A DNA stretch of 64,000 nucleotides. Origin: Acanthopleura granulata (Eukaryota; Mollusca; Polyplacophora; Chitonida; Chitonidae). Positions 1 to 64,000 of this stretch are shown here, in pieces. Positions within the stretch are counted from its first letter, which is position 1. Each line of letters starts with the position of its first letter. The position numbers were made by a program, and so were the translations under genes. Under the pieces are notes generated by a model. It worked only from the letters and a program-made list of their open reading frames with translations. It searched no databases and was not told the origin of the DNA. The stretch is from positions 310,001 through 374,000 of the forward strand of contig JABBOT010000029.1 in the NCBI GenBank assembly GCA_016165875.1, in the 5' to 3' direction.

Positions 1-812
1 GTGCATGTGAAGTATGACATTCTGGACATTGTTGCAAAATGGCCAGGGTCTACACATGATGCTTGAATTCTGGCTGAAAATGGACTGAGACAGCCTTTTG
101 AGAACCACCACACACCCATCCACACTCATCTGATCAGAGATAGTGGGTCCCCATCTAAATGTTCTTACCCTTTCCTCAGGCCACAACCGGGCCCTCAAAC
201 AAATTACAACAGGTATCAAAATATCACCTAACTGAGCTTTGTGTCAAAAACATTCAGTCGTTTCCCTTCATATTCATTAGCAACACATGCTTTTCTGTAC
301 TTCGTAATTGATGGAAATTTTTTTTTAAAAGAAAAAATCCTCCTTTCAAACACAGGAGTTTTTATAATTATAATTATAGTTTTTGGGTGCATAGTTACTG
401 AAATGTAAACGTTAAAAGAGTTCATCGCAAAAATCGAATCTCACTTATGCAACTGTGAATTTTTTTCTTAAACACTGGATAAAATGATTTGCTCAACAAA
501 GGCCTAACACTATAATTGTTACATTTTAGGTCCCACAAACGGACAGGTAGTGTAGTTGAAAGGGGTTTAGGCCAGTTGAAGAGAAGGTGTCACCTTCTGC
601 ACGGAGAAATAAGGATATCACCAGAAAAAGCCTGCCAAATAATTTTGGCATGTGCTGTTCTGCATAACATCTGCAAATTGAGACAAATACCTCTTCCAGG
701 TGATCAGGAGGAGGATGAAAATAATGGAGGTGATCAACTTGGTGTCATTGCTGCAGATGCCAGTGTTGAAGGCATACGATACAGACAGCAATTTGCCAAA
801 ACTCATTTATGA
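1..812 (+). pseudogene. HARBI1-like (Harbinger) transposase, C-terminal half, two exons, nonsense mutation
   Basis: Exon 1 (1-212) reads KYDILDIVAKWPGSTHDA, then a TGA at 64-66, then ILAENGL, then a RDSGSP segment corresponding to the second catalytic Asp block (GDSGYP in the family). A GT donor at 213 and an AG ending at 529 join AACAG to GTCCCAC. This restores the frame into exon 2 (530-812), which carries the catalytic Glu block VVERGLGQLKRR and the VLHNIC motif, and ends at TGA 810-812. Intact relatives have Arg where the TGA sits, so a CGA to TGA change is likely. The 5' half lies off the left edge. Active transposases of this family bind terminal repeats and cut DNA; this copy should not. 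Confidence 0.82.
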
Positions 813-1514
813 AATTATTATTGACTGATTTGTTAAAATTTAGAAATATTTCTTATGTGTCGAGATACAGTTGAATATGCTATTATTGCAAGTGTTATAA
901 TCCAAGGACACCAAAGCTAAGTGACAAGTTACTGACTGACTTTTGTCACGCATTATCTGCAAGAAAATTGTAGAATCCAGATCTACACTGAAATCCTCAC
1001 AACTGAAGCACTATGATTTTGACGAGAACTTAAGGCTGAGACTCAGCCAATTTTGCCCTGCAGTAGTTTAGCCATACATTTATACTTCAAACATGCTAAT
1101 AATATCTGTTATTACAATTATTCAAATACATATTTGTTTAAATGTAGAGGGCCAATATTTCAGGAGCTGTGTTGCTTCCTATCGGCATTGATTAGTACCT
1201 TACCAATCAACTTTTACATGAAAAATAAATTTATTCCATAAGCCCACTGTAAATTAATATTCCTTTTATTGCTTGTTAATTTAATACAATACAGAAGAGA
1301 AAGCTGAACTGAACACACTTGAAGTGAAAGGGACTCACCAGACACATATGGCTGAAAACAAGTACATTTTGATGGGCAAGTTGGAAAAGAAACATATTAC
1401 ACGGAAGTAGTGACAGACATGCTCAATGCCTTTATCACAAACACCAAGGATCTGAGGAAGAAATGCAGTAAAAGCAGCACAATATTTTCATTCAAATTAT
1501 TCTTCTTGATTTCT

Positions 1515-3250
1515 TTATTGCAATTTCATTTCATAATACTGAATCTGAAGTTTCAGTTTTTTGATCTTATGGTCCTGAATAATCTCGGCCTTGCTTTGGA
1601 AGTGGATTCTGTGCTTTATGCTGAACCACTGGTGCGACAGGTGAAGGTACCTCCACTTGAGCTGGTAGGTAGGTGATGTCCTGTACCTGACCGGTACGAG
1701 GCAGAGCATCCAAATATCTCATGGGCAAAGGTGCTGGTGGAAAGCATAGCATATCAGTTGTGCTGAAATGTAGACATGTACATAAGAGTACAGTTATACA
1801 ACTATCACTGTCCCTTTAAAGAATCTTAAGTTGGTGGGCCTTTCAAACAACAGATACAACTCAAGCTGAATAAAACACAGGAACTATTTTGATGAAACAA
1901 AAATTGGATTTAGTAACTTTTTAAACCTGCTTAACACAACATGTATCTGAAGCACTGTGATAAATACTGAATTTACTCATTCATTTAAATATATCATTGC
2001 ACATTTTCAACAGAGGCAGTTTTAGGAAAATAGCTTACTGAGATTCATTAAGTTGAATTAAGGTGGAATCTTTGCCATCACCAACTCCCTCAAGACAAAC
2101 ATTGTTCTACCCCAGAATGGACATCACCACCTCAGCTATAGCACTTAATGGCTTTAGTGATGGTCCTCCAGCTGTAAAATAAAATAAAAATAGTATATGT
2201 CCAAATGATAATATCTTTCATTGTATTGGAGTTCAAATTATTTTAGACTTACAGCTGATGATGCAATCAATGATCTTGGCAAAAGGTCGTGTTATAAATA
2301 AAGATTAAGTTATAAGTAAAGATTATGTTCCAAAGTAACAATTCTGTACTACCAGTCAGCTTACAAATGAAATTAATACGAAAAATCTGTTGAACTTTCA
2401 ATTCAGTGAAAGTTGACATTGAGTCGTTTCGAAATAAAAAATAACACAAATGGGCCAATGGGGCAATGGATGGTCTCCAGGTCAAAGTTTGAAACATGAA
2501 CACATGAGAAAATAAAAATGTGCAAGTGTTGGGGCAGATTAAATGGTCTGTTTGCTAGGTGAAATTCTATATGATGCATAAATCACTGTTTACTTTACAC
2601 ACAGAGAGCGATTTGTTTTATGCCATACTTAACAACATCTTGGTTATAAGATTAATCCTCACATATTTTTAAATTTCATTGATACATGTAATTCATGATG
2701 ACATGATTCAAAATATAGGTCTACTTAAATGAGCTTTTGTCTATAAGTCTATTAGTATAAAAATGCTACCCAGCTCACTGATAACTTTACATCTAGTCTC
2801 CACATTTTGGAAGTCTACATATATTAGAGAAGTACCTACATTTGCATTTTAAATTAAACAAATCAGTTTCTCTCGCACATAAATTTTCTTAAGGCTAATA
2901 AATGAACTGCTTTTACTCACTTTACAAAAGCCTTGTCAATTAAGGCCAAGTTCATCATCCTAATTTTATGTGTCATTCACTTTGATCATTTGCAAGATTA
3001 TTTTTTCCAGTGCACTACACTCCATGCACCCTCATCTTCAAGTAGGAACCACGGTTTTAATTATACTCTGTGCTATTTTTGTTTTAGCACACTGTTTGAA
3101 TTTTAGTCAGTGTTTAGCTGCATTTATGAGAGCCTTTTTCTTCAATATGTCTTTGTATTGTGCCATGTAATTGGCAAGGCTCAAACACTTGTCGTTTGAT
3201 CAGTTCGGCTTTCTCTTTTTTTCCTCCACATCAGATTTTGTTTGCATCAA
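1515..3250 (-). pseudogene. Myb/SANT-like accessory protein of the Harbinger element, broken
   Basis: Three minus-strand blocks fit the MSANTD/NAIF1-like partner proteins of Harbinger transposons. An N-terminal block at about 3250-3060 reads DVEEKKRKPN, then a stop where Trp is expected, then a helix starting NDKCLSLANYMAQYKDILKK. A middle exon (2171-2039) begins GGPSLKPLSAIAEVVMSILG with an in-frame TAG after it, bounded by an AG acceptor and a GT donor. A last exon (1762-1515) has a Pro-rich linker, a frameshift near 1570-1600, and a C-terminal coiled coil rich in K, L and Q. Stops in two blocks and the frameshift mark it as a pseudogene. In the family this protein helps import the transposase and bind DNA. 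Confidence 0.72.
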
Positions 3251-3591
3251 AATGTCGTCGTTATGACATTATGATATACCAAAAATGTCTTTATTATGAG
3301 AGAGCTCTTTTGTTGCTACAGGACATGTGTTGGAGAAAAACTTAACTTAGTAAGTATTTTCTTCACTGAGACTCGTGTTAGGAAATTTTATGAATGCATG
3401 TTTAAGTATTTTCTTAGCTATGAATAATTTCCATACTTAAGTATAAATTCTTAGCTGAATCCTAAGAATCTTTATGAATACGGGCCCAATTCTTTGCTTA
3501 TATTTTTGATGTTAATGGTATTACGAAAGGTTTGTTCAGGACTCTTGGGAAATCACCAAATGGTTTGTTCACTTCATATTATATATAATAG

Positions 3592-3842
3592 GGGGCCTAC
3601 GGGGCTCAGTTGGTTAGCTCGCTAGCACAGCGCAATGACCCAGAAGCCTCCCACCCATGCGGTTGCTGTGAGCTCAAATCCAGCTCATGCTGACTTCCTC
3701 TCCATGGAAAAGTCAGCCAGCAACCTGCAGATCGTCGTGTTTCCACTGGGCTCTGCACGGTTCCCTCCCACCATAGTGCTGGCTGTCATGGTATAAGTGA
3801 AACATTCTTGAGTACGGCATAAAACACCAATCAAATAAATAA
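3592..3842 (+). mobile_element. tRNA-derived SINE, family 1, near full length
   Basis: The head looks like a tRNA gene turned transposon: an A-box-like GGCTCAGTTGGTTAG near 3604 and a B-box-like GTGAGCTCAAATCCAG near 3668. It is followed by a conserved body (CAGCAACCTGCAGATCGTCG, CCTCCCACCATAGTGCTGG) and a tail with ATTCTTGAGTACGGCATAAAACACC ending in an (AAAT)n run. The same body recurs near 23.8, 40.7, 41.4, 42.8, 59.3 and 62.4 kb. Transcription by RNA polymerase III is expected of the family. Confidence 0.85.
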
Positions 3843-6800
3843 ATAAATACATGTAATATTATTACAAGATATATTTTGTGTCCGTACTATCACATTTATT
3901 TATTTGCTCACAGAAAATGCCCTAAAGTTTCGCCCATGACTAGGTAGCAGCACATTGTGCCTTATTCTGATTATTACTTTTTGTTTTTATGAAGGACTTT
4001 GGAGGGTTTTATGGAAGGTAGGATTACATACTGCTGGGAAAGTAATTTGTTAAGACTCTTTGCCTACAAAAATGTAGTTTTGGGGGGGGGAGGATTTTAC
4101 AGTTAGTATTTACTTATATGCCTCTAGGCTGGATTTCCAGAATCACCTACAAGCATAACAAGTGTTACAAGTACACCGGGCAGAAGTACCACAATGCTGA
4201 TGAACAGAAATGTATATATGTGTGAAAATAGATAAACATTTCCAGAGGAACTTTCGCTTGTAGTGAAAAAAGGGAAATTTGGGGTGTATTACACAAGTAG
4301 ATATTGTTGAACGCCATAACACAAAAACAATCTGTGTTGCTCGGGGTTGACATTTTCAGAACGTCAGAAACACTTAAGAATTTGGTTTATCTTCAAAGAA
4401 TATATGGTGATCTGACAGCGTGCTGAAAAGTATGTGATAAGTAAACATCAGTAAAGGTTAAGGAATACCACACTCAGATATACATGTATGCAGTAGACCG
4501 CTAAATGTTACTGAAATGGAGCCTTCATAACTGTGAATTGTATGCGTAACCTGGAGGTCGTGTACAACAACAACAGAACAGCAGGCGGCTTTATACTGTT
4601 CCGGGGATATTACAATTGGTCTGTGGTAACAATACACTTGTGTATCTGGGGCATTTGGTGAAAGAGAAAAACATCATGTTAGCTAGGGTCTGATGACATT
4701 TGAGGGGTAGGGGAGAGTATGATATAGTCCACCGATGTGCCAGAGTGTAGGTGGGGGTGTGCGCTGTAGGCTTCTGTCCTACCCCGTAAGACATGGAATC
4801 AAGCAGTCTTCTGTTGTATGTGTATGTATTTTGCGGAGTTGATCAATTTTTTTCAAATCAACTTCTTATGATGCGGTGTGAATATTTTCAAATGTTTCAC
4901 ATGCAGTATTCCTTTATTACCATACATGACACATATGCACCATTCATAAGATAATTAACAACAAAACCCAGCTTATCATTAGGCCATCTTCAGTTTGTAA
5001 CAAACATTCCTAAAAACTGTGCTTGTTTCCAAAATCAGAAGATAACAGCTTAACAACAAAATGCAACTTATTGATAGAATATTGTAAGAAAGCAATATAT
5101 GTATCTTAATAAAATATGATAAACATATTTATCAGCAATAGGAAGCTGATTAAAATAGAAAATTGTGAGACAATATCTCAGTAACTTTACTGTTGTCAGA
5201 ATGTGAACTTGGCTTGCTATAAACATTTGATGTTGGTAATAATGAGACGAATTCAATGAAACTTAATAGATAGATATACTGATGGGTCCCCAAAGTAATA
5301 TATTATATAATGAATTTTACTTTTGTTTTTCAATAGGCAATAAGTGACATTATTATTTAAATTGCCTTGCAAAACTGTACACTTGTGAAACTTTGAAATT
5401 TGGAGACCTTTATTGTTATGACCAACAGAACCAAGAGGCTTTGGTTAAGGCACCTTCATGTGTCAGGTTCAAATGCAAAATGTACATGTACACTACACAT
5501 ACATAAAACATATGTCCATTGACAGGAGATTAAAGATTCCACAAAAGGGTCATATCCATTTGGGAAAAATTGTTTGGAGGCAAATGTCAAGTGTAAAAGG
5601 GAAAGTTTTCTCAAATGGAATTTCCAAAAAGAAAAATCTTTGAAAACAAAAGAAATTGTGAACTTGAATGCTGAGAAATTGAAAAAAGGATCATATGTCA
5701 AATTAACCAAGAACAAAATAGTGTACCAGTAGTTAATATTTGTCAAAACTCTAAATCTGTAACGTCTATAAGACAGAAGGGTTTATTAGAGAACTGGCTG
5801 GGAGCCAATGGTGGACTGTTTTGTTTCTTAGAGAGAACACCTGAACACGGTACTCAGTGTACACTGGAATAAGATAGCAAAATTTGGGTAAATCATGGAA
5901 CTATATAGGATGACTGTTGCCCTGCAGCCTGTTGATGATCAGGGTGCCTACATAATCCTGACTGACCAGTGATGATGTGAACAACATATCTTGAGTCACT
6001 CAGCACTCCCTGTTGTTGGTGGTGGTTACTGAGTATCAATATCAACATGTTAACAACCCATGTGTCATCAGCCATGTCCATCAGTCACAAGGTTGAGTGC
6101 CAGTCAGTGACTCTGTGAGCTACTGGGTCAGTCCTGCAATTCTTGGATGAGGCTTTAATAGGGGCTGCAGTTAAGGTGATACTGGCGGCAGTTAGCTTGA
6201 AGTTGTATGTGTGTGTATATATATGTATGTATAGTTGTGAAAGTTGAAGGACTGTTGAATTTGAAACACCTTCAAAGTTTACCTAATTTTCTTATTAATA
6301 TAAAAAAGAAAAGGAAAATTTAAAGAAGATCAGAGTTTTTTTGTGAATGCTATTCCAACATTTTACAGGTTCTTTGCCCTAAAAACTGTCCCACAGATTC
6401 TTAATATTCATCTTAGATTGTTCTTAGTAATCGTTTAAACTTAAAGCTTTCCAAAATTTTATAACAATTGGAAACTTTGATGTTCTTTAGCTAATATCTT
6501 TAAGACTCAAGCAGATATCAGCAGTTTGTGGGGATTTTATTCTTTGCTAGGTACCTTTCTACATGTAGGCTAGATTTCAAGGTTTTATATTGAAAAATAA
6601 CAAGAAATAAAAGTGTTTCACCACACAACAGTCACTGTCTCAAAAACACTGAGAAAGGTAGGAAAGGACCAAAACATCTTCAGGAGCATTATGTATGACA
6701 AAATTCATCATTACTTTGTTTGCAAATTAATTTAAATTGTCCAGCCTTCAGTTAAAATGTGAACATTAAGAAAGGTTAAATTGCTGTTTTAGCTTGGCAG

Positions 6801-7450
6801 TTTTGAGAAAAACCTGCTCTGATGTGTGTATAAATCCTTCCCTGGATTGCACCTTGGTTGTCTGCTTCAGGCTGTTGTTTTAGTTGATATGCATATAAGG
6901 TCCATAAACAGTGGTGCACTGTTTCTAGATAAGTGATATCAGGAAGAAATACATATTTACCACAGTCAGGTCTATTAACAGCCCTGTTAACCCCACCAAT
7001 CAGGGGGAAATAAGAAAACATAACTGCCATGGCAGGTTATACTTTTGTCAAATGTAAGCTATTTACACTTTGATTTTGGTTTTCATCTTGAACATTAGAG
7101 GAAAGATAAAAAAGGGTCAAGTCAAAATGTGAAACACACGTAAAATAAATTTGTGACCAACTTTCACTCATGAGAGGCTTCTTGTATCCATAAACCATTT
7201 AAGGTAAAACTTTGTTATATCCCAGTGATTTTTTCACAATAAACACTACACAACAACTCCATAAAGAAATACATGTATATCTCAAAATACGTACCATGTA
7301 GGTGCACTGCTGTCTCAGTTTGCAAATTCAGCATTCAAATTTGTGTTTAACCCACCTAGCATGATTCACATATGTTTCTCTTGGAAACTTAAGGATTGAA
7401 CTATATGTAGGAACAAGGCAATCAAATATTGGTCTTCTTTATATAATTGA
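3843..7450. other. No gene recognised
   Basis: AT-rich sequence with short homopolymer and dinucleotide runs (a G run at 4082-4090, a TG/TA run near 6206-6230). Reading frames are short and on both strands, without domain signatures or paired splice sites I could trust. I see nothing I can name here. Confidence 0.5.
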
Positions 7451-7884
7451 TTGCCCTTTATTCCCACGTAGTGTCCATATTTTTGTGTGGTATGTTAATT
7501 TACTCTAGCTCCACAGATATACTATGTCAGAAAGATTAAATTTTGCTTCTTAACTTTTTGTGATCAAACTTTTCTAACTCTTACATGTATCTGTTGTTCA
7601 TTTTGCAATTTGTAAGATCAAGCAGTGAACGCTACATTCATAGAATAATGCTAATGTCTTTTTTCGGAATTCTTTTGTATTATTGGGTTTTCTTTCTGTT
7701 CCCCAAAAGCATTCATTCCTACTGATAACCTTATCTGTCATGTATAGTCATTTTTGAAACATTATTTATTACTGTTAAGTTTGTCCAGGCTTTTATATAA
7801 TCTTTTTGACATGGCATATCTGTGGAGCTAGAGCCATTACCATACCCCACAAAAATATGGACACTAAGTGGGAATAAAGGGCAA
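7451..7884. mobile_element. MITE-like element with ~80-bp terminal inverted repeats
   Basis: The left end TTGCCCTTTATTCCCACGTA (7451 on) is matched, reverse-complemented, by the right end ending at 7884. The match continues inward with few differences for about 80 bp (GTGTCCATATTTTTGTG, CTCTAGCTCCACAGATAT). No coding capacity is seen in the roughly 275-bp centre. This fits a non-autonomous DNA transposon. No convincing target-site duplication was found, so the superfamily is unassigned. Confidence 0.7.
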
Positions 7885-9077
7885 TAAATGTATGTATTTA
7901 TTGATAAAAATTCAAATTTTGCTTGTAAAAATTAAGCAATTGCAAAACTCGTTAAACTGTGACAGAAAAAAATAATGATAATGAAAATGTCTTAATTGTC
8001 TTAATGAAGTACATATATGCTAAGAGAGTGGAGAAACTTACTGTGAGCAGTAAGCCCTTGTGATAGCCCCCAGGGGAACCCAGTTGTTTTGGTTGGGGGA
8101 TCCAAGTGTTTGGAGTTGTACATGTGTGGGGGATGAGCTCTACTAACCAGTTGACTACAGACAAAGGCAAGGCCTGTCTTATGGCAGGCAAGCTGTCTAT
8201 AATTAGACACACTAAATTAGTGGCACATCTTCCCTTAAATCTCTAAAACTTTTCACCTAAACAGAAACAGAATGAGATACTGCAAAGAAGTTAAGCTTCA
8301 TAATACATGTTTCAGAATATTTCTCTTGAAGTTTATACTACATTACTGCATACAGGACATATGTTCCTGTGGGCAGATGTTTCAGGGTTGACCTGTAATT
8401 GAGGGTGGGGATTTTTAGGAAGGCAACCTCTTAAGTTGGACAACCAGAAGCTTCTAGTATTGGAGATCCCCTCTCAATGTAGTACATAAATCCAAGAAGG
8501 GGTTGCTGGGGTAAGTGTTTGTGCGACTCCCAACAACGCAATACATGTACATGCCAGCTGTGACTTACAAACACTGGCTGGACCAACTCATATCATCTGA
8601 CTTGGTCTAGGGGCAACAACAGTTTGCTAGCAGTAGTTTTGTTTAGGTTGTTTTGTGGTAAGCAATGTGGAGGAGCTTTTGGCAGCCGCGGAGGCAGTTT
8701 TGGCTACCATTGCTAACTGTGGAGAGTGTGATATTACTAGAGCTGGTTGTAGGCTGTCCTGTTCTCGTATGTCCTCCATGTGGTGAGTATGGCTTTGCCT
8801 TGCCTCATCACCACAAGCCAAGCTCTTTGCCTGCCTTATTCTTGAAGTTTCCTGGAGGGTACACAACTATGTCTATTTGCCGGCTTTCCATGCAGGAAAA
8901 TTTTGATTATCTTGCAGGTTGGCCAAGAAAGAGAAAAAAGTTTATAGAACAGTAATATTTGCCCATCTTAATTGTCTCCTTTGCTCTACAGTGAAAAACT
9001 TGTGTATGTTGTGTATGGTTATTTACGTGAGGTAACATGTAGATGCAGGTTATGTGGTTGTTTTAAACATGCCTGAC
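7885..9077. other. No gene recognised
   Basis: No recognisable gene. A stretch at about 8660-8780 is open in two plus frames and the minus frame and ends in a GTGAGT, but it matches no domain I know and has no clear upstream acceptor. Confidence 0.4.
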
Positions 9078-12000
9078 CTGTGTACTGTGGTGGTTAGAAA
9101 GTTCATGGTGGTGCCGATCAGGAAGCACATGCTTACAATGGTCAGAAAGTACATGATGGTGATGGTCAGAAAGTTTGTCTTTGTGATGTCGAAAAGTGTA
9201 TGATTGCAATGGTCAGAAAGTACATGAATGTGATGGTGAGAAAGTACATGATTGTGATGGTCTGAAAGTACATGTTTGTGCTGGTCAGAAAGTACATGAT
9301 TGTGATGGTCAGGAAGTGCATGTTTGTGGTGGTCAGAAAGTACATGTTTGTGCTGGTCAGAAAGTACATGATTATGATGGTCAGAAAGTACATGTTTGTG
9401 CTGGTCAGAAAGTACATGTTTGTGCTGGTCAGGAAGTACATGTTTGTGCTGGTCAGAAAGTACATGTGTGTGATCGTCAGAAAGTACATGCTTGAGATGA
9501 TCAGAAAGCACATGATTGTTCTGATCAGAAAGTACATTATTGTGACAGTCAGAAAGTACATGTTTGTGATGGTGAGAAAGTACATGATTGTGATGGTCAG
9601 AAAGTACATGATTGTGATTGTCAGAAAGTGCATGTTTGTGATGTTCAGAAAGTGCATGTTTGTGATGGTGAGAAAGTACATGATTGTGGATATCAGAAAG
9701 TACATGATTGTAATGGTCAGAAAGTACATGATTGCAATGGTCAGAAAGTACATGATTGTGATGGTCAGAAAGTACATGATTGTGGTAGTCAGAGAGTACA
9801 TGATTGTGGATATCAGAAAGTACATGATTATGATGGTCAGAAAGTACATGATTGTGATGGTCAGAAAGTACTGGATTGTGATGGTCAGCAAGTACATGAT
9901 TGTGATGGTCTGAAAGTACATGATTGTGGTGGTCAGAAAGTACATGATTGTGATGGTCAGAAAGTACATGATTGTGGTAGTCAGAGAGTACATGATTGTG
10001 GATATCAGAAAGTACATGATTATGATGGTCAGAAAGTACATGATTGTGATGGTCAGAAAGTACTGGATTGTGATGGTCAGCAAGTACATGATTGTGATGG
10101 TCTGAAAGTACATGATTGTGGTGGCCAGAAAGTACATGATTGTGGTGGTCAGAAAGTACATTATTGTGGAAGTCAGAAAGTACATTATTGTGATGGTCAG
10201 AAAGTATATGGTTGTGATGGTCAGCAAGTACATGATTGTGATGTCAGAAAGTACATGATTGTGGTGGTCAGAAAGTACATGATTGTGATGGTCAGAAAGT
10301 ACATGTTTGTGATGGTCAGAAAGTACATGATTGTGATGGTGAGAAGGTACATGATTGTGGAAGTCAGAAAGTACTGGATTGTGGTGGTCAGAAAGTATAC
10401 GATTGTGATGGTCAGGAAGTATATGATTGTGGAATTCAGAAAGTACATGATTGTAGTGGTCATAAAGTACATTATTGTGGATATCAGAAAGTACATGATT
10501 GTGGTAGTCAGAAAGTACATGATTGTGGAAGTCAGAATGTACATGAATGTGGATGGCAGAAAGTATATAATTGTGATAGTCAGAAAGTACATGATTGTGA
10601 TGGTGAGAAAGTACATGATTGTGGTGGTCAGAAAGTACATGTTTGTGCTGGTCAGAAAGTACATGATTATGATGGTCAGAAAGTACATGTTTGTGCTGGT
10701 CAGAAAGTACATGTTTGTGCTGGTCAGGAAGTACATGTTTGTGCTGGTCAGAAAGTACATGTGTGTGATCATCAGAAAGTACATGCTTGAGATGATCAGA
10801 AAGCACATGATTGTTCTGATCAGAAAGTACATGATTGTGACAGTCAGAAAGTACATGTTTGTGATGGTGAGAAAGTACATGATTGTGATGGTCAGAAAGT
10901 ACATGATTGTGATTGTCAGAAAGTGCATGTTTGTGATGTTCAGAAAGTGCATGTTTGTGATGGTGAGAAAGTACATGATTGTGGATATCAGAAAGTACAT
11001 GATTGTAATGGTCAGAAAGTACATGATTGCAATGGTCAGAAAGTACATGATTGTGATGGTCAGAAAGTACATGATTGTGGTAGTCAGAGAGTACATGATT
11101 GTGGATATCAGAAAATACATGATTATGATGGTCAGAAAGTACATGATTGTGATGGTCAGAAAGTACTGGATTGTGATGGTCAGCAAGTACATGATTGTGA
11201 TGGTCTGAAAGTACATGATTGTGGTGGTCAGAAAGTACATGATTGTGATGGTCAGAAAGTACATGATTGTGGTAGTCAGAGAGTACATGATTGTGGTAGT
11301 CAGAAAGTACATGATTATGATGGTCAGAAAGTACATGATTGTGATGGTCAGAAAGTACTGGATTGTGATGGTCAGCAAGTACATGATTGTGATGGTCTGA
11401 AAGTACATGATTGTGGTGGCCAGAAAGTACATGATTGTGGAAGTCAGAAAGTACATTATTGTGATGGTCAGAAAGTATATGGTTGTGATGGTCAGCAAGT
11501 ACATGATTGTGATGTCAGAAAGTACATGATTGTGGTGGTCAGAAAGTACATGATTGTGCTGGTCAGAAAGTACATGTTTGTGATGGTCAGAAAGTACATG
11601 ATTGTGATGGTGAGAAGGTACATGATTGTGGAAGTCAGAAAGTACTGGATTGTGGTGGTCAGAAAGTATACGATTGTGATGGTCAGGAAGTATATGATTG
11701 TGGAATTCAGAAAGTACATGATTGTAGTGGTCATAAAGTACATTATTGTGGATATCAGAAAGTACATGATTGTGGTAGTCAGAAAGTACATGATTGTGGA
11801 AGTCAGAATGTACATGAATGTGGATGGCAGAAAGTATATAATTGTGATAGTCAGAAAGTACATGATTGTGATGGTGAGAAAGTACATGATTGTGGTGGTC
11901 AGAAAGTACATGATTGTGATGGTCAGAAAGTACACGGTTGTTGTGGTCAGAAAGTACATGATTGTGGTGGTCGGAAAGTATATGATTGTGGTGGTCAGAA

Positions 12001-12292
12001 AGTACATGCTTGAGATGATCAGAAAGTACATGATTGTGATGGTCAGAAAGTACATGATTGAGATGATCAGAAAGTACATGATTGTGGAAGTCAGAAAGTA
12101 CATGATTGTGATGGTCAGAAAGTACATGATTGCAATGGTCAGAAAGTACATGATTGTGGTAGTCAGAGAGTACATGATTGTGGATGTCAGAAAGTACATG
12201 ATTGCGATGGTCAGATAGTACATGATTGTCATGCTCAGAAAATAAATGAGTGTCATTGTCAAAAAGTATTTTATTGGATGGTCAGAAAGTGA
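9078..12292. repeat. 3.2-kb minisatellite, 24-bp unit, with higher-order repeats
   Basis: About 130 head-to-tail copies of a 24-bp unit with core GTCAGAAAGTACATGATTG. Because 24 is a multiple of 3 and the unit lacks stops in most frames, long open frames appear on both strands, giving octapeptide repeats (VHDCDGQK on +; HVLSDHHN and similar on -). Rare 23-bp units (near 10240 and 11512) switch the frame. Variant units show larger periods: an eight-unit (192-bp) block near 9784 recurs near 9976, and a block of about 1.3 kb is repeated (markers at 9491 and 10786, 10211 and 11482). There are no splice or promoter signals suggesting a gene. I read it as non-coding. Confidence 0.95.
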
Positions 12293-14069
12293 TGAACAGT
12301 GGAATATGGTTGTGGACCCATAGGTGTTGCCACCCCTTGCTGTAAATGTAATAAAACCAATGTACATGCTGTAAAATTTACGTCATCACCATGTGCTTAA
12401 AGTGTTGTTCATCTCTCTCATTTTGTTTACCAGTTGCAAAATATTTCAAAATATCCCTGATGAAAACATAGATGTGCACCATGTGAGGGGATTCAGTAGC
12501 CATTGCTCAGTGCTGTTGCCTGTAGATATTAACAATGTTGTTAGCCTGCTGCATGGTGATCTGGATTTGCCAGTAGTTATTAAATAAGTTGTTGAGGCAT
12601 AACATTCTATGTATATTTCTGTAGAAGACAGGCAGAAGTGTCTGCCAAGAATCTATGAATGCACTTTACCTGATGATTAGATGGCAATAGTTCTTGCTGT
12701 ATCAAACTGTTGGGTATACATTCAGCATGTATACAATGAAGCAAGCTGGTGTCCTTGCTACATGCACATAACCCAAACCTCAAGTGCAGGACTATACTGA
12801 CATGCCTGGACTGTTATGTTATGTATTTGCACACCGAGGTGTTACAGAATGCCATGCCAGACATTCCATGCACGTTGTTAAGAAATACAGACCTCTAGTG
12901 TACAACTCATATGCACTTAAACATATTTTATTCTCTTGTCAACAAACCAGTGTTTGAATGATGTTGCTAAAGGGTATGTTTTGTACAGTAACCACCAGGG
13001 CACCCAGGTGATCCCATGCCTGTGTAAAATTTAAAATAAAAGGATGAATGTGCATGTGTACCATTTTGTTCATTGAAGAACTCTTCCAAGAGTGGTTATA
13101 ATACACAAAAATGCCTTGCCAAATTCGTCACCCAACAATGAGAGTACAAACACTTCCAATAGAATGTGTCAAATCATGGAGTAACATAGTGTATTGATAT
13201 CTGTGTTCATACTTTGTATAAGAAGCAGTTTGGTGTTTTGTTTATGTAATGTTGGTTGATGAGTGAATTGTTCGAGTTGTATATTTCACATTTCGTAAAT
13301 GAATGATGTACATGTGATATAAGAAGAATGATGAAAACTAAAAATGCATGAGGTGAGTCTTTTACTTGCAGAAAATAAAAACATATTTAACATCAAAAAT
13401 TCTGCAAAGAAAATTGTGCATTGCTTGTATGCCCTTGAATGGCGTTGGTGTGCTAAATATGCATGATGTAATTGGGGCATTTCTGGTTTTGAGGGGCAAT
13501 GTTTTTGGCCAGTATACTGGATCAAACAGGTCTCCTGAAAGTGGCAAGAGCTTAATTTAGACTGCTTATTCGGTCCAAAATGGTCAGGTTGCATGGCAGT
13601 TATCCATTTTCGTCACATGGATGAGTTCGATTGGATGCAAACTAATCCTATCATAATTCAGTGTGGGTTTAGTACAGTTGATTGCTGTACAAAATGACAC
13701 ACTGCCAATATGATGTCACACATTAGGGGACATCAAGGGCAAATAAGCCTGTAGCGAATGCCAAGATACACAAAACTCAGCCTATCGGCCTTAAAAGAAG
13801 TATAATTTTAAAAAATCTTGCAAGCTTTATTCTTTAAATTATTTTGGCTCCATGTTTCAGATACCTGTAGGATATCCTGTGCCAATTTTGCATGATAAAA
13901 CTGATCAACTGGGACAGTTCACCATTAAATCATCAAGAAAAATCTGTATATATGTTAGGCATTAACTTCTGCTTGCCATTTTGATACCATTGTTCAGATG
14001 CATTACTATTGCCATTATTTTCTTGCCCAAAAAGTTTCAAGGAAAATGTACCAGAATATGTATGTTTTG
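12293..14069. other. No gene recognised
   Basis: Unique-looking AT-rich sequence with only short frames. No exon with a homologous domain, RNA gene or structured repeat was recognised. Confidence 0.4.
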
Positions 14070-14555
14070 TTTAAAGGGAAAGACCTCGTAAAAATTAACT
14101 TATAGTGAGTGAAAAGGTCATTAAAAACTGTATCTGAAAATAGCTTGACTGAATTTTTTAGATTTTATTTTCACCAAAATAAAAGTAGTCAAATGTTTTG
14201 ATTGTATGGTGAGTTTTATGGACCGTATTGATGATGTGGTTCACAATTGACGTCATGACGACTTCCCTCTGGCCTTAAAGCAGAAATTTAATTTCATATT
14301 AGTGTTTCCATACACAGGCAACCATTACAGGAGTACTCTTCACAAGAACAGGACTGAACATAAAGGTGTGCAAAACGTTGTGTGATGTCACTGGTGAACC
14401 ACATTATCAATAAAACCCACCATATTATCAAAATATTTGACTGTGTTTATTTTGGTGCAAAAAGCTGTAAAAATACAATGCAGGTATTTTCAGATACAGT
14501 TTTTAATGGTCTTTTCACTCACCCGAAGGTCATTTTTATGAGGTCTCCCTTTAAA
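14070..14555. mobile_element. MITE-like element with ~75-100-bp terminal inverted repeats
   Basis: The left end TTTAAAGGGAAAGACCTCGT and the right end GAGGTCTCCCTTTAAA are inverted copies. The match runs inward through GTGAGTGAAAAGGTCATTAAAAACTG and ATCTGAAAATA. The outermost TTTAAA or TTAA could be the target-site duplication. A diverged relative of the interior occurs at about 17640-17945, so it is a dispersed family. There is no coding capacity. Confidence 0.75.
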
Positions 14556-15769
14556 GACAAAGGGTGTGCCTGGGCAAAGGGGCATAGTCATAATGACGGA
14601 AAAATATCAAGCTGGATTGAAGTCTCAAGAAACATGCTCCCAGCTTATAGCTCCCGAATCTGTTGGCCAAGATAGCTTTTCCAAACAATGTATGTTTGTG
14701 CATGCAAATGAAGTTTCTACTGCTATTCCTTTGATGTGTTGCCAGTATGATAATTACTATGTCAGTGTGATTTATCCACAGCTTAGCCTCTGTCTGTGGT
14801 GAGAATATTTTGCCTCATGTAGCTACCAATTCTACCCAGATACTTCTAGTACACCATGTGTCACGAATTTGTGTCATGAGAACATGTATACAAGTATTTA
14901 CAACTCCTGTTACCATTGAAAGTTGCATGCTTTACCTTTGCAACTCTGATTTATCCTATCATAACATGACCCAGATTCTGGTACTGGTATTTTATTGGAG
15001 GATTTTGATTGCATGGATTTTGATGGGAAAATTATCCTTTTATTTCCTGACTGAAAGTTGGAGGTATACCATAAGAAAATGCAAACCTTATCATTGAAGA
15101 CAGTGTTCCTGACCAGTGCGTGTACCTCCTGTTTCCATTTCTTTGACCTCGATCTGTCACAATATGGAACTAAGGACTATCATTTCATTGCCTGAGTTGT
15201 TGGTATAAGAATCTCTCCATTGAGAAGTTCCAGCCGTACACATCCACTTCCTGGTACCATTTCTTCGACCATATTTTACCATCAGCGATTCAGTAATTTA
15301 GGGATGGGTTTCTAAATTATATGTTTTCTGTGAGCTGGTCGAAGATGACCACCCATGAAACCTTGTTCATTCTCTTGACAGAACATAAGATTACCTGTCC
15401 ATGTTACTGGCAGGGTACTCCTCCCTGAGGGATTAGAAACCTCAGAATACACACTAAAGCATTGATAAAAAGGCAATAAGTCCAGCACCATCACCTTTTG
15501 GTCATGTGTCAGGCTTTGTGAGTGCACACTTGTCACGTGTCTGGAGCCAGGCAGGTGATTAAAGCAGACTCAGTGGGTGAATTCCTCCAGGCAAAGAGAC
15601 TTGACCAATAAACTTAAAACAACACTGTTGTTAATTAAGTGAACCACTCTTGGACTTAAAACACAAATCAAAGATATACATTTCAATGTCCACACTGATT
15701 ATATGACTGTTTATTATCTGTGGACACATCCATCATTAGCGGTGATTATTTCTGTATACACTTTAGTAT

Positions 15770-17095
15770 CCCTTACAGACCTGAGGCATACACCTCAGCA
15801 TTAGGTGTAGATGTGGTGTATTTGGGGTGTACCCCTGAAGTACACCTCAGTGTGAGGTATAGATGAGGTGTAGGCCTCATCCATAATATCCAAGGTGTAC
15901 TTTACCTCACGTACACCTAGGTTGTGTTAACGATAATATGCCTGTTCCTTGAATACACCTCACTAACTTAGAAAGAAATGAACACCTGAGGTACATCTCA
16001 GATACTTCAAATTTAGATGATGTACCCTAGGTACACCTCAACAACTTACCAGTGGCTATTTTTTTAATTCTGTGAAGATGTACCTGAAAAACACCCCAGG
16101 CACTTTGAAAGTTTTAAAATAAGAGATAGGCTTTAAACAATATAAAAATTGCTTCAACCAAAATGGATATGAAGTACATACTACAGAAGAAGGCATAGCA
16201 CTCAATTTTGATCAAACAGCTAGAAAGTGTCATGTGCATGTATATCACTGTTGTTGTAAACCAGATGAGATTTACAAATACCACATGCAAAGAATAACTC
16301 ATAGGAACTTCCAAAATGATCTATAATTTATGCATCAAACATCAAAGTGATGTGAGCATCTTTTCTATTAAAATAAAACTGAAAGTGTACATTACATTTA
16401 ATATGAAATGTGGTGCCACCACTAAGCCTGCGCAGCAGATAGTTGGCAATCTCCATGCATAAAATTAACCTTCGGGCTTGCTCGGACAGGTGCTTGTAGG
16501 TTACATGATCAAGAGATTTCATGAGATATACTTTCAATATGGCGGTACCATGTGAACCTGGCTAAAAAATGATGAAAATCTGTCATTTAAGAACAATTCA
16601 GGTACTTATTTGTGTTTTATTCAATGCTAACATAGAAACAAGAAGCCTTAGGATGAATTAACCATAGGAATTGTTATGTTTGACACTTCGTATGTGACTG
16701 GGGAATGACTTTTTAGTTATCAGTCAAAAGTTGACCACTTCATTTTTTGAGACAGTAATGAGAATTCATTGACAGATTTGTCCACATCTCATATCGTTTT
16801 GCCAGCTTCGCGGGCTATGAGACATATAAACTTGCCAATAAGCACACCTAAGCTATACCTCAGATTCACGTAGTCTTTTCCAGGCTACACCTCAACTCAG
16901 GTGTGCTTGAGGTGTACTTGGGGTGCTAATTTACATAACTGGCACTACCTCAGATACACCCCTAGTATACCTCAAGTATACCTCAGATACACTTCAAAAC
17001 CATGTCTGGTACTATGTCATGCCTACACCTCAATAGTACACCTCAGACATACACCAAGTATACCTCTAGTACACCTGATAAGGTTAAGGGATACA
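15770..17095. mobile_element. Possible foldback element rich in AGGTGTAC/TACACCTCA motifs
   Basis: Two flanks, about 15780-16095 and 16845-17090, are packed with variants of GAGGTGTAC and TACACCTCA in both orientations. The core between them (about 750 bp) lacks them. The outer edges share TATCCCTTA in inverted orientation (near 15769 and 17088). This fits a non-autonomous transposon with subterminal repeats. The borders are approximate. Confidence 0.5.
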
Positions 17096-17639
17096 CTGTA
17101 GTAGGAAAATAAAGTAGCTAGGTGTCAAAACACTCACATACTGGAATGAATGTTTGAGGTCAACAATCACAAGACCTATTTCCCAATTTTACATAAATCT
17201 TCCAGGAGCAAAGAAAATATATTAAGTAATAAATTAGGATAACTTTATGCAAAGAGAAACTTTGGACAGTTTTCAGTGAAGACAAAGACACAAGAAATAG
17301 ATGAGTGCAATTGCACTTAAACTTGCCATGTTGTATTTCTCATGTTTTCTTTCTGTTTCTGGGCTGTTTAGTGTGGAGGAACAATGGTGTTGGAAAACAT
17401 TTTTTATCATGTTTATATAGAGAGATACATATGCATGTAATCTGAAGACATGACACACAGCAGATTCAAGTAATGTTTGGGCATTATTTCCAGGTCAGAG
17501 AGATAACACCTACACAGATGCCTGCTTATGTGCTAACGTGATACATGTGTGTATCTGCAATTAAAATAATAGAATTTGACTCTACGAACTGGCAAATTTG
17601 AATATTTGTATGATGGAACAACCTAACATCATGTTGTGC

Positions 17640-17945
17640 TGCAATTAAATGGAAAATCCCCAGAAAAATGAAGTTTAATATAGTGAGTAAAATACAAAAT
17701 AAAAGCAGTTAAATATTTTGATTCTGTGAAGGGTTTTACAGACCATATTGATAATGTGTCAATAGTGACACCACACCGACTTTTCTCTGGCCCAACAGCA
17801 GAGGTTTAATGTATTGTTGTATTTTCCATATGCAGGCAGACATCACAGGAGAACAGTTTACAAGAAAAATTTTTCTCAGCTGAACATAAAAGTGTGCATA
17901 AAGTTTTGTTGACCTGTCTGTTGACACACATTATCAATATGCGTT
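17640..17945. repeat. Diverged copy of the 14.07-14.56 kb repeat
   Basis: It shares an ordered series of short blocks with 14120-14420: ATTTTGATT, then ACAGACCATATTGATAATGTG, CTCTGGCC, CAGGAGAACAG, and GAACATAAAAGTGTGCA. The terminal inverted repeats are poorly preserved here. It is probably an older copy of the same MITE-like family. Confidence 0.6.
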
Positions 17946-20575
17946 TCAGCTATGTTCAGTGATTGCACTTAAAATGGCTCTCTTATATACAGAAAAATTA
18001 AGGCACCCCAAAGCTTCTCTGTGTGTATGATGCCATAGTGGGCTCAAGTCAAAATTAGAAATATTGTTACAAAAATTATTTAATGTGTATGAAGCCAGAT
18101 GTTAAAACTGTCATGACAGATTTGTGTATGTGTTTAACTTGAGGTGTTGTATACCATTATACTTTCTGAGACACAGGTAAGAATTTCAATAACCAATGAG
18201 ATTTTGATATAAATTGTGTACGTCACAATGATCTCGTCATTACATACTGTACAGCATGTGTGTCTATGCCCAAGACTGCTGTCATTGCATTGTCTTGTCA
18301 CAATTGTTTCCTCGTATGAACAGCATTGTGTGCATACAACATCATGTATGTCTACTCTGGACTATTATTTATAGTCCATAAGGATAGTAGCAACCTCTAC
18401 TTCTTGTACATATACAGTGTACATACAGAAGTGTGCTAGCATACTGTGGTCTGCTATTTTGTGCACACTGGTACACTTCAGGCAGACAGGTGGATGATCT
18501 TTTGGCTGGTGATGTGTATATGTGTTTTGGTTCAAGTGTTGGCAAGCTGCAGGCAATGGCGCATATGTCAGAAAGATTTTCTACCTTCTGTGCGTGTTGA
18601 AGACATCTGATTCCTGGTAAGAGCTGAGAAACCTTGGTCTTTTGATGGTGTTCTAAGTCGTTGTTGTGTATAACCTGTAGAGTTCCGCATAGTTCTTAAG
18701 TGGATCAGCTCTCCACTATGACTAGCAGTGATGGATGGGGGAGGGGCATGATGGATGATAACAAATGGGATGCAACTGTAAACTTCCTAAGACTTTGACC
18801 CTTGATACCATTTTATGTGTTTTCAAGTATTGTTTCCTTGTGGACTTAATTGTGTGGTGGGAGTAAAAAGTCATTACGAAGAGCCTGATCTTTTGTGGTT
18901 TAAAGAAAGGATAATTTCAACAAATTACTTGAATTTATCCTAAACCCTCAACTTTTTTTACATGCCTGAAGCCCTGCAAGAATTGCATTCTGCAATGTAG
19001 CATCATCTCTGTATTCAATTTTTGTATGTAGAAACTGCATTTGAAGTTCCTATTTCTTGTGCAGAAAGATTGTCAAATTTCAAACCGTGTTCTAATATAA
19101 TTGCAGAATATGAAGAATCAAGCTTAAGAATTAAGGATTCAATTTTTAGTTGTAATAGTGATGTTAGCATTACTCGACCAGCATGTGGCCATTGCATTGT
19201 GAACTATCCACTCAGGGTACACACAGTCTTATCCACTCAGGGTACACACTTGTCTTACAAGTTAAGGGTATCCTAATTCCTCAACCTTTTTGCAAAGTTA
19301 CATTAAATAGATTGGCCACTTTCAGGGTTTCACAAAAACTATAATTTTATCAGTCAACACAGAATGATGCCTTCAGAATATGCTTGAATAAACACCTAGC
19401 AAACGTGCAAAAAGGTTAAAGAATTAAAGTACATACTTGTCTTACAAGCTAAGGGTATACATTTGTCTTATCAGCTCAGGGTACACACTTTCCCTGTTGG
19501 CCTACATAAGTGTTTATGGTAGCTGGTGAGAAGGAAGGGCTTGAAGATGGACTGACAGTCTGAGTTAGGGGTCTGAAACAGGGCTAACTTACTCAAGATA
19601 ATCAGACCAGACGTGTTTTGTTAGGCACACCAGCCCCTTGTCGGTGAAGTCATTACATGGTCTAGGATAAGTACATGTCAAACTGATTCAGATCAGATTG
19701 TCATGTAACAGGATATGTCTGGATATCTAAATGTTGTTTGTGTTTATGTACCTGTCTGAAGAGGATAATTTTAATTTTATCTAGACCTTTCTCTTCCAGT
19801 TGCCAAGTAAATAAGTCATCTAGGAAGCATTGGTTATCACTGCTGTAAGCCTATTATGTGGGTAACTGAAAGACAAGTTCAATACATGTACACCCTAGCT
19901 GCTTTTGCCAAAAAGTTCCTGTATTACTCAGTATAAGTGCTAAATCAAGCCTCCTCCATGTGGAGCTTCTGAGTGACTCCACAGGAGTGGTAAATACTGA
20001 ACTTCTGAAATTGAAGGACTTCAGTTCTTTCTAGGATACCTGTATCTTAAAAATGAGCCATATGCGCAATGTTGATAATATGTATGCATCATGTTCATGG
20101 TCCGTTTTTGATTCTGAAAATATACAGCTAAAAAGGTACATAAATATAAAACTCCAGTAAGCATCTGGTGTTGTAAATTTGTATTTCATATATCAAAAAC
20201 AATTCACATCTCTAGGCTAAAGTGTATGCCTGCATCCTTCTGTATCCAAGCCTGAGTTTAAACCTTTACAGGATGAGAAGACGCCTTCCTGATAGGGCCG
20301 AAATTATGTCAGAAGTGATATTAAATCCTGTAACCAGCATGTTTCCATCCTGAGATGGAGTTTTTTCGGATTAAGTCTTGTGTAAGAATCATGATAATTT
20401 GCCTCTCAATTCAAAGTAAATTATCATAAATCAAAATGACACATTTACATGCTTATTTCAGGCAAGTAACATGCTGAAAATGTACATGTACCTAGAAAGG
20501 ATAATTTTAGTTGTATATATGATTTGTACTTCTGGGATCCAAATCCTTGTGATGTCATTGTGTCTTGAATTGCAG
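17946..20575. other. Probable first-intron or upstream sequence of the peptidase gene
   Basis: It lies just before the stalk exon, and the splice phase there (one base needed) shows an upstream exon exists. I looked for an exon ending in phase 1 with a hydrophobic anchor and could not support one. Near 19210-19500 short units containing CTCAGGGTACACAC and TTGTCTTACAAG repeat four or five times. Confidence 0.4.
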
Positions 20576-21019
20576 GTAACAATGATACAAATAGCAGCGA
20601 GTTATCAGATGGTAAATCCCAGGGCCACGTGTCCCAGTCCCTCCAAGACCCAGGCGCCTCAGCGATGGTACCCACCACCACCTCGCATTTCTCAACCCCC
20701 CTGGGCCAGACACCCATGCCCTCACCAGCCACGTCATCCGCCTCGAGCGCACCATTCCCATACCCATCTTCAGCACCAACAGGCACCCGCGACGATGCAG
20801 CGTCTGATCCAACCTCAGGCACAACGACTGCCAATCACACCATCTCACAGAGTGCATCACCAGCAGCAGACAGTGTTGACATGCCCAGCTCATCCCCGCC
20901 AACCCCCACAGCCGCAACGAAGCTCAGTGACTCTAACGCGTCGTATACCAGAGTTACGGGAAACACAGTTATGAAAAGTGGAATTGAGATCTGCCTTGAC
21001 CCTGACTGTGTGAAAGCTT
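20576..21019 (+). CDS. M13 peptidase exon 1 of those found: Ser/Thr/Pro-rich stalk and start of ectodomain
   Basis: Follows TTGCAG and ends before GTAAGT at 21020 (enters needing one base, leaves phase 1). It encodes 147 full codons. About 133 residues are rich in S, T, P and A, with possible N-glycosylation sites (NDT, NSS, NHT, NAS). It ends with [11 protein letters not shown], the usual first-Cys segment of M13 ectodomains. The exon is clearly more GC-rich than its surroundings. Typical NEP/ECE stalks are much shorter, so this mucin-like spacer would hold the enzyme away from the membrane (inference). Confidence 0.88.
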
Positions 21020-24000
21020 GTAAGTCATAGTTATGATATGACTGAGCTGTTGCCTATTCCCCAAGTCTTGTTCTTGATAGGGATATTTTGGCCACTGATG
21101 AGCACATGAGGTTAAAATCCTGGTTCTAAGTCTCTACAACTGGTAGACTGCCGTGGTTCACAATGTACCTATTTTGCTCTCTTAAACAGTGAGCATTTTT
21201 CACACTGAATTCATGGTGCTAATGTTAAAGGAAAACTTACATATATATTGGATTGAAGTGTTTAGAAGCGTAAAAACATGAATAAATGTGAATGTAGACT
21301 TCTGCACTTCGCATTTTGAACAGTGGTTTTTCAGTGTCAGTATGGTTGGCAAGATCCCACAAGTCTGACAGATTTGAAGATAAAAACTTCCAAACTTATA
21401 AATATATGTACAGGTACAATTGCAGAGCATTATAGAGCATTTTTTGCATAAAACGTGTGTATCCCTTTATGAGTCATCACCTTTGTGTAAAGGGTTCTAA
21501 GAATAAATTGCTTTTTCCTCCCGGCTGTCCACTCAATTTTATGCAGGGCATATGTCGTTATTTATTACATTTAAGATTCTCAACTCACACCAGGTGTGTA
21601 AATTGACCTGATCTAGGGCACTATCAGGTTATTTTTTTAGAAGTTGTCTGCCCTTGTGCATATTGCTCAAATTTGTGCGCAGACCCAGTTCCTCCCTTGA
21701 CTTGGTGTTCACCAACACGAACAGAGTGGTACAGATTGTAACCTCCCTCTTCTATGTTTGTTGCCATGCATATGTCCATGTCGATATTGAATGAAATGAT
21801 GTGTGTCTTTTTTTATATTTTCTTTCATTTGCATTTTATGTAGGTTGTGCATTTACACACAAGTGAACACATGTTTCTTAAAAACATATTAATACTGTGC
21901 AGTGGTGTGCTATATTTATATTTTTTGGGGGGTGGGGTGGGGATTGCAATCTCTGATTGCTTTCTTGGTGTGATAAATACTGATGATGATGCTTACAAGT
22001 GATCTATTATCTTCACATACACTCTACCTGTACAATATATATTGTAACCAAGTGCTTACTTTTTGATTGGAAAGAAAAATGAGATTCCACTGTAATTACC
22101 GTTTACACAAAAAGCAAATCTTTAGTATGTTTATTATAAGGTGTTTTGAAATCGATCAGTGTAGGTATTTTGGCCTGCTTTGATATGAAATTCTCCATAA
22201 CATAATACATTTTTCATTGTCAAAAGATGATGAGCTTAAAGTTCAAGTTGTTTCAGTTTCTTAGATTTTTTCACTTGCCATAACTTGTTTGGGCTTTTCC
22301 CCTTTAACAGCAGCTAGACTAATGTCCTCAATGAACACACATGCTGACCCTTGTGATGACTTCTTCGAGTATGCCTGTGGCACGTGGAACAAACTTAATG
22401 TCATTCCTGAAGACAAGCCTAGCTACAACACCTTTTCCAAACTCAGAGATGACCTCCAGGTGGTTTTAAAAGGTAAAATTAATTTTTCTGTCTTGACTAT
22501 TTTGACTGGATGCAACTTGTTTTATTTGATTTTTGTCATAACAGTCGAACAGTGGAGATGCATAAAGCCTACATATAGCATTGATACTAAAGTTATAACC
22601 TTTGTTAATATTTTTCTGGATTAGTTTTTGTAGTTAACTAAATCAATGTCATCAGCACATTCTGTACCAGGTGATACTCCAAAACATTGTGACTTTATTG
22701 CCTCTTTACTCAGTTTGGGCAGGTGATAATTTACATGTAAGGCAGTGTAGTTTGTCAGACTATTATGACCAGTCAAAGAACTGCTAGACATTTTACATGT
22801 ACCAAAGTCACAACAGTACCTAATTAGTTTATAATGAAATAAGTATGTAATCTACCAAATGTCTGAGAGTGATTATATAAAAAACTCAGACTGCCTCTAT
22901 TGTACATGTTCAGACTCACAGTGACGTATTCATCATGACAACGAGACGGTTACCCCTGGTTAAATAAACTTTGCACTGTCAAAGATTATATATAAACAGT
23001 GCCCTCTGCTAAAGGGACAAGTTATGATGATGCTGGAGAGTCAACTAGTAAGGACCTCTGATTCACGGTCACCCTCCATGTTACAGTTAGAATAAATGAA
23101 CTGTTGTTGACAACACAAGTGTTTCAGTTGTTCCATTGTGGTGACCACATAATGAACAATGACTACACAACTTAACGATTGACCATCCTGGTCAGAAGTA
23201 ATATATATATATATGACCGTACCTCTGATCATATTTGGTGAAGAACTTGAGTTTGTTGGCGAGATGATGAAACATCCAATATGTTTCAATCACTTTGTGT
23301 GATTACATATTACTCTGTTCATGTTGCAGAGTTACTGGAGGTACGGATATCACCAGATGAAGGTGAAGCAACTAAGAAGGCTAAATACCTATACCAGTCA
23401 TGTGTGAATGAAAGTAAGTTATGATTGGTCAAACTCAAGATCTTTGATCAGTTGTGGGTGTCCTACGATTCTCTGTGGTCTCAGTGGCTTCTACAAACAT
23501 TGTAGTGAAAAGCTTGTCAGGTCTGGCAGGCTCATTTAATTGTAAAAAATTGAAATTACCAAGAAGATAGGTTGAGAAGATCACTACATGCATAGAATTT
23601 CTACTATCTTGCAATATGCAATTATTAATATGCTTTTTACTCTAAAATTTCTGCAGGTGTTTAATAATTATCAACCTTTCCTCATGTAAAAGAACAAGAT
23701 TTGAAGCATAGACCTCTGGTAATCCATGAAAGTTTGATTCCTTTCTTTTTTTTTTCTTTTTATAAGTTTATTTGGAGTTTAACACCATATTCAAGTGTTC
23801 ATCATTTCACTTGCGTCCAGCTTTATGGTGGGAGGAAACTGCTAAGTGCTCGGGGTAACCCCACGATCATCAGCAGGTTGCTGGGAGACCTTCCCACAAA
23901 CACCATCGGAAGAGGAAGCAAGCATGAGTTGGATATGAACTGATTGTGCATTCATTATATGAAATGCATTAGTCTCGGTGCTTTATATGTAAACATGTCC

Positions 24001-27000
24001 AGTTTTCTCCCACTATATTATTGGTTGTATAAGTGAAATAATCCTAAGTATGTCAGTATGGATAAAACTCCAATGAAATAAGTAAATGAATCATATTTAA
24101 ACAGTTTTGACATTCAAGTGGTTGCAAGAAAGTTTAAGCATTGGTAGGCCCATCAGTTCTATCACAAGAAAATAAACATGGTGCACAAACAATATAGAAG
24201 TTTTTCAATACAGGCGTATACGGGTATGTTATAAGCTGTTCATGCCTTAAAACGTCTCAGTTTACATCAAAAGCTGGTTTGGTCCATCCATCAACCTTCA
24301 TCACAGTTATTTCAGTGAAAAATTGTTAATCAAACACATTGCATTACATACATGAAAGCATTGGTTAATGTATAAATAAACTGCTTGGTCATCAGTGTAG
24401 ATGTAATCCTCTTACGAAAAACAGTTCATAATTCAGTGTGCAATTTTACAGAAATCAGGGCTAATGAATGAATGAATGAATGAATGAATGCTTATTGTTT
24501 AACGCCCTACTCAAGAATATTTCACTTATACAAAGGCGGTGTCTCCTTGGTGCAGGACGGATTTCCACCGTATCTTTTATCTTGTGCTGCCTCACCGAGA
24601 CGACTTGCCGAAGACATCCAACAAGCCCCCTCACCCAGCCACATTATACTGACACCGGGCCGACCAGTCCACCCTCTATCCTCCTATTGCTGAGTGCCCA
24701 GCGAGGAAGCAGGATGTACCATTTTTTAAAGTCTTTGGTATGACCCGACCCAGGTTTGAACCCAGATCTCCCCGTCTGAAAGCGGACACTCTACCAACTT
24801 CAGTGCTAATGCACGTATTTAACACTTGTATGTAGCTGCTCACATGGACAACACATATCATTAAATTACACTGTAATGTTCCATATGATACCATATATTG
24901 GAGATCTTGTCCAAATTACAAAAGTGGCAAGTGACAAAATGACAAAAGAATGAGCAGCAAAGAACATTCTACATAGTGGTGATCACAGACGACACAGCCT
25001 TTAAGGAATTTGCCAATTAAATAAACTTGTGAGTTTCATTATTCGATTTTGAAAATGTTGTTTTTGCAGCACTGATTGAGTCTAGAGGTTTGGCCCCTTT
25101 GTTCTCTCTGCTTCATCAGCTCGGGAACTGGCCAGTTCTGTCTGGTTCTGACTGGAACTCCACGGCCTTTGACCTCCATGAACAACTAGCCTTGATCTCT
25201 GTGTTAAATGATGAATCTATTCTTCTGCGCCTTGTTGTCTTTGCTGACCCCAAACATTCGGAAGTTAATATAATTCAGGTAGGCCTTGCTTTTTTGTTCA
25301 TTGTGACAATATTGTGAGTGTCTGTCCTATTTTTCAGCCTTAATTGATTCTCGCGGCTTGAACCCCGCTTTTACATTGTTGGAAGAGTTTGGAGGCTGGC
25401 CTGTGGTAAATGGTAGCGACTGGGACGAGACTGCATTTGACCTGGTCAATCTGTTGGCAAAACTACGTCTCTACAACAACAAGATTCTTATTGAGCAGTG
25501 GGTGGGGTCAGACGACAAACAGTCTGACACCAATATTATCCAGGTACGAATTTTCTGAGCCGCTTTCGATCCAATCTTTATTAATTGCTTGAAATTTCGC
25601 CAGCACTAAATAAACCGTAGACTGCACGTGTCCACCGTCTCTTCTAACACTTATTTCACATCGCATCGCATGACTGGCTGATATTTCTCCAACCCTAAAC
25701 TTTATTCCTGTTTTAATCTTTCATTATGCAACTTGCGCTGGTTTCATTGCTGAATGCTCAGCTGTAGCTTGGTGTTGACTCATTCAGATGCATTACTTAA
25801 AAAACTGTTTTGGATTGGCTGTAGTCATAGCTATGTTGATGTCCACTGGTTGATTACCCAGTACTGTGTTGTTTTCATGTGATACATGTGTGTCATGTTT
25901 TTCATGTTATTGTACTAATGAAGTAATAAAGCATATTGGACCTGCCTGCAACATACATTTACTTGTCTTTCACCTAGAACACATGTGGGCATCTTCTGCT
26001 CTGTAACAGTGAAAACCTTGTGAGCAGGCAGAAAGGGTCACAAGTTACATGTATGTGACAAAGGATGATGTTTTATGCAAATATTTGTGAAAGTTGACCA
26101 GGCTTATCCTGGAGTATTTCATGATCAAACACAAGAGAACACTGACCTTAGTATGTCACAAACATTATTCAGATGAAGTAGCATTTGGAGCAGACCACTG
26201 TTGGCCAACATATCTAACCTTCTAATGCTGGTATATTATAGATAGTGCAGTACTAGTTTCATGGTGTCCTGAAGGGGAAATAAGCAAATTTTCATGAAAA
26301 ACTATTGAAATGTTGGGAAGCTTTATTAAAGTGACGCTGTGACATTCCTTTATAAGTCCACATTCATGTTAGTGTTGAATCAGGGAGCAGAGGTTTATGT
26401 TGGAAATATTCATGGGCATGTGACAAGTGAACATAATATTATTAGGTATTATGATAGCACATGTAGGATTTCATTGTAGAGATGAGTTTCAGTGGTTGAA
26501 TACTGCCACGTGCCTTTATGTGCAGTCATCATTGTTTACACAGACCTAATAGGTTTCTGTAGAACGTATTATTGAATATGTGTTAATAAACATGTGGCCT
26601 TATTGGCAGTGAGTGGGAGAAAAGATGAAAGGTTATGAGAAGTCACTAGCTTTGGAGCATAGTTTATCAAAACATGAACAAGGATAATATTAAATCTGTA
26701 ATCCCTCCGGGCAGTTGGGCAATGAAGGAATGGCATAATGCCTCATAATCAAAACTCATCCCATTATATGATGAACACAAATCAGTGGGATACAGCATGT
26801 TGGCTCTGTAAAAAAATGTTGGTGTCAGAAGTTGGTGGTGCCAGGTTGGGTTTTTTGAGGGAAGTTGCACAGTTTCTAGAGTTGACTACTAGATTAGTAA
26901 GCAGCATGGCTGTGCTGGGTTGCACTGAGCGTCCCCCTGTGTATCCCAAGCATGCAGATGGTTGCATGTCATTAGCACATCAGTGTGTTTCATGATGCAC

Positions 27001-30000
27001 AATTTCATCAGCTTTCAAGGCATTTGCAATAATCTGCATACCATTTTTGTCAGTCTTTTTCTTCTTTTGCTGATTCTTCATCAGTGTACTCATAATCCAG
27101 GAAAATCTTCATGTACTGGTACACAAACTGTATTATATGCATATAGTATGCCTGGAACATACACAAGTCACATGTTTTATGTAGAACGTTTGATATGAAA
27201 ATTTTTTATTTCTCATTACAAAGTGTATCATGGATTTATGTCAGTGATTATATCTATGAGAAGTTCTGATAGTGTGGGTTTAAATAGTATGTAAGTGAAT
27301 AACTTGACGTTATTTTTAATTGAGAACTTTATTAATTTTCAGTTTATCATAAATATCAGTAACTAATGAGTATGTGATTCAGAAGAAAGTTTTTCAATAA
27401 TCTAACCTTTATTTTCATAACAAACATGCAAATCACTGGAGTAACTCATGCCTGATACATTTTTTTCGATGAAATACGCCATCATCTACATGCATAATGG
27501 CACACATTAAATTCCATATACATGTACATACACTGAAGAAACCCCTTACTCGGTTCTTTATTACAAGTTGTTGTATACCTCTTTGCTGTTAACAGATAGA
27601 TCAACCCGAGCTGGGCATGCCCAGTCGAGATTACTACCTCAAAGGTCGAGACGACCCTGTAGTTCAGACCTATGAAGATTTTGCCCGTCAAGTGGCCATA
27701 TTCCTGGGTGCAGACCATGAGACAGCAGACAGAGAGATGAAAGAAATGGTTGACTTGGAGGTGGCCTTGGCAAACGTAAGACAGGTTTTTTTACTGTAAG
27801 GAGTGTACCTGTTTTCTGGAGATGTGCTGTTCATACCATTGTGGTATAACCTGATTAATACATTGTAGCCTGTTACAGCTGGATTAAATAACATGGAGTC
27901 TTGTTTTCTTGGATGAAAGACCAAATGACACTAGGCTCAGGGTTCGTTCTTGGCCTGAAAATCCTTGAAAGTGCTTGAAAATAAATTTTTTTTCCAGGCA
28001 CTGGCAAACCTTGAAAATAAAAGATAGCTCATGGCTAAGGCACTGTTCATTCAAAAGATTATACAATTTTCTCTTGATTGCAAAACTTTGTTTGAATTTG
28101 TATGAATTTGTTGCTGAATTATCATTGTTTGAAGAGTGGAGTATTTTGCTGCCGATTGGGGATCTGAAGGTAAACATGCTTTTTAGCTTAGGAGAGATTG
28201 ACCAGTCAGAGAACTAGGCGATGTCAGCTGTTTATAAGCTGTGATGTTAATCTTCCATGCTGACTGTTAAGGTAACGTGTAACAACATAGAGTCGGGACA
28301 TTGTTGTAATGTTACATGTTATAAATTATTACAAGTGCATGTATGAACATTAATAGTTCCTTAAAAATAGGATTGCAAGTTGACATGCATTTCCCTCTAT
28401 ATAATATAGCTGTATGCCACAGATTATGATGTGTATGGAGTTTTGTATGGCGATTGGCATTAGGTATCTGGCAGTTTGAAAGGTGCGCTTCATAATTGAT
28501 ATTGTGTGAAATTATGTCTACATTACGACTGGCATTAAACCCTTAGCAATCACAATAAAAATAGACATACATTATCCTCTACCTAATTAGTATTTTGAAT
28601 TTACAATTTGACCATAGGGGGCGTTGTAAATCAATTATGACTCGAACTCGCAGTCCTTTTTAACTATCGCCAGATGAATTGCCTGCTGCAATTTGAATCT
28701 CCTGATGGCTCAGGGCAACAATACAACAAGCACTACACCTATCATATTCACATCAAAGATACATGACGTTGTCCTCTATCCGGTCAGTGTAATAATTCCG
28801 AGTTCCGTGGTAGAGGGCGCGAGAGATAGTCATATACTATCCAGTTTGAATCGCCTGCTGGCCCAAAACTCACCTATAAATCACACCAGACACTTCAAAG
28901 TCAAACTATGTATTTGTGTAATCCCTGTAGTCACAGCAGCAATACAACAAGCACTAGAGCCATCATACTCATATCAAATGTACATCACGTCATCTTCCAT
29001 CAGGTGAATATAATAATTCCAGTGTTCAGCGATAGAGGGAGCAATAGATAGTCATACACTGTTCAGTTTGAATCACCTGCTGACCCAAACCTCACCTACA
29101 AATCACACCATGTACTTGCATAGCCATGGTTTATCACGAGCCACAAAATGGCCACTTTCGGCCAGCCAGGGGGTGCTTTAACGAATTGCCGGATGGATAG
29201 CCAGCTACAACAAGCACTAGACCCATCATATTCACACCAAATATACATCACGTCATCCTCCATTAGGTGAATGTAATTATTCTAGAGTTCGATGATCCCA
29301 TACACCATCCAGTTTGAATCACCTGCTAGCCCAAAACTCACCTAGAAATCACACGAGAGACTTCAGAGTCAAATCATGTACTTGTGTAGCCACTGTCTGT
29401 CACCATCCACAAAATGGCGACTTTCGGCTGAGAGGGGGCACTTTTAAGCAGTCACGGGATGAATATCCTGCTGGAATTTTAATCGCAAGTGGTTCACAGC
29501 AACAATACAACAAGCACCAGGCCCATCATATTCACACCAAATATACATCATGTCATCCCCAATAATTCCAACTATTGACGGTAGGGGGACTGTCATGCAC
29601 TGTGAAGTTTTAGTCACCTGCTGGCCCAAAAGTAGCCTACAAATCTCACCAGAGACTCCAAAGTGAAACAAGCTACAGTTGACATGGGGTGCTTTCAGGC
29701 TATCACCAGATGAAAAGCCTGCTGGAATTTGACTTGCCTCATGGCTCACAGCAACAATACAACAAGCATTAGACCCATCACATTCAGACGTTCAAGGATA
29801 GGGGGCTGTGTCATACACTATGGAGTTTGAATCGTCTGCTGGCCCAACACTAGCCCACTAATCACACCCAGAAGAGACTTTAAAGTCAAACAATGTAATT
29901 GTGTAGCCATGATCTATCACCAGCCACAAAATTGATGCTTTCGGCCAACGGAGGGCAGTTTTAAGCAATCACCAGATGAATAGTCTGCTGGGATTTGAAT

Positions 30001-33000
30001 TGCTTGATGGCTCACATCAACAAAACAACAAGCGACAGACCCATCATATTCACACCAAAAATCATATCGTCCCCAATAATTCCCACGTTCAAGGATAGAA
30101 TTATTACATGTACATTCACGAGGTGAAGGATGATGTGATGTATATTTGATGTGAATATAGTACTTGTTGTGTTGTTGCTTTGAGCAATGTAAAAGCAATG
30201 AGCAAGTGTGATGTGAAGTTGTGGAACAGGCTAAGAGTTCCATAGTTCGTTGTTGACAAAAAATAGAAATCACCATCACCATAGCCTATCTGAGCGATAG
30301 GGCATATATTTTTGCCTTATATCTAAACTGACCGTGCGAAGTCTACACAGCCGCTTCACACATGAGAGTGCATGTATACACACTGCTGGCTATTTGACAT
30401 ATGCCGACTATTCAGACTTCCCACACATCGCGACACAGGCCTTCGAGTTATTATAATGAGAACCTGCTTCAACTTCTGTGATTTGATTCCCCCAAAGCCC
30501 CCTATTCTGCTTCGCCAAATTTCACTGAAGTATTTCGGGCATAAGAGCCACTTATGTGATTGGAATGGTCCATTAAATATTGTACGTCATATATGCTGTA
30601 ATCATTGTCAAGGGTTCATCCACAGATATGCTTGTATGCTACCTTGTAATGGTTTTAAAATTTTGGGAAACTTAATTTAGTTTGGATGTTTTTTGCTTCA
30701 GATCACTATTCCCCAAGATCAGCGTCGTGACAGTGAGGCTTTGTACAACAAAATGACCGTTGGAGAGTTAGCAGACAACATCACTGGGGTGCATACCTTT
30801 TCAGTTTACAGATGTGTTAATGGTGTATAGTTTTTAGTTAACGTGTTTATGGCACAATGTAGGGCCAAGTGGTGAATGTCTGATCATAAAGTAAAGTATC
30901 CACGTCGAAAGAGGTCAGTCCACGATTTATTAAACATAGCTGTTAAATGATGAGTAAAAATGTTCAGTGTTTCAGCTAGAAGTATAAAAATGAAAGAAAC
31001 TTGAGCAGAGTAAGTTTTCATTTTTGAAGCATATTTACTGTCCATTAGTGGCAGTTAATGCATATTTTCTGTCATCATGTGTGATTTTTCAAAGTAACAG
31101 GACCTCCTCTACTGGTCTCACCCTATCGTAGGTGATTTGACATTCTACTTCCCTCAGGCTCAGCTCATTAACTGTATGTCTGCTTAGCGAGAGCTGTTAA
31201 GTATCGCCATTATGAAGGAAGGCAAGGTATTGTGAGTGTGGGGGAATGTGACATCATTGTTTGTGTCACAGTAAGCTTTCTTGATAAGATGAGCTGTCTA
31301 ATCAAGTTAGACTGGAGTTTAAACTGCTGCGCTTTTCTGCCAGCTCCTTGCCCTTGCTACACCTTAACATGAAGACTGAAACCTTATTTGTAGATCTTCA
31401 TATATAAATTTATGAACGACAGTTGCATAAGAATACCAAAATAATGTGTACGTCTGAGAGTGTTGACTACAGTACAGCTGGATCCTAGCCGAATATGCTA
31501 CACCCATCTTGACTGTATGGTCTGCGCATGGTGGGTTTTCTGTACATCATGGCTGTATGATCCGATCAGGATGGATGTATCATGGCTTCATCATGGTAGA
31601 TGATCGAGGTATGATTTTATAACATTGAAAACAAGTAGATATGTGTACTGTAACTATGTCTGTAACGTATACCATGTAGTTCCACAGCAATGTATGTATT
31701 TTTCAGCTCGACTAATGAAATGTGTAGTAGTATTAAAATTCATGTCTTCAGGCCAAAGTAATTTTACACTAAAAAGACATTCAGTTTCATCCTATGCCTA
31801 TATACCTTGTACAAAGTCAGTGTAGAAAGCCTACAGCAGTGTAACTATTTACCTGTATGCGTATTGACACCACAGCTTCATTCACCTGTATATTCTCAAC
31901 ACACTGTAATATGTGCTGGGTGCATGCATGCATCAGGAGACTACAAACACCAATACCATAGGTTAGAAATATGTGTGAAATTCCTGAGGAGGAAAAAATA
32001 CTTCTCATTACATGAAGACACGATGGATTTGTTGTAAATAGGTTCCTAGCAAACAAAACATAAAAAACTACTAAATACTGATCAGGATGGCATGATCATA
32101 GGCCCATCATGGCCAGAAGATCGTGTCATGATGGCAGGAGGGAGTGGACCACTGTCCACGTATGATGGCCAGACCATGGCGGTCTGGTTCGGTCACAATT
32201 ACTCAACGATATTCGAATAGGATCCAGCTGTGCTGTAGATGTACTCAGATATGAGCTGTTTGGTTTTTAACCCCATATCTAGTATATGAATTAATCAGTG
32301 AAGTAGTATGTACAAGTCACATATTCAGTCAGTTAGTAAGCCATTAAATCTTATTGTGTTGACAGTTTGACTGGAGGCTGTACCTAAACCTCCTCTTCAA
32401 TGAGGCCAACATGACAATTAACAATAGCGAGGAAGTTGTTGTGTATGCTCCACAGTACCTGACAGGCCTTATGGACATCCTACAGGAGACAGACAACAGG
32501 TAAAGGTTTTAACACCATTCTCCAGGTAAAATCCAACAGGTAAGGGCCTTATCACTATCCTCCAGGTAACAGACAACAGGAAAGGGTCTTATGATCATCC
32601 TCCAGGTAACAGACAATAGTTAAGGGCCTTATCATCATTCTGCAGGTAACAGACAACAGGTAAGGGTCTTATCATCATCCTCCAGGTAACAGACAACAGG
32701 ATTTCTTCACCATCCTCCAGGTAACAGACAAGAGGGAAGGGTCTTATCACCATCCTCCAGGTAACAGATGAGTAAGGCTTTTAACACCATCCTCCAGGTA
32801 ACAGACAACAGGTAGGGGTCTTATCACCATCCTCCAGGTAACAAACAACAGGTAACTGCCTTATCACCATTCTCCAGGTAACAGACAACAGGTCTGGGTG
32901 TCATCATACTCCAGCTAACATACAATAATTAAACATCTTATGATCATCCTCCAGATAACAGACACCTTCCTCCAGGTAACAGACAACTGGTAAGGGTTTT

Positions 33001-36000
33001 TTCACCACCCTCCAGGTCACAGAGAACAAGTAAGAGTCATATCACCATCCTCCAGGTAATGAACAACAGGTAAGGGTCTTATCATCATCTTCTAGGCAAC
33101 AGACGAGTAAGGGCCTTACCATCATCCTCCAGGTAACAGACAACAAGTAAGGGTCTTATCACCATCCTTCAGGTAACAAACAACAGGTAAGGGTCCTATC
33201 GCCATCCTTCAGGTAACAGACAACATATAAGGGTCTTATGATCATCCTCCAGGTAACAGACAACAAGTAAGGGTCTCATCACCATCCTCCAGGTAATGAA
33301 CAACAGGTAAGGGTCTTATCATCATCTTCTAGGCAACAGACGAGTAAGGGCCTTACCATCATCCTCCAGGTAACAGACAACAAGTAAGGGTCTTATCACC
33401 ATCCTCCAGGTAACAAACAACAGGTAAGGGTCCTATCACCATCCTCCAGGTAACAGACAACATATAAGGGTCTTATGATCATCCTCCAGGTAACAGACAA
33501 CAAGTAAGGGTCTCATCACCACCCCCCAGGTAACAGACAAGTAAGGGCCTTTCCACCATCCTCCATACAACAGACAACAGGTAAGGACCTTATGATCATT
33601 CACCAGGTGACATGGAATTGGTAAGGGCGTTACCACCATCCTCCACTTAACAGACAACAGGTAAGGGTCTTATCATCATCCTCAAGGTAACAGACAAGAG
33701 GTATGGGTCTTATCACCATCTTCCAGGTAACAGACGAGGTAAGGGTCTTATCACCATCCTCCAGGTAACAGACAAGAGGTAAGGGTCGTATCACCATCCT
33801 CCAGGTAACAGACGAGGTAAGGGTCTTATCATCATCCTCCAGGTAACAGACAACAGGTAAGGGTTGTATCACCATCCTCCAGGTAACAGACAACAGGTGA
33901 GGACCTTCTATACATGCTCTTTAGTTTTCAAGGCCATGAAGATATTGACCTGTGTGTAGGTTAACTATAAAGATGTCTGAAGACATTTGGCTTATTTTAA
34001 ACCTAGTTTTTTTGATTTTCTCATTTCAGAGATGGCCCATGCACATAATGTTAGTACCTGAACATATCTGATAGGTATGATTTCCTACAGTGAAATATTG
34101 TGACTAGCGAAAATACTGGTTTGATTAAGACTGGAGCCAGTATTTTTGCCAGTCTCGATATATCAGTGTAGGAAATCATATCTGTTTGATGTATTCCCTG
34201 ATGATGCTTTCAAATTGAATATATCTGACATGAATGCAAAAAAATAAATAAATAAATAAATGAAAAATACAGGTGAAAAATGGCATCTTCCTTCAGAACC
34301 CTGGCGAATTACCTGATCTGGAGGATCATGATGAACCGAGTCAACAACTTACCAGAGAAATACCGAAGTGTGAAAAAGGAATACAACAAGGTAAGTCAAT
34401 GCAGTCAGTTGAAATTTTTGGATGGTAGTGATGGTTTTTGTACATATTGCATGTCCATGAAGACATACAAATAAAATGTGAACATATCTAGATATGTATA
34501 TTGATTTTCTACCAGTTCTGGTATGAGTCTGGCATAGAACACTGATCAGTCGCTGAGACACATGCAGTGTGGGTTCAATCCTGGCCTAGTGCTGGGACTT
34601 GCTTCCTCCCATTTTTTGTTTGTTGGGCCTTGGTCACAATAAGCACAGTCCAAAGGGTGTAGAAGGTCACGTGTCGTTCAGATTGTCCCTAATATCGTGT
34701 GTACATATGTGCGAAAATGTAATACTTGCAATGTTTTTCAATATAAATATCACTTCATACTACTCTGATCATTACATAAAAATTACAGAGAAAAGTACGT
34801 TTCCGAGTATTATACTGTCATACCCAAGAGAAGACATTTTTCTGAATTTTTGACAAGAAATGATGTACAACAGCTATGAAACCTAACAGTGTTTAGTGAA
34901 AAAAGTTGTAGATTTACAAGGCCTTAATAAGTCTGACTTGTGAAATGTATTAAACTGTCTCATTATGTCACATGTATATTGATGTCTACTCTGCGTTGTC
35001 ATGACACGAAATCTTTTATGCTTCTTTGTTCATGAGCCATGTTCTCAATGCAATGCTAAACCCAAGAAAGTAAATAAGTGTGTCACAGGTGGGAAAGTTC
35101 TCAGTAACTTCATTGCTAGTTATAGAGGTATTTGGTTTATCCTTTACTCGATCCAGTTTCATCCACTCATGAAAACTGACTGAAATTTATGTCAAAAAAA
35201 TTCATCAGTAATTGTATGAAATATCTATGTATGCTTGGGTTTTATGTCGTACTCAAGAATTTTTCAGTCATATGATGACCAGGAGTCCTTGGAATGTAGA
35301 TATGCTGTGTCTCCTTGTGGCAGAGTCCATGCCGCCAAAGTTCTGCCGCCACTGGAGCATCATGCCGAAGACACCAGACATGACACACCACCCAGTCACA
35401 TTATACTGACACCAGGACGACCAGTCCTGTTTCCTTGATCTTACCTCTCAGTGCTGAGCACCAAGCGATGTGGCAACAAGTACCATTTATAAAGTCTTTG
35501 ATATGACCCAACTGATGATTGACCATGGATCTCCTGCATCAGACTCTCTAATCACTAGGCCACCAAAGCAGCTTGCATTAAATAAGAAATGATAGCACTG
35601 ATTAAATAAATCAGTATTTTGTGTTGTAGGTGATATTTGGTTCAAAAGCAGAACGAGCTCGATGGAGGGACTGTGTGACATTTGTCAATGACAACATGGG
35701 CAATGCTGTGGGCAGGCTATTTATTGAGGAACACTTTGATGAAGGGGCTAAACATAGTGTAAGTTACATGTTATACAGGTGTGCTAGTTTGTTTTCTGAG
35801 GGGTATAATGTAAGAGAAAGCAGTTGCTGACAGTACATTAGCATTCTGTTCTGGGTGGGAAATAACTGTAAACCAAATGAGTTGTGCATGCACCTGTAGT
35901 GTTTGGGGTCTATTGTACTGCGTGTACATTTCTCTAGCACAGGTTAGGTGTACCAGAGAATGGTGGGAACTCTCTTCATGAGACTCAGTAAACGTAAACC

Positions 36001-39000
36001 ACCACTTTGATGTGTTATTTTTGCTATTACCTGAGTGTGCTCATGTTTAACCTGGATGTGAAAAACATCTTGAAGTGAAGTAAGATGAAATCCAATATTA
36101 AGTGACTCTAAGATATATAACTGTTTATTTCAATATGTGACCCATCTAATAATATTTTTGACATGTTTCAGGCATTGGATATGATAGCCCACATTCGGCA
36201 CTCATTTTATGAACTGTTAGAGGAAGTGACATGGATGAATGATGAAACTAGACGTGTTGCCAAAGACAAGGTAGGTAACAACCTTACAAACTGCTGAGAA
36301 TGATGAACTTAGACATGTTTCCAAAGACAAGGTAGGTAACAACCTTATAAACTGCTGAGAATGATGAAATTAGACATGTTGCTAAAGACAAGGTAGGTAA
36401 CAACCTTACAAACTGCTGAGAATGATGAACTTAGACCTGTTGCCAAAAACAAGGTAGGTAACAACGTTACAAACTGTTCTGAACTAGATGTGTTGTGAAA
36501 GACTTGTTACATGTAGATAACGAAAATGTATATTATTATACATTAAAATAAGCCAAAAATATGTACAAATGTATTATATTTTTTATCGCAGGTATTCTTG
36601 TTGCTTCAGTGTGTTTGTTTTTGTTGTAGGCTGAAGCTATATCTGAGAAAATTGGCTTTCCAGAGTACATCAAGAACAACACAGCATTGGATTATGACTT
36701 TGGGGATGTAGGAAATTTAAACTTCATATACGAGTAGACTGTGAGACTACAGGAGATCAGAGAGTGAATGAGAATTAAATGGTTCTTGAAAGAGTTCAGA
36801 AGAAGGCACATTGTTATAACTGAATTATGTTCACTGCATTCAGATATCTTCATTGTGAGATGGACCTTAGGAACCATATTAAAAAGGCATTTAAAAACTT
36901 CACATGCACTTTTCTCCAGCTTTAAATTGAGAATTAAATGTTAGATTCAATTTTTCATGTGCAGGTACAGGTCACAAGAATTTTATATCCCTGAAAACAA
37001 GCTTTCTGTAGTTACCAGTCATGTTTGTTGCCTGAAACCCTCCTGGAGTTTCCAGGGAGGGAGTATAATAAAAGGTGAGAGTGAGTCTCTCTTTTCATTT
37101 ACATTGGATCCATAAATAATTAAGGTGAATGATTTTCTCCTTTGATTTCAGTTGGAATTTGACCCAAATAAATACTTTGAAAATATCCTAGCGAACATCA
37201 AAAGCATGGCTCTTAATAACCTGAAGAAACTACGAGAACCAGTTGACAGAACCAGGTAATTTACCATGGCAACCACCCACATGGTTAAAGTGAAAAAAAA
37301 AGGCCATATACCATTAATTTAAAGTAAAAGACAGCTCCTGACTGAGGCATTGGTTATTAAAAAGATTATAATATTCTCATTTGAATGCAAAAACCTGTTT
37401 GAATTTGTCTGAATTCATTATTAAATTATCTCTATTTGAAGTGTGGAGTATTTTGCAGCCGAACGGGAATCTGAAGATGCCCATGCTTTCAAAGTGAAAG
37501 ACATTGCATGCTATAAGTTAAGTTTGCCAAAAAGTGTGGACAACATCATGTTTATTTCGGTAAAAGATTTTTTCCAACAGTCAGAGAGCCAGGAGTCATC
37601 AGCTGCTGTGACGTAAATCTTCTGAGTTGATTGTGAAAGTAACATGTATTAATAACGTAGGGATAGGACACTGTTTAAATATTATATATTTTAATTATAA
37701 CGCTTACATGTGTGAACAATACTGCAATGTATATCCAGACCATTGTGCTCTGGCAGGAGTAAGTTTCTCGATCATTTAATGTTTTAAATTTACATATATA
37801 ATTTAGTTTCAATCACAACCTTAGCAGCTTACTGCAGTCTCAGGTGACAAGACTGTTCTGTGCATAGAAGAATTACATCACAGGTCACACAGTATGGCTG
37901 CTTTTCATGCTAGTCGATAGAGCAGGGTCAGATTTCCAGTAGCTGTTAAAAAAAAGTACTTAAACGAAATTAACGTAATATTAACCAACCTTGGCAAACT
38001 TAACTTATAACATGTACCATCGTTCACTTTAACAAATAGCTGCTCTGTGAAAAGCTTTACTCCTGATCGTCAAACTGGTCTAACTCATCAGGAACTTAAA
38101 TACATGTATTTTGTGTTGATTCATGCAATGTCAAGACTCAGATCACATCATGAATTTTTAAAGAATCACTTGTTTGTAAATGCCTCACTTACGAGGCAAC
38201 TGAAGACAAATGGATATGATGGAGAAAAAACTTCAGAGTACATTCCCTCAGGACTGTTGATCAGGCCTTGACCATCAGTGTTATCGCAGGCTCAGTTCAC
38301 ATCAAGCTCCTGCTCAGGTCATGGTATACTGTGTTAAGTCAGGAGGTTCATCAGCTGCATGTACAGGCTAAGCAAAACTGAGGGCAAACAAGTACAGAAC
38401 TGAGTAAATGATTTAGCTGCCAGTTTGTTCAAAGTGACATGTCCTAATGTGTGGAAGTCCTAATTAAAAACTCATATATACTGGAATGAAATAATTCTTC
38501 AAGCTTTTGGTAAAATGCTAGTCTTATCAGACAAGGGACTATGTTATTTCACTCAAATGTGTGTACACAAATATTTATATATATTTTTCAGATGGTCAAC
38601 AACCCCTGCTGTGGTAAATGCGTTCTATAGCTCACCTAAAAACCAGATCAGTAAGTATATCTGTTTTATATCCCATTGTGCTGGAGAAACTACATGTAGC
38701 ACAGTCAGTCTCTGTGGCATATATATGATAAAGGCACAAGGCTCTGAGAGTGTGTAGAATCACACCTGTCATGGATGTTCAACCTGTAGGCCTCTAGTGG
38801 AGCCATTTGTAGATGCATGTACATGCAGCTGAGCAGAAATGAACATACAGTCTGTATATAGTATGGTTTTGTGCTTAATGAGTCTAACAGAGCTGTCTCC
38901 GCATAATAATATAACAGTAGAACAATAGTAACTATTAGTACATACCTATAAGTAACCTTGTAGCAGCTACGCTAACATTTCAGAAGAGTTGTAAATTTCA

Positions 39001-42000
39001 GGAGTATGACTTTAAATAACAATCGGCAAAATCATGAATAAACCAGAAGGGTTGTATTGGATAAAGGTTCACTGAATAAACCAGAAGGGTTGTGTATGAT
39101 AAATATTCACTGAATAAACCAGAAGGGTTGTATTGAATAAAGATTCACCAGCTTACAATATTTTGCATAAAATTCTTGCGCTTAAGTTAAGGAACTTAAA
39201 TTTTATGTGTGTCAGTTACATAAACTTGTACATGTGGATCCATGGGTTTTTGAGTCTGATTATAGACAGTATAACACGTCAGTTTTGCTTTTTGTGTTTG
39301 TAACATTCGTAAAAGATCGTCTTCTTTTTCTCTTGGCAGTGTTCCCAGCTGGAATTCTTCAACCTCCATTTTACAGTAAAGGTTATCCAAAGTAAGTTAT
39401 GTCAACTTCATACAGATCTCAGATTGTCATATCGCCCTTATTTCCGTTTTCGGCTGTATACATGTACTTGCACCTTTGTTAAGGCAGTTTTTGACTTAGA
39501 AATATGTACATTTCCCAACAAATTGTGATGATTAAAATGGGACCTGAGATCACATGTATAAAACTAGGTACACAGATTTTCTCCCTATATGCAGTGTGAC
39601 TTTATAGAGCTACCAAGTGTTCAGTGTAAGTCTCAAGAAGGAGGACTATATGTTTCAGGGTATATGACTTGGACATTGGAGGTTAACACATTAAGTTAAA
39701 TTTTCTGTCAGTTTCAACAAGATTATGGCCTGTACAACACATAGCATGCATTTCCCAATTGATCATATTCCATTTGCGTTCTTTTCTTGTCAATTCATTA
39801 TGCTTTAAGAATTTTACATTAAGAAAACTATCTTTGCCTAACTGACACACAAAGACAGAAGTTTGATTGTCGAAACTTAACATCATACAATCACTACATA
39901 CTGTATTGATAGCTTTTTATAGTTTATAAAGGAGTCAGAGTACATGTACATGTTGTTACTTGTAAGTTAGATCATCTGCCCATTCCATTCCATAAATCAT
40001 TCAATCACTGATCACTCTGTCACCATCAGGTCATTGAGTTACGGGGGCATAGGAGCTGTTATAGGTCATGAGATAACTCATGGCTTTGATGATCAAGGTG
40101 GGTTGCCTCCCCTGATCAGAATGTACTCTCATCCTGTCTCATGTGCACTAACTTGCAGCCATTCATTTCTAACATTTTTACTTTTTAACCATCCTATGCT
40201 GTACATGTATTTCTAACATTTGTGTAGTCTTGACCTGGCCTAGCCATGTGTATGATGGTTTTTCTGTATATTCTTAGACCGTTCCATAATGATTTTGTAT
40301 GCAGCCTTTAGGTGTATATCATTGATAGGCTGGCAGACATTTTCAGGTGTATTAATAACCTGCTGACTTGTTATGCTAATATCACTTGGGGATCTGATGA
40401 CATCAAAGAAGGACACTTGTTCTGAAACTTGTACTTGTGTTTTTAAACTGTACTTTTTACTCTCTAGAGTGAAGTCTAGAAGGGCTTGTAATGTGTCAGT
40501 GTGTGTATGGGTTGCTTGGCAGAGATGCCATAGCTTATGCCCACTGAATTGAACATGTTGCAGCAAATTAACAGTCGGTACATAGTATAAGAAAGACCAT
40601 ATTAAAACTACCAGACTAAATTTATTTATTTGATTTACTCTGTACTCAAGAATGTTTCAATTATGCATTGGCAGCGAGCATTATTGTGGGAGTAAATTTA
40701 GCCAAGTAATCACATGGCATTTCCACTATGCTACAATGCCATGGGAAGGTCCCATTGAACATTAATAGTGCAAACTTGGCCACCTACCGTCCGGCTTTCA
40801 CCCGACCAGTTTTTCCCATTAGGTTGGATCCTTTGCATCCACTACAATTTCTGACCCCTAAAGCCAACTGTTAAGTCATAAAAAACTCGAGCTAACTCCA
40901 CCTAAACCTCAGTTAAGCACGAAGGCGCCATGTTTGATGACGCAAAGCATTATGGGAGCAATACTCACCCCTTCACCATCATGACCTCCATAAAATGTAC
41001 GCTAGGATTTACACTGTGTTATAGCGAGTTGTTCATTCTTTGAAGCAATATCTAGATGATGGTGACATTTGATCCTCTTTAATAAACACCTGAAGTGTTC
41101 CACATTTGTTTGCAACAGCAGCTGTGAAGGTTGACGTTAAATAGCTGAGCATAAGGCCCAAGGATAAAATTTAAGGAGCCCTAGATCGGGAGGATTAGCT
41201 TCATCAAACATGGTGAACCCTTGCGTGTACCAAAAGAGATAGAATTTGCTCGAGTTTAATTATGACTTAACAGTTGGCGTTAGGGGTCAGAAGTTGTAGC
41301 GGACGCAAAAGATTCAACCTAATGAGAAAAATGCAACACGGAAGCAGAGCTGAACTGGTTGGGTGACAGTAGGTGGCCGAGTTTGCCCTATTAGTGTTCA
41401 GTGGTAGCATAGTGGAAGGCCATGTGATTACTTGGCTAGAGGAAACTGGGCATGACCCGGGGAAAACCCACGGCCATGTGCAGCTTGCTGGCAGACCTTC
41501 TCTAGCTAGCATGGTCAGTGAGGAAGCCAGTATGAGCTAGTATTGAACTCAGAGCGATCACCTTGGTGAGAGGCTGCCAGATTAAAGGATTAACATTGAT
41601 ATCACTTGTATGTACATGTAGGCCAACTTCAGTATACATTAATCATAATCATAATGATACAAAACTTAACAAGTAGTGACCAGTGCAGGACACATGGTCA
41701 TACTCCAGTGTTTCAGTTCTGTGCGCAGGCAGAGAGGTTTTAGCCTCTTCCATCCCTGTTGGCCTTGATGACTGTAAGTGGTCAACAGTACTTGCAGGGC
41801 ACAATTAAAGGGATTTTCATGGAGTGAGATCAAATACAGAATAGCTGCTTGCCATTGTATGAGTAACATATTCTGGAGTTAATACTGTTCAGCATCAATC
41901 AATGAGTCAGTCCAAACCTGTGTCTCAGTCTCCTTGTGAATTCCTTCATGTGTCATTTTGTTTTCAGTCTGAATCCATGGAACTCATCAATTGCTGAATA

Positions 42001-45000
42001 CATTTCAACTGACCAATGAAATTCCTAAATACCATCCAGCCTGCTTGCACTAACCAATCCAAAACCCATGTTATCTAGAGAGTGGTCAAGAATTTAGTAC
42101 CCCATATATGTCGTCAGCAGCATTCTTATCATCCTATAAACTCATGCCTGACTTGTAAGATTTCATTAGTGAGTTAGAAATTCTCACTCCTTCACCTCCA
42201 GGCTTTCTCATCTTCTCTCTTCAGGGCACTCATAACCCTCTTGGGAGGGAAATAATTTTGACTCCCTCCCCTGTCCCCAGAAAAAAAACTTTGAATAAAG
42301 TTTTGATTAAAGCTCTCAAGTGATAATCCACTCCAAGCTGCTTCTATAGTCACATTCATGTAATTTTTGTTACATTTTAGTACAAATTAGTACATAAGAG
42401 AGGAATTCAGTTTTTAAGATGGATGTATTTCACTGTATTTCACATCAGGTTGCTTATTGCTGTCAGCTAACATAGGTGAAGTTTGTGTTCCTTGTTTTCT
42501 TACTAGGTCACTGAACTTTGGTGGCATTGGCATGGTAATCGGTCATGAGATTACCCATGGTTTTGATGACAGAGGTATTCAGCTAAAGTTGTCAGACCTG
42601 GTGCTTTTGCATGTGGTTCATTAGTTATGGCATGAACAAGCTGTTTGCATGTCTAGGGTGGGAGTACATGTATGTATGCATGAGTGTAAGGAATATAGTT
42701 TCATTCATTATTTTGACAAATTTCTCTGACATTTTTGTTTATTTATTTATTTGATTGATGTTTTACGCCATACTCAAGAATATTTCACCATCTGCAGGTT
42801 CCTGGCAGATGTTCCCACGTACAGCTGGAGAGGAAGCCAGCATGAGCTGGACTTGAACTTATGTCTGTTTTATGACATCAAGAGTAATTTTGTTGTTACC
42901 TGCTGAACATAAAGGAGCACACCACACTATCAGTTACTTGCTTTACTTTTAATATAGTGGTCATGTGAAGATTAGGGCATTTGGTACATGTAAGTTTTAA
43001 ACACTTAATTTTTACCCCTTGGCCAATTTTGTGCAAGGGGTATTGTTGTAGCGGGTGGAGTGCGTTTGTCTGTCCTTATCTTTGTAAATGCGGTGTGTTT
43101 AAAATGGTTTATCTGAACTTACACCACACTTGCACTTTGGCAGGAGGAAAAACCCTATTGATTTTCAGCCTTGATTTTTTTCTTCAAGGTCACTTTGGTC
43201 ATTTACGTAAAATTTTATACAAGGCTTGGAAATACTCTATCTCTAGAACTTTTTAGCCCAAGTTCAGCATGCTTAAACCACACTTACACATTGACATGAA
43301 GAAGAACCCTGTTGATTTTAAGTGACATTGACCTTTTTCTATGGTGATTATGGTAATTTAGGTTAAATTCTTCTGTCTCTAAAATGGTTTAGCCCAAGTT
43401 TGCAAACTTACACCACACTTACACGTTGGTGTAAGGAAGAACCGTATTGATTTTCAGCGACCTTGACCATTTTCTTTAAGGTCATTGGGGTCATTTAAGT
43501 TAAATTTTATAAAAGGCTTGTAAACGGTTTGTCTCCAAAACAGTTTAGCCTAAGTTCACCAGACTTACACCACACGCACACTTTGGCATTTAGTGACCTT
43601 GGCCTTTTCTTCAATGTCACTGGGGTCATTTAAGTTAAATTTTACACAAGGCTCTATCTCTTGACTAGTTTGTCCCAGGTTCACCTAACTTGCACCACAT
43701 CTACACTCTTTATTGAATGGTTGATTTTATGCATATTGTCTCTTGGAATTTATATCATTACTTTGTACATGTTCTTAAGGCCAAGAGGTTTTAAGTGCAT
43801 TGCACAGTATTTTCCTAATATTATCTCTGATAGTATGGAGAAAAAATCGGAAACCAAAAAACAAAAAAAAAAACACGAAGAACATAACTTTTCACATGTG
43901 GAGATTTGCTGGGCTTATTGGCATGAAATGGAATATATGTGTGAAGTTAAAAGGAAGTTCAATAAACCAGTTTGGGATAACAACCAAGACGTATGAGGTT
44001 GTTTGATTTTGTTTGAACCATTATTTTGATTCAAAATTGCCTCAACAATGGTATAAATAAAAATTCTGGCTATTTTTGCCATTTTTTGCCAGTCAACATA
44101 ATGCACTACACATCTCTCAGAGCTTATGCCGAAAGGGTCTATAACCCAAAAAGAAAGCGGTTTTGTCAGAATTTGCAGATAGCTAAATGCATGAAAATGT
44201 AATTTGTGCTTTTGTCAAACTTTGTTGAGATAAAGTTGTTAAGTAATATACTTGATTTATAAGGCAGTGTAGCATGTGTGTGGATATTTTCTACTTTGTT
44301 TTCATTATACATGTATATACTGCTTGAATAACATCCTGGTTTATAGTTAGGAGCATATAGACTATATAGTTGCAGTTTATATTATCCAAATATATTCCTA
44401 ACCAGAAATCAGATCGAACTTGAGAGACCTTCTGTTGTTCACCTATAGCTTTGTAGACATGTGATAAACATTGCTTATGTATAATTTTTTGAAGAGTTTT
44501 ACATGTATTTGTGAACTGTCTTGTTTAAATATTCTGTGCTGAAACCTATGTTCAATGTCCAAGGAGTAGAACAATTAATCTCATTGTTATTACACAAACT
44601 AATATGTGATCTTCATTTTGGTGGGACAGTGTATTGAGTTATCTCCCTTGACAGGGCGTCAGTTTGACAAGAATGGCAACCTGAAGCAGTGGTGGTCTGA
44701 CGAGGTTATAGAGAGGTTCAAGGAAGCCGCTCAGTGCATCGTTGATCAGTACAGTAACTTTACGCTGGAAGAAGTTGGCATGAATGTGAGTACACCTTAT
44801 TTTTTTTGCATTTAGCACTCTCAGCATTCTTACATTTACTTGGGCTGCCTTGGTGGCAGGTTCGGGCCATTCAGGATCAATAGGTAGTCAGGTAATACCA
44901 ATAATGGTTCATGTAGCTGCCTCGGGAGACTGGGTAGGTTGTCATTTCTGGTGTCTTCGAAATGATGTCCCATTGTTGGCAGTACTGTGGCAGCATGGGC

Positions 45001-48000
45001 TCGCCCTGCCAGGAGAAGACAAATTTTATATACATTCTAAGGACTCCTCACCATCTAATAAGTCTTCCTATATACATGCATCAATTTACATGGAATGAAC
45101 CAATGAATGAATGGGGTGTATTGGCAGATTGGAAGTATTTCAGCCATATCACAGTCACAGTGTGTTTTAGTATTTATGTTATTGTATTTCCAGCAAATTT
45201 CATCCGATACAGCGCATGTATATACTATTAACACACCAAAATAGAATGCGCATCGTATTGAATATGGTTTGGCACTGATACTGTTGACTTAAATCCACAT
45301 ACACATGTACATGTATGTATGAGATTTAAGAAATTGTGTTTGCGACCCAGAACACAGTTCCATACCTCTTAATTCAATTCTATTATAACTGCTTATTTGT
45401 GCAAGACACAGATACTCTGAAGGTGTGACATATCGCAGCATGATTAGGAAGGAATTTCTGTGAAACAGTGCTTTCGGAACCTTAATTAACTGAATCCAGA
45501 GTGTCCATGTTGATGTGTATTTATGCAGATTGTAAGGTAGCATTTCAGTGGAAACTTCATTCTGAACCAAATAGATACAAATTATCATAAAACCGTATTT
45601 GGTGAGTCAGCAGCTTTACATTGTTACATACACATTTATATGAGGGCCCGAACTGGTTAAGTGAACCAGTGGATTCTGCCTCAGGCTGACTAGCCCCTGC
45701 AAGGCTCCAAACCAGCTGTGGTAAATCAGATGGATTGTCTGGTATCCAAACCAAGTCCAGTTGTAGTAAGACATATAGATTGTGTGGTATTCAAACCAAG
45801 TCAAGTTGCAGTAATGGATTGCGTGGTATTTAGCATCTTGGAGTGGTTTCCGCTGTGTCTGCGATGTTAAAATCTGAAGTGCTATGAACTAAACTGCTAT
45901 CACATGTCAGAAGGCTGCAAAGGTGTAGGGCAGAGGTTTCTGAGACTTGTGAATCCATGTATTTGAAATGTTGTTCCTGATCACACCATAAGAAGATCAA
46001 AAAATAAGACATAAATGTACATCAGCATGATTATTGCTTAGCAAGTGAGTTAATTGCAAAGAGATTGTAATGTTATTGAAAGTTTTTGAACATTATTACT
46101 TGCATGTTTTGCGGTCATTGTCATTTTCCTGAATCTCTCCATTTTGCAGCTGAATGGAATTCAAACACAGGGTGAAAACATTGCTGATAATGGTGGATTA
46201 AAAGAAGCATATAGGGTTTGTATAAACTTCACTTGTAAATTTTACACAGCTTGAAATGTTTTTGATCATTGAAGATATTTGCTGTGTCAGAATGTGACTC
46301 CAGCATGGACACTAACCATATGCCATTACGGTGGATACAGATCCATACATGTAGTCTGGATATGACAGTCTGAAATTAACAAATGAAATATGAATTATTT
46401 GGCTGGAGTATTAGCCTGACTGATCATTTCCAGAGTGCTTTACTCCTAATTGAGTGTTGACACTGATGTCAAAGTTTACCAAGTTCCAAATGCAGGTGAA
46501 ATTCCTATTTTCTCTCTTTTAGAGAAATGATCGTAATCTGCGTAGCAGAGCCTGTGATACTGGCAGGCCATGACCCCTCCCCAAATGCATCCAAATATAT
46601 AATTATCATCATCTCCTAGGGACACTTACTGAGTGTGCAGTGAAGAGGGAGCATGTCAGTTCATCAGTTAGTCAGATGTCTAGTATGATGTCTGAATCAG
46701 CTTGTATTTGTGCAGGTAGTCAACAAAAATTTGAACAAAAAAATAATATTAGTACCAGTAAAACATGTGAAATGCTAGTGATTTGTCACTGGAATGGGAA
46801 GAGCTAGTGGAATTCTAGTAATTCAGTTATGGAATGGGGGAGTGTTGATTGTTTGTCTTTTGGAATTGGGAGTGCTTGTGGCTTGCTTGTGGAATGGGGA
46901 GTGCAAGTTACTTCTCTGTGGAATGGAGAGTGCAAGTAGCTTGTCTGAAGTATGGGAAGGGCTAGTGGCTTGCCTGTGGAATGGGGAGTGTGAGTGGCTT
47001 GTCTGTGTAATGGGGAGGGCTAGTGGCTTGCCTGTGGATTGGGGAGTGCTAGTGGCTTGCTCGTCAAAAGGGGAATGTGAGTGGCTTGTCTGTGTAATGG
47101 GGAGTGCTAGTGGCTTGCTCGTCAAAAGGGGAATGTGAGTGCTTTGTCTTTGGAATGGGGAGGGCTAGTGGCTTGCTTGTGGAACTGGTGTGCCAGTGGT
47201 TTGTCTGTGCAATGAGGAGGGCTAGTGGTTTGTCTGTGGAATGGGAAGTGCCAGTTGTTTGTCTGTGGAATGGGGAGTGTTAGTGGTTTGTGGAATGGGT
47301 AGTGTTAGTGGTTTGTGGAATGGGGAGTGCTAGTGGTTTGTTTGTGGAATGGGGAGTGCTAGTGGCCTTTCTGTGGAATGGCGAGTGTTAGTGGTTTGTC
47401 TGTAGAATGAGGAGAACTGGCGTTTGTCTGTGGGGTGGGGAATGCTAGTGCTTTGTTTGTGGAATGTGGAGTGCTAGTTGCCTTTCTGTGGAATGGGGAG
47501 CGTTAGTGGCTTGTCTGTGAATTGGGGAGTACTAGTGGCTTGTCTGTGGAATGGGGAAGCCAGTGGTTTGTGTGTGGAATGGGGAGTACTAGTGGTTTGT
47601 CTATGGAATGGGAAGGGCTAGTGGTTTTGTTTGTGGAATGAGAAGGGCTAGTGGAATGCTACTGGTTTATTGTCTGCGGAATGAGGAGTGGCATGCTGGA
47701 AAACTGCACTTATTTATCTACTCTCTGTTTGTGACTTTGTCTTCATGGATGATGATGTGATTTACTCCTGCTTTTGGTGGGATTTCAACTGAAATCTGAT
47801 CACCATCTTAACGTTTACTATCTTCCATCATACATCGTTTTATTTAAGGACCACCTCGGTGGCCTGGTAGTTAGAGCATCTGCCCCGAGGTCGGGAGATC
47901 CGGAGTCAATCCCAGATCGGGTCATACAAAAGACCTTAAAAATGGTACTTGTTGCTGAGACCTTGGGCCTGGTGTGAGCATAATAAGACTGGATGGGGTG

Positions 48001-51000
48001 TCATATCTGGTGTCTTTGGCATGATGTTCCAGTGGCGGCAGCACTTTGGAGGCATTGACACTCCCTGCCACAAGAAGGCACAGTGTATATACATTCTATG
48101 TACTCCTCCTCCTCGTGATGACTGAAAAACTGTTAAGTATGACGTAAAACCCCAAGCATACCTATTATTTAAAAAATGTATGACTTTGAAATGCAGTGAA
48201 CCCTGTATTGTGCATAAGTGTGATACTGTCCATTTAAAATGCCTTTATATGTGCCTAAGTTTGATAAATACCACTGAGGCTACTGCATTGTATAGTCGTA
48301 TAAATGATATCCCCTATATGTATGTAGGCCTACTCTAACTGGGTCAAGAATGAGAGAGGAGGTAAGGAAGAACCACGGCTGCCAGGTCTAGAGAACTTCA
48401 GCCATGAACAACTCTTCTTCCTGAATTTTGCACAGGTGGGTGGAAGATTTGATAGGATTTGTACTAACTGACCTAATCCAATGACATAGCTCTTGTGAAG
48501 TATGTATCCCATGCTAAATCTTAACTCTTATGTTTTTAACTAATTGCTTTATCATGATTGTGGTGAAAATTGTTTGCAATTAACATTGCAGTAATGATTC
48601 AGAATTCTGTGTCTTTCTTTAAAATACCATATTTCGAGGTAGTAACAATTTGTTTTGTGAAACATTTACAATTACTAATTCTTCAACTTATCACATGCTT
48701 CCATTAAGCAATTCATCCATGACAAAACATGAATACTCCGAAGTACTTGTACATGGGTATTACGTGTATTTCCACACCTTGAGAATATGTGCTGAAAATA
48801 AAATAACAAATGAGAGGCTGTTCAAAAGCCATGACAACATTTTTCATAACTGCAACCTCACTGGTCAGGGCCATATCGGCTTCAGTGAGATCATTGCTTT
48901 AGCTGCCGCTTGTTCAATAAGGTCAAAACAGAACCATTTAGACAGTCATCAGTATTAATTACATGTACATGTATTTGATAAGAAAAAGATTAGAAGTTAC
49001 CTTTTCATGTCATATGCCACATAAAGAGGTTGATTTAATCTCTTTGAAGATAAAGGTAAAACTTTCACAACTTGAATATTCGAAATATATCTACAATGTA
49101 AATAGGATGTAATAAAATGGGGAAAACCCTTCAATAAACAAAACCCTACAATAACAGTGCACATTACATGCTCTCAGTTCAAAACACAGAGGTAATTTAA
49201 ACATGCCTGGTTAGTATCTGATGGGCATTTTTTCCTCTGATGTAAGGTTTGGTGTGGGACAATTCGGCCACAGGAGGCCCTGAACCGAATCAGAACTGGG
49301 GTGCACAGTCCTGGCAGATTTAGGTAAGTCTTAACACTATTATGGCACCATACTTTGTTTCAGCAGAGTTTATCTTGATATGGCTTAAAACTAGGAAAGG
49401 GACAAGGCATAGAATTCACGGGACAGAGGAGAGATGGGTGGGGGGGGGGATACAATCCCAATTAACACCAAATTCAAATGGATAAATGCTCTTTCCAAAG
49501 CCGCAAAACGTTCTTGGTCAAGTTGCGGGCAGATAGTAAGAAAGGTTTAAAGAATTCTGGGATTCATGTCCAGATCAGCTCCAAAGTTAACGTAGCCCAT
49601 GGCCAACTGTCTCATGCAGCAGGAAATCAAACACATCAATTTGAACACCAAATGGCCAAAGTGAGCTTTCTGTGTGAAGACTAAAAATTGGCTTAGACTT
49701 CAAGTGATGCATGGCTGATATAAAAAAGAATGGTTATTTCTAAGAATGATTTGATTATGGTGTTTAGCTACAATAAAATAAATGAATTAATCTAAGGATG
49801 ATTGTGACTTTACAATTTGGCATATGAAGATTGAGGCTGTTTTGGGCAGAGGTAAAAATTGAAAGAGATATTTAAGCGAATAAAACTAACCACTCAGTCA
49901 TTCACTGAGTGTCTGAGGTGAAGAACATTGGGTCAATCAGTCAGTATCTGAAGTGTAGAACTAACCACTGTGTCAGTCAGTCAGTATCTGAGGTGTAGTA
50001 CTAAACACCAAGTCAGTCAATCTGTATCTGAGGTGTACTAACCACCGAGTCAGTCAGTCATTCAGTATCTGAGGTGTAGAACTAACCACCGAGTCAATCA
50101 GTCAGTATCTGAGGTGTAGAACTATCCACTGAGTCAGTCAGTCAGTGTCTGAGGTGTAGAACTAACCTCTGAGTCCGTTGCCATTGAGGCATATCTCTTC
50201 TTTACTTCCAGGGTGATCGGAACACTGCAGAATTCCATGGACTTCTCCTCAGCATTCAACTGTGAAGTTGGCTCTCACATGAACCCTGCCAAGAAATGCT
50301 CAGTGTGGTGAAAAAATTAGCTTCCTCAGAAATTAGCTTTGTGAGCCCTTTGGGTATTCTAGGGTGTCTGTCCAGTACAGTACACGAAGAGACTGTGACT
50401 TAGCACTGGCTGAAGTGAAGATTAATGGGCCTGTTCCAGTTCAGTTGTCAGACCTGTTGGCTGTGAACATAACAGATTTAAAAAAAAAAGATTGAAATTT
50501 GGTTGTAAAAGGGTGAAACATTGGGAGAGCAAATGTCATGCTTTGTGTCAGTATGAAGACAAACACAAATCATGCCAAAGAATGTGTATATTTATCAATA
50601 TATGTTATCTAACGAATTCTTCTTGTCTTTTTGGTGTTGACTGCATCAGCAGTTATTAGTTCATTAGGGCTGTCAGAATGCCTTTTGATATTAATTCTGC
50701 ATGATGGTTTTATGTGTAAGCTTACATGAAATCCTGTATATGATTCTCAGACCATTTAAATGGATCATGTTTGCACATTTAATATACATATTGCTATTTA
50801 AAAGACAAAAGCATTAAGAAAAATATCTAAATACATGTATTTGTGACAATTTGTCATCCCATAACTGTTGTAGTACTTTTTAGTTTTGTTTTCAAATAGT
50901 ATACCTTACTCTTTCCGAAGTGGTGATATAGAAATGCATTATGTAGTGTCAGTATGATGGTAATCAGCACTTGAACACTGGGCGTGTTGTCTCCCTTTAC

Positions 51001-54000
51001 CAACATGTATTGGGTAATAAGGGTTTATCTAAATAAACTCATTTTGCTCTATAATTGAGAGATTTTCTAACAGAATTGAAGTTCATCCACCTTTGTAACA
51101 TTCTAAAATTTCACTTATCGAAGTCCCAGAATATTTCAAGTGTTATTCGTGATGGAGCCATCTTGGTTGTATTAAAGTAGTCAGTAAATCCAGACTAATG
51201 GTGTGATTGCTTCAAAAGAGATTTACACCTTACAGGTATGAAAGTGCTGACAGCTTGAAGTAAACCTCCCTTGATATGGACAAATGTTGCAATTAGTTAA
51301 GCAGAGATATGTAGCTCCACCCCTAATGCTTGTCACCCCACTGTAACAGATCTGTTGGAAGTAATTCTCAAAGGAAACAGGAATAGAGCTTGGTGGATTA
51401 ATTAACATAAGTTGGTTTGTGTAAATAGGAATGTTATTACAGAACAGGTATATGTGTATATTGTGAGGAATTATGTTGTTTGCTGAGGCCCTGGTGGTTC
51501 AGATAGCTTTGTTTATATAAAGTCCTAGTTACCTATATATATATATTTTCCTCAAGAATATTTTATATTTTGAAATCAACATGCTTTATGCTCGTAGAAT
51601 CATACAGTAGATAAGTAGCTCTTGAAAAATAATCTGGCAGGCATGCAAACGCGCTCTCAGCTAAGGGACTTCCATATATCTGACACAGATGTTTTTAATC
51701 TTTGAATTTCCTGGATTTAAGTGAAGAGTGGGAGGCGAAAGTTACACTTTTGAGTGTTTAGTTTTGAGATATTTGAAGCATACCTGCCCAACTTGAGCTG
51801 TTCTTTTCTTTGAGGCACCGTATTTACTTGCTATATCTTTTCCATTGTCAAACCTTAAGATTGTTTTTGTATTTTTTGCATCAGTTTTTTTTTCTTCTTT
51901 CTTTTTGCTTATATAGTTTTAAACTGCTAGGAAAAAAGTTTTAAAGTGTGCAATTGTTTTTGCAAAGTGATCTTTGTCAATTCCACATTCTGCTGTCCTG
52001 TACATTATCTTCTGTTGTAAAAAATTGCCTCTTATTTATCAACAATTCAGAATGGTCGATGAAATTTTCATTTCGGTATGCTGTTACAGATTATTTAGAA
52101 TGACATACATTGTCTTGATTTTTTTAATTTTAAGTTCCATATTTTAGTACAACCTTAAAATGACAACAAATTACATCTGGATTATTTTGCGACAGTTTTG
52201 TTTTTCACTTGTATTAAATCTTGCTGATTCATGTATACCGCATTTTTATGTATATTCAGTAAGCACATTTTTAAAGAATAAGTCATTGTGAAAAATAAAT
52301 CAAAATATCTGATTCTGGTATGTATACATGTATCTTCGTCACACATGACTCTGTCATGATCCTATAATCCGTAGACCACATTGAGACATGCACTGGGACC
52401 TCAAGCCCATTAATACGTGGGCTCAATTGAAATGTACATGCCACTTCTGGTGTTTGCGGTTGAAAGCTACTCTGTACATTCACACTGTATGGCGTTAAAT
52501 GACTGAATTCCACTTTACGTTCTTGTAATTTACGTACAGGTTTTGCAACTACTTTTGGTGGCATTGACGTGACAAACTTTTATTTACCGTGCAAACGGTT
52601 TTTGCCTCATGGTCAGTTTTGGCCAATGGTATTGTCGAAATGGGCGGCGACCTCTATCGCTAGAACGGTTTATCCGTTGTTCACAAAACTTATACCACAC
52701 TTTGGCATGAGAAAGAACCCTGTTGATTTTCAACCATCTTGACCTTTTTCTTCAAGGTCATTGGAGTCATGTAAGGTAAATTGTATTAAAGGCTTGTAAA
52801 TGGCCTATCTCTTGAACAGTTTGTCCCAAGTTCACGAAATTTATACCACACCTACACAATTTTACGAAAGGCGGATATTGTATATAACATCTCTTGTAAT
52901 TTGTATCTATTCGTTACATTGTACATGTGCTCAAGGTCGAGGGGTTTTAAGTGCATTTCACGGTATTTTTATTGATGGATTGATTCACATTTGGCATGGA
53001 GCACAAATTCATGAGTAAGGTTCTAAAATGTAGCTGATGCTGAGTAAATTGTCTTGTTTCCTTTCATTTAAACCGTGCACTGAGGAATTTTCAGTTCCAT
53101 GTAGTTTCTTAACCATTCAGATACATTAGGTTACCAGATTTCCCCAGGCTGTAAGACGGTACCAACTTCAGTTCTACACACAATGCTGATTCGCTTGAGA
53201 GTACATTTAGACAAGCTCGTCATAGGTTCATTCTGAAATGTTATCCCGGTGTCATGTGGCCTGTTTCACAACTACTTTGGAGCCAGAAATGCTGCTTGTT
53301 TTGTGAATCGTTCATTCAATTTTTCGTCGCCACATCACACCATATAACCTTGAATCTGGTGCCATATTTAATATCGCGATTGCCTACTTAGAAAATACGT
53401 AAAAATGCACTTCTAATGAAAGGTTTATGTAAAACGGTTTTTTTGCTGCCTGTTAACGAGATGGAAAGCTCCTTCTGCATACAAGGGACCGCTATCCTGT
53501 GAAAAACATCAGATAAATAAATCAACAGTTTTACGGGCCATTTCTTGGCTGAAATTGTATAAATGTAGGTGTTTATCAGACAAGAAAGCCTTTTGAAACT
53601 GAAAATATCAGCCTTTCAAAACCTACCAAAGTTTCAGATCCAGTGGCACTGTCCAGAAATATAACGTCCGAAGTTATGCGACATGAGAGTTCTGACGAAG
53701 CCAAATAAATCTCATTTATGTCATGGTCGTATGTTAACATTTGTAACAATAAATACCTTTATATGTCTTGGGAATACACAGCAATCCAGAATTGTTTTGA
53801 GCCGCACTGAATCGTTTAGAAAGATCCTAAGCTGGGCAGTACTGGAGGAAAGCTACACACTGCTGTTCGTGTGGAAATCTCATGACGGTACCGCGGCTGT
53901 CGTGCAGTACCACAAGATTTAAAACCGTGTCGAACTGTTAACGGAGCTTTCTGAGCAGCTCCGAGCGGTGAGTTATACTGTGTGTAGATGGTACTACATC

Positions 54001-56040
54001 GTTCTAATATCGGCGAGGATTCGATATACACGTATTCTACACTTACTTCTTACATAGCATGTTGATTTGTTTGTCTTTTGACATGAATTCAGTTCACGGT
54101 TCATAAATAACTGGCTTTATTTCGTTAACTAACAATGTTATTCTACATGTGACACGAACAGATACATCCCATAAAGCATCACTGCCTTAAAGAAATCCAC
54201 AGAATTGCTAGTAACAACACTGAGTGTAAATCAGAAAGTAAAATGCCTTGTAATAGGTAACCTGGGATAACCTCTGATAAGGGGGTTGAGCCAATGCGGG
54301 AGAGCGATTGTTGCACTCTGATATAGCCTGGGTTGAGTGAAGACAAAGGGTTCGTTGCACTAACATCTGATGGAGCCTTGGACCAATGCGACGGAGAAAC
54401 CAATACACTGGGGAACCTTTCGTGAAGTTTAGAGCCAATATGAAGGGTGAGTTGTTGCACCGGTTAACCCGTGGTGAAGCCTGTGGCAAGTAAGACTGAG
54501 GAATTATTGCACTGGGTAATCTCTGATGGAGCCTGTGGAGGGTAAGACAGTGGAATGGTTGTACTGTATCACTTTTAATTACACCTGTGATGATTGCATG
54601 GGTAACCTGTGATTAAGCCTAAATTTTTTTCTGAGCCATGCGTATTGCTACTAACCAATTTTAATACTCCAAGTATCTTGCAACAGCCTGTAGCTGTCTC
54701 TATTATATACATGTAATCAACCTGAACGAAGCAGTTGTTGATAAATGTTTCATCCATGTATTCACTCTTGCTTCATTTTTCTGTCGTATACATGTGTACG
54801 TTTATTACTAATAGCACAACAGGAAAGTCAAGTGGGTGAGTAAAAAACAGAAATTGATGACATATTGCTTTAGTTAGTCGCCAGAATTGTCTGAATTCTT
54901 CTCAGTCTCTTTATTGCTGGCCAACCCCATTAGACAACAGCATTCTTATGTTTCTTTCACTAGATCTGGTGCGGAACTCACCGTCCACGAGCGCTTGTCT
55001 TCCATATCATCAAGGCAAGACATGCCATTCGTCGGTACCGGTAAGTAATCTACAGATCTTGAGTGTCGCGAGAATCTCGGACACATAAGTCATGCTGGAC
55101 ATCGGTGAGGAGGCCGCCCTGGATCGGCCATAGAAAAATCAAACCCTATAGGTCCTAATTAAATCCGGTTTAATTTATGATAAAAGAAAACCAGAAAATA
55201 AAATATTTTATGCAAAGCACCTGTGGCCCATATTTGCGAGCACAAGTGGCGTATCAGAACACTTTTAACAAGTTACGCTCAGTATGGGTGTATACTGAAC
55301 ATTGGCATGGGCCTATATACATATTCGGCAACACATTTGTGTACGTTGAAAAATGGCGATAACGACCATCATTTCATGATTAAAGTGGCGTGAGGAAGAT
55401 GACTTGCTATTTACTCGCGCTGGAAAGATGTTCAGCATAATGAATGATATCTGTCAAACCAAAATTAATTGTTCTTTTAGTCGATTTCAGATTTGCTTTT
55501 TGCTACCTTTTCCTTTAAGTATGCGTTAGGTGGCAGTTAGGCCTATGTCTGCGAAGGGTGGTGATTTTGTCTGGATCCCCTCTCCACCCAACAAATTCAG
55601 TAGTCTGGGTATTATTGAACCATTCTTTAGTAAAAGTCCACGACTTTGTCTTACTTTCTCATATCATGAGTTCATGTTTGACCCTTCTACTCCCGTGTAC
55701 ACAGTGTCTCCAAATCGGTATGTTGAGCAATAATGTCAACAATCATTTGTGATTGGGATCGATGTTATCAGGAACGGAGCCGATGACTTTAGGTCAGTGT
55801 AATCAAATGTGTTCATACTTTCAATTAAATCAAAAATACACTGTGCATCTCCATTCCACAAGAAAAAAACCCAATAATAGACACAGGAAAAACCAACAAC
55901 TGGGCTAATTCTACATTAATTCATACGTTTCTTATTTCAGTGTGATTGGCACTCTACAAAACATGCCAGAGTTCTCGGAAGCCTTTAACTGTCTCCCGGG
56001 GCAGCCCATGAATCCACAGAGGAAATGTTCCGTTTGGTGA
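20576..56040 (+). CDS. M13 zinc metalloendopeptidase (neprilysin / endothelin-converting-enzyme-like), multi-exon, 5' end missing
   Basis: The gene spans at least 35 kb and reads through about 20 joined exons, open for about 821 residues from the stalk exon to the stop. Order: Ser/Thr/Pro-rich stalk; first ectodomain Cys (CLDPDC); [55 protein letters not shown] (substrate backbone binding); [19 protein letters not shown] (two zinc His plus catalytic Glu); GENIADNGG (third zinc ligand Glu); FFLNFAQ; WCGT; HSP (transition-state His); and the ending KCSVW. M13 enzymes are type II membrane ectopeptidases that cut small signalling peptides outside the cell. Exons 4, 15 and 19-20 each exist in two versions (see exon entries). 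The membrane-anchor exon was not found. It may be either a NEP- or an ECE-type enzyme; sequence by eye does not decide. Confidence 0.95.
22311..22472 (+). CDS. M13 peptidase exon 2: N-terminal ectodomain
   Basis: Encodes [34 protein letters not shown] in family register (Cys residues for conserved disulphides), then the helix [16 protein letters not shown]. The acceptor is AACAGCAG, a tandem NAGNAG site. Using the second AG removes one Ala without changing frame. The donor GTAAAA at 22473 leaves phase 1. Confidence 0.95.
23330..23413 (+). CDS. M13 peptidase exon 3
   Basis: Encodes [19 protein letters not shown] then YLYQSCVNE, the family's YxxCxN block. The acceptor GTTGCAG precedes it and the donor GTAAGT follows at 23414. 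It leaves phase 1 with a single A that completes Thr with either exon 4a (ACA) or 4b (ACC). Confidence 0.95.
23757..23945 (-). mobile_element. SINE family 1, partial, in intron 3
   Basis: Reads in reverse orientation from the tail (TTTATTTGGAGTTTAACACC) through TATGGTGGGAGGAAACTGC and GGTTGCTGGGAGACCTTCCC to GCATGAGTTGGATATGAACT. The tRNA-like head is missing. It lies about 1.1 kb before exon 4a. Confidence 0.8.
24470..24815 (-). mobile_element. SINE family 2 (tRNA-like head), near full length, in intron 3
   Basis: In reverse orientation: an (AATG)n tail side, TACTCAAGAATATTTCAC, AGCCACATTATACTGACACC, AGTCTTTGGTATGACCCGA, then a tRNA-like head whose complement contains a B-box-like GGTTTGAACC block near 24750. 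Related copies are at about 35.2, 44.8, 47.9 and 58.8 kb. It shares its 3' tail motif with SINE family 1. Confidence 0.78.
25070..25278 (+). CDS. M13 peptidase exon 4a, first of a mutually exclusive pair
   Basis: 209 bp, phase 1 in and phase 0 out, between TTTTTGCAG and GTAGGC. Encodes [30 protein letters not shown], then [15 protein letters not shown]. It aligns over its whole length with exon 4b, about half the residues identical, with one residue more. Splicing 4a to 4b would read CCT TAA at once. It takes part in the N-terminal lobe that closes over the active-site cavity. Confidence 0.92.
25338..25543 (+). CDS. M13 peptidase exon 4b, second of the mutually exclusive pair
   Basis: 206 bp, same phases as 4a, between TTTTTCAG and GTACGA. 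Encodes [31 protein letters not shown], then [15 protein letters not shown]. The VGSDDK block is closer to the usual family form (VGTDDK) than the 4a version. Only 59 bp separate it from 4a, too short for an ordinary intron with room for both splice complexes. This is a classic way to enforce a choice between two exons. Confidence 0.93.
25544..27595. other. Intron 4 of the peptidase gene, no further exon copy
   Basis: Searched for a third version of exon 4 and found none. AT-rich sequence without a recognisable repeat family or RNA gene. Confidence 0.5.
27596..27775 (+). CDS. M13 peptidase exon 5
   Basis: 180 bp, phase 0 on both sides. Encodes [20 protein letters not shown], containing the conserved IDQ...LPSRDYY block, then helices including the EVALAN segment. 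Acceptor TTAACAG, donor GTAAGA. Skipping both exon 4 versions would shift this exon's frame and hit a stop, so one copy of exon 4 is required. Confidence 0.95.
27935..28345. repeat. Dispersed repeat, copy 1, in intron 5
   Basis: Shares an ordered set of blocks with 37320-37690, including GAAGTGTGGAGTATTTTGC-like, TTTGAATTTGT and GTCAGAGA segments, in the same orientation. The start contains CCTTGAAAGTGCTTGAAAAT. No protein or terminal repeats were recognised. Confidence 0.65.
28620..30175. repeat. Satellite-like array, about six ~260-bp units, in intron 5
   Basis: The marker ACAACAAGCACTAGACCCATC recurs near 28722, 28944, 29210, 29506, 29757 and 30023, together with TTTGAATCGCCTGCTGGCCC and ATTCACACCAAATATACATC. 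Units vary from about 220 to 295 bp. The right end (30100-30175) carries the reverse complement of part of the unit, giving a foldback end. Coding potential is absent. Confidence 0.85.
30702..30788 (+). CDS. M13 peptidase exon 6
   Basis: 87 bp, phase 0. Encodes [29 protein letters not shown], matching the family's IxxPxxxRRDxxxLYNKMT block. The donor is GTGCAT, weaker than the other donors in the gene. Confidence 0.93.
31467..32238. mobile_element. Non-autonomous DNA transposon with CTACAG...CTGTAG terminal inverted repeats
   Basis: The left end CTACAGTACAGCTGGATCCT and the right end AGGATCCAGCTGTGCTGTAG are near-perfect inverted copies. The interior is rich in ATCATGG/CCATGAT words near both ends and has no transposase. 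Inserted in intron 6, about 130 bp before exon 7. No clear target-site duplication was identified. Confidence 0.75.
32366..32499 (+). CDS. M13 peptidase exon 7
   Basis: 134 bp, phase 0 in and phase 2 out. Encodes [20 protein letters not shown] then [20 protein letters not shown]. The donor AACAG/GTAAAG is followed at once by an array of about 35 imperfect copies of this same junction (see 32500-33897). Confidence 0.95.
32500..33897. repeat. 40-bp minisatellite made from the exon 7 splice-donor junction
   Basis: About 35 imperfect copies of a ~40-bp unit (GGTAACAGACAACAGGTAAG plus GGTCTTATCACCATCCTCCA). The unit resembles the end of exon 7 itself (ATCCTACAGGAGACAGACAACAG/GTAAAG). Most copies thus carry CAG/GTAAGG or CAG/GTAACA, good 5' splice-site consensus. 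A larger period of 237 bp is visible (33056 and 33293). Minus-strand frames through it are repeat artefacts. Confidence 0.93.
34230..34266. repeat. (AAAT)n run before exon 8
   Basis: A short AAAT-type microsatellite, 30 bp upstream of the exon 8 acceptor. Confidence 0.8.
34297..34390 (+). CDS. M13 peptidase exon 8
   Basis: 94 bp; one base completes the Arg codon from exon 7. Encodes [20 protein letters not shown], matching the family's LNNYLxWRxV helix. The acceptor is CCTTCAG. An (AAAT)n run lies just upstream, in the polypyrimidine region of the intron end. Confidence 0.94.
35225..35580 (-). mobile_element. SINE family 2 copy in intron 8
   Basis: Reverse orientation, with GTACTCAAGAATTTTTCAG, GTCACATTATACTGACACCA, CTCTCAGTGCTGAGC and AGTCTTTGATATGACCCAA in the same order as at 24.5 kb. 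It ends about 50 bp before exon 9. Confidence 0.78.
35630..35758 (+). CDS. M13 peptidase exon 9
   Basis: 129 bp, phase 0. Encodes [20 protein letters not shown] then [20 protein letters not shown], the well conserved WRxC...N.GxAxGxLF block. Acceptor TTGTAG, donor GTAAGT. Confidence 0.95.
36172..36270 (+). CDS. M13 peptidase exon 10
   Basis: 99 bp, phase 0. Encodes [20 protein letters not shown] then [13 protein letters not shown] (family WMDxxTxxxAxxK). The last 33 bp and the first 28 bp of the intron are repeated three more times downstream. Each copy has the same GTAGGT donor. Confidence 0.95.
36238..36475. repeat. 61-bp tandem repeat copying the exon 10 / intron 10 junction
   Basis: Four units with an exact 61-bp period. 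The GTAGGT donors are at 36271, 36332, 36393 and 36454. Each unit carries AATGATGAA...GACAAG/GTAGGTAACAAC. Reading past the first donor meets TGA after eight codons. Using a downstream donor would therefore insert a stop. Confidence 0.95.
36630..36707 (+). CDS. M13 peptidase exon 11
   Basis: 78 bp, phase 0. Encodes [20 protein letters not shown] then DYDFGD, matching the family's KIGYP block. The acceptor is TTGTAG and the donor GTAGGA. Confidence 0.92.
37152..37255 (+). CDS. M13 peptidase exon 12
   Basis: 104 bp, phase 0 in and phase 2 out. Encodes [20 protein letters not shown] then [15 protein letters not shown]. The YFEN segment is conserved in the family. The split Arg codon is completed in exon 13. 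Confidence 0.94.
37320..37690. repeat. Dispersed repeat, copy 2, in intron 12
   Basis: Same orientation and block order as 27990-28345 (AAAGATTATA, TGTTTGAATTTGTCTGAATT, GTGGAGTATTTTGCAGCCGA, GTCAGAGAGCCAGGAGTCAT). Its family is unknown. Confidence 0.65.
38592..38650 (+). CDS. M13 peptidase exon 13, substrate-binding VNAF motif
   Basis: 59 bp. Encodes [19 protein letters not shown]. The Asn-Ala of VNAF hydrogen-bonds the substrate backbone in neprilysin (established knowledge). The donor GTAAGT leaves phase 1. Confidence 0.95.
39036..39150. repeat. Three-copy 38-bp tandem repeat in intron 13
   Basis: GAATAAACCAGAAGGGTTGT starts at 39036, 39074 and 39112, giving an exact 38-bp spacing. Confidence 0.9.
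39340..39391 (+). CDS. M13 peptidase exon 14
   Basis: 52 bp. Encodes [17 protein letters not shown] plus two bases (AA) of a Lys codon completed by the G that begins either exon 15a or 15b. [10 protein letters not shown] is strongly conserved in M13. Going straight to exon 16 gives GCG TCA GTT TGA, so one exon 15 version must be used. Confidence 0.95.
40030..40097 (+). CDS. M13 peptidase exon 15a, zinc-binding HEITH exon, version a
   Basis: 68 bp between CCATCAG and GTGGGT, phases matching exons 14 and 16. Encodes [22 protein letters not shown]. The two His of HEITH bind zinc and the Glu is the general base; the following Asp residues are also conserved. It differs from 15b in only four residues (S/N, Y/F, A/M, Q/R) but in ten further codons silently. 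Both copies therefore look selected as protein. Confidence 0.95.
40630..41560. mobile_element. Two SINE family 1 fragments as a long inverted repeat between exons 15a and 15b
   Basis: The arm at about 40690-40895 matches the reverse complement of the arm at about 41230-41446 over roughly 200 bp (AGCCAAGTAATCACATGGC, CTACTATGC-like, TTCTGACCCCTAA, CAACTGTTAAGTCATAA). SINE family 1 motifs continue outside both arms (TACTCAAGAATGTTTCAATT on the left, GAGGAAGCCAGTATGAGCTA on the right). The transcript should form a strong hairpin in the intron that separates the two HEITH exons. Confidence 0.8.
42507..42574 (+). CDS. M13 peptidase exon 15b, zinc-binding HEITH exon, version b
   Basis: 68 bp between TTACTAG and GTATTC. 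Encodes [22 protein letters not shown], closest to the usual family form [13 protein letters not shown]. Splicing 15a to 15b would read GGT CAC TGA. The pair can therefore only be used one at a time. The residues that differ sit around the S1' side of the active site in M13 enzymes, so isoforms might differ in substrate preference (inference). Confidence 0.95.
42736..42862 (-). mobile_element. SINE family 1, internally deleted, in intron 15
   Basis: From (TTTA)n through ACGCCATACTCAAGAATATT it jumps directly to CATCTGCAGGTTCCTGGCAG and AAGCCAGCATGAGCTGGACT. About 60 bp of the body and the tRNA-like head are missing. Confidence 0.8.
43008..43830. repeat. Repeat with about five ~150-bp units, copy 1, in intron 15
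   Basis: Units contain GACCTTTTTCTTCAAGGTCA-like, TCATTTAAGTTAAATTTTA, AAGGCTTGTAAACG and CTTACACCACACTTACAC blocks, repeated about five times. It ends with GGTTTTAAGTGCATTGCACA. The same units and the same end occur at 52.6-53.0 kb, so it is a mobile or dispersed family. Confidence 0.8.
44655..44785 (+). CDS. M13 peptidase exon 16
   Basis: 131 bp, phase 1 in and phase 0 out. Encodes [36 protein letters not shown], matching the family's GRxxDKxGNLxxWW and FxxxxxCxxxQYxxF blocks. Acceptor TTGACAG, donor GTGAGT. Confidence 0.95.
44845..45065 (+). mobile_element. SINE family 2 fragment in intron 16
   Basis: A degenerate head and TCATTTCTGGTGTCTTCGAAATG, then GGCAGCATGGGCTCGCCCTG, matching the body of the copy at 47.85 kb in the same orientation. 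The tRNA-like head is poorly preserved. Confidence 0.65.
46150..46215 (+). CDS. M13 peptidase exon 17, third zinc ligand
   Basis: 66 bp, phase 0. Encodes [22 protein letters not shown]. The Glu of GENIAD is the third zinc ligand and the Asp supports the catalytic site in the family. The exon is single-copy, so both HEITH versions share it. The donor GTTTGT is non-consensus but in the right place and phase. Confidence 0.95.
46790..47690. repeat. 29-bp minisatellite in intron 17
   Basis: About 30 imperfect copies of a unit with core GTGGAATGGGGAGTGCTAGT and GGTTTGTCT. Both strands have short open frames (SH-rich peptides on the minus strand). These reflect the repeat, not a gene. Confidence 0.93.
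47850..48165 (+). mobile_element. SINE family 2, near full length, in intron 17
   Basis: A tRNA-like head with ACCTCGGTGGCCTGGTAGTT (A box region) and GGAGTCAATCCCAGATC (B box region), body GGTGTCTTTGGCATGATG, and tail AAGTATGACGTAAAACCCCA. It is the best-preserved head of this family in the window, and ends about 160 bp before exon 18. Confidence 0.85.
48328..48435 (+). CDS. M13 peptidase exon 18, last common exon
   Basis: 108 bp, phase 0. Encodes [20 protein letters not shown], then [16 protein letters not shown] (family LPGL..xxxQLFFLxFAQ). From its GTGGGT donor the transcript can go to 19a or, skipping 19a and 20a, to 19b. Confidence 0.95.
49247..49323 (+). CDS. M13 peptidase exon 19a
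   Basis: 77 bp, phase 0 in and phase 2 out. Encodes [26 protein letters not shown]. The His of VHSP and the closing Arg correspond to the neprilysin residues that stabilise the transition state and fix the active-site geometry. The acceptor is GTAAG (AAG), a less usual 3' site. Ends in AG, which needs the G of exon 20a to keep Arg. Confidence 0.93.
49895..50178. repeat. ~40-bp tandem repeat just before exon 20a
   Basis: About seven units with GTCAGTCAGTCAGTATCTGA, GGTGTAGAACTAACCAC. The array stops about 35 bp before the acceptor of exon 20a and so may include its branch-point region. Confidence 0.9.
50212..50311 (+). CDS. M13 peptidase exon 20a, terminal exon with stop
   Basis: 100 bp to the TGA at 50309-50311. 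Encodes [33 protein letters not shown]. The terminal CxVW motif closes the last family disulphide and is essential in M13 enzymes. Acceptor TTCCAG. The 3' untranslated region follows, with an AATAAA at 51032-51037. Confidence 0.95.
50312..52560 (+). other. Probable 3' untranslated region of the 20a isoform and following sequence
   Basis: No further exon-like frame. T-rich, with AATAAA at 51032 and 52294 and an AT dinucleotide run near 51532-51546. Confidence 0.55.
51032..51037 (+). terminator. Candidate poly(A) signal for the 20a isoform
   Basis: AATAAA about 720 bp past the exon 20a stop. It is the first canonical hexamer I noticed after the stop; another lies near 52294. Which one is used cannot be told from sequence. 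Confidence 0.5.
52600..52990. repeat. Repeat family of 43.0-43.8 kb, copy 2
   Basis: Two to three units with GAAAGAACCCTGTTGATTTT, CTTGACCTTTTTCTTCAAGG, TGTCCCAAGTTCACGAAATT and the shared end GGTTTTAAGTGCATTTCACG. It lies between the two alternative 3' cassettes. Confidence 0.8.
52991..54963. other. Intervening sequence before exon 19b, no extra exon found
   Basis: I searched for a second copy of exon 18 or earlier exons and for a promoter-linked first exon, and found none. Between about 54250 and 54600, phrases such as GATGGAGCCT...GCACTGGGTAACC recur loosely four or five times. Confidence 0.5.
54964..55040 (+). CDS. M13 peptidase exon 19b, alternative copy, divergent
   Basis: 77 bp, exactly the length and phases of 19a, between TTTCACTAG and GTAAGT. 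Encodes [32 protein letters not shown], the His and the closing RYR are kept, but the Glu of RPE and the Ser-Pro after the His are lost. It is therefore either a functionally different C-terminal version or the start of decay. Ends in CG, so with either version of exon 20 it still gives Arg. Confidence 0.8.
55941..56040 (+). CDS. M13 peptidase exon 20b, alternative terminal exon with stop
   Basis: 100 bp, same length and phase as 20a, after TTATTTCAG, ending at TGA 56038-56040. Encodes [32 protein letters not shown], which is closer to the family consensus than 20a. Its first base T completes Arg (CGT) with 19b but would give Ser (AGT) with 19a, so 19b-20b look like a matched cassette. No near AATAAA was seen in the following few hundred bases. 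Confidence 0.88.
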
Positions 56041-57439
56041 TAGACAGCATCAGTGACAACATACATTTCAGTTGTAACGGAATCATGCTTTTCTGTATTT
56101 GCGTGTACATGCACCATTATTGTTAGATAAAGTATTTGGCGTACACAAAAACTTCACATCATTGCACAAGAAGCGAGGAAATGTTTTAGTTTTTTCTTGT
56201 AGTACACTCTGCTCTGTCACATTTCCTGCCTTACTAAATCTCCCTTCACACAGGACTGCGACCTTTGTGCCACCTATGAGCGACCCAAATATGCCCAAGA
56301 CACTCAATGGTCGACTAAACCAAGAAATTCCTGTTTCTATGTAATTGTTCCAACTATCCTTGCGCCTCTGTTGAGCCACAATTTTCGGATGTTTTCATGT
56401 CGAGCAACGAGCGACGTAATAGTCCACTGTGCCCCTGTGAAACGTATGATAATAAGCAACACACAGGTAACTCCCGAGCAATGTTTGAGCAAACACCGAG
56501 CCTACTGTGTGCCTTCTCTGTGCCATCATCAGCGACCAACGGCAACTAGCGGCGATCACTTGTCGACAATTCGGCCATGCTTCTGCCTACTTTCTGACAA
56601 AGGATGATGCACAAGCGAGGGGGATGTGGGGGGCATCGCCCAGATTGTCGAAAAAATTTGCGAACTTAACGCTTCTATTACGTAGCGACCATTGGCTAAC
56701 CATTGTGCGCTCGTTCAGCCAGCATGGCTATGGTTGTACCTCCCTTCTGCCTCGTTTGAGCCACCAATCTCCTCCGCGTCTTTTCGGGCGACTTTCAGAT
56801 GTTTAACAATTTGTCTGAACTTTCTGTGTACCACATCTGAAGGGCCTAGGCAACCATTCTCCCTCCTCTGAGCCTCCAACGGCGAAATGTTCAGTTTTAT
56901 GGTCGCACAAATGAGGCCCAAAAGTCGCCATCCTGTATAAAGGGGTTATAACAATTAGGCACGTGTGGAGTTGAATGGACTGGTAAAATGGTGTATACAT
57001 GACTATGCTAGACTGTACACTACAGCCTGTTGATTTGCTACGGACGTGAGCGGGGGCGATTTGCTGACGATACTTTCTCAAAGAACTTCCCCATTTTTAT
57101 TTATTCTGTGTCTTTGCTCTTTTCGTTATTCTAGTTGAAGAAACGAGTAAAACATTGCTAACCACGACTTCCGTCCGTTCTGGATTGTTGAAACAAAAAT
57201 ATTGTTAATTTCTTTACAAGGTACATTATTCAGACTGGAATGCCTGCCGATGTTCCTGAGAAACAAATATTAAGTTGGGATGGTCGGCTTGGGGATTCCT
57301 ACGTTTCTATTCAAATAAATAACTTCAGTGTACCCAGCCATATGCCCTTGTTTTACATTAAGTTTTTTGGTATATGATGTACATATATATGGAGGTTGAT
57401 AGCGGCCATCCGTGCTTTCGTCCTTTCTAGTGATTTTTT
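56041..57439. other. Region downstream of the 20b stop, no gene recognised
   Basis: Richer in GC and CG dinucleotides than the introns, with several short open frames on both strands. None shows a known domain. It may hold the 3' untranslated region of the 20b isoform at its left. Confidence 0.4.
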
Positions 57440-57830
57440 CAGGCCAGAAAGTAATGCGAAAGGAGGAAACAACGAAAGGATGAAACAAAAGTGCGAGACA
57501 AAAGTACGAAAGGACCAAACAAAAATACGAAAGGGCGAGGCGAAAGTAAGAAAGAGCGAGGTAAAACAACGAGGTTTTCGTACTTCGCTCTTGCTCTTTT
57601 GTACTTTCGCCTCGCCCTTTCGTACCTTTCTTTCGCCTTTTTGTTCTTTCGGGTTTTGCTTCATGTAACAACACAACAGAGCGAAACAACGAAAGTGCGA
57701 GATTCCACCAAACCTCGCCCTTTCGCCGTTTTGCCCTCCGCTTGTAAATCGCTGTGCGCATGCTAACCGGAAGGAAAAAGGTCGAAAGTGCGAGACTCCG
57801 TCAATCCTAGCCCTTTCGTTCTCTTGCCTA
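57440..57830. repeat. Foldback rich in CGAAAG/CTTTCG
   Basis: The left half repeats CGAAAG (ACGAAAGGGCGAGGCGAAAG). The right half repeats its complement (TACTTTCGCCTCGCCCTTTC). They form a long inverted repeat centred near 57577. Open frames on both strands here are products of the repeat. It is probably a small mobile foldback element; further CTTTCG words continue to 57830. Confidence 0.8.
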
Positions 57831-58198
57831 AGCTCAACTTCATGTTCTTTAATTTAATGTACATGTAATTAATAGGGAATTCATTGAAATGCTCATACAT
57901 AACCTTGGTTCGGTTGCAGATGATTATTAAAGGTTGTTATTATAAATACTGAAATCAATAACGAAATGACATTTGTCAAAGTTAATGGACTGACAGATTC
58001 ATATGCTAATGCGCTTAATCCAGTTGGTGTTTGATAAAATTTAACTCTATATCCCAATGGTTTGTTCTTTTTGAAATGGACGGGCATGATCACAGTTCCT
58101 TAAACGATGGTTGGCTGCTTGAAAGATGAAGTGATTCATAACCTAAGTCGTCTAGTGTTGGGGACAGATATTAATACTTCTCTCCCAGTGTTTTGGGG

Positions 58199-58240
58199 TT
58201 TTTTTTGGTTTGTTTGTTTGTTTGTTTGTTTTTTCGAAAA
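58199..58240. repeat. (GTTT)n microsatellite
   Basis: A GTTT run (TGTTTGTTTGTTTGTTTG) flanked by T runs. Confidence 0.9.
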
Positions 58241-58839
58241 GATTTGTTGTTCGTTTACTGCACTAATCATGTGAGAGAAGTTATACTCTGTATTCCCATT
58301 ACAGTTACATGTTGGCTAAAAAGGACAGACCAGAGATCGCTGACACTAAAACAATTAAAGCATGTATGTAAAGTCATGTGTGTATTTAGTTTAGTCGAAC
58401 ATATTGATTTTCCTTACTGTTTATGTAGTAAATTTTTCAATTTCAAGCGCAGCTATGTTTTACTACACTTTCTGGTGGTGTCATGCCACACCTCCACATG
58501 CAGCTTGGGCATTTCTCTAGTACATATAAAACAGATCAACCTAGCATGACTACCACATTTTTTAGCTGTTGCTCTTGAAAGGGACGTAATAGCATTTTGT
58601 CACCCTGGCCTAATTTAAGGATGGGTTGTAGCCCTTGCAGAAAGTTTTCAGTTCTGTCCAAACCAAACAAAATTCTGGTATGTGTTAACTACATGTAGGT
58701 GCAAAATGACATCACAGCAATGGATAGTGTATCAACAACCTAGACACTCTGTGTGGTAATATTATCCACTCAGTGCATGGAACACTCTTCAATTCGGAGT
58801 CAAATCTTGGACCCATTTGCGGGAATTGAGTGAGTGTAA

Positions 58840-59050
58840 CCTATGTGTCTCCTTAGCAGGGAGAGTCCATGGCGCTAAAGTGTTGCCCCCACTGGAACAT
58901 CAAGCCCAAGACACCAGACATAACATCCCGCCCAGTCACATTATATTGACACCGTGTCGACCTGTCATGTTTCCTTGCTCTAACCTCTCAGTGCAGAGCA
59001 TCGAGCGAGGCATCAGCAAGTATCATTTTTGGTATGACCTGCCCCGGAAG
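58840..59050 (-). mobile_element. SINE family 2 fragment
   Basis: Reverse orientation, with GTCTCCTTAGCAGGGAGAGT, CAGTCACATTATATTGACAC, CTAACCTCTCAGTGC and GGTATGACCTGCCC in the family order. Both ends are missing. Confidence 0.75.
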
Positions 59051-59325
59051 AATTAGGGTACATTTGCCATATATGATTAGCCACATGCATGTAGGGTAAG
59101 ATATTTTATGGTTACTTAAATCAGAATGATACAGGTACCACTCGAATCAGAATTACACTGACTCTATGATATCGCACGCGCTGTTTGTTTCCAGTTCTAG
59201 AAAAGCAGATATCCGCCAAATCTCGGTGGGCCGAATGCAGAAAAAGAGGAATAACTACACTGTACTTTAGATTATTTTGAGAACTGTTATTCCTCTCTTC
59301 CTGGTATAGCTAAATTGGTATGCAT

Positions 59326-59460
59326 GTATTTATTTATTTATTTGACTGATGTTTTACGGCGTACTCAAGAATATTTCACTTATACGACGGTGGTCAGCAT
59401 TATGGTTGAAAGAAACCGGGCAGATCCCTGGGAAACCCACGACCATCTAGGTTCTCTTCT
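59326..59460 (-). mobile_element. SINE family 1 fragment
   Basis: (TTTA)n, then GATGTTTTACGGCGTACTCA, ACGACGGTGGTCAGCATTAT and GGGAAACCCACGACCATC. The tRNA-like head is absent. Confidence 0.8.
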
Positions 59461-60143
59461 CTCACTGCATTTTTGTAGGGCTTTGGTAATGATAAGCATG
59501 TGAAACTACTTGCGCAATTTAACGTTCGTTGAAGGGGATTTGTGTTGCGCCACTATTTGCGTTTCTACGTCACACAAGAGAAAAATATAAACAGTAATTT
59601 ACTAGAGATCGCTGGTTTGCCTCAGACATTCTGGTTTCCTGCACCTTCAAACTGACCACAGCGTAAGTGGAATATTCTTAAATGCGGTATCAAATAATAA
59701 TCAAGTAAATGCATGTATAGTTGTTGCTCAGATTGACGTCGAAATACAGCCTGCGCCGAGAGATTTGTCTTTAACAGATTTTCAAGACAATTTTCACACC
59801 ACTATATTTCTACATCATTTAGGCCTTGTTCCACTCCTTAAACCTACCCCCAGGCAGGTATAGCTGATGTTTTTACACCACAGAATAAGCAATTCGGCTG
59901 ATATGCATACCACCGACTATTCCGGGAATAAACGTTAAACTACAGGTTTGCTAGATTCAGCTTTATGCATAACAACTGTGATACAACAGCAAAGTTACAC
60001 CTGGCTTAACGTATTATTCTACTTCCATGCATTCAACCCTTTACGTTTAAAGAGCCGAGATACAGAAGCGGACGTGTACCGACAGTTCAGATTCACAGCA
60101 ACTAGAAAACGAAAAATGCGGTGGTCTTACCTTCGTCCTTTAC

Positions 60144-60200
60144 CTTCCAGCCATCCTCAAAATACGTATCCCCATGTAAAACATCCAAATTCGACGCCAT
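60144..60200 (-). CDS. Possible first coding exon of an unidentified minus-strand gene
   Basis: On the minus strand an ATG in a strong Kozak context (GGCCATGGCG) opens MASNLDVLHGDTYFEDGWK. It runs to an AAG/GTAAAG donor in phase 0. I do not recognise the protein and could not find its second exon at lower coordinates. The 59-bp segment that contains the ATG is duplicated directly upstream (60225-60283), which places a second ATG out of frame before the proposed start. It could be chance. The Kozak context and donor are seen; the gene is inferred. Confidence 0.35.
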
Positions 60201-60283
60201 GGCCGCAATACTCTGCATGAATCGGTATCCCCATGTAAAACATCCAAATTCGACGCCATGGCCGCAATACTCTGCATGAATCG
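60166..60283. repeat. Perfect 59-bp tandem duplication
   Basis: GTATCCCCATGTAAAACATC onward is present twice, 60166-60224 and 60225-60283, with no difference that I can see. It is very recent or an assembly product. Confidence 0.95.
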
Positions 60284-60346
60284 GTTATTGCGTGTTGTGG
60301 GGAGGCAGCGATTGCTGAATTCTGGACGTACCACAGGATTTTGCAA

Positions 60347-61845
60347 TGTCAGCTCACTGTTGTGTTAAGGAACAAAGAGATTTATGGCCGTTCTGAAGTA
60401 TCAGCGCTTGACCATCAATGCGTATATCATACACCAGCGTGAATGCAAATTAATCCCGGGAAAACATCCATGTCAATATTTTGTAAAAAGGACATGTAGT
60501 TTTGGGTATCTATAGGCGATAGAAGGTGCCCCAATCGGTCACCAACCGCCCACCACGAATAATGCAGTTATCAGTCGTCAGTATGCAGTACCTGTCAGTA
60601 TATAAGTAATAGGAAAAATTTCCTGTGGTGAGGAGGAAATTTTATAGGCTTAGTGTTTTATAATTTTATTTCCCGAAAGTCTCATTTTGAGGATGTATTC
60701 ATGTGTTTGCCTGGTACTCTTTATAGTCACTAATAATGAAAAGGCACGCATCAAGTTTGAACAAAAGTCAAACAAATTATTTAAGCAAAGTGCCTTAATT
60801 ACATCTTTGCTTTTTCTGATCAGGTTTTCATTCACGTACATGTAGGAGTTGTACTTGCTATGATTTCTGTTTGACTTTGGATTCAATCATAGAGGCAAAA
60901 TAGACAGAGGCACTACCCGCCCGGTCAATCCGGGGAGACAGATTTACCAGCTGTTAGTGACCGTGGTAGGGCAGTGTTTGATGTAGGCCTATACAATATA
61001 CAATACTGCTCGTCATCAGAGGGAGAGCACGAGCGGGGCTTAGGATTATATGCTCTATATGGAATCCATCACGCAAACTAACTCCAAATTCTACCCTCAA
61101 TACATACTTAGTACGTGTTACGAAATCCCTGTACATAATACACGCAACACGCTGGCCGAGCCAAAGTGTCTGTTGGCAGCCGTGAGTCAACCCGTCAGTG
61201 GACGAGTCCACTAAGTGGTGTAAAATGCACCGCTGGACTAGACCCTGCGCGTAGGCGCAGAGACACTGCTTGGTTAACTCAGATCAAACATACTTTTTTG
61301 CTCGAAGTCCATAGCATTTTCTTTCCACGTCCAAACCTGGCAAATTCCACACATCTGTATTCGAAATCGCGAACATCCGGGCATTAGTGGTTTTACTCGC
61401 ACCAACACGCTTTGCTCGCTCAGACACGGCGGTGAAAACATTGTCAAAATAAGATGGGGGTCAATTGGGAACTCATAAGTACAAAAACTATGAGGTTAAT
61501 AAAACTGTTGCTGCTGTTTTTGAACCTTGAAATCCGACTTTTTTGATTATTAGAAGTTACTAGTGGTTTCCGTAACATACTACGGAATGAAATGGACTGA
61601 CCGGAGCTAACATTCAAACGAATCCATAGTAGCGGATGTTTCCAGAGGCATACGGATATAGTTCCAGATTTCGACACTGGGTGTTTCACGCCACCAATAT
61701 TGATCCTGATGGGGTATCACTTAAATTGTGTTCGCCCCTGTTATAAACTCTGTGGGAACTGGGATATCTGTGTCATTAGTAGGACTATACAAAAGGCTAC
61801 AATATTAATCGAAATTTTATGGATGTTCCATTACTGGAGGTTACC
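60347..61845. other. No gene recognised
   Basis: No coding exon or repeat family recognised. Two small perfect palindromes are present: AGTGGACGAGTCCACT (61196-61211) and CTGCGCGTAGGCGCAG (61245-61260). Confidence 0.4.
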
Positions 61846-62309
61846 CTTGCTTCTGATTTGGTAACTGGTTTAGTAACTTTAGGGGTTGTTAATGTGTCCT
61901 AAGGAGGGTGTAGCTGGGTAATGACTTAGCAGGAGATAAAGTCAAGGCGTGTCCTCATGTCTGTAATATTCTGGTTTCCGTCGGAAATACAGAAGACTTC
62001 CAGAAGGAATTTCCAGGCATATTTCCGTCTTGTGTGCTTACTAGAGCACAGAAAAGAGATAGAGAGAGGGAGAAGACAATTCTTCGATTACCATTGGGGA
62101 TTCTGCTTGTAATATTAATTTGGCTGAAACTTTTTTTCCTGATATTGATGGTGTAGAGGGTGGTCAGGAGTTACTAGACAATCTTGCGTTCGAAGGATCT
62201 GATGTGGTTACACAACAACAGTCAGATTCTGAATTACGGAAGTTGAGTAAGTCTGCTTTATCTGTATAGGACATTGCTGATGTACCTGTTGGTTATTACA
62301 TGGAGAATG

Positions 62310-62569
62310 GTGTATTTATTTATTTGAATGGTGTTTTACGCAGTGCGCAAGAATATTTCACAAATACGACGGCGGCCTGCGTTATGGTGGGAGGAAACTG
62401 GGAAGAGCCCGGGGTAAACCCACGACCTTCCGCAGGTTGCTGGCAGACCTTCCCACGTACGGCCGGAGAGGAAGCCAGCATGAGCTGGACTTGAACTCAC
62501 CGCGAGCGCATTGGTGGGAGGCTTCTGGGTCATTACGCTGCGCTAGAGAGTCACTGAGCCACGGAACCC
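62310..62569 (-). mobile_element. SINE family 1, full length, with target-site duplication, inside the retroelement
   Basis: Complete from the (TTTA) tail to the tRNA-like head (complement of GGCTCAGTGACTCTCTAG...). Flanked by TTACATGGAGAATG (62296-62309) and TTACATGGAGGATG (62570-62583), a 14-bp target-site duplication with one mismatch. It inserted into the Gmr1-like element after that element arrived, so it is younger. Confidence 0.92.
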
Positions 62570-63611
62570 TTACATGGAGGATGAGTTTTTGATGGGAAAG
62601 TACAGATCTCCTCATGTATCAATTAATCATGATTGGGCAGTTTTCAGTCAAGTTGTCTTACCTCCAAGTTACGACAGGAAGTACTTAGAATGGTTCACGA
62701 GATTCCAATTTGTGGATATATAGAAAGACAGAAAGTAAAATCACTCTCCATCTTTGTTGGCCCAGGATTCACAAGGATGTGGCTATTTTTTTGTTAGACA
62801 TGTCACACCTCTCTGCTTGTAGGAAAACCACAGTATAGTGTAAGACCTGCACCTTTAATTCCTATTCCTGCTTTTGCTGAGCCTTTTAGTAAGGCACTCA
62901 CTGATTGTAATGGTCCATTACCTAGAACCTAGGATGCATGTATCTTTTGACTATTATGGATACAGGTACTAAATTAGCTGAAGCTCTCCCACTGAAACAG
63001 ATAACTGCTCCTCATATAGTTAATAGTCTGTTACAGTTTTTCACCAGGTAGGGCTTGCATATGGAAATACAATCGACCAGACGTAAAATTTTATGTTAGG
63101 CTTATTTCAAGAAGTTATGTATCAGCTGGGGATTAAGCAACTTAAATCCACAGTCTATCGCCTCAGCCCCAAGGGGCTTTGGAAAGATCTCACAAAGGCA
63201 CGAAGAATGCTCTCCGAGTTTAGTGTATGGATTACCCTGTAGATTGGGACAAAGGCATTCCACTTGTATTGTTTGCCACTAGGGACACCCTAATGAGTAA
63301 ACTGCGTTCAGTCCATTTGAGTTGGTGTATGGTCACCAGGTTAGAAGTCGTATAGCTTTCATGAATGAGCGTATCTTAGCCCAGGAAACAAACGCAAATT
63401 TGTTGGATTATGTTTCGCAATTTCGTGACAGGCTAAGGAAAGCCTGCTCGTGATAATTTAGACCTCACACGAGAAAATGAAACTGTACTGTGGCAAGGAA
63501 TTTTTTTCCTGGGCATTAGGTTTTGGTTTTATGGGCTATATCTCAGAGCCCACTTAAGGCTAAGTTTAGTGGACCATATAAGGTGATGGAGAAAGACTGT
63601 GGCATATTAAT

Positions 63612-63953
63612 ATGCTCAAGAAGTACCATTCCCGTGATCAAATTCGGTCAGTGACTGTGGTTAGCACAATATTAAAACATGCACAGGAGAGTGCTGAGTT
63701 GTTTACTACATGTACTGAGTCCAAACAGCGAGGTAGGCATTTAAGTGGATTTGTTAGACCTAAGTCGGATAACTCGGGTGTTTTGAGCAATTTAGATGAA
63801 GTGTTACGTCGTCTTTCTAAAAGTCAGAGGCAGGATATCTGTAAGTTTCCCGAGACATGCCCTGATGTATGTTCGGATATACCAGGTTGTACTAAAACTG
63901 CAGTGCATGATGTAGATGTAGGAGGGGCTGCGCCCATTAAACAACAACCATAA
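63612..63953 (+). pseudogene. Longest intact frame of the Gmr1-like element: integrase tail joined to reverse-transcriptase leader
   Basis: 113 codons. Starts with MLKKYHSRDQ, the end of the integrase; then a linker with NLDEVLRRLSKSQRQDI and CPDVCSDIPG; then HDVDVGGAAPIKQQP, stopping at TAA where the family continues PYR. The continuity in one frame of integrase end and reverse-transcriptase leader directly shows the IN-before-RT order. Confidence 0.8.
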
Positions 63954-64000
63954 AGTTAAAGTTAAGCCTGCAAAGTTAAAGTTTGTTAACCAGAAAATAC

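Follow-up and report, generated by a model that had tools for sequence, protein, structure and literature searches.

Enzymes of the M13 family cleave signalling peptides and serve as drug targets. In Drosophila, the family member Nep4 is produced as a transmembrane or a secreted isoform through alternative splicing, and the choice described in the available portions of PMC8223033 is one of targeting. In a partial survey of the open-licence literature, we found no duplicated internal exons described for human neprilysin (MME) or ECE-1 and no M13 gene with duplicated catalytic exons. The same partial survey yielded no described duplicated zinc-site exon, in line with the initial annotation of the locus studied here, which had known of none in the family. 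One paper, PMC5140268, was set aside, as its single use of 'mutually exclusive' does not concern exons. Exon pairs of the kind considered here are known from other enzymes. In coq-2, the mutually exclusive homologous exons 6a and 6e remodel the enzyme core and switch the product, also in molluscs and annelids, and excerpts of that report call splice switches altering an enzyme's catalytic core rare, naming CYP4F3 as another (PMC7434440). In OGDH, according to excerpts of PMC7969005, exons 4a and 4b are mutually exclusive and separated by a size-restricted intron; the exclusivity stems from branch points lying close to the 5' splice site, and the combined length of the two exons is not a multiple of three.

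The gene that we describe here, from the chiton Acanthopleura granulata, resembles Drosophila Nep4 in that it encodes an M13 peptidase with putative alternative N-termini, for which there are two candidate exon sets. Unlike Nep4, in which the choice described is one of targeting (PMC8223033, as excerpted), it duplicates exons of the catalytic core, and compared with MME and ECE-1 it has the zinc-site helix, the pocket rim and the C-terminus in two versions. By analogy, coq-2 seems to be the closest functional precedent that we found, since exon choice switches the product there (PMC7434440, in the portion available). However, coq-2 has one exon pair, encodes a polyprenyltransferase and is supported by transcript and mutant evidence, whereas the chiton gene has three sets, encodes a peptidase and was read from genomic DNA. 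What appears to be new, as far as the partial survey reaches, is an M13 peptidase with duplicated catalytic exons; M13 peptidases themselves, and mutually exclusive or terminal alternative exons, are known. We consider it likely that three ancient local exon duplications were retained in this gene as alternative exons, each mRNA using a single copy of every set, and that the swaps would retune the substrate pocket. A gene that has retained the zinc helix and the S1'/S2' rim in duplicate offers natural pairs for probing how this pocket sets specificity.

Gene model and doubled exons

The window, that is, the whole 64,000-nt stretch that was analysed (C29:310001-374000), was read on the plus strand in three frames, and exons were joined at GT-AG sites with matching phases. 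Judged by its sequence, the locus is a single-locus, full-length M13 (neprilysin-type) ectopeptidase gene on the plus strand, on which all exons given below lie, and the 25 exons have GT-AG at every internal splice site. The best database match was P0001, neprilysin-like isoform X2 of the chiton Liolophura sinensis, with 89% identity over the whole query. Searches by tblastn with 138 M13 proteins gave matches to every exon from E1 through E20b and, within the window, no second full copy of any exon outside sets 4, 15 and 19-20; tRNA and Rfam scans gave no match. The canonical protein and a protein built from all extra copies both scored far above the cut-off for Pfam PF05649 (412.4 vs. 404.7 bits) and PF01431 (252.6 vs. 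250.4 bits), and the chiton protein was assigned the neprilysin fold. The initial annotation had proposed one M13 gene with three exon sets doubled (4, 15 and 19-20), and our results bear this out: the phases of the copies are equal, their frames are open and the family motifs are retained. Its limits were identical to the start of E1 at 20576 and the end of E20b at 56040.

E1 (20576..21019) begins with a Ser/Thr/Pro-rich stalk and matched P0001 at 75% over 20548-21018. The other single exons were each placed by the exon model and a match to P0001. These are E2 (22311..22472), E3 (23330..23413), E5 (27596..27775), E6 (30702..30788), E7 (32366..32499), E8 (34297..34390), E9 (35630..35758), E10 (36172..36270), E11 (36630..36707), E12 (37152..37255), E13 (38592..38650), E14 (39340..39391), E16 (44655..44785), E17 (46150..46215) and E18 (48328..48435). 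Among the M13 motifs, the substrate-binding motif VNAFY is in E13, HEITH is in both copies of exon 15, and GENIAD is in E17, where it reads GENIADNGG and contains the third zinc ligand.

In the lid domain, the divergent extra copy E4a (25070..25278, 209 nt; best tblastn E 2e-16, to P0001) precedes the ortholog-like copy E4b (25338..25543, 206 nt), which is the one used by L. sinensis isoform X2. The spacer from the 4a donor to the 4b acceptor is 59 nt long (25279..25337), the shortest of the other spacings in the gene being 359 nt. At the zinc site, the extra copy E15a (40030..40097, 68 nt; best tblastn E 9e-9) lies 2409 nt from the ortholog-like E15b (42507..42574, 68 nt; exon model), and the 15a donor (AAG/GTGGGT) is strong whereas the 15b donor (GAG/GTATTC) is weak. 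The third set consists of two exons. The ortholog-like E19a (49247..49323, 77 nt) and the last coding exon E20a (50212..50311, 100 nt including the stop TGA) were placed by the exon model; they are followed by the extra copy E19b (54964..55040, 77 nt; best tblastn E 1.8e-4, the weakest of the extra copies) and the extra last coding exon E20b (55941..56040, 100 nt including the stop TGA; tblastn E 1.3e-10). E19b is the least conserved of the extra exons, and its modest tblastn support is backed by its length, phase, splice sites and a split codon described below.

By comparison with 60 of 120 proteins, 4b, 15b, 19a and 20a were classed as ortholog-like and 4a, 15a, 19b and 20b as divergent extra copies, and L. 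sinensis isoform X2 contains only ortholog-like copies, exactly these four. In the protein database, which was clustered at 90% and may thus hide isoforms of one locus, none of 55 candidates matched 4a under E 0.001, a weak test that ordinary exon-4 relatives failed too. For 19b-20b, 22 of 25 candidates matched, with a best identity of 58%, and none of them carried the extra cassette. The 15a string GGIGAVIG was absent from the 131 proteins, out of 138, in which the zinc motif could be read.

Divergence, constraint and origin of the extra copies

Nucleotide differences between the copies amount to 29-56% of coding positions. The values of pS and pN were 0.82 and 0.35 for exon 4, 0.90 and 0.11 for exon 15, 0.98 and 0.42 for exon 19, and 0.93 and 0.26 for exon 20; pooled over 147 codons, they were 0.88 and 0.31. 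The duplications are old, as the saturated synonymous sites show, and both copies have been under constraint. We also simulated random change with a crude procedure, in which the observed number of nucleotide changes was placed at random positions, with equal substitution rates, on the ortholog-like copy taken as the ancestor. For exons 4, 15 and 20, not one of 20000 runs kept the frame open with an equal or higher number of identical residues; for exon 19, 0.13% of 20000 runs did.

The copies were then compared with an alignment of 39 relatives hand-picked from the 138 proteins. The extra copies kept 41 of 46 residues at positions conserved in at least 90% of the relatives, 34 of 57 at positions conserved in 60-90%, and 13 of 48 where conservation was below 60%. 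For the ortholog-like copies, the corresponding counts were 46/46, 52/57 and 25/48, which look better than they should, since P0001 belongs to the 39 relatives. A residue absent from all 39 relatives was found at 19 of 151 positions in the extra copies and at one in the ortholog-like copies. Five near-invariant residues are changed in the extra copies: two in 4a (a Leu to Ile, and the near-invariant Asp lost where the DDK motif becomes DPK), one in 15a, and two in 19b (at Ser712 and Pro713, where the HSPG segment becomes HAIR).

When the copies were aligned with each other as nucleotides, only exon 15 scored above the shuffled sequences, exon 20 equalled the best of 500, and exons 4 and 19 fell below; the pairs were detected at the protein level because nucleotide alignment mostly fails to beat shuffles. 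No significant similarity was found between the introns flanking the copies, the lowest p value being 0.07, upstream of 15a and 15b. In a tree of the alternative segments made with 38 of the 39 aligned relatives and the two forms from the window, one gappy row having been dropped, the extra copies stood on a very long branch and their placement was unsupported.

A genome-wide search with 4a returned, apart from the query exon, 4b at 53% and four further loci at 35-42%. The nearest relative of 4a in the genome is thus 4b, which supports a local origin. Furthermore, the pairs are interleaved at three places, which points to a local event of its own for each set and away from duplication of a whole gene. 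Another M13 gene, of ECE-like type, lies upstream of the window on the same strand (C29:253066-281439, loci L009-L012). By tblastn we found a single copy of each exon in this neighbour (C29:253-281 kb), and exon transfer from it was rejected on this ground.

Proposed exon choice and its predicted effects

All eight copy combinations (4 x 15 x 19-20) translate to the final stop. Double inclusion or double skipping of exon 4, and likewise of exon 15, brings a stop in that exon or the next one, so both copies or neither would truncate the protein, and one copy from each of these two sets is required. For exon 4, the choice would be enforced by the 59-nt spacing between the 4a donor and the 4b acceptor together with the loss of frame, and by analogy the exclusivity described for OGDH could hold for this spacer. 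Unlike the OGDH exons, the exon 15 copies are 2.4 kb apart and are unlikely to use a branch-point spacing mechanism; the choice between them would be enforced by frame loss and probably by regulation of the weak 15b donor, the imbalance of the strong 15a and weak 15b donors being suggestive of regulation.

On the third set the initial annotation needs a correction, since 19-20 differs from a strictly exclusive exon pair: each cassette has a stop codon of its own, and therefore the choice would be one of last exon, 19a-20a or 19b-20b. AATAAA signals at +721 and +1274 from the two stops fit two 3' ends, though such signals are common by chance. The codon equivalent to Arg717 of human neprilysin is split over exons 19 and 20. 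It reads AGG (AG from 19a, G from 20a) in the ortholog-like cassette and CGT (CG from 19b, T from 20b) in the extra one, both Arg, whereas a hybrid junction of 19a and 20b would read AGT, giving Ser and losing Arg717. Because the split codon preserves this residue, 19b and 20b are matched to each other. In human neprilysin, the Arg717 side chain hydrogen-bonds a bound inhibitor, as stated in the available part of PMC4908401. The equivalents of both His711 and Arg717 are kept in the two cassettes, and the C-terminal CxxW is KCSVW in both.

Two of the substitutions fall at pocket positions of human neprilysin (NEP). E15a has Ala at the position of Met579 (S1'), a residue found there in 3 of 130 M13 proteins (P0131-P0133), which look prokaryotic by their names and sources; the count covers the 131 of 138 proteins with a readable zinc motif less P0049, a fourth row with Ala that was a mis-capture. 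E19b has Arg at the position of Gly714 (S1'/S2' rim). This position is variable among 131 M13 proteins (Gly in 79, Leu in 36), and Arg occurred there in none of the 131 captured HxxxxxR strings, one of which (HEDAAPR) is a mis-capture. The pocket would thus be retuned by Met to Ala in 15a and by Gly to Arg in 19b, and 4a would change part of the lid domain. If true, 19b would place a basic residue at Gly714, where engineers introduced Lys in the course of altering neprilysin specificity; G714K alone had a modest effect on most other peptides tested in human NEP, and the larger role was given to Gly399. The effect on specificity is read across from human NEP, and we infer it by this analogy. 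The variants are predicted to be active peptidases that differ in the peptides they prefer, because HExxH survives along with the residues equivalent to His711 and Arg717. As to number, eight isoforms (2x2x2) would be an upper bound, because no protein with 4a or 19b-20b was found, and two N-terminal sets could double this number.

A fully combinatorial peptidase, with up to 8 ectopeptidases (16 with the N-termini) in which the S1' floor, the S1'/S2' rim with the C-terminus, the lid and the anchor would each be chosen separately, is a proposal that we make tentatively, as its chances seem to us somewhat below even. If true, splicing, and not a gene family, would determine which substrates this neuropeptide-degrading system can act on. 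The extra copies might be used together or in a few fixed combinations, giving two to four enzymes instead of eight, which we regard as rather unlikely, though not by far. In the sequence there is nothing that ties the choices together or separates them; 19b and 20b are plainly coupled to each other, and L. sinensis isoform X2 has all four ortholog-like copies together, as such fixed use would have it; on the other hand, the sites are about 7-15 kb apart with constant exons between them, and the pairs differ in splice-site balance, which together with the spacing favours separate regulation without being decisive. RNA-seq from eight tissues of the sequenced A. granulata animal is listed as PRJNA578131 in the available portions of PMC7850002. 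It is also conceivable, but improbable in our judgement, that the extra copies encode enzymes with reduced or no catalytic activity, whose role would be to bind or sequester peptides or to regulate their active counterpart. The change of HSPG to HAIR in 19b and the altered near-invariant Asp in 4a would suit such a role, and excerpts of PMC8223033 suggest peptide binding or sequestering by inactive family members in Drosophila. However, the extra copies still have HExxH, the equivalent of His711, the C-terminal CxxW and the split codon for Arg717, and a dead enzyme would have no use for an Arg codon whose two parts, on separate exons, fit together.

It seems very unlikely to us that the extra copies are leftovers of old duplications which splicing now skips, even though searches of limited power found no sequenced protein with them and 19b is the least conserved. 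The pooled pN is 0.31 in spite of saturated pS, 41 of 46 key residues are still present, and neutral decay is not expected to spare frames, splice sites and phases. Least credible of all is an artefact in which the copies represent haplotypes or a second, collapsed gene, a point that the initial annotation had marked for checking. The sequence does come from a single assembly, a Nanopore/short-read hybrid (PMC7850002, as excerpted). But the copies differ at 29-56% of nucleotides, compared with a heterozygosity of 0.653% given for the A. granulata genome in the same excerpts, and they are interleaved at three places rather than standing as a block. The nearest other M13 gene shows one copy of each exon and was not the source, tblastn found no M13 exons in the 20 kb downstream of the window, and no other exon is doubled within it.

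N-terminal exons and tandem repeats

The exon at 20576 had initially been taken as the first coding exon, which proved wrong. Another exon, E0 (8665..8782, plus strand), precedes it and reads MWRSFWQPRRQFWLPLL...CPPCG; it ends in phase 1, the phase in which it joins E1, with the donor GTGAGT, and by tblastn it matched the N-terminus of P0001 with 80% identity (E 1.9e-20). E0 is the first coding exon of one N-terminal form. A candidate membrane-anchor exon, KRTPLEVALIIISLVSTAVTVSLIVVLLVK, which resembles the anchor of mollusc relatives, lies about 1.4 kb upstream of the window (C29:308430-308560), and a candidate first exon, MSINGKTAKYYIGTDGGSQVVFAG, precedes it (C29:306200-306270); these upstream N-terminal and anchor exons make up locus L014. 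The phases of the pair are compatible, 2 into the anchor exon and 1 into E1, and the E0 form has a hydrophobic N-terminus different from that of the anchor-like form. E0 and the upstream pair are possibly alternative N-termini, a possible fourth choice, which would add membrane-anchored versus differently targeted forms. In the membrane-anchored form, as read from these exons, the gene starts outside the window. A hydrophobic stretch at 20492-20575 that resembles a Mytilus anchor (E 0.03) was dropped, as it lies in another frame and a better anchor exon was found upstream.

Tandem repeats were also observed in several introns. Minisatellites are present in introns 17 (46830-47654), 19a (49884-50175) and 13 (39035-39148), and their units show no clear likeness to exons, with best matches at 17/29, 21/40 and 22/38 positions, respectively. 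In intron 7, a minisatellite of 40-bp units (32465-33907) fills much of the intron and contains AACAGGTAAG 9 times and AACARGTAA 15 times. Of the 40 positions in its consensus, 34 agree with a stretch made up of the final 24 nt of exon 7 and 16 intron nucleotides, so the exon-7 splice donor has been copied again and again. At 36237-36476, a 61-bp unit is repeated 3.9 times; it takes in the final 34 nt of exon 10 with its donor and 27 nt of intron, so that four equivalent donors stand in a row, and splicing at the second, third or fourth would bring stops into the frame. Between E0 and E1, a 24-bp tandem array of about 134 copies (9086-12290) is open for hundreds of codons on both strands, which is possible because the unit length is a multiple of three.
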